From assembly GCF_000219875.1 (NCBI RefSeq), contig NC_017167.1, positions 310,001 through 374,000 on the forward strand: a stretch of 64,000 nucleotides of DNA, in the 5' to 3' direction. Shown here in pieces: positions 1-64,000 of the stretch (its first letter is position 1; each line of letters opens with the position of its first letter). The DNA is from Alicyclobacillus acidocaldarius subsp. acidocaldarius Tc-4-1. Lineage in GTDB: Bacteria; Bacillota; Bacilli; Alicyclobacillales; Alicyclobacillaceae. The notes beneath the pieces were generated by a model. It ran no database searches and was not told the DNA's origin. It was given only the letters and a program-made list of their open reading frames with translations. Both the position numbers and the translations under genes were made by a program.

Positions 1-794
1 CGTACCTCGTGTACACGTATGAAGCGGCAGGAAACCCCATCCTCGCGCACGCGCTCGGCCTGCACGGCCCGAATATGGAGGGCAAGGAAGTGCGCTTTGG
101 CCTGCCGTTGACCAGCCTGTTCGTCGCCGCCACCACCGCCTACACGACCGGCGCTGTGAACGCGATGCACGACAGCCTGATGCCAATGAGCGGCATGGTC
201 CCTCTTCTCTTCATGATGTTCAACCTGATCTTCGGCGGAAAAGGTGTGGGGCTACTCAACATCCTCATGTTCCTCATCATCGCCGTCTTCATCTCCGGGC
301 TCATGGTTGGACGGACTCCAGAAATTTTCGGCAAGAAAATCGAGGCCCGTGAGATGAAACTCGCGACGGCGGCCATGCTCGTCCACCCGTTTGTCATCCT
401 CGTCCCGACGGCCATCGCCATGGCGCTGCCGAGCGCCCGGGCCTCCATGGGCAACCCTGGGCTGCACGGGTTCACCGAGGTCCTGTACGCGTTCACGTCG
501 GCCGCGGCCAACAACGGCTCGGCCTTCGCGGGGCTGAACGGAAACACGCCCTTTTACAACATCTCCATCGGGCTCGTGATGCTGTTCGGCCGGTACGTGT
601 CCATCATCGCCATGCTCGCCATCGCGGGTTCGCTCGCCGGAAAGGCACGCATCCCCGAGACGTCCGGCACGCTCAAGGTGGACACGTTCGCGTTCGGCTA
701 CGTGTTTGTGGCCGTGTTCGTCATCGTCGGCGCCTTGACGTTCTTCCCGTATCTCGCCCTTGGGCCCATTGGCGAACAGCTGCAGCTCGGCTGA
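1..794 (+). CDS. kdpA: Potassium-transporting ATPase subunit A, 3' part (KdpA)
   Basis: This is the C-terminal part (about 264 codons) of KdpA, the K+-binding, channel-like membrane subunit of the KdpFABC high-affinity potassium pump; the reading frame is open to the left edge of the window. Pore-loop signatures typical of the family are visible: TTGAVN, FGGKGVG and NNGSAFAG. Several hydrophobic transmembrane stretches follow, ending in a short polar tail. The kdpB gene starts 11 bases downstream behind an AAAGGAG site, so the two are co-transcribed. Any upstream promoter, kdpF or riboswitch lies outside the window. Identification rests on family motifs plus gene order and is very secure; only the missing N-terminus limits it. 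Confidence 0.97.
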
Positions 795-805
795 AAGGAG
801 AGCAG

Positions 806-2863
806 GTGTGTATGGCTCGAAAAGGTTCGTTCGATCGCGCCCTCGTCCTGCGCGCGTGTGTCGATTCGTTCGTCAAGCTCGATCCGCGCGTCCTGGTGCG
901 CAATCCCGTGATGTTCGTCGTCGAGATCGGCATGCTGGTCACGCTCGCGCTAACTTTGGACCCCAACTTGTTTGGCTCCGCAGCGCGTTCTGGAAGTGCG
1001 GCCGGGGCGCGGGGATATGATCTGGCCGTCACCCTGATTCTGTTCATCACACTTCTCTTCGGCAATTTTGCCGAGGCGCTCGCGGAGGGGCGCGGCAAGG
1101 TGCAGGCGGAGTCGCTGCGCAGGACGAAGACGGAACTGATGGCGAACGTCCTGCGCGACGGGCGCTACGAGCGCGTTCCAGCGTCCGATCTGCGCAAAGG
1201 CGACGTCGTCAAGGTGGTAGCCGGCGAACTCATCCCCGCGGACGGCGAAGTCGTAGAGGGCATCGGCAGCGTGGACGAGTCGGCCATCACCGGCGAATCT
1301 GCGCCGGTCATCCGCGGCGCGGGCGGGGATTTCAGCTCCGTCACCGGCGGGACGAAGCTGTTGTCGGATGAGCTTGTCATCCGCGTCACCGCCAATCCCG
1401 GCGAGACATTCCTCGACCGGATGATCGCGCTCGTGGAAGGCGCGTCGCGGCAGAAGACGCCAAACGAACTTGCGCTGTCCGTGCTGCTCGCGGGGCTCAC
1501 GCTCATCTTTCTCATCGTCATCGACTGCCTGCCGCCCATCGCCAAGGGGCTCGGTGCCCACATCGATGTCGCGACGCTCGTGGCGCTTCTCGTCTGCCTG
1601 ATTCCCACGACCATTGGCGCGCTCCTGTCCGCCATCGGCATCGCGGGCATGGACAGGGTCATACGCTTCAACGTCATCGCCAAATCCGGCAAGGCCGTGG
1701 AGGCCGCTGGCGACGTGGATACGCTCATCCTCGACAAAACCGGCACCATCACCATCGGCAACCGGCTCGCGTCCGCGTTTCTCCCGGTGCAGGGCGTCGA
1801 CGAGCGCGCGCTCGCCGAGAAAGCCGCGTTGTGCTCTCTGTTTGACGAAACGCCCGAAGGCCGTTCCGTCGTCGATCTCGCCAAGCAGCTCGGGCTCACC
1901 TTCCGCCGTGAGGACTACGCGGATGCCCGCAACGTCGAGTTTTCAGCGGATACGCGCATGTCCGGCCTTGACCTTCCGGACGGCACGCGTCTTCGCAAAG
2001 GCGCCGCCGACGCCATCAAGCGGTACGTCGTGGAACAGGGCGGAGATCTTCCGAGCGATCTCGACGAGGTGGTGGAGCGCGTCGCTAAGGAGGGCGGCAC
2101 GCCGCTCGTGGTGGCCGAAAACCAGCGCGTCTACGGCGTCATCTACCTCAAGGACATCGTCAAGCCGGGCATCCGCGAGCGGTTTGAGGAACTGCGCAAG
2201 ATGGGCATCCGGACCATCATGTGCACCGGCGACAACCCGCTCACGGCGGCCACGATTGCCCGGGAGGCAGGCGTTGACGAGTTCGTGGCTGAGGCGAAGC
2301 CCGAAGACAAGATGCGCTTGATTCGGCGCGAGCAGGAACAGGGGCGGCTCGTCGCCATGTCCGGCGACGGCACGAACGACGCGCCGGCGCTCGCCCAGGC
2401 GGATGTGGGGCTCGCCATGCAGAGCGGCACACAGGCGGCCAAGGAAGCCGCAAACATGGTCGATCTCGACTCGGATCCGACGAAACTCATTGAGGTCGTG
2501 GCGATTGGCAAGCAACTCCTCATCACGCGCGGCGCCATCACGACGTTTTCCATTGCGAACGACGTCGCGAAATACTTCGCCATCATCCCGGCGATGTTCA
2601 CGAGCTTTCTGCCCGCCCTTGGCGCCTTGAACGTGATGCACCTGACGAGCCCGCGGAGCGCCATCCTGTCCGCGCTGATCTTTAACGCCATCATCATCCC
2701 GCTGCTCATCCCGCTTGCCATGCGCGGCGTGAAATACCGCCCAACGACCGCGATGCAGCTTTTGATGCGCAATCTGCTGTTGTACGGCGTCGGCGGCGTG
2801 ATCGCGCCGTTTGTCGGGATCAAAATCATTGACGTCATTCTGCATGCGCTCGGCGCGGTGTGA
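806..2863 (+). CDS. kdpB: Potassium-transporting P-type ATPase subunit B (KdpB)
   Basis: Catalytic P-type ATPase subunit of the Kdp pump, about 685 residues, the normal family length. Visible motifs are the actuator-domain TGES (ITGESAPV), the phosphorylation site DKTGTIT (Asp near residue 308-310), the TGDN nucleotide-binding motif and the hinge [10 protein letters not shown], with transmembrane helices before the TGES region, before the P-site and at the C-terminus. The start is either GTG at 806 or ATG at 812; AAAGGAG at 794-800 is nearer to ideal spacing for 806. The 3' end lies 14 bases before the preferred kdpC start. ATP hydrolysis here drives K+ import through KdpA. Confidence 0.98.
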
Positions 2864-2877
2864 AGGGGGAAGCGACT

Positions 2878-3471
2878 GTGATCAACGTGTGGAGAAGCCT
2901 TCGGTTCACCCTGGTCTTCGCCGTGCTTTTGGGCATCGTGTACCCGCTCTTCTTCGTGGCCTTGGGGCGAGTGGTGTTCCCGTGGCAGGCCCAGGGAAGC
3001 CTCGTCGCGGTCAACGGCCGCACCGTGGGGTCTGAGCTCATCGCGCAACCGTTTCCGCAGCCCATGTGGTTTGAGCCGCGCCCTTCGGCCGTGAACTACA
3101 ACGCGGATGGATCGGGTGGATCGAATCTTGGGCCCACGAACCCGGCGCTCGTGCAGGAGGTCCGGCAAAACCTGCACGCTGTGCTCCGGCAAAACCTAGG
3201 GCTTCAGGTGGATGAGGTTCCTACGAGCATGGTGGAGTCGTCGGGATCGGGGCTGGATCCCGATATCGACTTGCAGGACGCGTATGATCAAATTCCGCGC
3301 ATCAGCAAAGCCACGGGGCTCTCTGAAGCGTGGCTTCGCTCGCTCGTGCAGCGCGACGCCGAATTCCCGGTGCTCGGCCTGTACGGCGAGCCGATGGTCA
3401 ACGTCATACAGCTCAATCTCGCCATCTGGGAGAAGCTCCACCCGAGCGCGCGGGTGGCGAGGACGACGTGA
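2878..3471 (+). CDS. kdpC: Potassium-transporting ATPase subunit C (KdpC)
   Basis: KdpC is the small accessory subunit with one N-terminal transmembrane helix and an extracytoplasmic domain. The protein (about 197 residues) opens with INVWRSLRFTLVFAVLLGIVY, the membrane helix, and carries the conserved stretch GSELIAQPFPQPMWFEPRPS. GTG at 2878 is preferred over the in-frame GTG at 2860 because AAGGGGGA at 2863-2870 sits at correct spacing and 2860 would overlap kdpB. Its stop codon overlaps the GTG start of the next gene (GTGA at 3468-3471), which implies translational coupling to the KdpD-like protein. Confidence 0.95.
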   Translation: MINVWRSLRFTLVFAVLLGIVYPLFFVALGRVVFPWQAQGSLVAVNGRTVGSELIAQPFPQPMWFEPRPSAVNYNADGSGGSNLGPTNPALVQEVRQNLHAVLRQNLGLQVDEVPTSMVESSGSGLDPDIDLQDAYDQIPRISKATGLSEAWLRSLVQRDAEFPVLGLYGEPMVNVIQLNLAIWEKLHPSARVARTT

Positions 3472-5732
3472 CGGGGGGCGAGATCACTCGGCCCGCGGGT
3501 GATTCGGGGCGCCGAGGGCGTCTGCGGGTGTTCATCGGTGCCGCGCCCGGCGTGGGCAAGACCTACACCATGTTGCGCGAGGCGCGCCGACTGCGGGACG
3601 AGGGAACGGACGTGGTCATTGGCTGGGTCGAGACGCACGGCCGTCCCGCGACGGAGAGGATGCTTGAAGGCCTCGAAGTGGTTCCTCCGCGGGTGCTGAA
3701 GGTGGGGCAGGCCGCGTTCGAGGAGCCGGATCTCGACGCGATTGTCGCTCGGCGGCCGGAGGTGTGCGTGATCGACGAACTGGCGCACACGAACCCACCT
3801 GGCGCGATGCACGAAAAGCGATACGAAGACGTGATGTTCCTCCTCGAGCGCGGCATCTCGGTCATGACAGCGTTCAACATTCAACATCTAGAGTCCGTTC
3901 GCGACGAGGTTCAGCAACAATTAGGCATCCGCGTGCGGGAGGTCGTGCCCGATTGGTTGCTGCGCGAGGCGGACGAGGTCACGGTCATCGACGTGACGCC
4001 TGAGACGCTCAGGCAGCGGCTGCGAGATGGGGAGATTTATCCGCCCGAGAAGGTGGATGCGGCGCTGCAGAACTTCTTTCGCGTGGATCGACTCGCGTGG
4101 CTTCGACAGATGTCGCTTCGGGCCGTGGCGGACGACGTCGACGAGCGCTTGGAACATTCCTATGAGCGGCGCGCCATCCCTGGGCCCGTCGGCGCGAAGG
4201 AAGTGGTGCTCGTCTGCGTCAGCCATCCCGAACGCGCTGCGACGCTCATCGAGCGCGGGCGGCGCATGGCGATGCGTATGAAGGGCGATTTTCATGTCGT
4301 CTTCGCGGCCGAGACGGATGAGGACCGCATGACGGAACGCGCGCGCGCTGATGTCGAGGCGCTCCGCAGGTTGGCCGAGTTTCACGGCGCGGAGTGGGTG
4401 CTTGAGCCCAAGCGGGATCGGCCCGTCGGCGAGGTCATCCTCCGGGTGGCGAAGCGAATCAACGCGACGCAGGTCGTCCTGGGCCAACCGCGGAAAGGCG
4501 CGTCTCCGCGCCGCCTCATGGCCTGGCATCATCCTGTGCATTATCTGCTCAAACACCTGCAATACGTCGATCTGCGCGTGGTGGGCTGGCGCCCCTTGTC
4601 GCCGGAGGCAAGGGAACAGCGCAATTGGGCGAGCGAGCGCGTGGTGCGAGAGCGGAAACTTCCTGGGAAGCTCACGCTTTACATCGGTGCGGCGCCGGGT
4701 GTCGGCAAGACGTACCGCATGCTGCAGGACGCGCACGACTGGAAGGAACGCGGGATCGATGTCGTCATTGGCCTCATTGAAACGCACGGCCGTCCGGAGA
4801 CGGAGGCGCAAATAGGCGACCTTGAGCGGATTCCGAAGCGGCGGATCGAGTACGGCGGCAAGGTGTACGAGGAGCCGGACCTCGCGGCCATCATCGCCCG
4901 GTGCCCGCAGGTCGTCCTGATGGACGAACTCGCCCACACGAACGCGCCCGGCAGTATGTTCAAGAAGCGGTACCAGGACATTCTGTATCTCCTGGAGCAT
5001 GGCATTGACGTGGTGTCCGCCGTGAACGTGCAACACCTCGAGAGCCTGAAGGATCGCGTCGAGCACATCACGGGTGCCACCATCCGCGAGCGCGTGCCGG
5101 ACTGGTTCATTAAGCTCGCAAGCGAGGTGAAGCTCATCGACGTGAGCCCGGAGACGCTCGTGGAGCGGCTCTTGGAAGGCAAGATCTACCCGCCTGAAAA
5201 GGTGGAGCAGGCGCTGAGCCACTTCTTTCAGCTAGCGCATTTGGCCGCGCTGCGCGAGATTGCGCTCCGCGAAGTGGCCGACGTCGTGGACGGCCGCTTG
5301 GCGCCACCGCCCCCCGCTGATCCGGAGCGGATCCTGGTCTGTGTCAACTATCGCCCTCACTCCGAAGCGCTCATTCGGCGCGGATGGCGCATTGCGGACC
5401 GCCTGCAGGCGAAACTGTATGTGCTCGTCGTTCAGACCGAGTTCCCTTTATCGAGCCAGAGCGAGCGCGATTTTGCGGCCGTGCGCGATCTCGCCGAGCA
5501 GTTCGGCGCGGAGTTTCTCCTCCGGCCCGCTCTGCACAAGTCGGTCGGGGAGGTCATCGTCGAGACGGCCGAGAGCGAGTCGGTTTCCCAAATTGTGATG
5601 GGACAGCCCTTGAACCGAGGTCTCGGCGCAAAATTCGCCCACCGCCCCATCACCTATGTGCTGAACCGCGCGGAATTCGTGGATCTCCACATCGTCGCGT
5701 ACGCCGGCCGTTGGTCCCAGCCCTCCGCGTGA
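3468..5732 (+). CDS. Tandem KdpD-type sensor modules without histidine kinase
   Basis: This 754-residue protein consists of two successive copies of the cytoplasmic KdpD input region. Each copy has a Walker A motif GAAPGVGKT (residues 24-32 and 407-415), a DELAHTN Walker B-like motif, the segments PDW and YPPEKV, and then a universal-stress-protein-like domain (from about residues 244 and 621). The transmembrane, GAF and histidine kinase parts of canonical KdpD are absent, and no kdpE follows. The GTG start overlaps the kdpC stop by four bases. KdpD N-domains are known to regulate kinase output and in some Bacillota to bind cyclic di-AMP; whether this free-standing double module senses K+, ATP or a nucleotide and acts on the pump or a distant kinase is open. 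Short kinase-less KdpD proteins are known; the duplication is the odd feature. Confidence 0.9.
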   Translation: MTGGEITRPAGDSGRRGRLRVFIGAAPGVGKTYTMLREARRLRDEGTDVVIGWVETHGRPATERMLEGLEVVPPRVLKVGQAAFEEPDLDAIVARRPEVCVIDELAHTNPPGAMHEKRYEDVMFLLERGISVMTAFNIQHLESVRDEVQQQLGIRVREVVPDWLLREADEVTVIDVTPETLRQRLRDGEIYPPEKVDAALQNFFRVDRLAWLRQMSLRAVADDVDERLEHSYERRAIPGPVGAKEVVLVCVSHPERAATLIERGRRMAMRMKGDFHVVFAAETDEDRMTERARADVEALRRLAEFHGAEWVLEPKRDRPVGEVILRVAKRINATQVVLGQPRKGASPRRLMAWHHPVHYLLKHLQYVDLRVVGWRPLSPEAREQRNWASERVVRERKLPGKLTLYIGAAPGVGKTYRMLQDAHDWKERGIDVVIGLIETHGRPETEAQIGDLERIPKRRIEYGGKVYEEPDLAAIIARCPQVVLMDELAHTNAPGSMFKKRYQDILYLLEHGIDVVSAVNVQHLESLKDRVEHITGATIRERVPDWFIKLASEVKLIDVSPETLVERLLEGKIYPPEKVEQALSHFFQLAHLAALREIALREVADVVDGRLAPPPPADPERILVCVNYRPHSEALIRRGWRIADRLQAKLYVLVVQTEFPLSSQSERDFAAVRDLAEQFGAEFLLRPALHKSVGEVIVETAESESVSQIVMGQPLNRGLGAKFAHRPITYVLNRAEFVDLHIVAYAGRWSQPSA

Positions 5733-5823
5733 AGACAGGGCCTGTCGTCCGGGACCAGCGGGACCAGCCGGGCGGCAAAGCGAACGTCCGCGCGGAGGAC
5801 GGGATATTCGCGCGGTGGAGGTC

Positions 5824-6423
5824 TTAGCCGTGAAGCTTCGCGAGCGGCACAAAGTCGTAGCCCATCGCCACCGCCACCTCGAGCACGTACGGGAGCGACT
5901 CGGGCGTGCCCTTCGCAAACGTCCCCGCGTGCATCAGGATGATGGCGCCCGGCTTGAGCTTCGGCAGCACGTTGGCTGCGACGGCCGGGCCGGGAATGCC
6001 CGACCAGTCGAGCGAGTCCACGTCCCAGAGGACCACCTCCTCGTGAAGCGAGGCCGCGATGCGGCGGACGCGATCGTCGATGTCGCCGTACGGCGGGCGA
6101 AAGTAGCGAATGGGCACCTGCACCACCTTCTCGATGGCCGCCTGGCATTCGCGCAATTCCCGTTCGATCTCGGCGTCTGTCAACTTCGTGAGATGGGGAT
6201 GCGTCATGGTGTGGTTGCCGAGCTCATGCCCCGCGTCATGGATGGCTTTGAGGACGTCGGGAAACCGTTCCACCTGTTCGCCGATGCAGAAAAAGGTCGC
6301 GGGGACGCCGTAGTCCCGGAGCGTGGACAGGATCTTGGGCGTCATATCCCCGTCCGGGCCGTCGTCGAAGGTGATGGCGAGGTGACGCGGGGGCGGTGCG
6401 GTTTCGGGCGTTTGGTGCTGCAA
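5824..6423 (-). CDS. Polysaccharide deacetylase (NodB domain)
   Basis: A carbohydrate esterase family 4 protein of about 199 residues, the size of a bare NodB domain. It shows motif 1 TFDDGPD (catalytic Asp plus metal Asp), motif 2 HELGNHTMTHPHL (metal His residues), motif 3 RFRPPYGD-like RYFRPPYGD, and late motifs WDVDSLDW and ILMHAG. Substrates in the family are peptidoglycan or chitin-like N-acetyl sugars. A longer reading starting at GTG 6441 is possible, but that GTG is followed directly by AAGGAGGA, which is itself a strong ribosome binding site eight bases before TTG at 6423, so I choose TTG. No signal peptide is evident, so cytoplasmic or non-classical export is possible. It is divergent from the aldo/keto reductase. 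Confidence 0.9.
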   Translation of the reverse strand: MQHQTPETAPPPRHLAITFDDGPDGDMTPKILSTLRDYGVPATFFCIGEQVERFPDVLKAIHDAGHELGNHTMTHPHLTKLTDAEIERELRECQAAIEKVVQVPIRYFRPPYGDIDDRVRRIAASLHEEVVLWDVDSLDWSGIPGPAVAANVLPKLKPGAIILMHAGTFAKGTPESLPYVLEVAVAMGYDFVPLAKLHG

Positions 6424-6533
6424 CCGGAGGTCCTCCTTCACGTGCGTTTTTTGAACTTTCCAGAAAGGATTATACTAGCTGCGCGGGCGCCTGTTGATGG
6501 CATGAAGCTGAAATTTGAAAGGTGGGGTGGCAC

Positions 6534-7658
<1,125 letters not shown>

Positions 7659-7661
7659 TCC

Positions 7662-9266
7662 TCAAGGCTCGCAGGGATCGTCCCGCTGCGCCTCTGTCGT
7701 CTCTGTCCGCTGCACGACAATCCCTTCCAGCGTGCTCTTCGTCACCCGGTGCATCGCTTGCATGTGAGAGCGGATGTCTGACCATGTCCGCCCAGTTTGG
7801 ACCTCCGCGATGCGCACCAACAACAAGGCCAGCCAGCAAAGCAGCACATGCGACCGAATGCGCTCGTCCTTCCGGTGATACGTGGGACGGATGTCCAACG
7901 TCGTCTTCAGGGTACGAAACGCTGACTCCACCATCAAAAGCTGCTTGTATCCCAGCGCCACATCGTCCACGGACAGCGTGTCATCTGAGGTGCGGATCAG
8001 GTACTTCCCGTCCAGATGAGCCGCTTGCCGCACAGCCTCCGGGTCAATCCGCAGGTTTCCCCATCGGTCCTGTTTCAGATAGCGCTTGAACGTTGGATGG
8101 CTCGCAAGCCGACAGTGGGCCTTCGTGTGCGCTTCGCCCTGAAGCTCTTTGAGGCGTTCCAACTCCATCCGAAGCTCGCGCAACATCGCCTCTCGGCGCG
8201 CCGCATCGCGTTTGGCTTCCTCGGGATTGAACGCCAACACGTAACGGACCCGGGCCTCTCCGTCTCCCACCACGACCTCCTTCACTTTCAAGTTGGGGCG
8301 AACCTCACGAAAACGTCCAGGGTGCGCCAACGCCGCTTCCACCGCTGGTTTCCCGGAGGTCATCTTCTCCCCAGCGATGTAGTGACCCCCGGCGCGTTGC
8401 AGGATCCGCAAATTGCTCTCTGAGACGAAACCTCGATCCACGACCGTGATCACGCGACCAAGCCGCCAACCGATGAGGTCCTGTTTGACCTCCTCGACCA
8501 CGCTCATGTCCGCTGTGTTGCCAGGCCACGTCCAGCAGCGCACGGGGATGCCCTCCCGCGTCACCGCAAGCCCGATCACCACCTGAGGCAAATCGGGCCG
8601 ATGGTCTTTGGAATACCCCTTGCGTCGCAGGCCGTCGTCAGACTCGTCCTCCGTCTCGAAGTACGTGGAGGTCGTGTCAAAGAACAGAAGGTCCACGTCC
8701 AGGTTCAAGAGATCACTCACTCGCCGGAAGACCTCGTACTGCAGGTCTTCCGCCACATCCAGGAGAAAGTCCATAGCCCGATATGCCTGCCACACGTCCA
8801 ACTCGGTCATCCCAGGGAGAGCCACTTCACGGTCGACCCATTCTTCCATGGCCAGCTTGCTGCTTGGCGCCAACGCGCGATTGGCGACCATGGCGAAGAT
8901 GACACGCTCGACAGCCGCCTTAAACTTCCGGTCGGCAAGCCGCTCTCGCAGGACCTCATCCAATCCAAGCTGTCGCCACAGCTCGTCTAGCAGATACGCC
9001 CCTCCCATGGGACGGCTGTCCAGCAGCGTGGTTTGGATGCCCTCCGACTGACCACGTCCGGCGGTAAACTCGTCGCCAACGAAGCGATGGATGCTCTGGG
9101 CAAGGCGCCGGAGGGCCTCGAGGTCGATTTCGTCTTCGCGGCCGAAGGTGTAGAGGACCTTGGCCTTGGGCTGGCCGGTGTTGGGATCGCGATAGTTATG
9201 GGCCAACTGCACGTAACCGGTGACAGAACCGTTCTTGTTTTTTCGGCGAATGACTCGGATATACAT
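7662..9266 (-). CDS. IS1634-family DDE transposase
   Basis: A transposase of about 534 residues (IS4 superfamily, IS1634 group). Recognisable segments are LLFFDTTSTYFE (first catalytic Asp), ITVVDRGFVSESNL (second Asp) and the late YKQLLMVESAFRTLKT with the catalytic Glu. ATG at 9266 (MYIRVIRRKN) is preferred to the upstream ATG at 9284. Compared with the partial copy at 56 kb, this copy has two extra bases near 7675-7680 (GCAGGGATCGTCCC versus GCAGGATCTCCC). Its last about 20 residues are therefore lost and the protein ends RDDPCEP instead of the basic tail ending EPRARGL. Whether this copy is still active is uncertain. Confidence 0.92.
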   Translation of the reverse strand: MYIRVIRRKNKNGSVTGYVQLAHNYRDPNTGQPKAKVLYTFGREDEIDLEALRRLAQSIHRFVGDEFTAGRGQSEGIQTTLLDSRPMGGAYLLDELWRQLGLDEVLRERLADRKFKAAVERVIFAMVANRALAPSSKLAMEEWVDREVALPGMTELDVWQAYRAMDFLLDVAEDLQYEVFRRVSDLLNLDVDLLFFDTTSTYFETEDESDDGLRRKGYSKDHRPDLPQVVIGLAVTREGIPVRCWTWPGNTADMSVVEEVKQDLIGWRLGRVITVVDRGFVSESNLRILQRAGGHYIAGEKMTSGKPAVEAALAHPGRFREVRPNLKVKEVVVGDGEARVRYVLAFNPEEAKRDAARREAMLRELRMELERLKELQGEAHTKAHCRLASHPTFKRYLKQDRWGNLRIDPEAVRQAAHLDGKYLIRTSDDTLSVDDVALGYKQLLMVESAFRTLKTTLDIRPTYHRKDERIRSHVLLCWLALLLVRIAEVQTGRTWSDIRSHMQAMHRVTKSTLEGIVVQRTETTEAQRDDPCEP

Positions 9267-9491
9267 GCCCACATGATACGGCATGTACTACGAACTTGTA
9301 AACGACAAAATAAAGTTATCCACAACAAAACGCATGCCTACAAAAATACAAATGAAAACACGGCGGATGCCTGTGGATAAGTCCGACAAGCCGCGCCGCA
9401 ATAGGATCCCACATCCATCCATAGGTCTACGTGCTATGTCCAACTGTCGAAGTCGGGGGGATCTGAGGGCGAGATCGCCAGGGAGAAGTGG

Positions 9492-9518
9492 GACCGAGCG
9501 GCACAACCCCGCTCGGTC
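9492..9518. terminator. Hairpin between reductase and MFS genes
   Basis: GACCGAGCGG (9492-9501) pairs with CCGCTCGGTC (9509-9518). The structure overlaps the stop codon of the leftward MFS gene and follows the original reductase stop, so it is suited to ending transcription from both sides, although a clear T-run is missing. Confidence 0.5.
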
Positions 9519-10728
9519 ACCTGATGGCATCGCGCAGGCGGGACGGCGCCACCATGGCCACGCCGAGGATACCGATGGCAAGAAGGACGCACGCTGCAGC
9601 ACAGACTCCACCGAAGTGAAATCGATCCCACGCGCTCGCCCCCACGAACGATCCCAAAGCGCCTCCGAGAAAATAGGTCACCATGTACACCGAATTGACG
9701 CGGCTGCGCGCTTCGTCCGACAGGCTGTAGATGCGCGCCTGGTTCGATACCTGCGTCGCCTGAACGCCAAGGTCCATGAGGACGACGCCGAGTGCCAGAC
9801 CTGCGAGGCTGTGCCGAAAGGTCCAAAAGAGCCCGAACGAGGCGAGGGTCAGGCACGAGGCGAGTCGCGCCGTCCAGATGGCCGGAAGCCGCGAGGCCAC
9901 GTGCCCCGCATATGGCGCGGCAAGGGCACCCGCGACGCCCGCGAGGCCAAACAGGCCCGTTACGCCTGGACCAAGATGGAAGGGGGGACCAGCAAGATAC
10001 AGCGAGAGCACGGTCCAAAACGCGCTGAATGCCCCAAACGACATCGCGCCGAGCAGTGAGGCGTCGCGCAGGTCTGGATAGGCACGGATGAGGTGTAAAA
10101 GCGATAGAAGCAGCCGCCCGTACGGCGTGCGCGATTCGGGCGGCGACAAAGGCAGACTCGCGCGAAGCAGGGCCGCGAGGCCCATCATGGCGGCGGCCGC
10201 CAGGACATACACGGCGCGCCATCCGAGCGCCTGGCCCACCAGACCTGCCAGTGTGCGCGCGAGCAGCACGCCGATGAGCAGGCCGCTCATGACCGTGCCG
10301 ACCGTTCGCCCGCGTTCTTCCGGAGGCGCGAGATGAGCCGCGAAGGGGACCACGAGCTGAGGAACGATGGTCGCCGCCCCCACCACCAGGCAGGAGCTCA
10401 CGAGCCACCACACGTTGAGCGAGGCTGCCAAAATGAGGAGCACTCCCGCCGTCACGATGCACATCCGCACAATCAGGCTTCGCCGCTCGAGGCTGTCTCC
10501 AAGGGGCACGAACAAAAACAGCCCTAGCGCATAGCCGATTTGGGTCAGCGTGGCCGCCAGACCCACCTGCCAGGATGCCGCGTGGAAGCCAACCTGGATT
10601 TCGTGCAGAAGGGGCTGAAGGTAGTATAGGTTGGCCACGCCGACGCCCGCGGCCACAGCCATGAAGAGAACGAGCCGCCGCGATAGTGGCGGAGCTGGTG
10701 AAGGCCCGTTTTCGGGAACCGTTGCCAT
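9517..10728 (-). CDS. MFS transporter, drug-efflux-like
   Basis: A 403-residue major facilitator with about 12 hydrophobic helices in two halves and a cytoplasmic loop PLSPPESRTPYGR between them. The motif-A-like loop FVPLGDSLERRSLIVR follows helix 2. It resembles the sugar-efflux/YnfM-type exporter group, but substrate cannot be read from sequence. ATG at 10728 is chosen: GGGAGG stands eight bases before it, and the upstream in-frame Met codons have no comparable site. It is divergent from the LysM-GH18 gene, with about 150 bp between them that must hold both promoters. Confidence 0.88.
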   Translation of the reverse strand: MATVPENGPSPAPPLSRRLVLFMAVAAGVGVANLYYLQPLLHEIQVGFHAASWQVGLAATLTQIGYALGLFLFVPLGDSLERRSLIVRMCIVTAGVLLILAASLNVWWLVSSCLVVGAATIVPQLVVPFAAHLAPPEERGRTVGTVMSGLLIGVLLARTLAGLVGQALGWRAVYVLAAAAMMGLAALLRASLPLSPPESRTPYGRLLLSLLHLIRAYPDLRDASLLGAMSFGAFSAFWTVLSLYLAGPPFHLGPGVTGLFGLAGVAGALAAPYAGHVASRLPAIWTARLASCLTLASFGLFWTFRHSLAGLALGVVLMDLGVQATQVSNQARIYSLSDEARSRVNSVYMVTYFLGGALGSFVGASAWDRFHFGGVCAAACVLLAIGILGVAMVAPSRLRDAIR

Positions 10729-10879
10729 GTGCCACACCTCCCATTGCTTCGCCATGTCGATCATAGACGGTGTGGCATCCAACTCCAAATGGCCATGGCG
10801 ATGGGCGTCCGCCCAGCCCACCTGCGGGCAGGGGGCATAGGCTGATGTCGAGATCGCCATCCATGAGGAGTGAAGGCAG

Positions 10880-12052
10880 ATGCTCATTCACGTCGTCGAG
10901 CCTGGAGACACGCTGTGGGAGCTGGGCAAGCTGTACCACGTCTCGGCTGCCGATATCGCGGCTGCAAACGGCATTCGAAATCCCGAGCAACTGGTGGTTG
11001 GGCAGGCGCTGGTCGTGCCGACGCGCGAAGGTGTCGTGACAGGTGCAGAGCGGCGCACCATCGAGGTCAATGCGTACTTTGTTCAGTTCACCGATCCTGC
11101 GCCGCATCAGCTGGACGTGCTCGCCCCTGTGCTGACGTATGTGTCGCCATTTTCGTATGAGGCAGAGACGGACGGATCTATCCGGGCGCGATCGGACGAC
11201 ACGGCCTTGGTGGACGCAGCCCTCCATCAGAGCGTGATGCCGATGCTCGTGCTCACCAACTGGCACGGGGATATGTTCAACTCGGACGTGGCGCACGCCA
11301 TTTTCACGTCGCCGTCGACGCAGGAGAAGATCCTCACGAACGTGCTTCGCGTGATGGGCGACAAGGGGTATCGAGCCCTCAATCTCGACTTTGAATACGT
11401 CTACGCGCACGATCGCGACCTGTATAACGCCTTCGTCGAACGTTGCGCGGAGCGCGTGCACAAAGAGGGATTCCTGCTTTCGAGCGCGCTGGCTCCGAAG
11501 CTGTACGCGGACCAGCCGGGGCTGTTGTATGAAGCGCACGATTATCACTGGCACGGGGAAGTGTGCGACTTCGTCATTCTCATGACCTACGAGTGGGGCT
11601 GGATAGGCGGTCCCCCGATGCCGGTGTCTCCTGTGGACCAGATACGCAAGGTACTGGACTACGCCGTCACCGCCATCCCACGCGACAAGATCATGCTGGG
11701 TGTGTCGGTGTACGGGTATGACTGGACGCTTCCGTATCGTCCCGGCACGCGCGCGGCGACGTTGACACCTGTTCAGGCGGTGAACCTCGCGTACCAGCAA
11801 CATGTGCCGATTCAATACGACCTTCGGGCCGAGGCGCCGTATTTCACCTACTCGGACGCGCAAGGTCGGCACCACATCGTGTGGTTTGAAGACCCGCGCA
11901 GCTTTCAAGCGAAGCAGGACTTGGTTGTCGAATACAACTTGCGTGGCATGAGTTTCTGGTCCTATCCCACGAATTTCCCTCAGGTGCCCATCCTCGTCAA
12001 CAACCAGTTCAACACGAAGAAGTGGACACGGGAAGACGTCCCCGTGCGTTGA
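10880..12052 (+). CDS. LysM-GH18 protein, spore-cortex hydrolase-like
   Basis: A 390-residue protein with one LysM domain (residues 3-46, HVVEPGDTLWELGKLYHVS to VGQALVVP) followed by a glycoside hydrolase 18 barrel. The catalytic strand reads LNLDFEYV, and later barrel strands FVILMTYEWGW and IMLGVSVYGYDW are typical of the YaaH/SleL/YdhD group. These enzymes are N-acetylglucosaminidases acting on spore cortex fragments; one LysM rather than two is shorter than YaaH. No signal peptide is present, as is usual for spore-coat-associated members. An AGGAG at 10865-10869 precedes the ATG. The spore role is inferred from family. Confidence 0.88.
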   Translation: MLIHVVEPGDTLWELGKLYHVSAADIAAANGIRNPEQLVVGQALVVPTREGVVTGAERRTIEVNAYFVQFTDPAPHQLDVLAPVLTYVSPFSYEAETDGSIRARSDDTALVDAALHQSVMPMLVLTNWHGDMFNSDVAHAIFTSPSTQEKILTNVLRVMGDKGYRALNLDFEYVYAHDRDLYNAFVERCAERVHKEGFLLSSALAPKLYADQPGLLYEAHDYHWHGEVCDFVILMTYEWGWIGGPPMPVSPVDQIRKVLDYAVTAIPRDKIMLGVSVYGYDWTLPYRPGTRAATLTPVQAVNLAYQQHVPIQYDLRAEAPYFTYSDAQGRHHIVWFEDPRSFQAKQDLVVEYNLRGMSFWSYPTNFPQVPILVNNQFNTKKWTREDVPVR

Positions 12053-12057
12053 GCGAA

Positions 12058-12089
12058 GGCGCGCCCTGCCGAGGTTAGCGGGGCGCGCT
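12058..12089 (+). terminator. Possible terminator after LysM-GH18 gene
   Basis: GCGCGCCC at 12059-12066 pairs with GGGCGCGC at 12081-12088, six bases after the stop codon. There is no T-run, so the assignment is tentative. Confidence 0.4.
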
Positions 12090-12216
12090 CGGTGACGTGC
12101 CTCAACGGCGAATTCCGGAGCAAAAACGCCGTTCGTTGTGCGCGTGAAACGCGAATGTTGGGATGGGAAGTGGCGCGCCGGCAGTGACGCGCCGGCGAAA
12201 AATCAGCTTCGCCTAC

Positions 12217-12259
12217 TTAGTTGTTTGTGTTGACAAACTAGGTTCCGGTCTGGTATGCA
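12217..12259 (+). promoter_or_regulatory. xylFGH promoter with XylR-like operator
   Basis: TTAGTTGTTTGTGTTGACAAACTA (12217-12240) closely resembles the Bacillus xyl operator (TTAGTTTGTTT...AACAAACTAA), bound by the ROK repressor XylR. The consensus -35 TTGACA (12230-12235) lies inside it, with a -10-like TATGCA at 12254-12259, so repressor binding would block RNA polymerase. A leader of about 140 bases separates this from the xylF start. The xylR gene is not in the window. Confidence 0.72.
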
Positions 12260-12397
12260 TAGATCAGGTTGTGGCGAGAGTGTCCGGGGAAAGAAGAATG
12301 CGAGACTGGGTGATGGCGCTTTCGCTACAACGTGAGTAAGCGGTTGCGACGGGAGCATGGTGCTTTCCATCGAAACTCAACAGGGGGGTAGTACGGA

Positions 12398-13510
12398 GTG
12401 GCCAAGAAGACATGGAAGAAGAGCGCAACGTGGATGGCGGCGGCAGCTGTCGTGACGGGGATTGTTGCCGGCTGCGGCACCTCTTCCACGAATGCGCAGA
12501 GCTCAACGTCGACGGGCGCGGCGTCTGCAGTGAATCCGCACCCGAGCGTCAAAATTGCGTTTCTGATGCCAGAGACGAACACGTCGCCGCGCTGGGAGTA
12601 CGATGATAGGCCTGATTTCATCGCGGCGATGAAGAAGCTGGATCCGAACGCGCAGATCATTTACGCCAACGCGCAGGGGTCTGAGGCGACGCAGCTTCAG
12701 CAGGTGGAAAGCGCCATCACGGAGGGTGCGAAACTCCTCGTCGTGGCGCCGGTGAACGGATTTGCAGCCACGACCATCGTCACCGAGGCGGCCAAAGCGC
12801 ACGTCCCCGTGATTTCGTACGATCGCCTCATTCAGAACGCCAAGGTCGACTATTACGTCTCGTTTAACAACGTCGAGGTCGGCAAGCTTCAGGGCGAGTA
12901 TATCGCGCAGCACACCAAGAAGGGCGGCACGGTGGTCATGTTGGACGGCGCCCCCACAGATCCGAACGCGAAGCAGTTTGCGCAGGGCGCCCATGACGTC
13001 CTGGATCCGCTCTTCAAGTCGGGCAAGCTGAAGCTCGGCTATGAGCAGTTCACGCCGAACTGGGATTCGCAGCAGGCGCTGACCGAGATGCAGCAGGCGC
13101 TCACGCGGCTGCACAATCACGTGAACGCCGTGTTGGCTGCGAACGACAACCTGGCGGGTGCGGCCATCCAGGCGCTTGAGCAGCAGCACATCAAGGGCAT
13201 CCCGGTGACCGGTCAGGATGCGACCGACGCTGGCCTGCACCGCATCTATTACGACGGCACCCAGTCGATGACGGTGTATAAGCCCATCAAGGAAGAGGCG
13301 GATGCCGCCGCACAGCTGGCGTATGACCTCATTACGGGCAAGAAGCCGCCTGCATCGCTCGTGAACGGCACAGTGAACAACGGTGCCACGAACGTGCCGT
13401 CTGTGCTCTTGCAGCCCATCGTTGTGACGAAGTCGAACATCGCAAGCACGGTCATCAAGGACGGCTTCACCACCTGGGCGCGCATCAAGAACCCGGCAGA
13501 GCAGCAGTAA
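12398..13510 (+). CDS. xylF: D-xylose ABC transporter substrate-binding lipoprotein (XylF-like)
   Basis: A 370-residue sugar-binding lipoprotein. The signal peptide has a lipobox ending VAGC-GTS, so it is anchored to the outer face of the membrane. The mature part is a type I periplasmic-binding fold (KIAFLMPETNTSPRW, VPVISYDRLI, VSFNNVEVGKLQGEYI, VTGQDATDAG) with the YDRLI segment characteristic of XylF. The GTG start follows GGGGGG at 12383-12388. Directly downstream are an ABC ATPase and a permease, and upstream is a XylR-like operator, so D-xylose is the likely ligand; other aldopentoses cannot be excluded. Confidence 0.9.
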   Translation: MAKKTWKKSATWMAAAAVVTGIVAGCGTSSTNAQSSTSTGAASAVNPHPSVKIAFLMPETNTSPRWEYDDRPDFIAAMKKLDPNAQIIYANAQGSEATQLQQVESAITEGAKLLVVAPVNGFAATTIVTEAAKAHVPVISYDRLIQNAKVDYYVSFNNVEVGKLQGEYIAQHTKKGGTVVMLDGAPTDPNAKQFAQGAHDVLDPLFKSGKLKLGYEQFTPNWDSQQALTEMQQALTRLHNHVNAVLAANDNLAGAAIQALEQQHIKGIPVTGQDATDAGLHRIYYDGTQSMTVYKPIKEEADAAAQLAYDLITGKKPPASLVNGTVNNGATNVPSVLLQPIVVTKSNIASTVIKDGFTTWARIKNPAEQQ

Positions 13511-13585
13511 GGGTCTGAGGACCGGCGCCGGAGCGCACGCGATGTGTTCTCCGGCGCTTCTTAACGACGAGAGGAGGCGCTGTAC

Positions 13586-14368
13586 GTGGCAACGGAGGTC
13601 AAGACACAGCCGGTCCTCGAAGTGCGCAACCTTCGCAAACGGTTTGGCGCCGTTCAGGCGCTCGATGGCGTTTCGTTTTCCGTTCATGCAGGCGAAATCG
13701 TGGCGCTCGTCGGGGACAACGGCGCCGGGAAGTCGACCACCATCAAGATGATCGCGGGCGTCGAGCAGCCGGACGAAGGCGAGATCTTGTTCGAGGGCCA
13801 ACCGGTCCGGTTGACGAGTCCAGCCGTGGCAGAAAGGTACGGCATCCAGACGGTGTACCAGGATCTCGCGCTCTGCGACAACTTGGACATCGTCTCCAAC
13901 CTGTTTCTCGGCCGAGAGCTGCGGCGCAGCGTGATTCCCGGGCTGGTGCGCGTGATCGACCGGAACGAGATGGAGCGGCGCGCCATTCCTGTGTTGAACG
14001 AGCTCGGCATTCGCCTGCCCCCATTGCACACGCAGGTTGCATCGCTCTCCGGCGGTCAGCGCCAGACCGTCGCAGTGGCGCGATCCGTCCTGTGGGGTTC
14101 GAAACTCGTCATGCTCGACGAGCCGACCGCCGCGCTCGGCGTCGTGCAGCAGCGCGCGGTGCTTGAGCTCATCCAGAGGCTCGCGGCGAGCGGCCGCGCA
14201 GTGCTCGTCATTTCGCACAACATGAGCGACGTGTTCAAGATTGCGAACCGCATCGTGGTGTTGCGGTTGGGGCGCACTGTGGCGACGTTTGAGAGAGAGC
14301 AGGTCACGCCCGAGCAGGTTGTGGCGGCCATCACGGGCGCATCGGCGCAAGAGGAGGTCACGTCCTAA
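13586..14368 (+). CDS. xylG: Sugar ABC transporter ATPase, single-domain (XylG-like)
   Basis: A 260-residue ABC ATPase. It has Walker A GDNGAGKST, Q-loop QTVYQDLAL, signature LSGGQRQTV, Walker B LVMLDEPTAAL and H-loop VLVISHN. Most XylG/RbsA proteins of CUT2 sugar importers carry two fused ATPase halves (about 500 residues); this one has a single complete half, so it must dimerise. GTG at 13586 is preceded by GAGAGGAGG. It follows xylF by 75 bases, and its stop is one base before the xylH ATG. It powers xylose import with XylF and XylH. Confidence 0.9.
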   Translation: MATEVKTQPVLEVRNLRKRFGAVQALDGVSFSVHAGEIVALVGDNGAGKSTTIKMIAGVEQPDEGEILFEGQPVRLTSPAVAERYGIQTVYQDLALCDNLDIVSNLFLGRELRRSVIPGLVRVIDRNEMERRAIPVLNELGIRLPPLHTQVASLSGGQRQTVAVARSVLWGSKLVMLDEPTAALGVVQQRAVLELIQRLAASGRAVLVISHNMSDVFKIANRIVVLRLGRTVATFEREQVTPEQVVAAITGASAQEEVTS

Positions 14369-14369
14369 C

Positions 14370-15575
14370 ATGACGGTCAATATCGGTCAGGCCAAGCAGA
14401 CGCAGACGCCCGCCGCGCGCAGCACGTCGGTGTTCGATCGCATCATTGGCGGGGAGTTTCAACAACTGCCCGTATTTTTGTCGCTCGTCCTCATCTGGAT
14501 TGTGTTTGAGATCTTGAACAACAGCTTTCTCACGAGCCGAAACCTGTCGAACCTCGTGCTGCAAATGGCGGAATACGGCTTGCTCGGGGTCGGCGAGACG
14601 CTCATCCTCCTGCTCGGGGAGATTGACTTGTCCATCGCGGCCGTGAGTGCCATCGGTGGCGCGATCCTCGCAGTACTTGCGGGCAATGGCGTGAATCCGT
14701 ACGTCGCGATCCTCGCCGGCGCTTTGAGCGGCACGGTGCTCGGATTTTTCCAGGGCTTTTGGGTGACGGTGCTTCGCGTGCCGTCATTTATCGTAACGCT
14801 TGCAGGTTCGCTCGCGTTCTTGGGGCTCTTGTTTGTCCTCATCGGCCAGGAGGGCACGGTGCCCATCATGAACAACACCATTAACGCCATTGCGGGCAAC
14901 TACCTGCCTGACTGGCTGAGCTGGGTGTTGGTGGCGGTCGCGTTACTCCTCATGGTGTGGACAGCCGTGCGCGATCGCGCCAAGCGGCAGAAGCTTGGGC
15001 TTCCCCCGAAGTCTGCAGCCTCCACGTGGACGAAGCTCATCCTGAGTGCCGCGGTGATGATTGGCGCGACGGTGTTGCTCAATGCCTACCAGGGCGTGCC
15101 CATTGCGGGGCTGGTGCTGATTGTGTTTGTGGTGCTGCTCGCATGGATCTGCCAGAGTACCGCGTTTGGCCGTCACATCTACGCGGTGGGCGGCAATGCG
15201 GAGGCTGCGCGCCGGGCGGGTATCAGCGTGAAGGGCGTTCGGATCATGGTGTTCACGCTCGCGGGCACCATGGCGGCCATCGGCGGCATCGTCGGCGCGT
15301 CTCGATTGGGTGCGGCGTCCACGGCGTCCGGCGGCAGCGATTTGCTCATGGACTCGATTGCAGCGGCCGTGATCGGCGGCACGAGCCTGTTCGGCGGCTA
15401 TGGGAGCGTGTGGAACGCGCTTCTCGGCGCGCTCGTCATCGGCAGCATCGAGAATGGCATGGCGCTGTTGAACGCGCCGACTAGCACGAAGTATCTGGTG
15501 GAAGGCGCCATCCTGCTGCTCGCGGTCACGTTCGACACGTTCACCCGTATGCGGCGGAAGCAGTTGGGCCGATGA
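14370..15575 (+). CDS. xylH: Xylose ABC transporter permease (XylH-like)
   Basis: A 401-residue CUT2-family permease with about ten hydrophobic helices. It contains the family segments GETLILLLGEIDLS, VRVPSFIVTLAG-like VLRVPSFIVTLAG, YAVGGNAEAARRAGI and IGGTSLFGGYGSVW. The length and EIDLS motif fit XylH. ATG at 14370 is one base after the xylG stop, with GAGGAGG at 14351-14357. It is the last gene of the operon and is followed by a good terminator hairpin. Confidence 0.92.
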   Translation: MTVNIGQAKQTQTPAARSTSVFDRIIGGEFQQLPVFLSLVLIWIVFEILNNSFLTSRNLSNLVLQMAEYGLLGVGETLILLLGEIDLSIAAVSAIGGAILAVLAGNGVNPYVAILAGALSGTVLGFFQGFWVTVLRVPSFIVTLAGSLAFLGLLFVLIGQEGTVPIMNNTINAIAGNYLPDWLSWVLVAVALLLMVWTAVRDRAKRQKLGLPPKSAASTWTKLILSAAVMIGATVLLNAYQGVPIAGLVLIVFVVLLAWICQSTAFGRHIYAVGGNAEAARRAGISVKGVRIMVFTLAGTMAAIGGIVGASRLGAASTASGGSDLLMDSIAAAVIGGTSLFGGYGSVWNALLGALVIGSIENGMALLNAPTSTKYLVEGAILLLAVTFDTFTRMRRKQLGR

Positions 15576-15619
15576 GATGGGCCGATGACTTTGTAAGCCC
15601 GATCGAATCGAAACGCATG

Positions 15620-15660
15620 CAACCCTGTGGGACCTTGTTGGGACCCGAGGGTTGTTTTTT
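15620..15660 (+). terminator. Rho-independent terminator of xylFGH
   Basis: CAACCCT (15620-15626) pairs with AGGGTTG (15648-15654), with further pairing of the inner GGGACC/GGACCC region, followed by TTTTTT. Confidence 0.85.
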
Positions 15661-15675
15661 GCCTTCGTAACAATA

Positions 15676-15705
15676 TTGGCCGCTCACGCACCACGGCAGT
15701 ATACT
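15676..15705 (+). promoter_or_regulatory. Candidate promoter for the Rpn-type nuclease
   Basis: TTGGCC (15676-15681) and TATACT (15700-15705) are separated by 18 bases, about 20 bases before the ribosome binding site of the next gene. The -35 match is weak. Confidence 0.4.
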
Positions 15706-15725
15706 GAAGGCAAACGGAGGTCATG

Positions 15726-16541
15726 ATGGACATACCGAGGAATGCGAACGATTTGGTTGCGAAGCACTTGACGTTGGCGCTGCCCGGGGAAGTGCTGTCG
15801 GTGATTGGCGTACGGGACGCGCCGGTGGTGCGCGCCTTGGCGACGGAGATCCCCGAGGTGAGGATGCGCCAGACGATGACGGACATCATGCTGGAGCTTG
15901 CGGATGGGCGTTTGCTTCACTTGGAGTTCCAGTCGACGAAGGAACCTATGTTGTATCGGTTTGCGGCTTACGACGTGGCGCTCGTGGAACGCCACCGTCG
16001 GGCGGTCCGCACGGTGGTGTTGTACACGAGCGAAGTGCAGAGCGCGCCGTCGGAGCTCGACGCCGGGAGTTTCCGATACACGGTAGAGAACGTGTATCTG
16101 GGTCAGATGGACGGTGACGCGGCGTTGGAGACGGTGCGGCGGCACCTGGAGACGGGCGAGTGGACGCCGGAAGACCGGGTTCGGTTGGCGTTTGCGTTTC
16201 ACATGCGATTTGACCGGCGGACACGGGACGAGGCGTTTGACGCCATTGTGGAAACCTTGCAGCGTGTGCCGGATCGCGAGGAGCAGAACTACCTGGCGGC
16301 GTTGGTGTTCGGTTTCAGCGCGAGGGTGTTGACGGATGAGCAAAAAGCGGTGCTAAGGAGGGTTTTGGCGATGACGGAGCTACTGAAGGAGATTGTGGAA
16401 GAAGCAAAGGATGAACGAAGCAAGGAAATTGCCGAGCGGATGTTCCGCAAGGGCGCTTCGGTCGCGGATGTCGTCGAGTTGACGGACCTTTCCGAGCAAG
16501 AGGCGCAGGAGGTCCTGAAACGCGTTCGGGAGGAGGCGTGA
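15726..16541 (+). CDS. Rpn/PD-(D/E)XK family nuclease-like protein
   Basis: A 271-residue protein of the recombination-promoting nuclease (Rpn, PD-(D/E)XK transposase-like) type. The N-terminal third carries the family core D-IMLELADGR-LLHLEFQST, that is Asp followed by E-x-Q. The C-terminus is charged and helical, with a small helix-turn-helix-like segment GASVADVVELTDLSEQEAQE. Two adjacent ATG codons (15723, 15726) are possible; GGAGG at 15716-15720 favours 15726. Family members act as Ca2+-dependent DNA endonucleases or are found as degraded mobile-element passengers. The gene stands alone. Confidence 0.75.
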   Translation: MDIPRNANDLVAKHLTLALPGEVLSVIGVRDAPVVRALATEIPEVRMRQTMTDIMLELADGRLLHLEFQSTKEPMLYRFAAYDVALVERHRRAVRTVVLYTSEVQSAPSELDAGSFRYTVENVYLGQMDGDAALETVRRHLETGEWTPEDRVRLAFAFHMRFDRRTRDEAFDAIVETLQRVPDREEQNYLAALVFGFSARVLTDEQKAVLRRVLAMTELLKEIVEEAKDERSKEIAERMFRKGASVADVVELTDLSEQEAQEVLKRVREEA

Positions 16542-16782
16542 TCTCTAGGTAAAGCCCGCAATCGCCGCGCGAAGCGCCGTTCGCGAAGGCGGTGTCGATC
16601 CGACGATTTCGCGAGGGATACGTGGTTGCGAAAGCCGAAGACGCAGGTGGTGCCGAATAAAAAGGCGGAGGGTCACCGCGCAGCTTGCCGGAATCGGACT
16701 TGCAGTGACTGCGCATCTTTACCACCGCCGCAAGTCGCGCCTGGATCTACGAGCACGGCTCTGAATTTCCTGTTCAGAAGAT
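16542..16782. other. Intergenic, no gene recognised
   Basis: A GC-rich stretch after the Rpn gene. Leftward frames are open here but show no family signal, and I see no convincing start or ribosome binding site. It probably holds mobile-element debris next to the IS1634 remnant that follows. Confidence 0.4.
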
Positions 16783-16985
16783 CCTGACTTCTACACTCCG
16801 TAGCCATGCGAAGTCCCACGCCCCCATGTCCAACGCGGGCTCGTGGGACCTGTGGATAACTCGTGTATTGTCTACAGTCCACGTGTTCGAGGTTCCATGA
16901 GCAGAATCCTTCGCAGCTTCGCGATGTGTAGCGCGTGCAGAATCTTTGACTGCGCCTCGGTCGTCTCCGTGCGCTGCGGTGCTCA
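16783..16985. mobile_element. Decayed IS1634-family left end
   Basis: Clearly alignable to the left end of the element at 7517: CCTGACTTCTACACT matches CCCGACTTCGACACT, then the GTCCCACG...CGTGGGAC hairpin, CTGTGGATAACTCGTGT, and C-terminal transposase coding sequence on the minus strand up to about 16985. The divergence is much greater than between the two other copies, so this is an old insertion of a related element whose remainder is gone. Confidence 0.75.
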
Positions 16986-16990
16986 AAAGG

Positions 16991-17025
16991 AGGGCTGCCC
17001 ACGTACCGAGCTACGAGGCAGCCCT
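16991..17025. terminator. Hairpin downstream of membrane protein gene
   Basis: AGGGCTGCC (16991-16999) pairs with GGCAGCCCT (17017-17025). It lies about 65 bases past the 3' end of the leftward gene at 17089; no T-run. Confidence 0.45.
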
Positions 17026-17088
17026 GTAGTACTTTCCTAGGTATCGGACATCCGAGGCGTCGTCCTGCTGCGTGCACCGGCACACCGA

Positions 17089-18228
17089 CTAGTGTGCCGC
17101 GGCTCGAGGGGCGGATCGCCTTAGGCGCGTCCATGGCGACGATCCGTCCCGTGGCAGGGCGTTATGGACGAGTGTTAGCAGGAACAGCGGTAGCCCTGTA
17201 TTGGGGTCCGTGCCTGCGCCACCCACCACGCCGAAATCCTGACCAAGCCACCACACGAGAAGCAGCACGACCCCGGTCGCTACCTGAACGGCGCGAGACT
17301 CGGGGGCTGTGAACCAACCGACAGCGAGTACCAAGGGCACGGCGACAAAAATCGCGTTCCACCCCATCGGCCCGTGTGACAAGGCGTGGGCCAAGGTGTA
17401 GAGCGGCGCCGACAGGAAGTGAGGCTGAGGCATCTGAGCCATTTCCATTTCCATATCGGCCAGCCCGTTTCCCGACCAGTAGCCTGCGCTCGGCAGAGCC
17501 TGAAGGATGGCGCTCGCCAAGAACCAAACGGTCACAAACCACTGCATGCCATGCTTGACGCGGCCGTTCTCCCACGCGTCAGCTTTCGCAAGCAGAACCA
17601 CAGCGAGCGCCGCGTAGACAAGCACAGAACCAGGGCTCCCCATGAGCCATGAACCGCCGCTGAAGATCTGTCCGAAGCCCTCGCCGAAGGCCCACACCAC
17701 GAGCGACCAAGCGATGGAAACCCGAAGGGCCAGCCGCCCGATGGACCGTTCGGGGCCGGCGAGAATGCCGAGGCCAAGAAGAACTTGGATCCAAACCGTC
17801 AGCGAGTCAAACCAGAGCGGGCGTGAGGTGAAGAGCAACTGCGTCACCGACAGAAATAGGTCGTTTACCCAGCGGGGTTGCCCTGACATCACGGGTTCAA
17901 TGACCGCGCCGAAGAAGTTGGTGCCGAGCTCGGGCTGCGCCTGTAGGAGGCCATCCAGGATCCATAGGAGGCCCAGGGACCAGACGGCCAGCCTGCGCGC
18001 CTTAGCCTCCGATGGAGCCAGATAGTAGGGCGATCCGCTGCTTTGCTTGCTCCGGGGCTCGACGCCGAATTCCCGCAGAAACCCTTCGCCTTCTGATTTC
18101 CAGAATCGCGCGATGAGATAGATGATGGCCGATACGCCTAGCAACACAGCCCATTCGATCAGGAGCAGCTTATAAAACGCGCTTACCGTATGAACAGGCG
18201 GCGCGCTTGACATGTCCATATCTCCCAT
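17089..18228 (-). CDS. Polytopic membrane protein of unknown function
   Basis: A 379-residue integral membrane protein with roughly nine to ten hydrophobic helices. A conspicuous loop SGNGLADMEMEMAQMPQPH is rich in Met/Glu and could be a metal-binding or flexible segment. ATG at 18228 (MGDMDMSS) is chosen because AAAGGTGTG is correctly spaced upstream; the ATG at 18252 lacks a site. The N-terminus also has Met/Asp residues (GDMDM). I do not recognise a named family with confidence. The gene is monocistronic and divergent from leuA. Confidence 0.75.
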   Translation of the reverse strand: MGDMDMSSAPPVHTVSAFYKLLLIEWAVLLGVSAIIYLIARFWKSEGEGFLREFGVEPRSKQSSGSPYYLAPSEAKARRLAVWSLGLLWILDGLLQAQPELGTNFFGAVIEPVMSGQPRWVNDLFLSVTQLLFTSRPLWFDSLTVWIQVLLGLGILAGPERSIGRLALRVSIAWSLVVWAFGEGFGQIFSGGSWLMGSPGSVLVYAALAVVLLAKADAWENGRVKHGMQWFVTVWFLASAILQALPSAGYWSGNGLADMEMEMAQMPQPHFLSAPLYTLAHALSHGPMGWNAIFVAVPLVLAVGWFTAPESRAVQVATGVVLLLVWWLGQDFGVVGGAGTDPNTGLPLFLLTLVHNALPRDGSSPWTRLRRSAPRAAAH

Positions 18229-18385
18229 TGAATTCACACCTTTCTGCACCATGCGGCCAATGTCTCAATGAAATCGTACGGCGTTCTTGTTTCGCTGGCT
18301 AGACACGCTTCCTACGCAGCGATGAACAGTTTCTTACTGATCTTCTCCCCTGGTGAACATCGGCCTAGACACTTGTTCAAATCGC

Positions 18386-18414
18386 TTGACATCTCGCTCC
18401 ATTCCCCTTACGAT
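18386..18414 (+). promoter_or_regulatory. leuA promoter
   Basis: TTGACA (18386-18391), a 17-base spacer and TACGAT (18409-18414), placed just upstream of the T-box leader. Confidence 0.75.
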
Positions 18415-18459
18415 GGAATCACCTGAACTGTTGTGCGTAACACGGAAGCCGGAAAATGG

Positions 18460-18740
18460 AGAAAGGTGAAGAGTGGGAGTAGTAGGGGCGTCGCTGGAGT
18501 GCAGAGAGCCGATGGGTGGTGCGAATCGGTCGAAGGCGTGTCCTGAACTCGCCCATGAACCGCAGCCCGAAAGGCGGCCAATGTGGCCGTGGGAGTAGGG
18601 TGTGCCGCTTGCCCGCGTTACAGGGCTAGACGGTGATTGCCGTCGACAGAGGGGGCTTTTCCGCAAGGGAAGCCAAATAGAGTGGTACCGCGAGCCAACC
18701 CGGCCTCGTCTCTATGTGAGATGAGGCCTTTTTGTTTTCC
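18460..18740 (+). promoter_or_regulatory. Leucine T-box leader upstream of leuA
   Basis: The conserved T-box sequence AGAGTGGTACCGCG occurs at 18679-18692. It is followed by a terminator, GGCCTCGTCTC (18702-18712) with GAGATGAGGCC (18718-18728), then TTTTT. Upstream a stem I with the distal loop GGGTGGTGCGA is visible. On its 3' side the segment GAACTCGC (about 18545-18552) offers CTC as specifier, a leucine codon, matching the downstream gene. Uncharged tRNA-Leu binding would favour the antiterminator and leuA expression. The 5' boundary is approximate. Confidence 0.9.
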
Positions 18741-18775
18741 CTTCTGGACCATTGAAGACAAGAGAAGAGGAGTGG

Positions 18776-20476
18776 ATGGACGTGAAGCATGTGAACAAGT
18801 ACACCCGCCAGTATTTTCTTCCCCCGAAACCTTGCTTCGATTGGGTACATCGCGATTACCTCGATCACCCGCCGATCTGGTGCAGCGTCGACTTGCGCGA
18901 CGGAAATCAGGCGCTCATCGTCCCGATGAATCTCGAGGAGAAGCTTGCGTACTTTCAGCTGCTCGTCGAGATCGGCTTCAAGGAAATCGAGGTTGGCTTT
19001 CCGGCCGCATCAGACACGGAGTTCGAGTTCGTTCGGACGCTTATCGAGCGCGATCTCGTCCCGGACGACGTGACCATCCAGGTCCTGACGCAATCGCGCG
19101 ATCACATCATCGAGCGCACGTTTGAAGCCATTCGCGGGGCCAAGCGCGCCATTGTCCATCTCTACAACTCCACGTCCGTGGCGCAGCGCGAACAGGTGTT
19201 CCGGGCGGACAAGGACGAGATCGTGAACATTGCCGTGACCGGCGCCGAGCAGATCCGCGATCTCGCCCGCACCACACCAGGCAACTTCTTCTTCCAATAC
19301 TCGCCGGAGAGCTTCACCGGCACCGAACTCGACTTCGCACTCGAGATCTGCAACGCAGTGCTCGATGTGTGGCAGCCCACGCCGGATCGCAAGGTCATCA
19401 TCAACCTGCCGGCGACCGTCGAGCTTTCCATGCCGCACGTGTACGCGAGCCAGATCGAATACATGGGTAAGCACCTGGCTCGCCGCGACGCCGTGATTCT
19501 GTCCGTGCATCCGCACAACGATCGCGGCACGGGTGTCGCGGCGGCGGAACTCGCCATGCTCGCGGGCGCGGAGCGGCTCGAGGGCACGCTGTTTGGGAAT
19601 GGGGAGCGAACGGGCAACGTGGACATCGTCACGCTCGCGCTGAACCTGTACTCGCACGGCATCGATCCGGGGCTCGACTTCTCCAACCTCCCGGCCATCC
19701 AGGCCCGCGTCGAGGCCCTCACCAAGATGCAGGTGAGCAGGCGTCACCCGTACGCGGGGGAACTCGTCTTCACGGCGTTTTCGGGATCGCATCAGGATGC
19801 CATTGCGAAGGGCATGAAGTGGCGCGAGGAGAAGTCGCCTGAGCATTGGACGGTCCCGTATCTGCCCATCGATCCCAAGGATATCGGCCGCGAATACGAA
19901 GGGGACATCATCCGCATCAACAGCCAATCCGGCAAGGGTGGCATCGGCTACGTGCTGGAGCAGTCGCACGGCTTCGATCTGCCCCCCAAGATGCGCGAGC
20001 AGCTGGGATATGCGGTCAAGCGGGTGTCGGATCGCGAGCAGAAGGAGCTGTCGGCGGACGAGATCGCCGAAATCTTCATGCGCGAGTTTGTGAACCTTGG
20101 GCAGCCGCTCGATCTCGTCGAACTGACGGGCACGGATGCGAAGGGATCGCACCGCGTGCGCGCGACGGTGGTCTGGCAGGGCGAGACGGTCGAGATCGAA
20201 GGGGCCGGCAATGGGCGGTTGGACGCGCTGTGCCATGCGCTGGAGGAGGGGCTTGGGATCCGGGTCGCGAATCTCACGTACAAGGAGCATGCGCTGGAAG
20301 TCGGGTCGGGATCGCGAGCGGTGGCGTACATCAGCGTGGACGACGAAGAAGGGAATACGCATTTCGGATGCGGCGTGGATACGGACATTATGGAGGCGTC
20401 GGCGAAGGCGCTGGTGAGCGCGGTCAATCGAATGCTCGCCCACAGGCCGGAGATAGCCGTTCCTGTAAGCAAGTGA
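18776..20476 (+). CDS. leuA: 2-isopropylmalate synthase, long type (LeuA)
   Basis: First committed enzyme of leucine synthesis, condensing acetyl-CoA with 2-oxoisovalerate. At about 566 residues it is of the longer type related to actinobacterial LeuA. Motifs: WCSVDLRDGNQAL (metal-binding Asp and catalytic Arg), SVHPHNDRGTGVAAAELA (metal His residues), GTLFGNGERTGNVDIV, and a C-terminal regulatory LeuA dimer domain after about residue 430 (leucine feedback). ATG at 18776 follows GAGGAG closely; GTG at 18782 has better spacing, so the exact start is open. It is controlled by the T-box leader and stands alone, without leuBCD or ilv genes next to it. Confidence 0.95.
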   Translation: MDVKHVNKYTRQYFLPPKPCFDWVHRDYLDHPPIWCSVDLRDGNQALIVPMNLEEKLAYFQLLVEIGFKEIEVGFPAASDTEFEFVRTLIERDLVPDDVTIQVLTQSRDHIIERTFEAIRGAKRAIVHLYNSTSVAQREQVFRADKDEIVNIAVTGAEQIRDLARTTPGNFFFQYSPESFTGTELDFALEICNAVLDVWQPTPDRKVIINLPATVELSMPHVYASQIEYMGKHLARRDAVILSVHPHNDRGTGVAAAELAMLAGAERLEGTLFGNGERTGNVDIVTLALNLYSHGIDPGLDFSNLPAIQARVEALTKMQVSRRHPYAGELVFTAFSGSHQDAIAKGMKWREEKSPEHWTVPYLPIDPKDIGREYEGDIIRINSQSGKGGIGYVLEQSHGFDLPPKMREQLGYAVKRVSDREQKELSADEIAEIFMREFVNLGQPLDLVELTGTDAKGSHRVRATVVWQGETVEIEGAGNGRLDALCHALEEGLGIRVANLTYKEHALEVGSGSRAVAYISVDDEEGNTHFGCGVDTDIMEASAKALVSAVNRMLAHRPEIAVPVSK

Positions 20477-20482
20477 AGGAGG

Positions 20483-20504
20483 GCCCCGGGTTTGTGCCCG
20501 GGGC
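20483..20504 (+). terminator. Terminator after leuA
   Basis: GCCCCGGG (20483-20490), loop TTTGTG, CCCGGGGC (20497-20504), then a weak T-containing tail TCGATTATTT. Confidence 0.7.
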
Positions 20505-20558
20505 TCGATTATTTGCGCGATTAATTGGAATGCTACGATGGAACAGGAGGGGATGACG

Positions 20559-21056
20559 TTGACGATTTACGAGTTTGAGGTGGAGAAGGCTGACGGGACG
20601 AAGATATCGATGCGCGAGTACCAGGGCAAGGTGTTGCTCATTGTCAATACGGCGTCCAAGTGCGGCTTTACTCCTCAGTATGAAGGACTGCAGAAATTGT
20701 ACGAACTCTATCGCGAACGCGGCTTCGAAGTGCTTGCCTTTCCTTGCAACCAGTTCGGCAATCAGGAGCCGGGATCGAACGAGGAAATCCAAACCTTCTG
20801 CAGCACGACGTACCGGGTGACGTTCCCAGTCTTCGCGAAAATCGACGTGAACGGGCCGAACGCACATCCGCTGTTCGAACACCTGAAGAAAGAGGCTAAA
20901 GGTGCACTCGGATCGGAGACCATCAAGTGGAACTTCACCAAGTTTCTCGTCGACCGGGAGGGTCGTGTGGTGAAACGCTACGCGCCGCAGACATCGCCGG
21001 AGAGCATCCGCGAAGACATCGAGGCTTGTCTTGTCCATGCATCAAGGGGCCAGTGA
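20559..21056 (+). CDS. Glutathione-peroxidase-family thiol peroxidase
   Basis: A 165-residue GPx-family protein of the cysteine type. The peroxidatic Cys is in TASKCGFTPQY, the resolving-type segment FPCNQFGNQEPGS contains the conserved Gln, and Trp/Asn are in IKWNFTKFLVDREG. Such bacterial enzymes normally reduce peroxides with thioredoxin rather than glutathione. AGGAGG at 20545-20550 is only two bases before ATG 20553 but eight before TTG 20559, which also gives the family-like start MTIYEFEV, so TTG is preferred. It is a single gene in the cytoplasm. Confidence 0.92.
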   Translation: MTIYEFEVEKADGTKISMREYQGKVLLIVNTASKCGFTPQYEGLQKLYELYRERGFEVLAFPCNQFGNQEPGSNEEIQTFCSTTYRVTFPVFAKIDVNGPNAHPLFEHLKKEAKGALGSETIKWNFTKFLVDREGRVVKRYAPQTSPESIREDIEACLVHASRGQ

Positions 21057-21118
21057 CTTTCGCGCGATACCGCAGGTACGGACTGGGCGCCGCAGCGCAT
21101 GGGAAAGGGGACGCTCGA

Positions 21119-21569
21119 ATGGCGGAGGCATGTCTAGCGTGCCAGGTCAATCAGGGCATGCTTGTCCCTCCTGGAGGCGTAATCTATCGGGATGATCTCT
21201 GGCAGGTCGACCACCGTTTGGAGCCGTGTACTGGGGTGGTTGATTGTGAAGCCGCTCCAGCATGTCGAATTCTTCGATGAGCTTTCCATTGAGGAAGTCG
21301 AAGCCTTCGGCAGATTGCAGCGTATGGTGACACGAGCTCTTCGGGATATCGTTCCAGGGGTCCAAAAGGTGTATTCCATCATGCTCGCCGAGTCCGAGGA
21401 TTGTCCGCATGTTCACGTGCATATCGTGCCGCGGACCGAGGACCACCCAGCGTCATTTCGAGGACTTCGTATCTTTGATTTTGATGGACCGAGTCTGCCT
21501 CGCGTCAAAGTCGAACGATTTGCAGCAGAGCTCCGGGAGTACCTTCAACCTGGTGGAGTTGCCGAATAA
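21119..21569 (+). pseudogene. HIT-family hydrolase, frameshifted
   Basis: A histidine-triad protein split between two frames. The first frame (ATG 21119, site AAAGGGG) gives MAEACLACQVNQG to DHRLEPCTG. The second frame gives GWLIVKPLQHVEFFDE and the catalytic triad HVHVHIVPR. The switch occurs at GGGG (21233-21236). Reading three G instead of four yields TGWLIVKP, the normal HIT-like sequence, and a protein of about 149 residues. Either a recent one-base insertion inactivated the gene or this is a homopolymer sequencing error. HIT proteins hydrolyse or transfer nucleotidyl groups. Confidence 0.8.
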
Positions 21570-21605
21570 AAATCAAACCAGCAGCCGTCTCCAAACGGCT
21601 GCTGG
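21565..21605 (-). terminator. Terminator of the tRNA array
   Basis: CCAGCAGCCGT (21578-21588) and ACGGCTGCTGG (21595-21605) form an 11-bp stem. Read on the minus strand it is followed by TTTGATTTTTATT, a good rho-independent terminator six bases after tRNA-Ile. It may also stop the HIT transcript. Confidence 0.9.
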
Positions 21606-21610
21606 TGAAT

Positions 21611-21688
21611 TGGTGCGCCCAGGTGGATTCGAACCACCGACCTCACGATTATCAGTCGTGCGCTCTAGCCGACTGAGCTATGGGCGCA
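21611..21688 (-). tRNA. tRNA-Ile (GAT)
   Basis: Cloverleaf with anticodon loop CTGATAA, D arm AGCTCAGTCGG, T arm GGTTCGAATCC and encoded CCA. Last tRNA of the minus-strand array. Confidence 0.95.
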
Positions 21689-21690
21689 CA

Positions 21691-21768
21691 TGGCGGAACT
21701 GACGGGATTCGAACCCGCGATCTCCTGCGTGACAGGCAGGCATGTTAGGCCTCTACACCACAGTTCCA
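21691..21768 (-). tRNA. tRNA-Asp (GTC)
   Basis: Anticodon stem CCTGC/GCAGG around loop CTGTCAC; acceptor TGGAACT/AGTTCCG; CCA encoded. Confidence 0.95.
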
Positions 21769-21771
21769 GTG

Positions 21772-21867
21772 TGGCGGAGTGAGAGGGATTCGAACCCTCG
21801 ATACGGTCTTAACAACCGTATACTCGCTTAGCAGGCGAGCGCCTTCGACCAACTCGGCCATCACTCC
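21772..21867 (-). tRNA. tRNA-Ser (GCT)
   Basis: Class II tRNA with long variable arm (TATACGGTTGTTAAGACCGTAT); anticodon loop CTGCTAA; acceptor GGAGTGA; CCA encoded. Confidence 0.95.
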
Positions 21868-21874
21868 ATGTGGG

Positions 21875-21950
21875 TGGTGACCCTACGGGGATTCGAACCC
21901 CGATTTCCGCCGTGAGAGGGCGGCGTCCTGAACCATTAGACGATAGGGCC
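21875..21950 (-). tRNA. tRNA-Glu (CTC)
   Basis: Anticodon stem CCGCC/GGCGG around loop CTCTCAC; acceptor GGCCCTA/TAGGGTC; CCA encoded. Confidence 0.93.
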
Positions 21951-21957
21951 TTGCTCG

Positions 21958-22033
<76 letters not shown>

Positions 22034-22107
22034 TGGAGCGGGTGAGGGGAATCGAACCCCCGACCTCAGCTTGGGAAGCTGATGTTTTACCACTAAACTA
22101 CACCCGC
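22034..22107 (-). tRNA. tRNA-Gly (CCC)
   Basis: Anticodon stem TCAGC/GCTGA around loop TTCCCAA; acceptor GCGGGTG; CCA encoded; abuts tRNA-Val with no spacer. Confidence 0.93.
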
Positions 22108-22126
22108 GAGGAGGGAATCCTCCATG

Positions 22127-22201
22127 TGGAGCGGAAGACGGGATTCGAACCCGCGGCCCTCGCCTTGGCAAGGCGATGCTCTACCCCTGAGCTACTTCCG
22201 C
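22127..22201 (-). tRNA. tRNA-Gly (GCC)
   Basis: Anticodon stem TCGCC/GGCGA around loop TTGCCAA; acceptor GCGGAAG/CTTCCGC; CCA encoded. Confidence 0.95.
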
Positions 22202-22215
22202 ACAACGGCTCGACT

Positions 22216-22245
22216 ATTATACCTGCGAGAAGCTCGTAACGTCAA
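22216..22245 (-). promoter_or_regulatory. Internal promoter within the tRNA array
   Basis: On the minus strand TTGACG (22245-22240), 18-base spacer and perfect TATAAT (22221-22216) lie in the 55-base gap between tRNA-Glu(TTC) and tRNA-Gly(GCC), so the last seven tRNAs can be transcribed separately. Confidence 0.8.
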
Positions 22246-22256
22246 GCCCTTTGCGA

Positions 22257-22328
22257 TGACCCCAGGGGGATTCGAACCCCCGTTACCACCGTGAAAGGGT
22301 GGTGTCTTAACCACTTGACCATGGGGCC
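22257..22328 (-). tRNA. tRNA-Glu (TTC)
   Basis: Anticodon stem CCACC/GGTGG around loop CTTTCAC; acceptor GGCCCCA/TGGGGTC. CCA is not encoded here, unlike in the neighbouring tRNAs. Confidence 0.93.
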
Positions 22329-22329
22329 A

Positions 22330-22406
22330 TGGAGCTCCCAACCAGGCTCGAACTGGTGACCTCATCCTTACCATGGATGCGCTCTACCGACTGAGCTATG
22401 GGAGCA
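22330..22406 (-). tRNA. tRNA-Thr (GGT)
   Basis: Anticodon stem CATCC/GGATG around loop ATGGTAA; acceptor TGCTCCC/GGGAGCT; CCA encoded. Confidence 0.93.
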
Positions 22407-22411
22407 TGGAC

Positions 22412-22486
22412 TGGCTCCCCGAGCAGGATTCGAACCTGCGACCCTCCGGTTAACAGCCGGATGCTCTACCGCTGAGCTATCGAGGA
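22412..22486 (-). tRNA. tRNA-Asn (GTT)
   Basis: Anticodon stem TCCGG/CCGGA around loop CTGTTAA; acceptor TCCTCGA/TCGGGGA; CCA encoded. Confidence 0.95.
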
Positions 22487-22491
22487 ATGGG

Positions 22492-22567
22492 TGGTGGAGG
22501 TAGCCGGATTCGAACCGACGACCCCCTGCTTGCAAGGCAGGTGCTCTCCCAACTGAGCTATACCCCC
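22492..22567 (-). tRNA. tRNA-Ala (TGC)
   Basis: Anticodon stem CCTGC/GCAGG around loop CTTGCAA; acceptor GGGGGTA/TACCTCC; CCA encoded. Confidence 0.93.
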
Positions 22568-22573
22568 GGAGTA

Positions 22574-22650
22574 TGGTCGGAGCAGCGGGATTTGAACCCA
22601 CGACCTCCTGCTCCCAAGGCAGGCGCGCTACCAAGCTGCGCTATGCTCCG
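22574..22650 (-). tRNA. tRNA-Pro (TGG)
   Basis: Anticodon stem CCTGC/GCAGG around loop CTTGGGA; acceptor CGGAGCA/TGCTCCG; CCA encoded. Confidence 0.95.
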
Positions 22651-22657
22651 GATGAAA

Positions 22658-22734
<77 letters not shown>

Positions 22735-22750
22735 GCGTGGCGAAGTGGGT

Positions 22751-22802
22751 CCGCTGTCCAACCAAGTCCAGCGGGTGATGGGCAACGAAGTCCGTTGCCC
22801 AT
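22751..22802 (-). other. Two hairpins in the Thr-Arg tRNA spacer
   Basis: CCGCTG (22751-22756)/CAGCGG (22769-22774), and ATGGGCAACG (22778-22787)/CGTTGCCCAT (22793-22802) with loop AAGTC. This 69-base spacer is longer than the others and is not a cloverleaf. A processing signal or attenuator is possible. Confidence 0.55.
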
Positions 22803-22803
22803 G

Positions 22804-22878
22804 TGGAGCCACCTGTCGGATTCGAACCGACGACCTGCTCATTACGAGTGAGCTGCTCTACCCCTGAGCCAAGGTGGC
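22804..22878 (-). tRNA. tRNA-Thr (CGT)
   Basis: Anticodon stem GCTCA/TGAGC around loop CTCGTAA; acceptor GCCACCT/AGGTGGC; CCA encoded. Confidence 0.94.
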
Positions 22879-22881
22879 ATA

Positions 22882-22957
22882 TGGTGAGCCATGCTGGATT
22901 CGAACCAGCGACACCCTGATTAAAAGTCAGGTGCTCTGCCAACTGAGCTAATGGCTC
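22882..22957 (-). tRNA. tRNA-Lys (TTT)
   Basis: Anticodon stem CCTGA/TCAGG around loop CTTTTAA; acceptor GAGCCAT/ATGGCTC; CCA encoded. First tRNA of the array. Confidence 0.95.
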
Positions 22958-22987
22958 TTAGCCCGTGTACAACGCTGGGCATTCGGT

Positions 22988-23016
22988 ACTTTAACACGGA
23001 GGTGAGGGGTTGTCAA
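22988..23016 (-). promoter_or_regulatory. Promoter of the tRNA array
   Basis: Minus-strand TTGACA (23016-23011), 17-base spacer and TAAAGT (22993-22988), about 30 bases upstream of tRNA-Lys. Confidence 0.82.
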
Positions 23017-23173
23017 GTGAAAAATCAGATCCTGTGTGTGTGAAGTTGGCGCGAGCCAGTGCCCGTGATCGCACCTCGAAATGATTTACTTACGCATGGG
23101 ATGTTTGCAAGGGTTCACATCACTGCGTCAATAGGTCTTGTGCCCATAACCATCACAGCATTCGCCGGGCGGC

Positions 23174-23300
23174 TTGACACGGATGCTGTAAGGGTGCTAT
23201 TCTACGCAACGTCGCGTCTGCGGAGGGGCCGGAGGGCTTAACGCGATCGCGACATCGCAGTTCGAAAGACTTGACATAGTAGTGTGATGCGTGTTATAAT
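23174..23300 (+). promoter_or_regulatory. Tandem rRNA operon promoters
   Basis: A strong proximal promoter has TTGACA (23271-23276), 18-base spacer and perfect TATAAT (23295-23300), about 125 bases before 16S. A second candidate upstream has TTGACA (23174-23179) and TATTCT (23198-23203). Tandem promoters are normal for Bacillota rRNA operons. Confidence 0.85.
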
Positions 23301-23424
23301 AACCTGGCTGCCACGAGGCGGCAGGAAATCCGCGCGGTGGCGCGGGAATCGCTCCTTGAAAACTAAACACACGAGACCACCAAGCCCGTAAGTCCTTGTG
23401 ACCGAACGGTCAGGATAAAGCACT

Positions 23425-24972
<1,548 letters not shown>

Positions 24973-25077
24973 GGGAGAAGGACGGGGCTTGGCGGGTTTG
25001 GGAGGTTGGGTGTGTTTAGTTTGAGGGAGCGAGAGCTCTCTCGGAGGACCTTGGCAAGTGCATAGGGAGAAAGGCAA

Positions 25078-28022
<2,945 letters not shown>

Positions 28023-28064
28023 TGAACACTCCCTATGCACAAAGGCAAGGGCCAAACGCAACCG

Positions 28065-28182
28065 GTCTGGTGACCATAGCGGAGGGGCAACACCCGTACC
28101 CATACCGAACACGGACGTGAAGACCTCCAGCGCCGAGAATACTGGGAGGGAAGCCTCCTGGGAAGGTAGGTCGCTGCCAGGC
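28065..28182 (+). rRNA. 5S ribosomal RNA
   Basis: About 118 bases with the typical CCGTACCCATACCGAACACG block and terminal pairing TCTGGTGAC with GCTGCCAGGC. It lies 42 bases after 23S. Confidence 0.95.
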
Positions 28183-28191
28183 GTGAGATGA

Positions 28192-28220
28192 AGGTCAGGC
28201 TTTCCAGCCTGGCCTTTTGT
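28192..28220 (+). terminator. Terminator of rRNA operon
   Basis: AGGTCAGGC, loop TTTCCA, GCCTGGCCT followed by TTTTG, ten bases after the 5S 3' end. Confidence 0.9.
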
Positions 28221-28658
28221 CGTAGTTGCGGGACATCTGCGCTCCTTCCCGTGGCGAAAGCCGCAAAGAAAGCGGGTGAGAACTACAATCGGTCGAAACG
28301 CAGGACCTCGCCACAGCCGCCCATGCGTTCCATTCGAGGCGCAACTCGTTAAGTTCCTCCACGCATGCCTCACCAGGTAACGCGAGGCACCCCATCCCCT
28401 TCGACAGCAGAAGAGCGACATCTCCAGACCACCAGAAGCGAAGTGTCAAAGGGCGCGGGCAGATCTGCAGGCCGAAGGCCGAAGCCCTGCTCGCCCCCTT
28501 TGACACGCAGCCAAGTCCACAAACGTAGATTCCCATATTGACAGAATCGATTGAATCAAGATACCCTACGCTCAAAGAGGTAGGGATCTCCAATCATTCT
28601 AATCACGACGGAAGGAACAGCTTTCAAGAATGAAAGCCATGAAGGAGGAATGTGTTCA
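28221..28658. promoter_or_regulatory. Intergenic with one candidate promoter
   Basis: After the rRNA terminator there is about 430 bp without a credible gene. A promoter candidate reads TTGACA (28538-28543), 18-base spacer, TACCCT (28562-28567), pointing at the gene at 28659. A leftward open frame covers most of this region but lacks a ribosome binding site and family signal. Confidence 0.5.
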
Positions 28659-29210
28659 ATGTTTATCCTGCCAGAACCCAACCACCACCCGATGGACAAT
28701 GTCCCCGTGCACACCGAGGCGGATGCGCCGACGATGGGCGAGATTGCGCGCCACATCACTGCGTTTGTACCCGTGTATTGTCAAGGGAATCGCACGCTTG
28801 TCCTGCTCGCGAATGGTTCGATGTTCTACCTGCCCCGTCGCGCGCAATGGGTGCGAGAAACCCTGCTTCGCCATTTTGCCATCTCGCACCGGGACCTGCG
28901 CCGAGCGTGTGAGGAAGACCTGAATCGGAGTTTGTTTGCTCCCGTCGTCATTCCGGCGGCAGGACTTGCATATGCTCAACTTCGGGTGCGTACGCCCATC
29001 GGGCGGAACGACGGCGCGCAAGGGTTCTTCCGCATCGATGCCATTCGAGGCGTCCGTGCCATCAACACGGAGGAGACTGCGGTCCGAATGGAGGGCGGGA
29101 TTGACTTCATGGTCCGAATGCCAAGGCCGCGCGTGGTGGAACGGGTCCTGGGTGCGCGCTCCGCCCTGATCCTGCAACTCGCTCGAGGCGTCGCGTATCC
29201 GCGCTTCTAA
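28659..29210 (+). CDS. Hypothetical protein, possibly ComK-like
   Basis: A 183-residue protein not recognised with certainty. Its layout recalls the competence regulator ComK: an N-terminal strand region ending FVPVYCQGNRTLVLLANGSM, then a central LFAPVVIPAAGLAYAQLRVRT, and later EETAVRMEGGIDFMVRMP before a helical end. ComK proteins show a similar order (value-giving G-x-x-V strands, an LVPTLS-like block, then F-x-x-G-x-x-x-x-LP). The resemblance is weak and from memory. ATG at 28659 is chosen over 28650 because AAGGAGG at 28642-28648 is ten bases upstream. Its 3' end overlaps the convergent yigZ by four bases. Confidence 0.6.
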   Translation: MFILPEPNHHPMDNVPVHTEADAPTMGEIARHITAFVPVYCQGNRTLVLLANGSMFYLPRRAQWVRETLLRHFAISHRDLRRACEEDLNRSLFAPVVIPAAGLAYAQLRVRTPIGRNDGAQGFFRIDAIRGVRAINTEETAVRMEGGIDFMVRMPRPRVVERVLGARSALILQLARGVAYPRF

Positions 29211-29893
29211 GTCTGTCTAGGCGCGTCGTGTTCGGGGAGCCACACGTCTCGGACCAGTTCACCGGCATCTGTGATGCCTACATAGGCGGGCGGGCGGACG
29301 TCGCATGTAGCCTGCCCGGACGTCGCATCGGTGACCAGCGCAACCGTGCGTGGCACATCCGCTTCACGCACCACCAGTCGAAACCGGACAACGTCCGTGA
29401 ATTCGGCGTCGTACAGCCGGAGACCTGTCTGTTCGAGCAGGTGCAGCAGTCTGCCGTAGTGCTCATAACCGCAGGTGACGAGGATGTCGCACATTTGGGC
29501 GCACACGAGCTTGGGCGCCCGCTCCAAGACCACCGCCGCGGCCTCGGTGTACACCCGGACCAAACCGTTTGCGCCGAGCAGGATGCCACCGAAGTATCGC
29601 GTGACAATCACCAAGACGTTGGTCAGGTCTTTCCGGCGAATGACCTCGAGCACTGGCCGACCGGCTGTGCCGCTCGGTTCGCCATCATCGGAGAACCGCT
29701 CGTGCGGGACTTGGATCCCTATCCTGTACGCATACACGTGATGACGAGCGTCTCGGTGCTCATCGCGGACGCGCTCCAGGGCCGCGAGCGCCTCCGCCTC
29801 GGTTCGGACAGGGACGGCCGAGGCGATGAACCTGGATTTTTTCTCGACGATCTCGTCGGTCCACACGCCGGCCAGCGTCATAAACGATGTCAT
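29207..29893 (-). CDS. yigZ: YigZ/IMPACT family protein
   Basis: A 228-residue member of the UPF0029/IMPACT family. The hallmark SDDGEPSGTAGRPVLE is present, as are the segments KKSRFIASAVPVRTE near the N-terminus and VIVTRYFGGILLGANGLVRVY. The C-terminal DUF1949-type domain follows. Eukaryotic IMPACT binds GCN1; the bacterial role is unknown, with proposed translation or peptidase links. Normal length, single gene, convergent with the preceding gene. Confidence 0.93.
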   Translation of the reverse strand: MTSFMTLAGVWTDEIVEKKSRFIASAVPVRTEAEALAALERVRDEHRDARHHVYAYRIGIQVPHERFSDDGEPSGTAGRPVLEVIRRKDLTNVLVIVTRYFGGILLGANGLVRVYTEAAAVVLERAPKLVCAQMCDILVTCGYEHYGRLLHLLEQTGLRLYDAEFTDVVRFRLVVREADVPRTVALVTDATSGQATCDVRPPAYVGITDAGELVRDVWLPEHDAPRQT

Positions 29894-30118
29894 GGCGGCA
29901 CCCCCAAAACGACGTTGCGGCGGACGAACATCACTGTATCAGAGCACCGGGATCAGACTCAATCGTGTGCCACAATGTGTGAGACGCAAATCGGGGAGAC
30001 CCTCACAAACGAGGCGCGACCGTCGAACCATGTAGGCGTCAGCCTGTGAGTTGTGCACATAGCAACACGTCCCCCCGGAAGAGGAGCAGCAAGCTGCGCG
30101 ACTCTTCCGCGCGAGCTC

Positions 30119-30147
30119 TTTACTTGCGAAGAAAGAACGCGTATAAT
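30119..30147 (+). promoter_or_regulatory. Promoter of the first giant surface-protein gene
   Basis: TTTACT (30119-30124), 17-base spacer, perfect TATAAT (30142-30147). Confidence 0.78.
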
Positions 30148-30154
30148 GCGGCAA

Positions 30155-30431
30155 TGAGGCTACTGTGTTACGATACATAACTTGATAGAGTGGCCTGCAT
30201 TGCCGAGAACAGCCCTCGTGGTGTCGAATCCTGGCAGCAAAGGCCAGGAGGGGGATGGGTACAGGTAGCCACTGAAGGGAGGGATGTCTTCCTGCGGTTC
30301 GGAGAGGGCAAGACACTCGACGACCAAGCTTCGAACACGCGGGGGCAGTGACGAACGGCCAATACGGGTGACCTTCGTCACCGAACTTCGGTCTCGCTAC
30401 ACTCATGTTGCCGTAAGGAGGAGAAGGGGAC
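30155..30431 (+). promoter_or_regulatory. Long structured 5' leader of surface-protein gene
   Basis: About 280 bases lie between the promoter and the TTG start. Several local stems are visible, such as CCTGGC..GCAAAGGCCAGG around 30230 and GGTGACCTTCGTCACC near 30368. No known riboswitch class could be assigned. Long stable leaders are common on S-layer mRNAs. Only this copy of the gene has the leader. Confidence 0.5.
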
Positions 30432-33400
30432 TTGAAACGCACACTGAGTGGCATTGCTTCAGCTGCGATTGTCCTGGGTGCGATTAGCCCGATGGCGTTT
30501 GGGGCCACGTCCACGAGCGGTCTCACGCCAGCTGGCCAGCTGCCGATTGTGGTCAACGGCCAGGTGCTGTCGAATCCCTACGAGATGGTGGGGATCGACT
30601 CGGGCAACAAGACGGGATTCTTCCCGATCTACTATTTCAGCCAGGCACTCGCTAAGATTGGTATCCAGGCGACTTGGAACGGTGTGACCCACACTTGGGC
30701 GCTCACGGATTCTAACGTGAATGCTGCCAACGTCCAGGTTGCGGGTGGCATCGGGACGGGCAATACGACCGTCACCGTGAACGGCACCGTCGTGAAGAAG
30801 TTTAATACCCAAGTCGCTCGCGACCCGGCGGCCGGGCCGAAGGGGCCGATTACAACCTATCTGCCGATTTACTACATCAACAACATCCTGAAGGCGCTCA
30901 ACATCAATGGCTCCTTCAGCGGTCAGGCGGGGCTCAACATCCAGACCCAAACGGCCGTGAACACCTCCACGGAGGCGCTCTCGCCGATCCAGGTCTCCGG
31001 GCAGACGGTCGGCACGGGTGCGGATAACGCGCCGGCTGTGGCTGCTGTGGGCAATGCCATTACGTTCTCGACCACGGTGACCGATGCGAACGGGAATCCG
31101 GTGCCGAATCAGGTCGTCCAGTTCTTGGTCTCGACTACGGACAACCTGACGGTGACCGATGCGAGCGGGAACACGCTGAACTACGCGAAGCTGTCTGCGC
31201 CGATCGTGATCGGCAATAAGACCTACGATGATTACTATCAGGTGACGACCAACAGCCAGGGTGTCGCCACCATGAAAGTGACGTCGAGCGCAAGCACGAC
31301 GACGGAGCCGCTGTACGTGATTGCGCAGCTTCCGATTCAGTCGAACGGCCAGTACATCCGTTCGTCGGCGGTCACGGCGCAGTGGGGCCTGCCCGGCACG
31401 TTGGTTCTGGCGCCGCTCTGGGGCAACCAGACGAATCCGGATAATCTGACGTTCTCATCGTCGCAAGATCCGACCAAAGGTCTCATTGCGATGGTTGCCA
31501 CCATGCTGCCTGGGAATGGTCAGAACGCTTCCTCGGTGGCGGGTCAGGCTGTGAAATTCTATGTCTCCGCTGCGAACGTTGCGGGAATCGGGGCTCCAAC
31601 GGTCAACATCACGGATTCGCAGGGCAACGTGCTGAGCGGTGGCGTGGTCCAAGTGGGTGCGAATGGCCAGTTTGGTCCGCAGACCATCTACACGACCACC
31701 ACGAACAGCCAGGGTCAGGCAATCATGTACCTGAATGCGAACGTCCCGACCCAGAATGGCACGCCGCTCACGGGCGCTGTGGCAATGGCGCAGGTCAGCG
31801 CGCAGCTGGTCAATGGTGGTTCCAGCCAGGGCAACAGCTACCTGCAGTGGTCGTTCCAGGATCAGCCTGCCAAGATTGCGAATGTCTCGCCTGCGAATGT
31901 GCTGAACTCGCCCTCGTTGACCGACCAAAACCGCGAGAATCCGACGTCGGGCTCCAACCTCACCATTACAGGTACGGCGGAGGATGCCGCGGGGCAACCC
32001 GGTGCCGAACGCGCAGTTGGTCATTGTGGACGCGCCGATTGGCAGCGGACAAATTGGCGCCGACGGTACGGACAGCTATGTGGTGAACGGGCAGAAGTAC
32101 AAGTTCAGCGGCTCGTCGTTTGACCTTGTGACGACGGATGCAAACGGAAACTTCTCGTTCACGGTGTCCGATACGGTCAATGCGCAGGAGCAGCAGCAGG
32201 TGGACGACTACTTACGTCTACTATGCCGCCGCCGACCTCGGGTGTGGTGGAAGGTCAGCAGTTGCCTTCTGACTTGACGCTCCTGCCGGTGCTGGGTAGC
32301 TCGAATGGCGCGATGCAGGTCTCTTGGGAGCCTGGGCAGAGTGTCGGTGCGCTCGGATTGTCGAATCATGCCTTGCAGGCGAGCTACGCCGATGTCTCGC
32401 AGATTCCGAACAATCCTCAGGGTCTCGAGGAGACTGCAAGCTCGTCCGAAACGATGTACTTCGGTGCGTACACGGAGAGCGGCCAGGAGATTCTGCCTGC
32501 GCAGTTCCCGGATGATCAGCTGAGCTTCAATCTGAACGTACCGCAGGGCTTCACGATGAATTCGGCGTTCGGGTTCCAACTGGATCCGGCAGGTAGCGGT
32601 GATTCAACGGTTTATAACGCGATTGTGAAGCAGCTGCAAAGCAATTACGGCTACAAGACTGACGGTACCCAGACGTTTGACATCACGAACCTGTCCGTGT
32701 ACGTCGACTACAAGACGAATCAGATTTACGTCGATAGCGTGCAGGGGTACCTGTACTCGAATTTGCAGTCTGCGACGGGAACGCCGTTCACCATCACGTT
32801 TGGTCAGGGTGAAAACACCAGCGTGACGGCGAAGCTGAACACCAACTACACGGTGGCTGTCAACTCGTCGAACGACCCGAATTCGAGCATCAATATCAAC
32901 GGCGGCACCGCAACGTTGAATATCAATGTTCAGGTGAACAATCCGGACGCCAATCCGGTGGGTCAAGGCGGTGCGTCGGCTTCGGCGAACATCCAGTTCC
33001 AGCCGGGTAGCGGCGTGAGCGCGCTGGGTGAGGCGACGACCATTGAAGGCATTGAAAACTATGGTCCGTTGATCAACACCAACAGCGGGACGCCGAACAC
33101 GATCTCGTTGCAGGGCATTCCGTGGGGGAACAACCAGAGCCAGTACTTCCTGCAACCGTCGGGTGAGGTCACGTGGCTCGTGGCTCCGTTCAACAACTAC
33201 GTCAACCTGGCGAGTATCCCGAACGGTGGCCTGAACTACACGATCGCGTCCGATGGAAAGAACCAGGACTCGATCAATTTCATCGATGGTCACGAGATCA
33301 GCAATTCGAAGTACAACTACTCGGCTCAGGTGGTCATTTCGAAGAGCGGTAAAACCACTGTCAATGGCCAGGTGATCTTTGACCCGTCGGCGTACGGCCT

Positions 33401-34328
33401 GCAGACGGTCGTGGCGTACACGCCGGATGGCAACTACATCTTGGGTCAAGATTCAAGCGGCAACTACGTGCTGTACGATACCCAGACGGGCAAGCAAGTG
33501 GCGGACTTTGGTCAAGTGCCGATGCCGGCAGACGCGCAAGGCGACCCGATGATCGTGGGTGGTCAGGTATCGACGACGAGCGGCGGTTCGGGGACATTGA
33601 CACTCACGTGGATTTCGGGCAACGGTCAGTCGAAGGCTACTGGAACGGCTACCAATGCGACCGAGACCGTGAGCGACGAGTTGATCCCGATCCAAATCGT
33701 CGAGGTGGGAGCGTACGGCCGCTTCACAGGTACGTACACGTACACGGCAACAGAAAATGGCCAGACCGCAACGGCGCAGGTGACTTACACCAGCGCAAGC
33801 ACGGGTTCGGTGCAGGCGGTGTACGCAACGCCACAAAACATTACAGGCTCGGCCGACCAGACGAATACTGTGACCTTAGAGGCGCAGGATGCGTTTGGAA
33901 ACCCGGTGCCGAATGCGACGATTACAATCACGCCGCAGAATCTGCCGGGCGTGTGGATCACGGCGGTCAACGGCGTGGCATTGCAGCAGTCCGTGCCGCA
34001 AGGCAACACGTCGCAGACGGAGCCTACGCCGGTGCCGTTGTTCAATCCAGCCGACATCCTGCCGAGCGGTTGGCAGCTTGACTACAACTCGATCTCGGTG
34101 CCGGGTGCGTTGGCGGCGACGAACATTGGCAGCGGCCAGGTGCCGACGATTACGCTCACCACGAACAACAATGGCGAAGTGCAGCTGACGCTCGAGGATG
34201 GCGCGGTGACGTATGCGGCGGTGAACACCACGAAAGGTACGGGTCAAAAATGCGACGTACCAACTGATTACCGCACCGTCAGTCCAGGTGTCGGGTGGTG
34301 AGCTGAACGCGTACTCGGCTGGCGGCAC
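30424..34328 (+). repeat. Long direct repeat, copy 1
   Basis: A 3905-bp block repeated at 46114-50013 (3900 bp). Apart from seven single-base indels the two blocks look identical where I compared them, and these indels exactly account for the 5-bp length difference. The repeat starts at the AAGGGGACTTG just before the start codon and ends inside the coding sequence at GGCTGGCGGCAC. Confidence 0.95.
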
Positions 34329-34710
34329 GACGGCCATTGGTGCGGTTCCGATTAACTGGCAGGGTACCGAGACCTTGCAGGGGTCAAACGGCAACAGCAA
34401 TAGCAATGGCAACAGCAACAACGGCGGGTCGAACAACCAGCAGTCTACGCTCATCTCGAATGCTTCGGCGAGCTATGCGTTGGGATTGACCAACGTGAAA
34501 GCGACCGTTGCGTCGGGTGTGACGAGCGTCCAGATTATTGATGTGACGCAAAACAACAATTCCCTGCAAACGGCGCAGGTCAGCAACGGCCAGGTGGACA
34601 CCTACGTGGTGGGTGCGAACGCGGGTGACACGTTGGAACTTGTGCCCTATGAAGGCAACACAGCAGAGAGCAATGCTGCGGTGACGGTGACCGTCCAGCA
34701 AGCTGAATGA
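30432..34710 (+). CDS. Giant S-layer-like surface protein 1 (frame-disrupted as read)
   Basis: TTG start behind AAGGAGG (30415-30421). The protein has a signal peptide (KRTLSGIASAAIVLGAISPM, cleavage after AFG-A), then an amine-oxidase-N-like cell-surface domain (residues about 35-175: VVNGQVLSNPYEMVG, FFPIYYFSQAL, YLPIYYINNILKAL), then many Ig-like repeats (for example TTVTDANGNPVPNQVVQFLV). There are no SLH motifs. The C-terminus (after 34328) is unique to this copy, with an Asn/Ser/Gly-rich linker near 34385-34440. As read, four one-base insertions break the frame: G at 31991-31994, T near 32212, C near 32225, A at 34246-34250. Removing them gives one frame of 1424 codons, so they are likely assembly errors. 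Confidence 0.88.
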
Positions 34711-34729
34711 GATTTGGGTGGTTGGATGT

Positions 34730-34755
34730 GGAGAGAGTGCCTGATCACTCTCTCC
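34730..34755 (+). terminator. Terminator after surface protein 1
   Basis: GGAGAGAGTG (34730-34739) pairs with CACTCTCTCC (34746-34755), followed by a pyrimidine-rich tail. Confidence 0.75.
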
Positions 34756-34936
34756 ATCCTTCCATCGATGGGATAGGTACAGGGCACAGCCTTGGGTCAA
34801 ATGGGCGATCGTCTCGGACAAGGGGTGACATACATAGGGTGGGCACCTGAGAGAATAAGTATCTTCTCCAGAAGACGTCCCTGGGTCCGAATCCGAATCC
34901 TCAAGTGACCACGTATGTGATCAAGGAGGATGCCGA

Positions 34937-37900
34937 ATGGCAAAACGGAACAAATCGATGCGGAAGATGAACCTAGCCACGGCTGCCGCTGTCGCGTCGA
35001 TGTTGTCCGCCATGACGGGTGGAACGGCATATGCGGCGACAGTCAATTCACAGGCACAGAGCACAGGCTACTATATTAATGGAGATTTCTTCAATGCAAG
35101 CGACGTGTTGAGCAATCCTTCTGAGCTTGCTGAACTCAATAACCTGTTGGCTCAGAACCCAACTGGGCTATACTTGGATTTGAATGGCCAAATTGCGAAC
35201 TATGCTGGTTTTATCCAATATGTCCAGCAGAACCATCTTTCGGCGTCGAATTCGGTGTTTGACGCTTATGCGCAGGCAAATCCGTTTACTATTCCGAGCA
35301 CGGCCACACTGGTAACGCCGTCAGGGAATGCACCGTATTACGAGCAGACGATTAGTGCTGTAAATTCCAGTGTGGGTGTCTTCCCGTCTTCCATCACTGA
35401 TGGTCAGGCGTTTACGATGACGGTAACCGTCAATGATGCAAATGGCGATCCGGTCTCTGGATTGTCAGCGTCCAGTTTTGTGCTCAACGTGAATGGTAAG
35501 TTTGTGACAGCGTCAGCGGCAGTGTATCAAGGAAATGGGACCTATGTCCTAACCTTCTTGCCCACGACGTTGACCCCGGGTCCGGATGAATCAGAGGCGC
35601 TTGTCGTCGACGGTACCACTGTGGCGACGAGTGTCGGCGTGGATGTTTCGGCGGGCAGCGTTTCGACGAGTGGCTCAACGGCTGTCTTCCCGTCGAATAG
35701 CGTGTTAGATGCTAGCGGTACGTATACTGTTACTGTGAACTTGGAGGATGCGATCGGAAACCCGATTAGCGGTGCAACCGGAACTCCGACGGTGTCGTTG
35801 GGCACGGGTGCGAATGCGATTCCGTTGACCGCTACGGCATTGAAGGCTGTGACAAGCACGCCGGGTGAATATACATTCACCTTCACCGCACCGACTGTAT
35901 CAGTGTCGACCGCTTTGCCGCTTGTGGTGAATGTCGATGGCGTCACACTGACTTCGACGCAGACCTATACGGTGACGTCCGACACGCCGACTGCGTTGGC
36001 GCTTGAATCGAGCTTGCCTGCGACACTTGAAGATGGTGCGACTTACACCGTGACGGTAGGTGCAGTGGACGCGAACGGTGAACTTGTGCCGACGACTTCG
36101 CTTGCTACAACAACAACAAGCTGGACCGTCGAGTTTGCTGGGAATTCAGCTACGATCAAAAGTGTAACCACGGCAAGCACACCGGGCGAATATGAAGTGA
36201 CGTTCCAGATGCCAAGCGTCACCGCTGGTTATGTGAGCAAGCTGACAATTAGCGATACAACAAATAACTTGTCTTTAACGACCAGCAACTCGTACACGGC
36301 TGGTGCTGGGATCTCTAGTGCCGCGTCGAGCGTGACATGGCCGTCTACCACAACGTTGGTGGAGGGCCAGAGCTATACGGTGACAGTGGATGTCGTCGAT
36401 ACGTCTTCAAATCCCGTCACGGGGTTGACCACGAGCGACTTCTCGATTACGGGACCATCTACTACGATTGAATCGGTGACGCCAGGGTCCACGTCGGGCT
36501 CGTATGTGGTGACGTTCGAATTGACGACGACAACTCCTGGGACGCTTGATGTTGTGGTAGATGGCACAACGATTACGTCGTCCCCGCTCACTGTCACATC
36601 CGTCGAATCTACCTCCGTCAGTGCAGTGACCTTGTCGACGTTGGACGGGGCTACGGCTTCCTCTGTTTCCGCGCCGGTGTTATTGCCAGGTTCGTCGAAT
36701 ACGGTGACCTTGGATGCGGGTGCAGTGAACCTGACGTCGTCTGATTTCTCTGTGGAGCTTGGCAACACGCCGCTTTCGGTGACGAGTGTTGAACCAGCGA
36801 CAACAGCAGGTTATTACACCCTGACCTTCACGGCGCCGAATACGACGGTGTCGACACCTGAAACATTGACGTTCACCGTCGGAACGGCAACGACGTCCAT
36901 CAACGATGTCACGGTCGAGAACAACATCAGCGCTACAGCTTCAACTGTTGTGTCTGGTGGTCCATCGACAACTACTTGGACGGAAGGTTCAACGGCGACC
37001 TTTACTGTGAATGTGGAAAATGCAAGTGGCGACCCAGTACTTGGTTTGCCGACCTCTACGTTTGACATCACCCTTGGAAACAGCTCGAATCTGGTCACGA
37101 GTGTGACGGAGGATGGCGGCTCGTATACCGTGACGGTTCAAGCGCCGAATACGGTGGTGACGAGCGCAACGTTTTCGGTTTCGGTGGATGGTGTCACCAT
37201 CACCAATGGAGTTCCGACCAGCTCGTACAATGTCGTCGCGAGCGAACCCGCAACGTTCAACTCGAGTGTGACCTTCCCGAGCGGGAATGCGTTGCATGAG
37301 TTAATTGCCGGCCAGACCTACACGATTACGGCAACTCTTGACAATGCGCAAGGGAATCCGGTGTTGGGGCTTACTACGAGTGACTTCGCGCTAGGATATA
37401 CTACTTCTTCTGTTACAACGACCAATGGGGCGGATACTCTCCCTGAGCTTCCAACTTCGTCGTTTGCGGTAACGGGTAATAGTAACGGTACGTACACGAT
37501 TACCTTTGTGCCGACGTCTGCTTCTTCGTCTGCTGAATACCTTGCACTCTTGGTGGATTCACAGGGCGTTACGACAAAGGGATCATCCGTGTCGACATCT
37601 ACCAGTGGAGCTGTGTTTGGCGATTCCACATCGTTGTCGGTGTTGCCGGGCGCGCCTGAGCAGCTTGCTGTGACTGCGGCGACGGCTACTGTGTCAAGTA
37701 CAAATAGCCCGGACGCAGTGACCGTGACTTTGGAGGATGCTTATGGCAATCCAATTACTTCTGACAGCAGCGATGTTGTAACCTTTAGCTTAGCGACCGG
37801 ATCCGCCACGGGAGCAACATTGAGCGCAACGACCGCGACGCTTTCTTCAGGTACGGCTTCGGTGACGGTCACAACGCCGGCATCGTCTAGCGATTGGGGG

Positions 37901-37981
37901 ACGGGAAGCTCAATCACTGTGGATGCGTCTGTGACAGTGAATGGCCATACGTATACGGGAAGCGTCACTATCGATGAGTAA
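34937..37981 (+). CDS. Secreted Ig-repeat surface protein
   Basis: A 1014-residue secreted protein with a typical signal peptide ending GGTAYA-AT. After an N-terminal region of about 110 residues, it consists of about eight Ser/Thr/Val-rich Ig-like (invasin/BIG-type) repeats. Each has a V-T-V-x-DANG/NAxGxPV-GL-S core and a GxYTVTF strand, for example DANGDPVSGLSASSF, DAIGNPISGATG and NASGDPVLGLPTSTF. There is no LPXTG, SLH or transmembrane anchor. Base composition is more AT-rich and less codon-biased than the flanking surface genes. Strong AAGGAGGA before the ATG. A second S-layer component or adhesin is likely; its neighbour may glycosylate its many Ser/Thr residues. Confidence 0.82.
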   Translation: MAKRNKSMRKMNLATAAAVASMLSAMTGGTAYAATVNSQAQSTGYYINGDFFNASDVLSNPSELAELNNLLAQNPTGLYLDLNGQIANYAGFIQYVQQNHLSASNSVFDAYAQANPFTIPSTATLVTPSGNAPYYEQTISAVNSSVGVFPSSITDGQAFTMTVTVNDANGDPVSGLSASSFVLNVNGKFVTASAAVYQGNGTYVLTFLPTTLTPGPDESEALVVDGTTVATSVGVDVSAGSVSTSGSTAVFPSNSVLDASGTYTVTVNLEDAIGNPISGATGTPTVSLGTGANAIPLTATALKAVTSTPGEYTFTFTAPTVSVSTALPLVVNVDGVTLTSTQTYTVTSDTPTALALESSLPATLEDGATYTVTVGAVDANGELVPTTSLATTTTSWTVEFAGNSATIKSVTTASTPGEYEVTFQMPSVTAGYVSKLTISDTTNNLSLTTSNSYTAGAGISSAASSVTWPSTTTLVEGQSYTVTVDVVDTSSNPVTGLTTSDFSITGPSTTIESVTPGSTSGSYVVTFELTTTTPGTLDVVVDGTTITSSPLTVTSVESTSVSAVTLSTLDGATASSVSAPVLLPGSSNTVTLDAGAVNLTSSDFSVELGNTPLSVTSVEPATTAGYYTLTFTAPNTTVSTPETLTFTVGTATTSINDVTVENNISATASTVVSGGPSTTTWTEGSTATFTVNVENASGDPVLGLPTSTFDITLGNSSNLVTSVTEDGGSYTVTVQAPNTVVTSATFSVSVDGVTITNGVPTSSYNVVASEPATFNSSVTFPSGNALHELIAGQTYTITATLDNAQGNPVLGLTTSDFALGYTTSSVTTTNGADTLPELPTSSFAVTGNSNGTYTITFVPTSASSSAEYLALLVDSQGVTTKGSSVSTSTSGAVFGDSTSLSVLPGAPEQLAVTAATATVSSTNSPDAVTVTLEDAYGNPITSDSSDVVTFSLATGSATGATLSATTATLSSGTASVTVTTPASSSDWGTGSSITVDASVTVNGHTYTGSVTIDE

Positions 37982-38020
37982 GAGTTTGCTTTCGTTGCTC
38001 TGCGCACACTGACGGATGGA

Positions 38021-38048
38021 GAGCCGGGTGGAGACCCGGCTCTTTCTG
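38021..38048 (+). terminator. Terminator after Ig-repeat protein
   Basis: GAGCCGGGT (38021-38029), loop GGAG, ACCCGGCTC (38034-38042), then TTTCTG. It lies inside a longer possible reading of the next gene, which argues that the gene starts downstream. Confidence 0.85.
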
Positions 38049-38066
38049 TGGGAGGAGGCGCATCGA

Positions 38067-39527
38067 TTGGTTTCAGATGAAGTGATTCGTCAAAAATTGT
38101 TGGATGGGGCGTTTGATGAAGCCAGAAAGCTTGCACTTGAACAGATTAAAGGGGTCTCTTGGCGGGCGCAAAGTTGGGTATTTTTAGGAGAAGCGTGTTT
38201 ACGCCTTGGGAATGGAAAAATCGCAAGACGGTGTTTTGAGCGAGCGTGGTTGTTGGATCCTATGGCTCCCTGGGTGAATGCTGTGATGAAAGCATGCGAC
38301 GAGGTGTCTGCAGGGAAGCGGGATCGAGAAGTCGAAAGTGCGCTCAGGGTACCCAAGACCACCGTGTCGGCACTTGTATTGTTTCGAGATGATGCAAGGA
38401 CCATCAAGCGGTGTATCGAGGCGTTGCGTCCTGCGGTGGATGAAATCATCGCCGTGGATACGGGGTCTACGGATGGTTCAGACGTGATTGCCTCCGCTTT
38501 CGGAGCACAGGTCTATCGATTCGAATGGACGGGAGATTTTGCGGCTGCAAGAAACTTTGGGCTGTCGAAGGTAACAAGTCAGTGGGTCATTGCCATTGAT
38601 TCGGATGAGATCTTGTATGCGGAAGATGTCGATGCGATTCGCACCATTGCAGGTGTGTTTGAATCGGTCCGAAAAGAATCGCCCGTGATTCTTCGGATTG
38701 TACAGATGAACCTTACGGGCGAGACGGTCACGCCTGCGACCTCCCAGTCGCGTATGTTCCCGACGGGAGAGGACATCGAATGGCGGGGATTGATTCATGA
38801 GACGCCGACGCTGACCAAGGAAACTGCGCGTCCCGCGGTACGGGCCCTTGTGCGAATTCGCGTCTACCATGATGGGTATGATCCCAAACACGTGGATTTG
38901 GAGAAGAAATTTCGGCGGAATCTCGAACTTCTCACGGAAGCCCTCGAACGCGAACCGAACAATCCGGTCTATGAGTTTTACATAGGGCGAGAAAGTCTAT
39001 TCCTGAAAGATTATACAAAGTCCATCGAGTATCTCGAGCGAGCAGAGCAGCACGCGAAAGAGATCGCGGGCTTTTCGCTGCTTCCAGATATTCGACGCCG
39101 ACTTGCTCAAGCGTACATGCTAGCTGGCAAAAACGAGCATATGGCGAACAAACTTGAAGATATGGTGAAAGAGCATCCTGAGTATCCGGATGGATGGTTT
39201 CTACGTGGAGAAAAGAAGCTTCGGGAAGCTGGTGTTCTTCTCCAAGAAGCCGCTCAGGATTTTGCAAAGGCACAAGAAGCCGCGCAAAAATATCGGGGAA
39301 TCACGGAATATGACACAGCGATTGGGCTCTGGAAGGCACCTGCGCAACTTGGAGAAATCGCGCGGATGCGTGGCAATCTTGTGGAAGCCCGACGCTGGTA
39401 CCAGCGCGTGCTTAAGCAAGAACCGAACCTGAAGACGATCCGAGAACGTCTGGAAAAGTTGGAACAGGAAGCTTGCGCGATTGCGCAAGATGTGCAGGAA
39501 GCCACGAAAAACACAAAAGATGAGTAG
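38067..39527 (+). CDS. Family 2 glycosyltransferase with TPR repeats
   Basis: A protein of about 486 residues: an N-terminal TPR-like segment (about residues 10-75, AFDEARKLALEQIKGV), a GT-A glycosyltransferase family 2 domain (ALVLFRDDARTIKRCIEAL, VDTGSTDGS, FAAARNFGLSKV, the metal motif DSDE, HETPTL), then C-terminal TPRs (SIEYLERAEQHAK, EARRWYQRVLKQEPN). TTG at 38067 is preferred: GGAGGAGG at 38051-38058 is eight bases upstream, whereas ATG 38016 would put a terminator hairpin inside the gene. The architecture is shared with SunS-like and peptide/protein O- or S-glycosyltransferases. Next to two Ser/Thr-rich surface proteins, a role in surface-protein glycosylation is inferred. Confidence 0.85.
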   Translation: MVSDEVIRQKLLDGAFDEARKLALEQIKGVSWRAQSWVFLGEACLRLGNGKIARRCFERAWLLDPMAPWVNAVMKACDEVSAGKRDREVESALRVPKTTVSALVLFRDDARTIKRCIEALRPAVDEIIAVDTGSTDGSDVIASAFGAQVYRFEWTGDFAAARNFGLSKVTSQWVIAIDSDEILYAEDVDAIRTIAGVFESVRKESPVILRIVQMNLTGETVTPATSQSRMFPTGEDIEWRGLIHETPTLTKETARPAVRALVRIRVYHDGYDPKHVDLEKKFRRNLELLTEALEREPNNPVYEFYIGRESLFLKDYTKSIEYLERAEQHAKEIAGFSLLPDIRRRLAQAYMLAGKNEHMANKLEDMVKEHPEYPDGWFLRGEKKLREAGVLLQEAAQDFAKAQEAAQKYRGITEYDTAIGLWKAPAQLGEIARMRGNLVEARRWYQRVLKQEPNLKTIRERLEKLEQEACAIAQDVQEATKNTKDE

Positions 39528-39561
39528 GGCTCTCCTATGCCCCATGAGCATGAGTGGACGA

Positions 39562-39607
39562 GGCAAAAGTAGCCTCAGCGGAACGTGTCGCTGAGGCCAC
39601 TTTTGCC
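39562..39607. terminator. Bidirectional terminator, glycosyltransferase/FtsK
   Basis: GGCAAAAGTAGCCTCAGCG (39562-39580) pairs with CGCTGAGGCCACTTTTGCC (39589-39607), with A- and T-rich arms, between convergent genes. Confidence 0.9.
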
Positions 39608-39614
39608 CTTAGGT

Positions 39615-40976
39615 TCAGGGGAGCGTGACTTGGAATTCCTTCAGTTCGCCATGCTCGACGTACAGAAACCGCCCTGGTTTGTCTGGCGGGAGTTTCTCTG
39701 CGCCGGGCACACCGAGAATGGTCCTGGATGCGACCTCGTCATCCACGCGTCCGCAGATGCGCCAAACCTGTTGGCGGATCTGGGAACCGAGGATCTCCGC
39801 CGTCGGATATTGCGCCGAGAGCAAGAGCGCAATTCCCGTCGCGCGCGACGCCAAGGCGAAACGTTCGAGATACGTGTGAGCGCGAACGCGAACCTCCTTC
39901 TCGTCCTTGCCGCCGGTGTTGGACGAAAAGATCGAAAGCTCGTCCACGACGAGAAGGATCGGCTTCTCCTCAAGCAGCAGCCCTTGTTGGTGCGCTTCCC
40001 GCAGTGAGGAGACGCCCGCCTCCTTGAGTTTCGTCAGCCGTTCGCGGTGTTTGGCCCAGAGTGTTTCGAGCAGTGGCAGCGCGTCTTGCGGGAACTCCTT
40101 CATGGGCTCTGCGAGCCACGTGAGAAGCTCCAGATAGTCGACGCCGCCTTTCGGGTCGATGAGATACACGAGCCAATCCCGGTCCAAGGCTTGCTGCATG
40201 ATCAGGCGAATGAGCGTCGACTTGCCGCTACCGGTACTTCCTGCGACGAGCAGGTGCGGCCAGACGGGTGTCTGCCAGAACACCCGTCCGTCATGGCCAT
40301 AACCGAGGAGAAACGACATGCGAGCCGCCGGATGCGCGTCCTCGTCATCACGGTCGCGCTTCACCTTGGGTTTCGGCAACCGTCGCGTGCCGGGTTCACG
40401 ACCTGCCGCCTTGACGACCTGGTCCAGCGAACCGGAGGCGAGCACCAGATGTACGCGGTCGCGGCGCTTCGGGTCCTGTGTCACCGAGCGGAACCGCTCA
40501 ACACCGAACGACGCGCAGAAGGGATCAGCGATCTCGGGCTTCTGCCAGATGGAAGCCGGAAGCCCTTGGACCACGAGCTCCACATCGCCATTCGCGCGCT
40601 CTTTCACCCGAACGAGCGACGGACGCTTATAGCGCGGGTTGTCCCAGAGGTCCGCGCGCCGAAGCGCCTCCTCGAACGAGAAGGCGTCCACGATCAGGCG
40701 GTTGCGGTCGATCCAGCCGGTCCAGGCGACATACGCCACGAGGACGGCGCCAGCACCAAGCAACCATTCGACCCATCGCCAGTGTTCCGGACCGTGCGTG
40801 ACATGGATGGCCATGGGGAAGGCTTTGAGCCCATGCCACGCGAGAGTGGAGGCCCCTACCACTGCAGCCGAGAACAAGAGCGGGTGTCGGCGCAGTTGTT
40901 GCCATGCCCATCTGAAGACCCATGTGAGCAGTTCCCAAGCTTCGTTGGAACCGGAAGAAGACGTGGTCACACTCAT
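39615..40976 (-). CDS. FtsK/SpoIIIE-type DNA translocase
   Basis: A 453-residue protein. Two or three N-terminal hydrophobic helices (PLLFSAAVVGASTLAWHG, WLLGAGAVLVAYVAWTG) anchor it in the membrane. They are followed by an FtsK-type ATPase with Walker A VAGSTGSGKST, LIDPKGGVDY and Walker B ILLVVDELSIF, and late segments SQIRQQVWRICGRVDD. No gamma DNA-reading domain is present, as in transfer proteins of small integrative elements. ATG at 40976 (MSVTTSSSG) is preferred, with AGAAAGGG about nine bases upstream. It probably pumps element DNA during transfer. A close paralogue lies at 50464-51741. Confidence 0.88.
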   Translation of the reverse strand: MSVTTSSSGSNEAWELLTWVFRWAWQQLRRHPLLFSAAVVGASTLAWHGLKAFPMAIHVTHGPEHWRWVEWLLGAGAVLVAYVAWTGWIDRNRLIVDAFSFEEALRRADLWDNPRYKRPSLVRVKERANGDVELVVQGLPASIWQKPEIADPFCASFGVERFRSVTQDPKRRDRVHLVLASGSLDQVVKAAGREPGTRRLPKPKVKRDRDDEDAHPAARMSFLLGYGHDGRVFWQTPVWPHLLVAGSTGSGKSTLIRLIMQQALDRDWLVYLIDPKGGVDYLELLTWLAEPMKEFPQDALPLLETLWAKHRERLTKLKEAGVSSLREAHQQGLLLEEKPILLVVDELSIFSSNTGGKDEKEVRVRAHTYLERFALASRATGIALLLSAQYPTAEILGSQIRQQVWRICGRVDDEVASRTILGVPGAEKLPPDKPGRFLYVEHGELKEFQVTLP

Positions 40977-41068
40977 GGAACTCATCCCTTTCTCTAGGTG
41001 TGTCTCATCCGTAGGGGGAATGCAGGACAATTCCTCCATCTTTTGCTTATGGGCGAGATGCCTCAAGG

Positions 41069-42313
41069 TCACTGCACCACTTTCGCCCATACTTTGTTAT
41101 CTTGCAGGGTGGGCAGACGCGCACCGTGACGTCCCGCGAGTAGATGCATCTCTTTCTCCGTCGATAGGAGAAATTGCATCGGCGATAGGTGCAAGGCCTC
41201 CGCGAGTTGTCCAAGATACGCGTCGGTTACACATGCTTCCGGTGGCAGTCCACGGACCAGCGCCCATTTGGCGAGCAAGGTGCGTTGCTGGCGCGCCAAG
41301 CTTTGGACATCAAACGCCGGACCAGGCAGAACGCGCTCAAACAGGTCTGGATCTTCGCTCACCGCCTCAATCACACGCTGCCACTTCGCATCCAGAGGCC
41401 ATCTTGAGCGGTTCGGATCCTCCGTGGGTTGACGAAGTGACATCCACTGGAAAAACCAATACTGGATCGTAACTGGAAAATGCGCCACCACTTCGTCCGC
41501 TTCCATGTCCGCGAATGTCCGTGCACCGTAGCGCATTTGGTGGAGAACCTCACGACGAAGCTCAATCTCCACGCGCCATACGGGTACACCGGTCCAGCCG
41601 TTTTGCTCCCACAGGCGCAAGAAGAATTTCGCTTTGGCCGGCTTTCGACTCGCGAACAGTTCATAATGTTTATCGTAAATTCGCACGTGGACGGGTGATT
41701 TCCCAAACGAGAACCCCGTAAATTGCCGATTCACGGCATGCGAGACTTCCGGCGTCTCCTGCACGTATTCAAGCCACTCGACTTCGCATTCGTGTTGATC
41801 CGTCATCCGCGATCGCGTCACAAAGCGCGGCAAGTCTTCAGGGACAAACGCCCACTCGTCGCTATCGATCGCCCAGTCGAGTCGGCTCACACGCGAACCG
41901 ACGCACCATTCGCCATCAAATGTGTAAAGCTTGTGCGGCGCGTCCGCGATCCATCGCAAGGTTTGCTTGACGTCCTGCCACCAGTCGCGAAACGGCTTGG
42001 CCCAAAGCTCCATGCTCCCGAAGATCACTTCAATTGGCCACAGATTCGACTTGCGCGGCGGCTCCGTTTCGTACACCCGCCAACGGATACGCATTCCCTC
42101 CGCTTCCTTGGCCCAACTGCGAAAGGCGAGCCAACGCCCTACGGTAGACGCGGCGTCGTACACGAGATGCGGCCCATAGAAGGGAAGGGCTTGGCCATCG
42201 GGCGCTTGTTCGTCCCGAAACCTCCGAAGGGTCTGAATGAACTCGCGAAAGACCGTCGTATGGTCCTCGACCCACAAATGTGTTACGATCGTGTCAGGGT
42301 TGGATAGGATCAA
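41069..42313 (-). CDS. Replication initiation protein (Rep_trans-like)
   Basis: A 414-residue protein resembling Rep_trans/NicK-type relaxase-initiators of rolling-circle plasmids and ICEs. Segments typical of the group are SRLDWAIDSDEW, GFSFGKSPVHVRIYDKHYEL and VWRVEIELRREVLH, where acidic/metal residues and a nicking Tyr (YDKHYEL) would lie. The TTG start at 42313 follows GAGGGGGG. Order on the minus strand is small protein, rep, FtsK, matching an ICE replication-transfer operon. Which tyrosine nicks DNA is not certain. Confidence 0.75.
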   Translation of the reverse strand: MILSNPDTIVTHLWVEDHTTVFREFIQTLRRFRDEQAPDGQALPFYGPHLVYDAASTVGRWLAFRSWAKEAEGMRIRWRVYETEPPRKSNLWPIEVIFGSMELWAKPFRDWWQDVKQTLRWIADAPHKLYTFDGEWCVGSRVSRLDWAIDSDEWAFVPEDLPRFVTRSRMTDQHECEVEWLEYVQETPEVSHAVNRQFTGFSFGKSPVHVRIYDKHYELFASRKPAKAKFFLRLWEQNGWTGVPVWRVEIELRREVLHQMRYGARTFADMEADEVVAHFPVTIQYWFFQWMSLRQPTEDPNRSRWPLDAKWQRVIEAVSEDPDLFERVLPGPAFDVQSLARQQRTLLAKWALVRGLPPEACVTDAYLGQLAEALHLSPMQFLLSTEKEMHLLAGRHGARLPTLQDNKVWAKVVQ

Positions 42314-42410
42314 GGTCCATCCCCCCTCTGCATTCCTGAAAAAGGTTTTGCGTATTTAGCAGGGTGCGTGTTACTCCCCGCACCCTTCGGCCATTCCTCT
42401 GCAATGGGCT

Positions 42411-42469
42411 GGGCCCAGGCGTTCGGCCGGCTCCGGTCCCCCAACCTCCGCCGGCCTCCGCCTGGGCCG
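42411..42469. other. Candidate oriT/nick-site hairpin upstream of rep
   Basis: GGCCCAGGCG (42412-42421) pairs with CGCCTGGGCC (42459-42468), with inner GCCGG (42426-42430)/CCGGC (42451-42455). This forms a long GC-rich stem-loop about 100 bases upstream of the rep start. In ICEBs1-type elements the nick site lies just before nicK; assignment here is by position and structure only. Confidence 0.45.
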
Positions 42470-42472
42470 CGC

Positions 42473-42721
42473 TCATGCCTTCGGAGCCTCCGCGGGCTTA
42501 CGAGAATGAAGTTGCCCTTCGAACATCAGGCTTCCTGTCTTGCTGACCCGGATGTTCCGAACCTCGAGGTCTACTTTATCGCCTGCCTCAATGCCGGTAT
42601 TGACCGGCAGCACAAACCGGAACCGCGTCAGGAGCACAGGATCGCCGACCTCCGCAAACACCCGGCTGTGATCCGCCGCCTCGCTCACCGACATCACGAT
42701 CGCATCGCGCAAAAGCAGCAT
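42473..42721 (-). CDS. Small hypothetical element protein
   Basis: About 82 residues, beta-rich, with VLPVNTGIEAGDKVDLEVRNIRVSKTG. ATG at 42721 is eight bases after AGAAAGG. It has no recognised domain. Its place as first gene before rep and ftsK suggests an accessory role in replication or transfer. Confidence 0.6.
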   Translation of the reverse strand: MLLLRDAIVMSVSEAADHSRVFAEVGDPVLLTRFRFVLPVNTGIEAGDKVDLEVRNIRVSKTGSLMFEGQLHSRKPAEAPKA

Positions 42722-42727
42722 CTCCAT

Positions 42728-43229
42728 CACCTTTCTTTCATGATGTGTGAGGCTCCTGTCCTGGAGGACGAGGAGAACAGAACGATACGCATCCTCATGA
42801 GACGATACGAATGGGTTTAACCCCTATTGGCATCACCTCGCATATTGCTAAAGCTCGAAAAGCGCGCCCCGACTAGGTTCGTAGGCATTGATTAAAGTTT
42901 GGGCGATCACCTTTCGGCTATGAGGATAGATCGAAGAATGGCGAATATCAATACCTTTCACCAAGTTTTTTATTAAAAACTTTTCGGTTAAGGTTGCCCT
43001 GGCGTAGAGGCCGTGAGAGACGGGAATTTACCACGAGCTAAGTCTGTAGTATAGTTTGGGATGAAATTCGGAAAGGATGTTCGATAGAACCTATGGAATG
43101 GGTTAAGACGTCTCCTGAGGGGAGCGTCGGCCCGTCCATCCCACATGACACTTAGCCATCCGGCTTGGAGATAGCTTGGGATTCCTTCTGTGATGAGGCT
43201 TTTCACATGCATGTCTGGAGGTGAACCGT
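42728..43229. promoter_or_regulatory. Divergent control region of the element
   Basis: About 500 bp with locally AT-rich sequence (TTTTTTATTAAAAACTTTT near 42965). A rightward promoter candidate for the XRE gene reads TTACCA (43028-43033), 16-base spacer, TATAGT (43050-43055). A leftward promoter must also lie here but is not clear. No gene is seen in it. Confidence 0.55.
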
Positions 43230-44081
43230 ATGGCTCGCGTCCCCAAACAAGAACGTGTCAGTGATGAACAGAAAAAGATGTTCGCACAATGGCTTCGACA
43301 GTTCCGCGAAGCTCGAGGATGGTCCCAAACAGAGCTCGCCCGGCACTTGGGCGTGTCCTTGGCGTATTACAACTCGTTGGAAAACGCGAATAAAACCGCG
43401 ACCCGACGCAAGCTGTATGACATTGCGCAGAAACTCGGGGATGTGCGGATCATTGCCCAGCTTTTCGGCAAAGACGTCTTGGAGCGATTCCAGCGCGAAC
43501 ACGAGGCGCGGATGGTTCTCGCCACGTCCCATCCGGATTCCCCCTATGAAGAAGTGCCCATTGACCCGTTGCTCATGTGGTGGGGGTTTTCCCCGCGCGC
43601 CCGTGTTCGACTCATGCGCTACAGCGAGTGGAAGCGAGAACCGTTCCACGGCCAGCTCTTCTACGTCACCGAAGGACCGCTGGAAGAGGGGAGTTTCTAC
43701 TTTGCGAATCTCCAGGAGCGGACGCCCCAACTTGAATCGGTGGCGTCCGTTCTCATCCGCTACTTTGATTTGGCGTGTGATCGGGAAATGCAACTCCTGG
43801 ACCTCGATCTCTCGCAGATGAAGAAGATCCCGCTCTATGAGGGGGTCCGTCGCTTGTATGTCGCCATTCAGGTGTACGAGAGCTTGGATGACGCGGAAGA
43901 GGTCCATCGCCGCTTCACGCCGCTCATGACCCCGCGCATCCGCAACCTGGATGTCCACGCCAAGCGCCAAGTCAACCTGTTGGCGGGCTACCTGTCCGCG
44001 GTGCAAGCTGCCAGCCCGCCTCCCCATGCCGCCACCGGGGAGACCTCCGAGACCCTGGAGCCCTTCGTGGCGACTCCCTGA
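43230..44081 (+). CDS. XRE-family transcriptional regulator
   Basis: A 283-residue protein with an N-terminal helix-turn-helix (residues about 18-70: RQFREARGWSQTELARHLGVS, recognition helix LAYYNSLENANK) and a long C-terminal region without recognised domain. ATG at 43230 lies eight bases after GGAGG (43217-43221). Placed divergently from the rep operon and before the recombinase, it fits the immunity/master repressor position of ICEs and prophages (compare ImmR in ICEBs1). The large C-terminal part could sense a signal or carry a partner-binding function. Confidence 0.85.
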   Translation: MARVPKQERVSDEQKKMFAQWLRQFREARGWSQTELARHLGVSLAYYNSLENANKTATRRKLYDIAQKLGDVRIIAQLFGKDVLERFQREHEARMVLATSHPDSPYEEVPIDPLLMWWGFSPRARVRLMRYSEWKREPFHGQLFYVTEGPLEEGSFYFANLQERTPQLESVASVLIRYFDLACDREMQLLDLDLSQMKKIPLYEGVRRLYVAIQVYESLDDAEEVHRRFTPLMTPRIRNLDVHAKRQVNLLAGYLSAVQAASPPPHAATGETSETLEPFVATP

Positions 44082-44110
44082 CTCCACGGGCATCCGGCGG
44101 CCCCGAGTCT

Positions 44111-44194
44111 AGGCCATGCGCCTCATCGCCGGTCAAGGCCAAGCCGCTTACGCGGTGCTTCGCAGCCTTGACCGGCTCGGCGCATGGCCTTTTT
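44111..44194 (+). terminator. Large hairpin terminator between XRE and recombinase genes
   Basis: AGGCCATGCGCC (44111-44122) pairs with GGCGCATGGCCT (44179-44190), and GCCGGTCAAGG (44128-44138) with CCTTGACCGGC (44166-44176), followed by TTTTT. The stem is over 20 bp, unusually long for a terminator. Confidence 0.8.
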
Positions 44195-44312
44195 GCGCAG
44201 TAGGCCGAATGCCCCCTTGTGCGCGAGGTCTGCGCGCAAGGCGGAGAAATTCGCGCCGAACCGCGACCTGGGTGCCAGTTCTCAGGCCGGGCGGCCTGTG
44301 GAGGCGAGTCGC

Positions 44313-45188
44313 ATGTTGGGAGAGGAAGCCATCACGGAGTTCGGGGCGCACCTTTTGCGCCAGGGCCGGAGTCGGAAGACGGTCATCGGGTACCAGAGCG
44401 ACTTGAGAGGATTCGCGGCCTTCTACGCCAAACGCCACAACCTGCCTTGGGTGGTGGAAGAGACAACGGTCGAGGACTTGCGGGCATACCTCGACGCGCA
44501 GCCCGCGCAAGCGCCGACTCTCAACCGGCGGTTGTACACGTTCCGCTCCTTCTTCAAGTACCTCGTGCGCCAAGGCGTCTTGACCTCGAACCCGGCGGAA
44601 ATGCTCGAGGCCAAGCGCGTCGTGCAGAAGGAGCGGTACGCGCTCCCGGCGGACGAGCTTGCGCGGTTCATCCATCACATTCCGCATCCGCACGTCCAAG
44701 CGGCGGCCTGGACCATGGCGTACACCGGACTTCGCATGGCGGAAATCATCTTCCTTCGCATGATGGACGTCGACTTCGAGGAAGGCGTCGTCCGCGTGGA
44801 ACACGGCAAAGGCGACAAACCGCGTGAAGTGCCGATTTCCGACGCGCTTCGACCCATCTTGTCGCAGTATGTCGAGCAATATCGAAAGGGCGCGAAACCC
44901 CACGAACGATTCTTCGCGACACCCTCGACGGGCGGTTTATCGCCGACACACATCAACCGGGTGCTCAAGCAGACAAGCCAAGCGCTTGGGTATCGCCGGT
45001 ATGTCACTGCCCACACCTTCCGACACAGCTTTGCCTCGAACCTGATTCGCCAAGGCGTGCACATCACCTTGGTTCAGAAGCTCTTGGGCCACAGCTCCCC
45101 GACCGTCACGTCGGTCTACACCCATGCTACACGAGACGACCTGTACCGCGCCGTGCAGACGCTCTCGTTTGAGGAGGGACAAGCATGA
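44313..45188 (+). CDS. Tyrosine recombinase (XerC/D-like integrase)
   Basis: A 291-residue tyrosine recombinase with SAM-like N-terminal DNA-binding domain (RSRKTVIGYQSDLRGFAAFY) and the catalytic set Arg (MAYTGLRMAE), Lys (HGKGDKPREV), His-x-x-Arg (AHTFRHSFA), His (LLGHSSPTVT) and Tyr nucleophile (VYTHATRDD). Short length resembles XerC/D and phage/plasmid Xer-like enzymes rather than large ICE integrases. ATG 44313 follows GTGGAGG. The stop overlaps the next gene's ATG (ATGA), so the two are coupled. It is the likely enzyme for excision/integration of this element or resolution of its multimers. Confidence 0.92.
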   Translation: MLGEEAITEFGAHLLRQGRSRKTVIGYQSDLRGFAAFYAKRHNLPWVVEETTVEDLRAYLDAQPAQAPTLNRRLYTFRSFFKYLVRQGVLTSNPAEMLEAKRVVQKERYALPADELARFIHHIPHPHVQAAAWTMAYTGLRMAEIIFLRMMDVDFEEGVVRVEHGKGDKPREVPISDALRPILSQYVEQYRKGAKPHERFFATPSTGGLSPTHINRVLKQTSQALGYRRYVTAHTFRHSFASNLIRQGVHITLVQKLLGHSSPTVTSVYTHATRDDLYRAVQTLSFEEGQA

Positions 45189-45931
45189 CGCTTCGACCGG
45201 AAGACGTGTTCCAACACCTTGCGGATGGGAAGACGCGAGACGAGATCGCGCAGATGTACGGGTACAAGGCGCGTCGGTACCTCGACCAATTCATGATGCG
45301 CCGCGGGTACCAATGGAGCGTGGAGCGCGAGACGTATGTCGAGCGGGTCACACCGAAGAAGAAGCGGCGCGGACAGAAGGTGGCGCGGGTCATTGAGGCG
45401 TTCCAAGCGGAGCCCTACGGCGATCCCAAGCGGATCGCCGAGGCGCTTGGGTTTGCGAGTGCGTTCGAGATGGCGCAGTACATGCAGGCGCACGGATACC
45501 TGTGGTCCAACACGGCGCGCAATTACGTCGCACAAGACCGCACACAAGACGAAGTCAGTCCATCGACGGAAGCTGACAGCCCTCGACAAGCGGTGTCGAA
45601 CGAGGGCGAATCCGCTTCTCTGCCGCTTGGGGACGCGCTCGAGATTCTGGGGATGCTGGTGAAGCATCGTGCGAAACTGGAGCGGTTGCTCTTGCATACG
45701 GAGCAGGGCGCGACGGACGTGCCGCGCTACACCATCCCAGGGCTTTCGGTGGTGAAGAGCCTCCACATCTCGGTGGAGCTTGACCGACTGCTCCGGTCTG
45801 CGAGTCAGGCGTGGCGGATGTCCCAGCGCGAGATCCTGGAGGCGGCGGTCATCGAGTTTCTGCGCAAGCACGGTTACGACGAGGTTCTTCATCGCTTGCT
45901 CACCGGTCGCAAACAGGAACGAACTTCCTGA
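45185..45931 (+). CDS. DNA-binding-like protein with C-terminal ribbon-helix-helix
   Basis: A 248-residue basic protein. The N-terminal half has two helical repeats with sequence like DEIAQMYGYKARRYLDQFMMRRGYQW and KRIAEALGFASAFEMAQYMQAHGYLW, reminiscent of duplicated helix-turn-helix units. A disordered acidic linker follows. The C-terminus KSLHISVELDRLLRSASQAW to ILEAAVIEFLRKHGY fits a ribbon-helix-helix DNA-binding domain. Translationally coupled to the recombinase. It could be an excision factor, a partition-type protein or a repressor. The two identical palindromes 41 bases after its stop are candidate binding sites. No named family recognised. Confidence 0.7.
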   Translation: MTLRPEDVFQHLADGKTRDEIAQMYGYKARRYLDQFMMRRGYQWSVERETYVERVTPKKKRRGQKVARVIEAFQAEPYGDPKRIAEALGFASAFEMAQYMQAHGYLWSNTARNYVAQDRTQDEVSPSTEADSPRQAVSNEGESASLPLGDALEILGMLVKHRAKLERLLLHTEQGATDVPRYTIPGLSVVKSLHISVELDRLLRSASQAWRMSQREILEAAVIEFLRKHGYDEVLHRLLTGRKQERTS

Positions 45932-45960
45932 CGTTTTGGGACTTGAAAAGGATGACGTAA

Positions 45961-46026
45961 GAAAGCTTTCAGCAAGCTTGCGCGTCACAAGCAAGGGCGT
46001 TGCAAGCTTGCTGCTTGCAAGCATGC
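45961..46026. promoter_or_regulatory. Palindrome cluster upstream of surface protein 2
   Basis: Contains the palindromes GAAAGCTTTC (45961-45970), GCAAGCTTGC twice (45972-45981 and 46002-46011, exactly 30 bases apart) and GCATGC (46021-46026). The second also forms a stem-loop TTGCAAGC-TTGCT-GCTTGCAA (46000-46020). Operator pair or recombination core are the main options. Confidence 0.6.
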
Positions 46027-46100
46027 GTCAAGATCAGGATTTGGGAGGGCCTGAGAAAGCGCATGGGATCCGGCATGTCCAACGTAAGGAAAGGAAGCGA

Positions 46101-49100
46101 ATGGGTGATCATCAAGGGGACTTGAAACGCACACTGAGTGGCATTGCTTCAGCTGCGATTGTCCTGGGTGCGATTAGCCCGATGGCGTTTGGGGCCACGT
46201 CCACGAGCGGTCTCACGCCAGCTGGCCAGCTGCCGATTGTGGTCAACGGCCAGGTGCTGTCGAATCCCTACGAGATGGTGGGGATCGACTCGGGCAACAA
46301 GACGGGATTCTTCCCGATCTACTATTTCAGCCAGGCACTCGCTAAGATTGGTATCCAGGCGACTTGGAACGGTGTGACCCACACTTGGGCGCTCACGGAT
46401 TCTAACGTGAATGCTGCCAACGTCCAGGTTGCGGGTGGCATCGGGACGGGCAATACGACCGTCACCGTGAACGGCACCGTCGTGAAGAAGTTTAATACCC
46501 AAGTCGCTCGCGACCCGGCGGCCGGGCCGAAGGGGCCGATTACAACCTATCTGCCGATTTACTACATCAACAACATCCTGAAGGCGCTCAACATCAATGG
46601 CTCCTTCAGCGGTCAGGCGGGGGCTCAACATCCAGACCCAAACGGCCGTGAACACCTCCACGGAGGCGCTCTCGCCGATCCAGGTCTCCGGGCAGACGGT
46701 CGGCACGGGTGCGGATAACGCGCCGGCTGTGGCTGCTGTGGGCAATGCCATTACGTTCTCGACCACGGTGACCGATGCGAACGGGAATCCGGTGCCGAAT
46801 CAGGTCGTCCAGTTCTTGGTCTCGACTACGGACAACCTGACGGTGACCGATGCGAGCGGGAACACGCTGAACTACGCGAAGCTGTCTGCGCCGATCGTGA
46901 TCGGCAATAAGACCTACGATGATTACTATCAGGTGACGACCAACAGCCAGGGTGTCGCCACCATGAAAGTGACGTCGAGCGCAAGCACGACGACGGAGCC
47001 GCTGTACGTGATTGCGCAGCTTCCGATTCAGTCGAACGGCCAGTACATCCGTTCGTCGGCGGTCACGGCGCAGTGGGGCCTGCCCGGCACGTTGGTTCTG
47101 GCGCCGCTCTGGGGCAACCAGACGAATCCGGATAATCTGACGTTCTCATCGTCGCAAGATCCGACCAAAGGTCTCATTGCGATGGTTGCCACCATGCTGC
47201 CTGGGAATGGTCAGAACGCTTCCTCGGTGGCGGGTCAGGCTGTGAAATTCTATGTCTCCGCTGCGAACGTTGCGGGAATCGGGGCTCCAACGGTCAACAT
47301 CACGGATTCGCAGGGCAACGTGCTGAGCGGTGGCGTGGTCCAAGTGGGTGCGAATGGCCAGTTTGGTCCGCAGACCATCTACACGACCACCACGAACAGC
47401 CAGGGTCAGGCAATCATGTACCTGAATGCGAACGTCCCGACCCAGAATGGCACGCCGCTCACGGGCGCTGTGGCAATGGCGCAGGTCAGCGCGCAGCTGG
47501 TCAATGGTGGTTCCAGCCAGGGCAACAGCTACCTGCAGTGGTCGTTCCAGGATCAGCCTGCCAAGATTGCGAATGTCTCGCCTGCGAATGTGCTGAACTC
47601 GCCCTCGTTGACCGACCAAAACCGCGAGAATCCGACGTCGGGCTCCAACCTCACCATTACAGGTACGGCGGAGGATGCCGCGGGCAACCCGGTGCCGAAC
47701 GCGCAGTTGGTCATTGTGGACGCGCCGATTGGCAGCGGACAAATTGGCGCCGACGGTACGGACAGCTATGTGGTGAACGGGCAGAAGTACAAGTTCAGCG
47801 GCTCGTCGTTTGACCTTGTGACGACGGATGCAAACGGAAACTTCTCGTTCACGGTGTCCGATACGGTCAATGCGCAGGAGCAGCAGCAGGTGGACGACTA
47901 CTACGTCTACTATGCGCCGCCGACCTCGGGTGTGGTGGAAGGTCAGCAGTTGCCTTCTGACTTGACGCTCCTGCCGGTGCTGGGTAGCTCGAATGGCGCG
48001 ATGCAGGTCTCTTGGGAGCCTGGGCAGAGTGTCGGTGCGCTCGGATTGTCGAATCATGCCTTGCAGGCGAGCTACGCCGATGTCTCGCAGATTCCGAACA
48101 ATCCTCAGGGTCTCGAGGAGACTGCAAGCTCGTCCGAAACGATGTACTTCGGTGCGTACACGGAGAGCGGCCAGGAGATTCTGCCTGCGCAGTTCCCGGA
48201 TGATCAGCTGAGCTTCAATCTGAACGTACCGCAGGGCTTCACGATGAATTCGGCGTTCGGGTTCCAACTGGATCCGGCAGGTAGCGGTGATTCAACGGTT
48301 TATAACGCGATTGTGAAGCAGCTGCAAAGCAATTACGGCTACAAGACTGACGGTACCCAGACGTTTGACATCACGAACCTGTCCGTGTACGTCGACTACA
48401 AGACGAATCAGATTACGTCGATAGCGTGCAGGGGTACCTGTACTCGAATTTGCAGTCTGCGACGGGAACGCCGTTCACCATCACGTTTGGTCAGGGTGAA
48501 AACACCAGCGTGACGGCGAAGCTGAACACCAACTACACGGTGGCTGTCAACTCGTCGAACGACCCGAATTCGAGCATCAATATCAACGGCGGCACCGCAA
48601 CGTTGAATATCAATGTTCAGGTGAACAATCCGGACGCCAATCCGGTGGGTCAAGGCGGTGCGTCGGCTTCGGCGAACATCCAGTTCCAGCCGGGTAGCGG
48701 CGTGAGCGCGCTGGGTGAGGCGACGACCATTGAAGGCATTGAAAACTATGGTCCGTTGATCAACACCAACAGCGGGACGCCGAACACGATCTCGTTGCAG
48801 GGCATTCCGTGGGGGAACAACCAGAGCCAGTACTTCCTGCAACCGTCGGGTGAGGTCACGTGGCTCGTGGCTCCGTTCAACAACTACGTCAACCTGGCGA
48901 GTATCCCGAACGGTGGCCTGAACTACACGATCGCGTCCGATGGAAAGAACCAGGACTCGATCAATTTCATCGATGGTCACGAGATCAGCAATTCGAAGTA
49001 CAACTACTCGGCTCAGGTGGTCATTTCGAAGAGCGGTAAAACCACTGTCAATGGCCAGGTGATCTTTGACCCGTCGGCGTACGGCCTGCAGACGGTCGTG

Positions 49101-50404
49101 GCGTACACGCCGGATGGCAACTACATCTTGGGTCAAGATTCAAGCGGCAACTACGTGCTGTACGATACCCAGACGGGCAAGCAAGTGGCGGACTTTGGTC
49201 AAGTGCCGATGCCGGCAGACGCGCAAGGCGACCCGATGATCGTGGGTGGTCAGGTATCGACGACGAGCGGCGGTTCGGGGACATTGACACTCACGTGGAT
49301 TTCGGGCAACGGTCAGTCGAAGGCTACTGGAACGGCTACCAATGCGACCGAGACCGTGAGCGACGAGTTGATCCCGATCCAAATCGTCGAGGTGGGAGCG
49401 TACGGCCGCTTCACAGGTACGTACACGTACACGGCAACAGAAAATGGCCAGACCGCAACGGCGCAGGTGACTTACACCAGCGCAAGCACGGGTTCGGTGC
49501 AGGCGGTGTACGCAACGCCACAAACATTACAGGCTCGGCCGACCAGACGAATACTGTGACCTTAGAGGCGCAGGATGCGTTTGGAAACCCGGTGCCGAAT
49601 GCGACGATTACAATCACGCCGCAGAATCTGCCGGGCGTGTGGATCACGGCGGTCAACGGCGTGGCATTGCAGCAGTCCGTGCCGCAAGGCAACACGTCGC
49701 AGACGGAGCCTACGCCGGTGCCGTTGTTCAATCCAGCCGACATCCTGCCGAGCGGTTGGCAGCTTGACTACAACTCGATCTCGGTGCCGGGTGCGTTGGC
49801 GGCGACGAACATTGGCAGCGGCCAGGTGCCGACGATTACGCTCACCACGAACAACAATGGCGAAGTGCAGCTGACGCTCGAGGATGGCGCGGTGACGTAT
49901 GCGGCGGTGAACACCACGAAAGGTACGGGTCAAAATGCGACGTACCAACTGATTACCGCACCGTCAGTCCAGGTGTCGGGTGGTGAGCTGAACGCGTACT
50001 CGGCTGGCGGCACCACGGCGATCGGCGAAGTGCCGATTACCTGGCAGGGTGGAGCTGGCAATGTGGCGACGGTGACGTTAGGGACCTTCTCAACGTCTAG
50101 CTCAACTTCGCCCTATGACTACTCGGGTACCGTGACGGTGACGTATCCTGACGGAAACCCGGTTACCGGGCTCACGTATTCCAACTTCGCTGTCTCGGAT
50201 AACAGCGGGGCAAGCGGTGTAAATTACACCGGCGTGGCGAGCAATAGCACTCCAAGCGCAGGAGACTTCACCGTGTCTGGTGGTACAAATGGGGTGTACA
50301 CGTTGAATGTGTATACGTCGTCGGATGTGAAAGGTGACACGCTTACGGTGAAGGTTACTGCAAATGGTGTGTCGCAGACGGCAACCGCGACGTACTCGAA
50401 CTGA
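46101..50404 (+). CDS. Giant S-layer-like surface protein 2 (frame-disrupted as read)
   Basis: Same protein as surface protein 1 through about codon 1300, but with a different C-terminal end of about 125 residues containing an Ig-like unit (VTVTYPDGNPVTGLTYSNFAVS). Translation can begin at ATG 46101 (after AAGGAAAGGAAG), adding seven residues MGDHQGD before the TTG used by copy 1 (46122 here). As read, three indels break the frame: extra G in GGGGG (46619-46623), missing T at 48412-48413, missing A at 49522-49524. Correcting them against copy 1 gives 1427 codons from TTG. It lacks the promoter and leader of copy 1, and downstream is a strong terminator. Confidence 0.87.
46114..50013 (+). repeat. 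Long direct repeat, copy 2
   Basis: A 3900-bp partner of the block at 30424-34328, same orientation, offset 15690 bp. Homology begins at AAGGGGACTTG and ends at GGCTGGCGGCAC, after which the two C-terminal coding sequences diverge gradually (ATTGGTGCGGTTCCG versus ATCGGCGAAGTGCCG). Confidence 0.95.
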
Positions 50405-50420
50405 GTTAAGTAGTCAAAAG

Positions 50421-50458
50421 AGCCGACAGCCCTTCCCTGGGCTGCCGGCTTTCTTTTT
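50421..50458 (+). terminator. Terminator after surface protein 2
   Basis: AGCCGACAGCCC (50421-50432), loop TTCCCT, GGGCTGCCGGCT (50439-50450), then TTCTTTTT. Confidence 0.9.
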
Positions 50459-50463
50459 GCTCA

Positions 50464-51741
50464 TCAGAACATCACTTGGAATTCCTTCAACTCGCCATGC
50501 TCCACGTACAAGAACCGCCCCGGTTTGTCCGGCGGGAGTTTCTCTGCACCGGAGATGCCGAGGATGGTCCGAGAGGCGATCTCGTCATCCACGCGCCCGC
50601 AGATGCGCCAAACCTGTTGGCGGATCTGGGAACCGAGGATTTCAGCTGTCGGATACTGCGCCGAGAGCAAGAGCGCAATGCCCGTCGCGCGCGAGGCCAA
50701 GGCGAACCGCTCGAGATATGCATGGGCACGGGTACGCATGTCCTTCTCATCCTTGCCGCCCGTGCTCGACGTAAAAATCGACAGCTCGTCCACGACGAGA
50801 AGGCTCGGTTTCTGCTCGAGCAAGAAGCCGCGTTCATGCGCTTCCCGAAGCGACGAGACGCCCGCTTCCTTGAGTTTCGTCAAACGCTCCCGGTGGGTCG
50901 CCCAGAGCGCTTCGAGGAGCGGCAGTGCGTCCTGCGGAAACTCCTTCATGGGCTCAGCGAGCCGCGGAAGGAGTTCCAGATAGTCCACGCCGCCCTTGGG
51001 GTCGACGAGGTAGACGAGCCAACCGCCTTCGAGGGCCTGCGTCATGATCAGGCGTATAAGCGTCGACTTCCCGCTGCCGGTGCTTCCCGCGATCAGGAGG
51101 TGCGGCCAAATGGGAAGGCGCCAGAACACCTTCCCATCATGGCCATAACCGAGGAGAAATGACATGCGGGCTACTGGATGCGCGTCCTCATCATCGCGAT
51201 CGCGTTTGACCTTCGGTTTCGGAAGTCGGCGCGCGCCGAGTTCGCGACTTGTCGCTTTCACGACTTGGTCCAGCGAACCGGAAGCGAGCACCAGATGCAC
51301 ACGGTCGCGGCGCTTCGGGTCCTGCGACACCGATCGGAATCGCTCGACGCCAAACGACGCGCAGAAGGGATCGGTGATCTCGGGCTTCTGCCAAATGGAA
51401 GCCGGAAGCCCTGCCACAATAAGCTCTACGTCACCGTTGGCGCGCTCTTTCACCCGAACTAGCGTCGGGCGTCGATAGCGTGGATTGTCCCAGAGATTTG
51501 CGCGTCGAAGCGCCTCCTCAAAGGAGAAGGCGTCGACGATTACGCGGTTGCGGTCGAGCCAGCCGGTCCAAGCGAGATACACTGTGAACACGGCGGGAAC
51601 GCCAAGGAACCACGCGAGCCATTGCCAGCGTTCTGGGCCATGTGCGAGATGAAGGCCCATCGGGAGGGCTTTGAGTCCGTGGCACACGAGAATCTTGGCG
51701 GATACCATCGGAGTCATGAATAAAACTGGTTGGCGACGCAC
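50464..51741 (-). CDS. Second FtsK-type translocase, N-terminally shortened
   Basis: 425 residues, near 85-90% identical by eye to the translocase at 39615-40976, with the same ATPase motifs (AGSTGSGKST, LVDPKGGVDY, LLVVDELSIF). The N-terminal cytoplasmic tail and part of the first helix are missing: homology starts at RRQPVLF and an in-frame TAG stands just upstream of the only GTG, which has at best a weak AGGAA site. No second rep gene follows. It is probably the leftover of another copy of the same kind of element, and may be inactive. It converges on surface gene 2 as its paralogue converges on the glycosyltransferase. Confidence 0.8.
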   Translation of the reverse strand: MRRQPVLFMTPMVSAKILVCHGLKALPMGLHLAHGPERWQWLAWFLGVPAVFTVYLAWTGWLDRNRVIVDAFSFEEALRRANLWDNPRYRRPTLVRVKERANGDVELIVAGLPASIWQKPEITDPFCASFGVERFRSVSQDPKRRDRVHLVLASGSLDQVVKATSRELGARRLPKPKVKRDRDDEDAHPVARMSFLLGYGHDGKVFWRLPIWPHLLIAGSTGSGKSTLIRLIMTQALEGGWLVYLVDPKGGVDYLELLPRLAEPMKEFPQDALPLLEALWATHRERLTKLKEAGVSSLREAHERGFLLEQKPSLLVVDELSIFTSSTGGKDEKDMRTRAHAYLERFALASRATGIALLLSAQYPTAEILGSQIRQQVWRICGRVDDEIASRTILGISGAEKLPPDKPGRFLYVEHGELKEFQVMF

Positions 51742-51978
51742 TTCACGCGATTCCTATGGGAATAAAGTAGCAATGAGATCAAAGAATTGATCCCCGCCCG
51801 AAGTACGCGTATTCAAGCTTATTGTCTCCACCACCTTCTTGTAGTCATCTCATCCCATAAAGGATGGCAGGACAGGAGCTTGTCCTCATAGGACAAGCTC
51901 TGTTTGGGCTCGGAATGGTGTGAGGACAGCAGATTGCAGGCTGTGATCACATGCGAGCCGGCAAATTGCTTTCTTAGG
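51742..51978. other. Intergenic with perfect hairpin
   Basis: No gene seen. GAGCTTGTCC (51876-51885), loop TCATA, GGACAAGCTC (51891-51900) forms a perfect 10-bp stem followed by TGTTTG, possibly a terminator of lost sequence. Confidence 0.5.
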
Positions 51979-53446
51979 TGAGCCTTTTGCAGAATGACTG
52001 ATTCCATCGCGAGCAAAAACGACGTACACTTGTCGTGAAAGATAACCAGTTCCACAAAAACCCTTTTCTGTTGTGTGATCAATCACATCCCTTCAGTGGT
52101 GCCCGTTCGAAGCGTCAGGTTAAGCCACCTGCTCGATACGATTCGTCCGGTGCATCGCCAGAGCAGATGCCAAGAGCACAATCGCGTGGATGTACGCATG
52201 TACGGTGACTTTCTCGATACCCCGCACATGCAGGTCGTCAAGCATGAGCTGTTCTTTCAACCGTGAAAAGCAGCGTTCCACTGCGGTTCGTTCATCATAG
52301 AGCATCTTCCATGTGCGGGAACCGCGATGTGGATTCGCATATCGACGGACGTCCTCATCGATGTGCTTCTTCACAACCATGCCATAGTTCGATGCAGAAC
52401 ATGCTGCCATGCCAAGCGGACAATCGACATGTCCTGTCGCGTGCGGACAGCGAAACTTGAGCCAGTCGCCCTCTGCACCCCAATACGTCATCCGATACCC
52501 CATCGTGCAACGGGGCGTTCCGTCGAAATCCATCCCTTCCGGCGGCTCTCTCTCATTCCGGCGATTCAGCGGGATGAGAGCCTGAGCGCCCAACGCGCGA
52601 GCGGCTTCGTAGTTTTTCGTCTGGTCGTATCCTGCATCCATCAACACGAAGCGAATCCGCCAATCTTGGCGATGGAGCTCCTCCATCAAGGGAATGGCCA
52701 TCTCTCCATCGTAGACGTTTGCTGGCGTTACCGTGAGCGCCATGGGAAGTTCACTCTTGGCATCGACCGCCAAATGGACCTTGTAGCCAAACCACGCCAG
52801 CTTGTTGCCAAAGGCATCGAACTTCGCGCCCCAGTTGGCCCGATTGGAGGGCTGGACACCTGAGCGTGGGTGTTTTCTCTCATAAGCATGGATGGCCGTG
52901 CTGTCGATGGCGACGTGTTCGCCCTCGATGAGCCCTTCGTCACGGCATTGACGCACCAAGTCAGCAAATAGCGTCGCTGCAATCCCTTTGTTCACAATGG
53001 CCTGAAAGACGCGGCTTAGGGTCGAGACGGACGGAACAGGTTCGTGAAGGGAGAACCCGCACTGGTAACGGAAGCGCAAATCGGTCTCCAAACGTCGATG
53101 AAGCTGCGTGAAGCTCGAGATGCCCTCAAGGGGGGCCACGAGAAATGCTCGCAAGATGGCTTCTCGAGAGATGGGCTTTGCCCCTTGGGGTGTCGAACTT
53201 CTCAGCTTCGCGGCATACGGACTCAAATCGAGTGCGGAGAAAAACCGTTCACGCCGCTCCGAAGGGTCAATTTCCATCCATTCGTCAAAGGAAAAGAGCC
53301 ATGTCTGTCGAATGTACACGTTGGACTTCGCCCCCTTGAAATGGTTTGCTGGATACCATTTTCTTTCTCTCAAGTTGGGGTGAAGTCCTTCTTTGTGCTC
53401 GAAAAACCCTTGCCGCACAAGGGCCCGTGATTCTGCAAAAGGCTCA
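51979..53446. mobile_element. Complete IS5/IS1182-like insertion sequence
   Basis: Terminal inverted repeats of 17 bp match perfectly: TGAGCCTTTTGCAGAAT at 51979-51995 and its reverse complement at 53430-53446. The 1468-bp element carries one leftward transposase. The right end agrees with where homology to the fragment at 59541-59937 stops. No clear target duplication was found. Confidence 0.85.
52120..53418 (-). CDS. IS5/IS1182-like DDE transposase
   Basis: About 432 residues. The N-terminal DUF772-like region (FSALDLSPYAAKL, FTQLHRRLETDLRFRYQCGF) is followed by a DDE core: first Asp in EHVAIDSTAIHAYE, second in RFVLMDAGYDQ, Glu in DERTAVERCFSRLKEQ. GTG at 53418 lies inside the element. 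An upstream extension to 53493 would begin outside the terminal repeat and is not used. The segment GYKVHLAVDAKSELPMALTVTPANVYDGE is typical of this group. It appears intact. Confidence 0.88.
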   Translation of the reverse strand: MRQGFFEHKEGLHPNLRERKWYPANHFKGAKSNVYIRQTWLFSFDEWMEIDPSERRERFFSALDLSPYAAKLRSSTPQGAKPISREAILRAFLVAPLEGISSFTQLHRRLETDLRFRYQCGFSLHEPVPSVSTLSRVFQAIVNKGIAATLFADLVRQCRDEGLIEGEHVAIDSTAIHAYERKHPRSGVQPSNRANWGAKFDAFGNKLAWFGYKVHLAVDAKSELPMALTVTPANVYDGEMAIPLMEELHRQDWRIRFVLMDAGYDQTKNYEAARALGAQALIPLNRRNEREPPEGMDFDGTPRCTMGYRMTYWGAEGDWLKFRCPHATGHVDCPLGMAACSASNYGMVVKKHIDEDVRRYANPHRGSRTWKMLYDERTAVERCFSRLKEQLMLDDLHVRGIEKVTVHAYIHAIVLLASALAMHRTNRIEQVA

Positions 53447-53526
53447 GACTTTAACTCAGAGCTCGAGGCTCGAGATATAATGAGATTAATCATGATTCCT
53501 AAAAAGCACTGAGAGGGGTCGCACGC

Positions 53527-55440
53527 ATGGAGGAGCGTAAATCAGTGTCCAACTCAGTAACTGCTACACGTCCGAGACGACGGCGTCAACGATTACATCT
53601 AAACCTTCGCAACCTCGTGAGCCACCTAGAACAGGCAGAATCCACGGAACAGCAAATCGACATGATGCTCAAAGCGACGAGCGCCATCTTCCAGAGCGAT
53701 ATATCGATCGTCTACATCCGTAAGGATAACCAAGAGCTGTTTTATCCACATGCGTGTGCTCTCACTTCGAATCAGCAGAATATTTTGTCACAAGTCCCGA
53801 TCGCTGCGTGCTGTCGACGCATATTAAGTTGGCCATTTCGATGGCCTTCCGATGACAGAGAGCCAGCGCTCCTGCATTGCGCCTTCTTCGATAATATGGA
53901 TAAAATGGGGTTTTCGACATGGTTCTCATTACCTCTTTCGATCAGTGGGTTCCCCTTAGGCATCATCGCTGTTGGCTATTATCATTTTCAATATCTTGTT
54001 GACGACGTGGGGCATATCCTATGGGAATTCGCACAGGATGTTGCTCAGGCACTCGTTCCAAACCTACCGGAAGTGCTTCGCCAAGCCGTGCGACACGAGA
54101 CTCCGGAGCTTCCAGACGCTCCGTATCAACAGAAAATGCGGCGGTTTTTGTCGAACCACTATCAGCTCACAAGTGCACTGTGGACCGACGACGGACTACA
54201 TTCAATCGCGCACAGCGTGAAGCAGATGTTGAATCGTCCGACCGCAGTTCTAGATCGATTTCAATCCGTGTTATCTATCTGTCCAGAGGATGCGAGGTGG
54301 CATCAGCTTCTTCATCAGGTCAAACACTGGATGACACTTCGTTCGCCCTTTCAGGAGACGATGTGGCCACTTCCTGTGCGGACCGAACTCGAAGATCAAA
54401 CGACTTTTGTTGTTGCGCCGATTCAGACAGGTGACGTGATACACGGCTACCTCGTCATTTGGGAGAATAGTGCGCAATTGGACGACCTTGACCTAATCGC
54501 TGTGCAAGAGGCCACGATGGCACTCGCCGTTCACTTTTACAAGCGAGGGTTTCAAATCCAAAGGCGCGGCCACGGGTTTCAAGAGCTCTTCAACTTCTTG
54601 CTCGATCAACCGGAGGCGTGGGGTGCAGCGGAGTCGGACGCGGCGCGCGCTGTCGGCTGGGACGTGGAGGCAGAGCAGCGCTTGCTCGTCGGCCTACCCA
54701 GTGCGCAATCGGTTTTGACCCACCCAGCTTACCTAGAACACTTGTCGGTTCTTGTGGACCATCTGCGCAGTCGCTTGGAAACGGAGTTCCCTCAAATTCT
54801 CGTCGCACGCCGCCATGAAGCCATTGTTTTGTCTTTGCCCGTGTCAATGCCTTTCGAAGAAATTGAACGCCTTCTGAATTCGATACAGACAATATCGCTT
54901 CACATGACGGGCCGCCTGTCAAACCACTTATCTGCTCGTCTGTTTTCGGAATTGGTGGAGCATATGAGATTCGGAATAAGCGGCCCCTGTACTCATCCGA
55001 GCCAGATTGTAAGCGCATTCGAAGAAGCATCATTCGCTTGCCGTTTGGCCCCCTTTATCACGCCGACGGAGCGAATCCTTTTTACAAAGGACGTGCAACT
55101 GTATCATTTGCTTCGGCCAATCGCAACTTCTCCAAAGGCGAAGCACTTCGTATCAGAGACAGCAGATCTGCTTCGTGCATACGATCAGCAGCATGGAAGC
55201 GAACTATTTAAAACACTTGAAGTATATTTACATCACAACTGTAACCTGACAGACACTTCGACAGCGCTCTACATTCACCGGACTACACTTCAATATCGAC
55301 TGAAAAGGATTGAGAGTCTCCTTAATAGGTCTCTAGACGCCGCTGAGTCCAAGCTAGAAATGCAACTTGCCATCATATTCAGAAAAATCATGGATGCAGA
55401 ACAGGTGATGAATTCGGTATACGATCCATTTTCCGACTAA
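53527..55440 (+). CDS. PucR/CdaR-like transcriptional regulator
   Basis: A 637-residue regulator. The C-terminus ends with the PucR-type helix-turn-helix: TALYIHRTTLQYRLKRIESL (about residues 575-595). The N-terminal two thirds resemble GAF-type sensor domains (residues about 40-170 and 230-330, for example FDNMDKMGFSTWFSLPLSISG), and a GGDEF-like central fold typical of the family lies before the HTH. ATG at 53527 follows GAGAGGGG. PucR/CdaR proteins usually activate catabolic or sugar-diacid operons in response to a metabolite. Here the target is not adjacent: the gene is marooned between insertion sequences and AT-richer than its surroundings. Confidence 0.85.
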   Translation: MEERKSVSNSVTATRPRRRRQRLHLNLRNLVSHLEQAESTEQQIDMMLKATSAIFQSDISIVYIRKDNQELFYPHACALTSNQQNILSQVPIAACCRRILSWPFRWPSDDREPALLHCAFFDNMDKMGFSTWFSLPLSISGFPLGIIAVGYYHFQYLVDDVGHILWEFAQDVAQALVPNLPEVLRQAVRHETPELPDAPYQQKMRRFLSNHYQLTSALWTDDGLHSIAHSVKQMLNRPTAVLDRFQSVLSICPEDARWHQLLHQVKHWMTLRSPFQETMWPLPVRTELEDQTTFVVAPIQTGDVIHGYLVIWENSAQLDDLDLIAVQEATMALAVHFYKRGFQIQRRGHGFQELFNFLLDQPEAWGAAESDAARAVGWDVEAEQRLLVGLPSAQSVLTHPAYLEHLSVLVDHLRSRLETEFPQILVARRHEAIVLSLPVSMPFEEIERLLNSIQTISLHMTGRLSNHLSARLFSELVEHMRFGISGPCTHPSQIVSAFEEASFACRLAPFITPTERILFTKDVQLYHLLRPIATSPKAKHFVSETADLLRAYDQQHGSELFKTLEVYLHHNCNLTDTSTALYIHRTTLQYRLKRIESLLNRSLDAAESKLEMQLAIIFRKIMDAEQVMNSVYDPFSD

Positions 55441-55749
55441 GTAGTCGGACAAATTTTAACATAAAATGTTCGGGCTAAAGAATAACGTACCATATCCAGC
55501 AGAGTTACAAACGCTTACATCTGTTTACTATCCTGAATCCGTGACAGGGCCGATGGAAAGAGGCTGATGTGTGTTCTCGCAAGCCCCTTCACTGCGATTT
55601 CACGGATGTACATTCAATTTTCTTAGGGATTGTGAATATCGGTTGGAGCCAGTGCGGCGAAAAGGCAGATGTCCCCCCTGGACTCGTGAATGGTTGGTTC
55701 GGTTTCCATGTCAGGTCATATGCAGTGTCTTTGCTCGACACAGTTCACG
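55441..55749. other. Intergenic and IS1380 3' flank
   Basis: About 130 bp of AT-rich sequence after the regulator with no gene, then a stretch that is probably the 3' non-coding flank of the IS1380 fragment. No complete feature is supported. Confidence 0.4.
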
Positions 55750-56073
55750 TTACGCAAAGGCCAAGTACAATCGCCGAAATGCCGGGAGCCATCGATTCCC
55801 GTACCCCAATTTCAGCTTGGTCTGTCTGGCGTGTCGCACCATCTTCGCAGCCAGTGTCATCAGGTTCTGAATCACAGTCCGGATCCGGCGACGTTCTGCC
55901 TTTTTTCGTAGCGGCGCATCATTTCGCTTCAGACTCTCCTGGCCGATCACTCGCAGCAGATTGTACGCCACGCATACAAAGTGCAATACCAAGTTGTTCG
56001 TGGCGAATTTGCCCGAGGGCAGCCGCTCGGCGTCCAGATCCGTCTTGATTTCGCTGTGGAACTGTTCCATCAC
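55750..56073 (-). pseudogene. IS1380-family transposase, C-terminal fragment
   Basis: About 107 codons matching the C-terminus of IS1380 transposases: EQFHSEIKTDLDAERLPSGK, then LHFVCVAYNLLRVIGQESL and a basic end. The upstream part is cut off exactly at the left end of the IS1634 copy at 56074, so that insertion truncated it. Confidence 0.85.
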
Positions 56074-56451
56074 CCCGACTTCGACACTTGGTAGTCATAC
56101 AAAGTCCCACGAACCCATGGCCGACGCGGGTTCGTGGGACCTGTGGATAACTCGCGTAGTGTCTACAGCCCTCTTGCTCGAGGTTCTACCTTCAGGATCC
56201 TCGGTGGTTCCTTGATCCTCAAGGCTCGCAGGATCTCCCGCTGCGCCTCTGTCGTCTCTGTCCGCTGCACGACAATCCCTTCCAGCGTGCTCTTCGTCAC
56301 CCGGTGCATCGCTTGCATGTGAGAGCGGATGTCTGACCATGTCCGCCCAGTTTGGACCTCCGCGATGCGCACCAACAACAAGGCCAGCCAGCAAAGCAGC
56401 ACATGCGACCGAATGCGCTCGTCCTTCCGGTGATACATGGGACGGATGTCC
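56074..56451. mobile_element. IS1634 left-end fragment
   Basis: Nearly identical to the left end of the element at 7517 (CCCGACTTCGACACTTGG onwards), through the hairpin and the transposase C-terminus (minus strand). It breaks at GGGACGGATGTCC, where the IS66 end begins. It keeps the transposase C-terminal tail that the 7.5-kb copy has lost by indel. Confidence 0.93.
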
Positions 56452-56531
56452 GTAAGCGTAAACTGAGACCCACATGGCTTCATCCTCTCGTCGCTTGAAA
56501 TGTCATCATCAAGCCACGGGAGGGTTCTTGT

Positions 56532-56864
56532 ATGCGAGAGCACATGTCTCACCAGGAGCGTCGTGAGCTTTGGCGTGAACGTATCGCTGCCTTCTACGAC
56601 AGCGGCCAGTCCGCCAGTCAGTTTTGCGCTGAGCACGGTCTGAAACCCCATCAGTTCTGGTACTGGCTTCGCCGACTACGAAACGAAACCGCACCTGGCA
56701 CGCATGACACGACGTTCGTGTCGGTCGTGACAACCTCTTCACCTTCGGACGCAGGCCGTTCGCCCCTGACCCTGCGCATTGGTTCGGTCGAGATTGACGT
56801 CCGTCCCGGCTATGACGCGTCGACACTTGCTGAGCTCATTCGGCTCGTGATGCATGTTTGCTAG
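56532..56864 (+). CDS. tnpA: IS66 TnpA (accessory protein)
   Basis: About 110 residues. The N-terminal IS66 Orf1 helix-turn-helix region HQERRELWRERIAAFYDSGQ, SQFCAEHGLKPHQFWYWLRR is followed by a short C-terminal domain with LRIGSVEIDVRPGYD. Required with TnpB for transposition in the family. ATG at 56532 or 56544; GGGAGGG upstream favours the first. The stop overlaps the tnpB start. Confidence 0.88.
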   Translation: MREHMSHQERRELWRERIAAFYDSGQSASQFCAEHGLKPHQFWYWLRRLRNETAPGTHDTTFVSVVTTSSPSDAGRSPLTLRIGSVEIDVRPGYDASTLAELIRLVMHVC

Positions 56865-57220
56865 CCTTCGACTGGACTTCGGATCACCGCGTGTATCTCG
56901 CCTGTGGCGCCACAGACATGCGCAAATCCATTGACGGACTCGCCGCACTCGTTCAGGCGTCGTTTCAACTCGATCCGTTTTCGCCATGCCTGTTTGTCTT
57001 CTGCAATCGGCAACGGGACAAGCTCAAAATCTTGCACTGGTCGCACAACGGCTTTTGGCTGTACTATCGGCGCTTAGAGCGCGGTCGATTCGATTGGCCA
57101 GAGACAGGAGATGCCAAGACCATGGTGATCACACGGCGAGAGCTGAACTGGCTCCTGGATGGCCTGCCGCTCGAGCAGCCGAAAGCGCATCGAGCTGTGC
57201 ATGTCCGTTCTGCGATTTAA
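56858..57220 (+). CDS. tnpB: IS66 TnpB (Orf2)
   Basis: 120 residues with the IS66 Orf2 signature VYLACGATDMRKSIDGLAAL and LFVFCNRQRDKLKILHWSHNGFWLYYRRLERGRF. Begins with TTG overlapping the tnpA stop by seven bases, so it is translated by coupling. Normal length. Confidence 0.92.
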   Translation: MLAFDWTSDHRVYLACGATDMRKSIDGLAALVQASFQLDPFSPCLFVFCNRQRDKLKILHWSHNGFWLYYRRLERGRFDWPETGDAKTMVITRRELNWLLDGLPLEQPKAHRAVHVRSAI

Positions 57221-57269
57221 GTAGGCCACCTCAGCAGGAATCGGATCTAGGCCGTCGAATGCTTAGGGC

Positions 57270-58895
57270 ATGACGCAGGAGAACGGCACCATCCTCATGA
57301 CCGAACAAGAATACGAAGCCCTTCAGCGAGAAAAGGAGCAATTGCGCCAACAGGTGGCCTACCTGGAGGAGCAGATCCATCTGCTCCGTCATCGTCTGTT
57401 TGGGGCTTCCAGTGAAAAGCGGCGCAAGACCCCGGCTGAGTCGGACAGCGTCCAGCTCCCGTTGTTCAACGAAGCCGAAGTCGAGGCGGACGCCCAACCT
57501 TCGGAAGAGACCGGGGAAGCCGATGCAGAAGTGACGTCGGAAGGCGTGGAGACGGAGACCATCACGTATGAGCGCCGGAAGCCTCGTGCGGCACGGGAGC
57601 GTGACGCCTGGCTGTATCAGGGCGAAGCAGACGAGGTCGTCGAATACCGACTGTCAGATGACGAGCGAGTCTGCTCGAAATGTGCGGGTGAGCTTCACGA
57701 GATGAGCCGTGAGATCACGCGACGCGTGAAAATCATCCCGGCGCAGATGAAAAAAGTCGAGTACGTGCGGTACGTGTACGCCTGCCGGCACTGTGAAGCG
57801 CAGGACGTGGAGACCCCTGTGGTGCGCGCGCCGATGCCGAGGCCGGTGCAGGCGAAGAGTCTCGCGACGCCAGAAGCGGTGGCATACGTGATGACGAAGA
57901 AGTTCGTCGACGGGATGCCATTGTACCGGCAAGAGCAACAGTTTGCGCGGCACGGGTATCCGCTGTCCCGCCAAACGCTGGCGAATTGGGTGGTGCACGC
58001 GGCGGAGACGTGGTTAGAGCCGCTCTATGCGAAACTTCGCCAAGTGCTCCTGGCTCAGCGCTATCTGCATGCGGACGAAACGACTCTGCAAGTGTTGCAT
58101 GAAGCCGGGCGCGCGGCGCAGACCCAGTCGTACATGTGGGTGTACCGGAGCGGTATGGACGGACCGCCTATGGTCCTGTACGACTACCAGGAAACGCGGA
58201 GCGCGGAGCATCCGCGACGGTTCTTGGCAGGGTTTCAAGGGTATCTGCACGTGGATGGATACGCGGGCTATGAGGGCTTGCCGGATGTCACCCTTGTAGG
58301 ATGTTGGGCACATGCGCGGCGAAAGTTTGACGAAGCCCTAAAGGCAGTGCCTCCCAAGGAGCGAAAGGGCAAGACGGCTGCCGAAGAAGGATTGTCGTAT
58401 TGCAACGCGCTGTATGCGGTGGAGAAGAAGCTGAAGAACGCAAGCGCCGAAGAGCGACAACGTGTGCGGATGGCCAAAAGTAAGCCCATCCTGGACGCGT
58501 TTTTGGCATGGCTTGAAAAGCAGGAACAGCAGATGTTGCCGAAGAGCGCGTTAGGACGGGCGGTGAATTATGGCCTGAAGCAGTGGCCCAAGCTGATTCG
58601 GTACGTCGAAGACGGGCATTTGGAGATCGACAACAACCGATGCGAGCGGTCATTGAAGCCGTTTGTGATCGGACGGAAGAACTGGCTTTTTGCCAATACG
58701 CCGCGAGGAGCACGGGCCAGTGCTGTGACATACAGCATCGTGGAGACAGCGAAGGAGAATGGACTGAATCCGACCGCGTATTTGACGTATCTCTTTGAAC
58801 GGATGCCGAACATGGACCTCAAGGATGAAGCGGCGTTCGAGGCATTGTTGCCTTGGTCAGAAGGGCTCCCTGATGGGATTCGAGTGAGAAATTGA
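57270..58895 (+). CDS. tnpC: IS66 transposase TnpC
   Basis: 541 residues: N-terminal coiled coil (LQREKEQLRQQVAYLEEQIH LLRHRLFG), an acidic linker, a zinc-finger region (VCSKCAGEL, ACRHCEAQ), the catalytic domain (LHADETTLQVL with first Asp, YLHVDGYAGYEG with second, DNNRCERSLKPFVIGRKNWLF with Glu) and the C-terminal segment NGLNPTAYLTYLFERMP. All parts look intact, so this element may be active. Confidence 0.93.
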   Translation: MTQENGTILMTEQEYEALQREKEQLRQQVAYLEEQIHLLRHRLFGASSEKRRKTPAESDSVQLPLFNEAEVEADAQPSEETGEADAEVTSEGVETETITYERRKPRAARERDAWLYQGEADEVVEYRLSDDERVCSKCAGELHEMSREITRRVKIIPAQMKKVEYVRYVYACRHCEAQDVETPVVRAPMPRPVQAKSLATPEAVAYVMTKKFVDGMPLYRQEQQFARHGYPLSRQTLANWVVHAAETWLEPLYAKLRQVLLAQRYLHADETTLQVLHEAGRAAQTQSYMWVYRSGMDGPPMVLYDYQETRSAEHPRRFLAGFQGYLHVDGYAGYEGLPDVTLVGCWAHARRKFDEALKAVPPKERKGKTAAEEGLSYCNALYAVEKKLKNASAEERQRVRMAKSKPILDAFLAWLEKQEQQMLPKSALGRAVNYGLKQWPKLIRYVEDGHLEIDNNRCERSLKPFVIGRKNWLFANTPRGARASAVTYSIVETAKENGLNPTAYLTYLFERMPNMDLKDEAAFEALLPWSEGLPDGIRVRN

Positions 58896-58976
58896 AAATT
58901 ACAAAAGCCCTGCCCGATTGACGGCAGGGCGTCTTCGTGAATGCGATGCGCAAGGTATGGTTCGGTTGACGCTTAC

Positions 58977-59204
58977 ATCTGCTCGACCAATCCGCTGGAG
59001 CGCCTGAATCGGGAGATGCGGAGGCGGATGGACGTCGTGGGCATCTTCCCCAACCGGGACGCGGTGTTGCGACTGGCAGGCGCGATTTTGCAGGAGCAAC
59101 ACGAAGAGTGGCTCGTGGCACGGCGGTACTTCAGCTTGGAGTCGATGGCCAAGCTCAAACCGAACAAGCCCCAGCTCGCAGCGGCAGCCCTGTTACAAAA
59201 ATAG
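58977..59204 (+). pseudogene. IS256-family transposase, C-terminal fragment
   Basis: About 75 codons of a mutator-type transposase C-terminus: [47 protein letters not shown]. It starts exactly at the IS66 right end. The rest of the element's 3' region may continue to about 59424. Confidence 0.85.
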
Positions 59205-59540
59205 ACACATGAGGCGAGGTGGTGCTAACCCACGCACATCGAGGCTTTGGCCCTAACGACTTAGAATCGACCGGCGAGCGCTCCGTCAAGGGCGCCCGAG
59301 GGGCGAGCGAAGCGTCCCTTGACGAAGCGTGAAGGCGGTCGATAAGGTTCCCAAGGGTCAAAGCCGACCATGTCACACATGAGACACGCAACGGTGAAAT
59401 TCCACCACTTGACGAGACACTACCCTACTGCGTGCAGTTTAAATTCTTTGTCGTACTTCTGTGTCACAAGGGCTCACCTCGAATTCAATTTATTTTTACA
59501 TTCTCGATTCGCCCTGTCCACATTTTGATCCTAACATCAG
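59205..59540. other. Intergenic, IS256 tail and unassigned sequence
   Basis: The first about 220 bp is probably the IS256 3' non-coding part. It includes a GC-rich inverted stretch around TCGACCGGCGAGCG... and CGTGAAGGCGGTCGA (59268-59342). The remainder is AT-rich with no gene. Confidence 0.4.
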
Positions 59541-59937
59541 AGGGAGAACCCGCACTGGTAACGGAAGCGCAAATCACTCTCCAAACGTCGGTGAAGCTGC
59601 GTGAAGGTCGAGATGCCCTCAAGGGGTGCCGCGAGAAATGCGCGCAAAATCGCTTCTCGAGAGATGGGCTTTACCCCTTGGGTGTCGAACTTCTCAGATT
59701 CGCGGCATACGGACTCAAATCGAGCGCGGAGAAAAACCGTTCACGCCGCTCCGAAGGGTCAATTTCCATCCATTCGTCAAAGGAAAAGAGCCATGTCTGT
59801 CGAATGTACACGTTGGACTTCGCCCCCTTGAAATGGTTTGGTGCATACCATTTTCTTTCTCTCAAGTTGGGGTGAAGTCCTTCTTTGTGCTCGAAAAACC
59901 CTTGCCGCACAAGGGCTCGTGATTCTGCAAAAGTCTC
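59541..59937. mobile_element. Fragment of the IS5/IS1182-like element
   Basis: About 95% similar by eye to 53047-53446: right terminal repeat (GATTCTGCAAAAGTCTCA) plus the N-terminal transposase coding sequence on the minus strand (RQGFFEHKEGLHPNLRERKW). It stops at GGGAGAACCCGCACTGG; the rest of the element is missing. Confidence 0.9.
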
Positions 59938-60007
59938 AGGTGTATAGTTCCGGCCATCAATACGTCGAAGACCACATCACAATGGAGCTTAGGTCCACTA
60001 CTAGAGT

Positions 60008-60045
60008 CGACGGCCCCAATTGGGGCTGTCGGCTCTCTTACTTTT
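60008..60045 (+). terminator. Hairpin upstream of the efflux operon
   Basis: GACGGCCCC (60008-60016), loop AATT, GGGGCTGTC (60022-60030) with one G-T pair, then TCTCTTACTTTTC. It insulates the operon from the IS region. Confidence 0.6.
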
Positions 60046-60097
60046 CACGCATAGTGGGCTAGCATAACATGGTCGTATTCCCTTTCAACCAGTCCAG

Positions 60098-60127
60098 TTG
60101 ACATGTTCTTCAGACAAGGGTTATGCT
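60098..60127 (+). promoter_or_regulatory. Promoter of the efflux operon
   Basis: TTGACA (60098-60103), 18-base spacer, TATGCT (60122-60127), about 100 bases before the first gene. Confidence 0.65.
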
Positions 60128-60223
60128 TATGCAGGTGTCATGCTTACTAAACAATTGGGCTGCGGAATCATTAAGCTTGGATAATCGCCGCGTCGACAAG
60201 CCGCAGCACAAGAGAGGTGACGA

Positions 60224-60889
60224 GTGGAGCGTATGAAACCAGCCGTAAAACGTTCGCTGCAAGTGGGACTTGGCGTGGTCGTCGCGGCCGCGCTCGCGGG
60301 AGGAGGATATTACTGGTACAAATCGAGTCAGTACTTGACCACTGACGACGCTTACGTGGACGGATTCCAGTATGTCATTCAGGCGCCTGCAAGTGGGAAG
60401 GTCGTGAACTGGGAAGGGTATGTGGGCGCAACCCTGACGCCTGGCGCCGTGATTGGGGATATTGAAGCGCAATCGGGAAATGCCATGTCGGATGTGCCGG
60501 TGGAATCTCCGGGAAATGTGTCTATCGTTCAACGTGATGTGGCCGACGGCGAAGAAGTAGTCGCGGGGACACCTATGGCGTATGCGTATGACTTACACAA
60601 TCTGTACGTCACCGCCAATGTGAAAGAGACCCTGATTCGGCAAGTTCATGTCGGCCAGAAAGTGAAAATCGACATCGACGCTTATCCAGGACAAACTTTC
60701 GAAGGCGTGGTGGCGAGAATTGGTCTTTCCACAGCTAGCGCTTTGTCAGAAATTCCGTCGACCAGTGACAACGCAAATTTCACCAAAGTCACTCAAGTGA
60801 TCCCCGTGACCATTGACTTTACTACATACCCTGTCGAACCCATTGTACCGGGGATGGATGTCACCGTTCACATTGTCAAGAATTCATGA
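60224..60889 (+). CDS. EmrA-like membrane fusion protein without hairpin
   Basis: A 221-residue adaptor: one N-terminal membrane helix (LQVGLGVVVAAALAGGGYYW), then the EmrA/HlyD signature TTDDAYVDGFQYVIQAPASG with biotinyl-lipoyl half-motifs, and a beta-barrel region (LYVTANVKETLIRQVHVGQKVKIDIDAY, VIPVTIDF, PGMDVTVHI). The alpha-helical coiled-coil hairpin of about 100-150 residues found in EmrA is absent: the two lipoyl halves are joined directly. The GTG start follows AGAGAGGTGA. It is encoded seven bases before the pump gene and should assist drug export across the thick cell wall. Confidence 0.85.
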   Translation: MERMKPAVKRSLQVGLGVVVAAALAGGGYYWYKSSQYLTTDDAYVDGFQYVIQAPASGKVVNWEGYVGATLTPGAVIGDIEAQSGNAMSDVPVESPGNVSIVQRDVADGEEVVAGTPMAYAYDLHNLYVTANVKETLIRQVHVGQKVKIDIDAYPGQTFEGVVARIGLSTASALSEIPSTSDNANFTKVTQVIPVTIDFTTYPVEPIVPGMDVTVHIVKNS

Positions 60890-60895
60890 CGGGAG

Positions 60896-62494
60896 ATGAA
60901 GGGATTGGATGCTGTGAGCTCGACGCCGACCCAACACCGGTCATCTCCGTATCTCCAACTGGTCATTGTGCTCATAGGCACCTTCATGGCTGTGCTCGAC
61001 ACGAGTGTCGTAAACGTAGCCATTCCGAAGATGGAAGTCGCGCTCAACACCAACACGAGTAACATTCAGTGGGTGTTGACCGGCTACATGCTGGTCACAG
61101 GTGTCATTGTTCCGACATCAGGTTGGCTCATTGATACGCTAGGTCCAAAGCGCCTGTTTCTCTTTGCGCTCGTGGTCTTCACAGCAGGTTCGGCGCTCTG
61201 CGGATTCGCTTGGAACTTGCCATCCATCATTTTCTTTCGGATTATCCAGGGAATAGGCGGTGGATTGCTGCAGCCAGTTGCGCAGACCGTGATCTATCGG
61301 ACCTTCCCGCCGGAACGGATCGGGTCCATCATGGGTGTGTTCGGCATTACGATTATGGGCGCACCTGCGTTCGGACCTCTCATCAGCGGATACTTCGTGG
61401 AATATTCGTCATGGCGGTGGATCTTCTTTGTCAATGTCCCTATCGGGATCTTGGCGCTCCTGTTGGCGATTCCGTACATGGACGATCTGCCTACCTCTCC
61501 TTCCTTCAAACTTGACGTGTGGGGGTTGACGTTTTCCACCATCGGATTCTTTAGCTTGCTCTACGGCTTCAATAACGTACCGGATCACGGATGGGGATCG
61601 ACGCAGGTTCGCGTGGCGTTGGCCATCGGGGTGGTGTCGCTTCTCTTGTTCGTGATCACGGAGCTTCGAGCGGAGCGGCCTTTGCTCCAGTTACGCTTGC
61701 TCACGACGTACACGTACACCATGAGCTTAATCGTGGTCTCGATTTTGAGTGTGGCGCTGTTCGTCGGTATCTTCCTCATGCCGCTTTATCTCGAAAACAT
61801 TCGCGGCTACAGTGCGCTGCGCACAGGACTCTTCGTGACGCCCGGTGCGTTGGTCAGCGCGTTGGTGATGCCTATCAGCGGTCGGTTGTTCGACAAGATC
61901 GGTGCACGACCTCTCGGGCTACTTGGCATTGGCATCCTTGCGGTTTCAACATACGCGTTCACGTTCTTAACCACCGATTCGACGGGTGCGCACATTCAGT
62001 TGCTCTACATCACACGAAGCCTCGCTATGGGCATCGCCATGATGCCCATCATGACGGCCGGGACCACGGCAGTGGTGTCGAAAAACCCTATGTTGGCGGG
62101 GCAAGCGGCCGCGTTAACCAACACCATTCGAAATGTCGCTTCGGGACTTGGGACGGCCGTCATGACCGTGTACATGACGAAGCGCGAAACCATTCGCGAG
62201 GCCCAGCTTGCCTCGCAATATGATCCGGGCAGTCCCCGCGCTTTGCAGTTGTCGCAGGCGACCGCTCACTACTTGGCGCAAGGCATGTCGCAAACGCAAG
62301 CTCATGCCCAGGCGATGCTTCAAATCACAGATAATTTGCAGGCCAACGCGTTTGTCCTCGGCATGAACGACACGTTTATGGTATCGACGCTGCTCGCAAT
62401 TGCCGCTTGGATTGTGGTGCTCTTCATCTATCCGATTGGACAATCGCCGCAACGTCGGTCGTCGAATCCGCGGGTATCGCCCGCGATGGACTAA
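60896..62494 (+). CDS. EmrB/QacA-type MFS multidrug exporter
   Basis: A DHA2-family (14-helix) drug:H+ antiporter of about 530 residues. Motifs: IVLIGTFMAVLDTSVVNVAI (motif D1), LGPKRLFLFAL (motif A), RIIQGIGGGLLQPVAQ (motif B region) and GVFGITIMGAPAFGPLISGYF (motif C, antiporter). There is a long periplasm-side loop between the last helices (EAQLASQYDPGSPRALQLSQ), as in EmrB. The ATG at 60896 has no space for a ribosome binding site; TTG 60905 or GTG 60914 are better spaced from GGGAG/AAGGG. Partner of the flanking adaptors. Confidence 0.92.
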   Translation: MKGLDAVSSTPTQHRSSPYLQLVIVLIGTFMAVLDTSVVNVAIPKMEVALNTNTSNIQWVLTGYMLVTGVIVPTSGWLIDTLGPKRLFLFALVVFTAGSALCGFAWNLPSIIFFRIIQGIGGGLLQPVAQTVIYRTFPPERIGSIMGVFGITIMGAPAFGPLISGYFVEYSSWRWIFFVNVPIGILALLLAIPYMDDLPTSPSFKLDVWGLTFSTIGFFSLLYGFNNVPDHGWGSTQVRVALAIGVVSLLLFVITELRAERPLLQLRLLTTYTYTMSLIVVSILSVALFVGIFLMPLYLENIRGYSALRTGLFVTPGALVSALVMPISGRLFDKIGARPLGLLGIGILAVSTYAFTFLTTDSTGAHIQLLYITRSLAMGIAMMPIMTAGTTAVVSKNPMLAGQAAALTNTIRNVASGLGTAVMTVYMTKRETIREAQLASQYDPGSPRALQLSQATAHYLAQGMSQTQAHAQAMLQITDNLQANAFVLGMNDTFMVSTLLAIAAWIVVLFIYPIGQSPQRRSSNPRVSPAMD

Positions 62495-62525
62495 GCTGAA
62501 CATTTGAACGGTAAGGGAGGTTCCC

Positions 62526-64000
62526 ATGATGAGCACTCAACCGCCGATTCGAGAAGAAATTCCGGGGGGGAGAAGGCCCAATGCGAAGGTCGTGGCGGGT
62601 GTGGCCGCCGCGGTGGTCGTAGTTCTCGGGACTACGATCGGCGTTCTCAGTGCGCGCGCGTCGGAGGCCGCGACCATGTTGCCGACAAACGATCTGTACA
62701 CCCTCCGTCCAGCTAGCGCTTCGCCGACGCTCGTGACACAAGGAACCATTGAGAGCAAGACCGAGGTGCAGGCGAGCTTTCAGGGACCAGGCGGGCGCGT
62801 ATCGCAAATCGACGTCCAGGTCGGGCAACATGTTAAGGCCGGGCAAATCCTTGCGCAATTGGATGACTCAAGTACCAAACTCGCCGTGGATCAGGCCCGG
62901 GCCACCTACGAACAGGCGGTCGCCGCAGTCGCGGAAGCCCGAGCTTCTATGGTGGAAGCGGGTGGCGGGTTGCTCACGGCGCAGGGGAATGTGAGTCAAG
63001 CGAAGGCGGGCGTGAACGCGGCGCAAGCGGGCGTCACGCAAGCGCAAGCGGGTGTCAATGAAGCCGAAGGCCAATTGAACCAAGCCAAGGCGGGTCTCAC
63101 CAAAGTGACCGAGGGCCCGACAGCGGCGGAAAAAGCAGTCGCGGAGCAAAATGTCCAAGCCGCCGAAGTCGCGGTGGAAAGCGCCCAAAAAGAGTATGAG
63201 GACGCGCTTGCAGCGTACAATGATCGCACACAGGCGTATCAGCAGCTGGTCGCCGCGCAAAACGCGTATAACCAGGCCAAAGTCGCCCTGCAGACCGCCG
63301 AGCAGAACCAGCAAGCGAACATTGCCGCTGCACAGCAAGCGGAACAGACCGCTGAGCAGAACTTGCAGATCGCGCAAACGCAACTGAATAACGCGGAGCA
63401 GAAGGACGGCTCCATCACCGAGCAACAGGTGCAGCAAGCCTACCAGAACTACCAAAACGCTTTGTCGAATTACAACGCGTATCAACAGCAATTCGGGACG
63501 GCCAACAATCCGTATGCGGAGGAAGTGCAAAGCTACGAGGCCATCTATCAGGGACTTGAGCAAGGATACGAAGAGCTGCAAAACGCGAAACAAGCCTACA
63601 GCGCAGCGCAAGCTCAATTAGCCCAAGCCCAGTCTCAGCTTCAGACGGCGCAAACGGCGGTCGCCAACGCCCAAGCGCAATATCAAGCGGCGCAGAGTGC
63701 ACTTCAAGCGGCTGAGCAGGCGTACAATGACCGGACGGCTGAGCAAACGGCGGTGGACCAGGCGCTTGCGCAGTTGAACGCCGCAAAAGCGAACCTGGCG
63801 ACGGCGAAGGCGCAGTATCAAGAAGTGGTTCAGCCGCCTGACCAAGGCTCCCTGCAGTCGGCCCAAGCTGGGATTCAGACGGCCAATGCGGGTGTGCAAA
63901 ATGCGCAGGCGGGTGTCCAGGCCGCCAATTCGAAACTCCAAGCGGAGATTGCTGGGTTACAATCGGCTCAAGGCGGACTGCAAGAAGCGTTAGGATCTCA
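62526..64000 (+). CDS. HlyD-family adaptor with giant coiled coil, 3' truncated by window
   Basis: An open frame of at least 491 codons running off the window. An N-terminal helix (VVAGVAAAVVVVLGTTIGVL) is followed by an adaptor entry strand (LVTQGTIESKTEVQASF) and the first biotinyl-lipoyl half (GGRVSQIDVQVGQHVKAGQI LAQLDDS). An exceptionally long Ala/Gln-rich helical region of more than 370 residues follows, with heptad-like and near-repeats such as AQAGV, TAEQN, AQSQLQTAQ and AYNDRT. The second half of the hairpin and the barrel are beyond the window. ATG 62526 follows GGGAGG (62514-62519). It probably bridges the membrane and outer wall for the preceding pump, or serves an ABC pump encoded further right. 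Confidence 0.85.
   Translation, partial: MMSTQPPIREEIPGGRRPNAKVVAGVAAAVVVVLGTTIGVLSARASEAATMLPTNDLYTLRPASASPTLVTQGTIESKTEVQASFQGPGGRVSQIDVQVGQHVKAGQILAQLDDSSTKLAVDQARATYEQAVAAVAEARASMVEAGGGLLTAQGNVSQAKAGVNAAQAGVTQAQAGVNEAEGQLNQAKAGLTKVTEGPTAAEKAVAEQNVQAAEVAVESAQKEYEDALAAYNDRTQAYQQLVAAQNAYNQAKVALQTAEQNQQANIAAAQQAEQTAEQNLQIAQTQLNNAEQKDGSITEQQVQQAYQNYQNALSNYNAYQQQFGTANNPYAEEVQSYEAIYQGLEQGYEELQNAKQAYSAAQAQLAQAQSQLQTAQTAVANAQAQYQAAQSALQAAEQAYNDRTAEQTAVDQALAQLNAAKANLATAKAQYQEVVQPPDQGSLQSAQAGIQTANAGVQNAQAGVQAANSKLQAEIAGLQSAQGGLQEALGS

Follow-up and report, generated by a model that had tools for sequence, protein, structure and literature searches.

A proposed integrative element at the start of an S-layer-like gene in Alicyclobacillus, and its possible role in exchanging the gene behind a single promoter

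Self-comparison of a 64,000-nt stretch of DNA (hereafter the window) revealed a pair of direct repeats that are 99.62% identical over 3943 aligned columns, with left ends 15,690 nt apart (Table 1). No substitution separates the repeats before position 34329, eight fall within 34329-34355, and similarity ends after 34365; the other differences are seven single-base indels, every one within a run of two to five equal bases. A search of the single contig of 3,124,048 bases with a 2,001-base piece of the repeat gave exactly two matches. An earlier reading made without database searches (the sequence-only reading) had described twin repeats of about 3.9 kb with single-base indels, and our re-alignment agrees with it until near the 3′ end. 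The repeat begins exactly 8 nt before a TTG start codon, which opens copy 1 of an S-layer-like gene on the chromosomal upstream side and copy 2 on the chromosomal downstream side. Reading across the indels, the two share about 1300 residues and end differently, as had been noted before. Both copies are frameshifted in the assembly; because the A. mali counterpart is one open frame of 1429 residues, the indels between copies may be sequencing errors. A signal-peptide-like start, Ig-like domains and a conserved leader are the grounds for the S-layer label, and the product is probably the main S-layer or surface-coat protein of the cell. The gene pieces scanned gave no match to SLH domains, which are not required of all S-layer proteins.

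Table 1. Features of the locus, in window coordinates.
Feature	Position	Strand	Remarks
YigZ/IMPACT-family gene	29207..29893	-	TIGR00257 E 6e-48, just below cut-off; PF01205
Promoter-like TTTACT-17-TATAAT	30119..30147	+	1 found vs 0.1 in shuffles
5′ leader of expression site	30148..30431	+	conserved blocks in 13-genome alignment
Leader block CACTGAAGGGAGGGATGTCTTCCT	30270-30293	+	13-genome alignment
Leader hairpin block GGTGACCTTCGTCACC	30367-30382	+	13-genome alignment
Shine-Dalgarno AAGGAGG	30415-30421	+	leader of copy 1
Direct repeat, left copy	30424-34365	+	3.94 kb
Proposed attachment core, expression-site copy	30424..30452	+	-8 to +21 of start codon; same as 46114-46142
S-layer-like gene copy 1	30432..34710	+	proposed element-borne, behind expression site; frameshifted as assembled
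Second surface protein	34937..37981	+	element cargo; Invasin_D3, Filamin domains
GT2 glycosyltransferase with TPRs	38016..39527	+	element cargo; domain match
FtsK/SpoIIIE-like ATPase	39615..41090	-	element backbone; PF01580 E 9e-13
Rep_trans replication initiator/relaxase-like	41069..42313	-	element backbone; PF02486 E 2e-5, below Pfam cut-off
HTH_3 repressor-like protein	43221..44081	+	element backbone; taken as real frame
XerC-like tyrosine recombinase	44184..45188	+	PF00589 E 2e-33, 117 bits (over cut-off), no stops
Recombinase-adjacent protein (IAP)	45185..45931	+	conserved recombinase partner
Gap before second core	45932..46113	+	6 GCAAGC/GCTTGC hexamers vs 0.22 expected from window density
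Direct repeat, right copy	46114-50050	+	partner of left copy
Proposed attachment core, element-side copy	46114..46142	+	identical to 30424-30452
S-layer-like gene copy 2	46122..50404	+	proposed to be the displaced resident; no leader, predicted silent; frameshifted in the assembly
Second FtsK-like gene	50464..51741	-	after copy 2; 83% identical in DNA

Domain matches agree with the earlier assignment of surface-protein, glycosyltransferase, replication, transfer and recombinase genes to the region between the repeats. A relative of the second surface protein follows the S-layer gene in genome G015, relatives of the glycosyltransferase occur in the G021 and G015 elements, and relatives of Rep are present in 7 of 61 genomes, its own counted. 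A minus-strand ORF opposite the repressor-like gene (43203-44093) was rejected; it matches nothing in PHROG or Pfam, and in relatives it is the plus-strand frame that is kept. The recombinase frame is intact and has all of the R, K, HxxR, H and Y positions expected of a tyrosine recombinase catalytic motif. IAP is a predicted DNA-binding partner of this recombinase, and its structure model (mean pLDDT 66.6, two sequences) comprises two units of three helices and two strands followed by a strand-helix-helix end; Foldseek with this model returned 79 matches at E ≤ 10 and none at E ≤ 0.001. Neither a promoter-like site nor a Shine-Dalgarno sequence was found in the gap between IAP and the second core, and the hexamers clustered there are possible recombinase arm sites. 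The second FtsK-like gene, which has an equivalent in the corresponding position in A. mali, is read as the remnant of an older element.

The chromosomal side of the locus has the features of an expression site. The yigZ gene, a conserved neighbour, serves as a marker of the chromosomal S-layer locus and adjoins the S-layer gene in the single-copy loci examined. By alignment, the promoter-like site is kept in A. mali, G014, G002 and G010; none was found in 45600-46140, on the element side before copy 2. The leader blocks are common to all 13 genomes aligned, which belong to a single genus throughout. RNA folding gave z-scores of -1.7 for the leader and -2.4 for the element gap, neither of which is decisive. 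A GGAGG Shine-Dalgarno is present in 19 of 19 yigZ-side copies tested, as well as in G016, and in none of seven element-side copies. Furthermore, a pattern describing the expression site matched exactly once in 8 of the 10 genomes searched (G009 and G039 gave no match), with no match for a reversed-pattern control. Promoter-switch surface variation would show one active leader and silent copies that lack it; at the sequence level the locus has this pattern, and its leaderless copies are predicted to be silent.

A 29-bp core is identical at both ends of the element as a direct repeat, and in the window identity runs on into the gene. Copies of the core agree within a genome and vary from one lineage to another. 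Upstream of the start codon the within-genome agreement extends over 8 nt in G000, G014, G008 and G020, represented by three different sequences, and over 6 nt in G021 by our reading of the Shine-Dalgarno and core comparisons. The left limit of the core derives from several genomes and both limits from G020 only, so the right limit reflects one genome. Searching with the core pattern gave two matches in G000, three in G014, four in G008, and none in G009, G015, G020 or G039; the match in G021 fell in another gene. The fourth G008 core lies outside the array described below and has GGAG with the conserved leader absent. In G020, three cores identical at 29 of 29 positions lie within 55 kb, of which one follows a leader without an S-layer gene and two belong to S-layer genes (998 and 1000 aa) without a leader.

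The single-copy state that the sequence-only reading proposed to look for in related genomes is carried by A. mali, where copy 1's left flank and leader are joined to the body and C-terminus of copy 2, with its FtsK-like gene following downstream. The site is not cleanly empty: a Rep-like gene follows the FtsK-like gene as an older element remnant, at a place where the window (52-60 kb) has a transposase and other genes. G002 and G010 each have a single core. Tandem arrays with the same gene order, each with three S-layer genes, occur in G014 (9.1-kb units, 84.6%) and G008 (9.49-kb units, 99.4%), and in both the upstream end of the repeat is the start codon minus 8. Genes 1 and 3 of G014 match exactly for only 43 nt, 8 before and 35 after the start codon, with partial similarity for about 30 nt beyond and then 55% protein identity, yet the junction is the same. 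Copy 3 of G014 is 77% similar to the single G010 gene, compared with 54% for copy 1, as expected for a displaced resident; in G008, identity computed over the full length does not clearly single out copy 3 as the old resident. S-layer genes and their neighbours also give discordant similarities, the gene being higher between G000 and A. mali (97% versus 83%) and lower between G000 and G002 (57% versus 89%). The earlier proposal that surface genes are linked to a Rep/FtsK/recombinase element is borne out by recurrence of this link in relatives.

Gene order, junction position, the single leader, the multiple cores and the single-copy relative are observed directly in the DNA. They suggest, with a probability that we put at about three in four, that an integrative element of about 15.7 kb occupies an S-layer expression site, and that its recombinase uses the start of the S-layer gene as attachment site and thereby swaps the whole gene behind one promoter. 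The chromosome would supply the promoter, long leader and Shine-Dalgarno beside yigZ, and the core, which begins in the interval separating the Shine-Dalgarno from the start codon and ends at codon 7, would serve the tyrosine recombinase as attachment site, probably with help from IAP. On the element, an identical core would precede the S-layer gene that it brings, which lacks a leader; here the second surface protein and the glycosyltransferase would travel along. On integration the incoming S-layer gene would come to lie behind the resident leader, and the resident gene, now leaderless, would end up on the distal side of the element; loss of some 15.69 kb by excision would restore the resident gene.

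Site-specific recombination alone does not explain the 3.9-kb identity of the window copies, which counts against this reading. The identity would also need homologous recombination, gene conversion or a very recent common origin, and homologous recombination between these copies is possible. The swap of C-terminal ends put forward earlier captured the differing ends, but we take the exchanged unit to be the whole gene behind one promoter; on this reading, the appearance of a C-terminal swap is all that stayed visible once the copies had become identical over 3.9 kb.

The strongest rival, to which we give a small but real chance, holds that the copies are static paralogues, produced by old tandem duplications around a dead element, kept identical by gene conversion and no longer switching. 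Decay of the element is indeed suggested by FtsK-like genes or fragments, which occur behind copy 2 as well as in A. mali and G014, and both window copies are frameshifted as assembled. Against this, the recombinase has kept its frame and catalytic positions, the displaced genes of the arrays are open frames (799 and 1130 aa in G014, 987 and 839 aa in G008), and single-copy relatives and discordant gene similarities are found. Slightly less probable still is Campbell-type integration, in which RecA recombined the surface gene of a circular element with its resident counterpart, the recombinase being incidental. The flank arrangement expected is the same, and the 3.9 kb of identity in the window would serve RecA. 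However, long homology at the crossover is absent between G014 copies 1 and 3 and in G020, where exact identity spans only 43 and 29 nt, too short for efficient RecA recombination, and exchange by homology would not be expected to end at minus 8 across lineages whose cores differ. The integrated-circle structure inferred by the sequence-only reading is supported by the flanks and the A. mali junction; homology-driven integration as the general mechanism is not supported. Finally, only homopolymer indels separate the copies until 34329, as if one surface gene had been assembled twice, but such an artefact is very improbable and was rejected on the different upstream and downstream sequence of each copy, the recurrence of this architecture in G014, G008 and G021 (in the last by contig overlap), and the separate single-copy junction of A. 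mali.

Free circular relatives of the proposed element were not found with Rep or IAP queries among plasmids, phages and viral contigs. By tblastn, Rep had no match in 72,556 plasmid records, and its one match among 50,697 phage records, to a Thermus phage, was weak (30% over 42%); viral contigs gave no confirmed relative in a search that reaches close relatives only. IAP as a single query found nothing in viral contigs, and an alignment query found one contig with no S-layer gene within 10.7 kb, which is not this element. Among plasmids IAP matched only Haliovirga, again not this element, and no match was found in phages.

The recombinase-IAP pair has a wider distribution. Of 13 such loci in the order, an S-layer or Ig-like surface gene comes next in eight, three run off the contig and two lack a following surface gene; the pair is also found away from S-layer genes. 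In another family of Bacilli (f23), which we take to be Brevibacillus-like, the pair has an S-layer gene on one side and, on the other, a cassette in opposite orientation that lacks an N-terminus; gene and cassette have the core AGTGCTATTAA in common. A long-match search for inverted repeats in these loci mostly found none, and the short core emerged only after protein alignment. Loci L120 and L122 have it on the gene side only and L130 on the cassette side only, and L127-L129 break the identity pattern. Whether recombinase-IAP is a module repeatedly turned on coat genes across Bacilli, giving self-mobile coat-replacement elements with a single expression site and a silent archive in Alicyclobacillaceae and invertible C-termini in f23, is to us an evenly balanced proposition.

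S-layers face phages and the environment, and to our knowledge the fast diversification of their genes is poorly understood. If the whole-gene exchange proposed here is correct, a mobile element has its landing site where the coat gene itself begins and delivers a substitute allele, in some cases accompanied by a glycosyltransferase; coat identity would pass from cell to cell as one unit without the promoter moving, and a cell could change its outer coat by recombination. The reading predicts a single expression site in each genome, several silent genes and an assayable 29-bp sequence.

Several known systems share parts of this logic. One is S-layer switching in Geobacillus stearothermophilus PV72 (sbsA/sbsB, Scholz et al. 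2001), for which no dedicated recombinase or attachment core is known to us; sbsB is reported to lie on a megaplasmid without its promoter. In Campylobacter fetus sap and Lactobacillus acidophilus slpA/slpB, one active promoter or expression site is combined with silent copies and recombinase-driven inversion. PMC3919590 describes the PV72 sbsA/sbsB switch in its introduction and names the Campylobacter and C. difficile inversions. In contrast to PV72, the gene at our locus would ride on an integrative element with its own recombinase, use its start as the site and form tandem arrays. A recombinase-driven change of surface-protein state would be shared with the C. difficile CwpV switch. Unlike the sap, slpA/slpB and CwpV inversions, however, the change would come from insertion and excision of a mobile element bringing the gene in; the only inversion geometries seen here are those of G020 and of f23, whose core is different. 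Integrons likewise have a fixed promoter and an attachment site beside which promoterless genes are inserted, the first being expressed most, and the present locus would have the same arrangement; each unit, however, has its own recombinase, replication and FtsK-like genes, and the target is one host gene. Elements of the Tn916/ICEBs1 type combine a Rep_trans relaxase with an FtsK-like coupling protein, and the present element resembles them in its Rep_trans, FtsK-like, repressor and tyrosine recombinase genes. It differs in that no type IV secretion genes were recognised among the element genes scanned (15.7 kb), where coupling-ATPase models gave sub-cut-off matches only from the FtsK-like protein, and in that its proposed target is the S-layer start and its cargo an allele of that target.

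In the window, an rRNA operon, a small gene and yigZ are followed downstream by an S-layer-like gene (copy 1), with a second such gene (copy 2) across the intervening element. The genome is a single contig of 3,124,048 bases, of which the window is bases 310001-374000; the strains concerned are environmental thermoacidophiles, and A. mali is the closest named relative found. The sequence-only reading had described twin direct repeats with single-base indels and distinct ends, and this was borne out: only seven homopolymer indels separate the repeats before 34329, with divergence beyond. Its list of intervening genes likewise held on a re-scan of the element, to which we add a second FtsK-like gene and a recombinase-adjacent protein (IAP). 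The upstream end of the repeat lies 8 nt ahead of a TTG start codon. Both copies, which we infer to encode S-layer proteins, are frameshifted in the assembly, plausibly through sequencing error; the A. mali counterpart is a single 1429-aa frame. Overall, we put at about three in four the probability that an integrative element uses the S-layer gene start as its attachment site and swaps the gene behind one promoter.

Positions of the features discussed
Feature	Sequence	Position	Remark
Leader block CACTGAAGGGAGGGATGTCTTCCT	window	30270-30293	24 nt; 139-162 nt before start
Repeat, copy 1	window	30424-34365	
IAP	window	45185-45931	recombinase-adjacent; added here
Repeat, copy 2	window	46114-50050	
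Second FtsK-like gene	window		behind copy 2; added here
Three cores of G020	G020:C1 (L060, L157)	1136778, 1170195, 1178763	
380-bp direct repeat	window	7517-7896, 56074-56451	99% identical
Third, partial copy of it	window	16783-16895	84%
T-box leader	window	18460-18716	upstream of next row
2-isopropylmalate synthase-like gene	window	18752-20476	
FtsK-like fragment	L058	5263-5982	~1.3 kb past right end of window; 90% protein identity to FtsK-like of element

The fragment in L058, a locus reaching past the window, suggests more element decay downstream. The 380-bp repeat and the T-box leader are separate observations.

The within-genome match ahead of the start codon is 8 nt long in the window's genome and in two relatives with three S-layer genes each, G014 and G008 (copy 1 versus 2 and 1 versus 3). 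It reads AAGGGGAC in the window's genome and G014 and AAATACTC in G008, with a third version, AAACGCAC, in the relative G020; six common nucleotides (GAAGAC) were read by eye from a further relative, G021. Past the start, the exact match between G014 copies 1 and 3 extends over 35 nt and similarity persists for ~30 nt more, beyond which the two are unrelated in ungapped DNA and share 55% protein identity. Integration by homology (Campbell-type), as first proposed, fits poorly with this short match and a junction fixed at minus 8, since homologous recombination is not expected to pick such points repeatedly. To account for the 3.9-kb identity of copies 1 and 2, homologous recombination or a recent common origin must additionally be invoked.

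The attachment site reading draws on G020, in which the 29-bp core AAACGCACTTGAAACGTACGCTTACAGGC occurs three times (29/29) within the 55 kb examined of this single-contig genome; both core limits (minus 8 to plus 21) come from this genome alone. The core at yigZ marks the expression site, but the DNA after it closes the frame at 19 codons and holds no S-layer gene. Two leaderless S-layer genes (1000 and 998 aa) begin at the remaining cores, which are 8.6 and 42 kb off and on the other strand; the distal gene follows an IAP. In the assembly the leader is connected to neither gene; an inversion between cores would bring one of them behind it. A core pattern derived from A. acidocaldarius and G008 cores, and not expected to fit all genomes, occurred twice in the window's genome, three times in G014, four times in G008, once each in G002 and G010, once in G021 (within another gene), and not in G009, G020, G015 or G039. 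The fourth G008 copy lies in a gene of its own, whose upstream region differs and contains GGAG.

A single expression site is indicated by the sequence ahead of the genes. Among 29 starts compared, GGAGG precedes 19/19 yigZ-side genes and 0/7 element-side genes, and is absent from two other paralogues; one G021 start was omitted because its upstream sequence was too short, and G016, represented among the 29 by a different paralogue, also has GGAGG at its yigZ locus. A Shine-Dalgarno plus start pattern occurred exactly once per genome in eight of ten genomes (reversed-pattern control, 0) and not in G009 or G039. Across 13 aligned genomes of the genus, leader blocks are conserved over ~280 nt, including a hairpin, GGTGACC(T)TCGTCACC, and the near-invariant CACTGAAGGGAGGGATGTCTTCCT, which is common to the 13 S-layer leaders and may act as a regulatory RNA element or mark where a leader peptide begins. 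A promoter-like pair was found ahead of copy 1 in the window and none ahead of copy 2. The terminator-like matches between IAP and the leaderless gene of G008 (0.8 expected) all represent a single hairpin, matched in three overlapping forms.

Rep relatives were found in 7 of 61 genomes and IAP relatives in 8, the window's own included. G014 and G008 share the gene order FtsK(-), Rep(-), repressor(+), recombinase(+), IAP(+), S-layer gene(+); each has two units between its three S-layer genes, and on its upstream side the repeat unit is bounded at start codon minus 8. G021, G009 and G015 carry the same order on short contigs, complete as far as IAP or in pieces, and a G021 contig ending in an S-layer start behind IAP overlaps a second contig with an S-layer gene at its very start. 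Fourteen IAP matches in the 59 genomes of the order gave 13 recombinase-IAP loci, two matches being pieces of one gene. An S-layer or Ig-like surface gene follows eight (the window's genome, G014 and G008 twice each, G020, G021 and G039), counting G021, whose contig holds no more than the first 18 nt of the gene, and G039, where an Ig-like frame of 1337 aa that lacks a signal peptide lies 1.1 kb past IAP. Three loci reach a contig end (G009, exactly at the junction; G015; a second in G021), and two, the third in G021 and a degraded one in G020, have no following surface gene.

Comparisons of the genes themselves hint at their history. In G014, the last gene looks like an old resident and the first like a newcomer, because copy 3 is closer to the single genes of G010 and G002 (77% and 63% over residues 29-330, 51% and 46% at full length) than copy 1 (54% and 52%; 40% and 44%). 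Full-length comparison in G008 was mixed, copy 3 being nearer G012 and G010 and copy 1 nearer G001, G003 and G002. A. mali (L028) has one S-layer gene: the leader ahead of it is that of copy 1, and its C-terminus and the FtsK-like gene behind it are those of copy 2. At the gene, this arrangement is, judged from sequence, the expected remainder if 30424-46113 were removed. The A. mali locus is not a clean empty site: a Rep-like gene precedes the window's right flank (from 60062), and at 52-60 kb the window instead has transposase genes and others. A. mali and copy 1 share 94.5% DNA identity from the leader almost to the end of the gene versus 82% and 86% in the flanks, and protein identity is 97% for the S-layer gene (residues 29-330) versus 83% for YigZ, suggesting that the gene travelled separately from the DNA around it.

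Of 398 Bacilli genomes, 33 matched an IAP profile, and f23, a Brevibacillus-like family, accounts for 22 of these; 17 of the 19 stretches fetched around matches were from f23. Its S-layer pair, whose second protein carries SLH domains, resembles Brevibacillus OWP and MWP. At four loci (L124, L127, L128, L129), the recombinase-IAP pair has on one side a cassette lacking an N-terminus, homologous to the S-layer genes of the set, and on the other an S-layer gene in opposite orientation. There and in L125, whose left-hand frame matches none of these genes and which is included by its core only, each side has exactly one AGTGCTATTAA (≤1 mismatch), the two facing opposite ways: one is at the start of the cassette, the other at ~codon 139 in the gene. 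In L120 and L122 it is confined to the gene side, which in L120 is flipped with respect to the recombinase, and in L130, whose stretch stops short of the gene, to the cassette side. Over eight loci there were 10 exact occurrences versus 0.2 in shuffles, and 13 versus 4.0 at ≤1 mismatch, counts not independent of the motif, which was derived from the same loci. Among six genes compared, 14 of 15 pairs lose identity across this point, some of them steeply (75% to 32%) and others only a little, and the L127-L129 pair gains; the overall pattern looks like one left by an exchange of gene ends. These five loci, and L120 with its other orientation, are probably invertible switches of the S-layer C-terminus, and by analogy offer support, not proof, for the Alicyclobacillus reading.

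Not every recombinase-IAP pair lies by a surface gene. By annotation or recognition, no S-layer gene was found in 10.7 kb of an IAP-bearing viral contig or in 45 kb of the Haliovirga abyssi plasmid pHIC (L136, Fusobacteriota), where three tandem IAP-recombinase-Rep units, one split by an IS3 gene, adjoin RHS-repeat genes. A model of IAP (two sequences only, mean pLDDT 66.6) has two H-H-H-strand-strand units and a strand-helix-helix end, which suggests DNA binding through winged-helix and ribbon-helix-helix folds; a structure search with it gave no significant match. IAP may be an excisionase or architectural protein.

In the full-text literature, which leaves most subscription papers outside, we found no account of an S-layer gene as a site-specific integration site, nor of recombinase-driven S-layer inversion in Brevibacillus. 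Among the matches listed, neither those on S-layer and tyrosine recombinase phase variation nor those on Alicyclobacillus S-layers appear, judged by title, to concern this system, and broader queries likewise gave no description among the matches listed. The nearest known case to the Alicyclobacillus locus is the S-layer switch of Geobacillus stearothermophilus, which runs by chromosome-plasmid rearrangement (PMC3919590).
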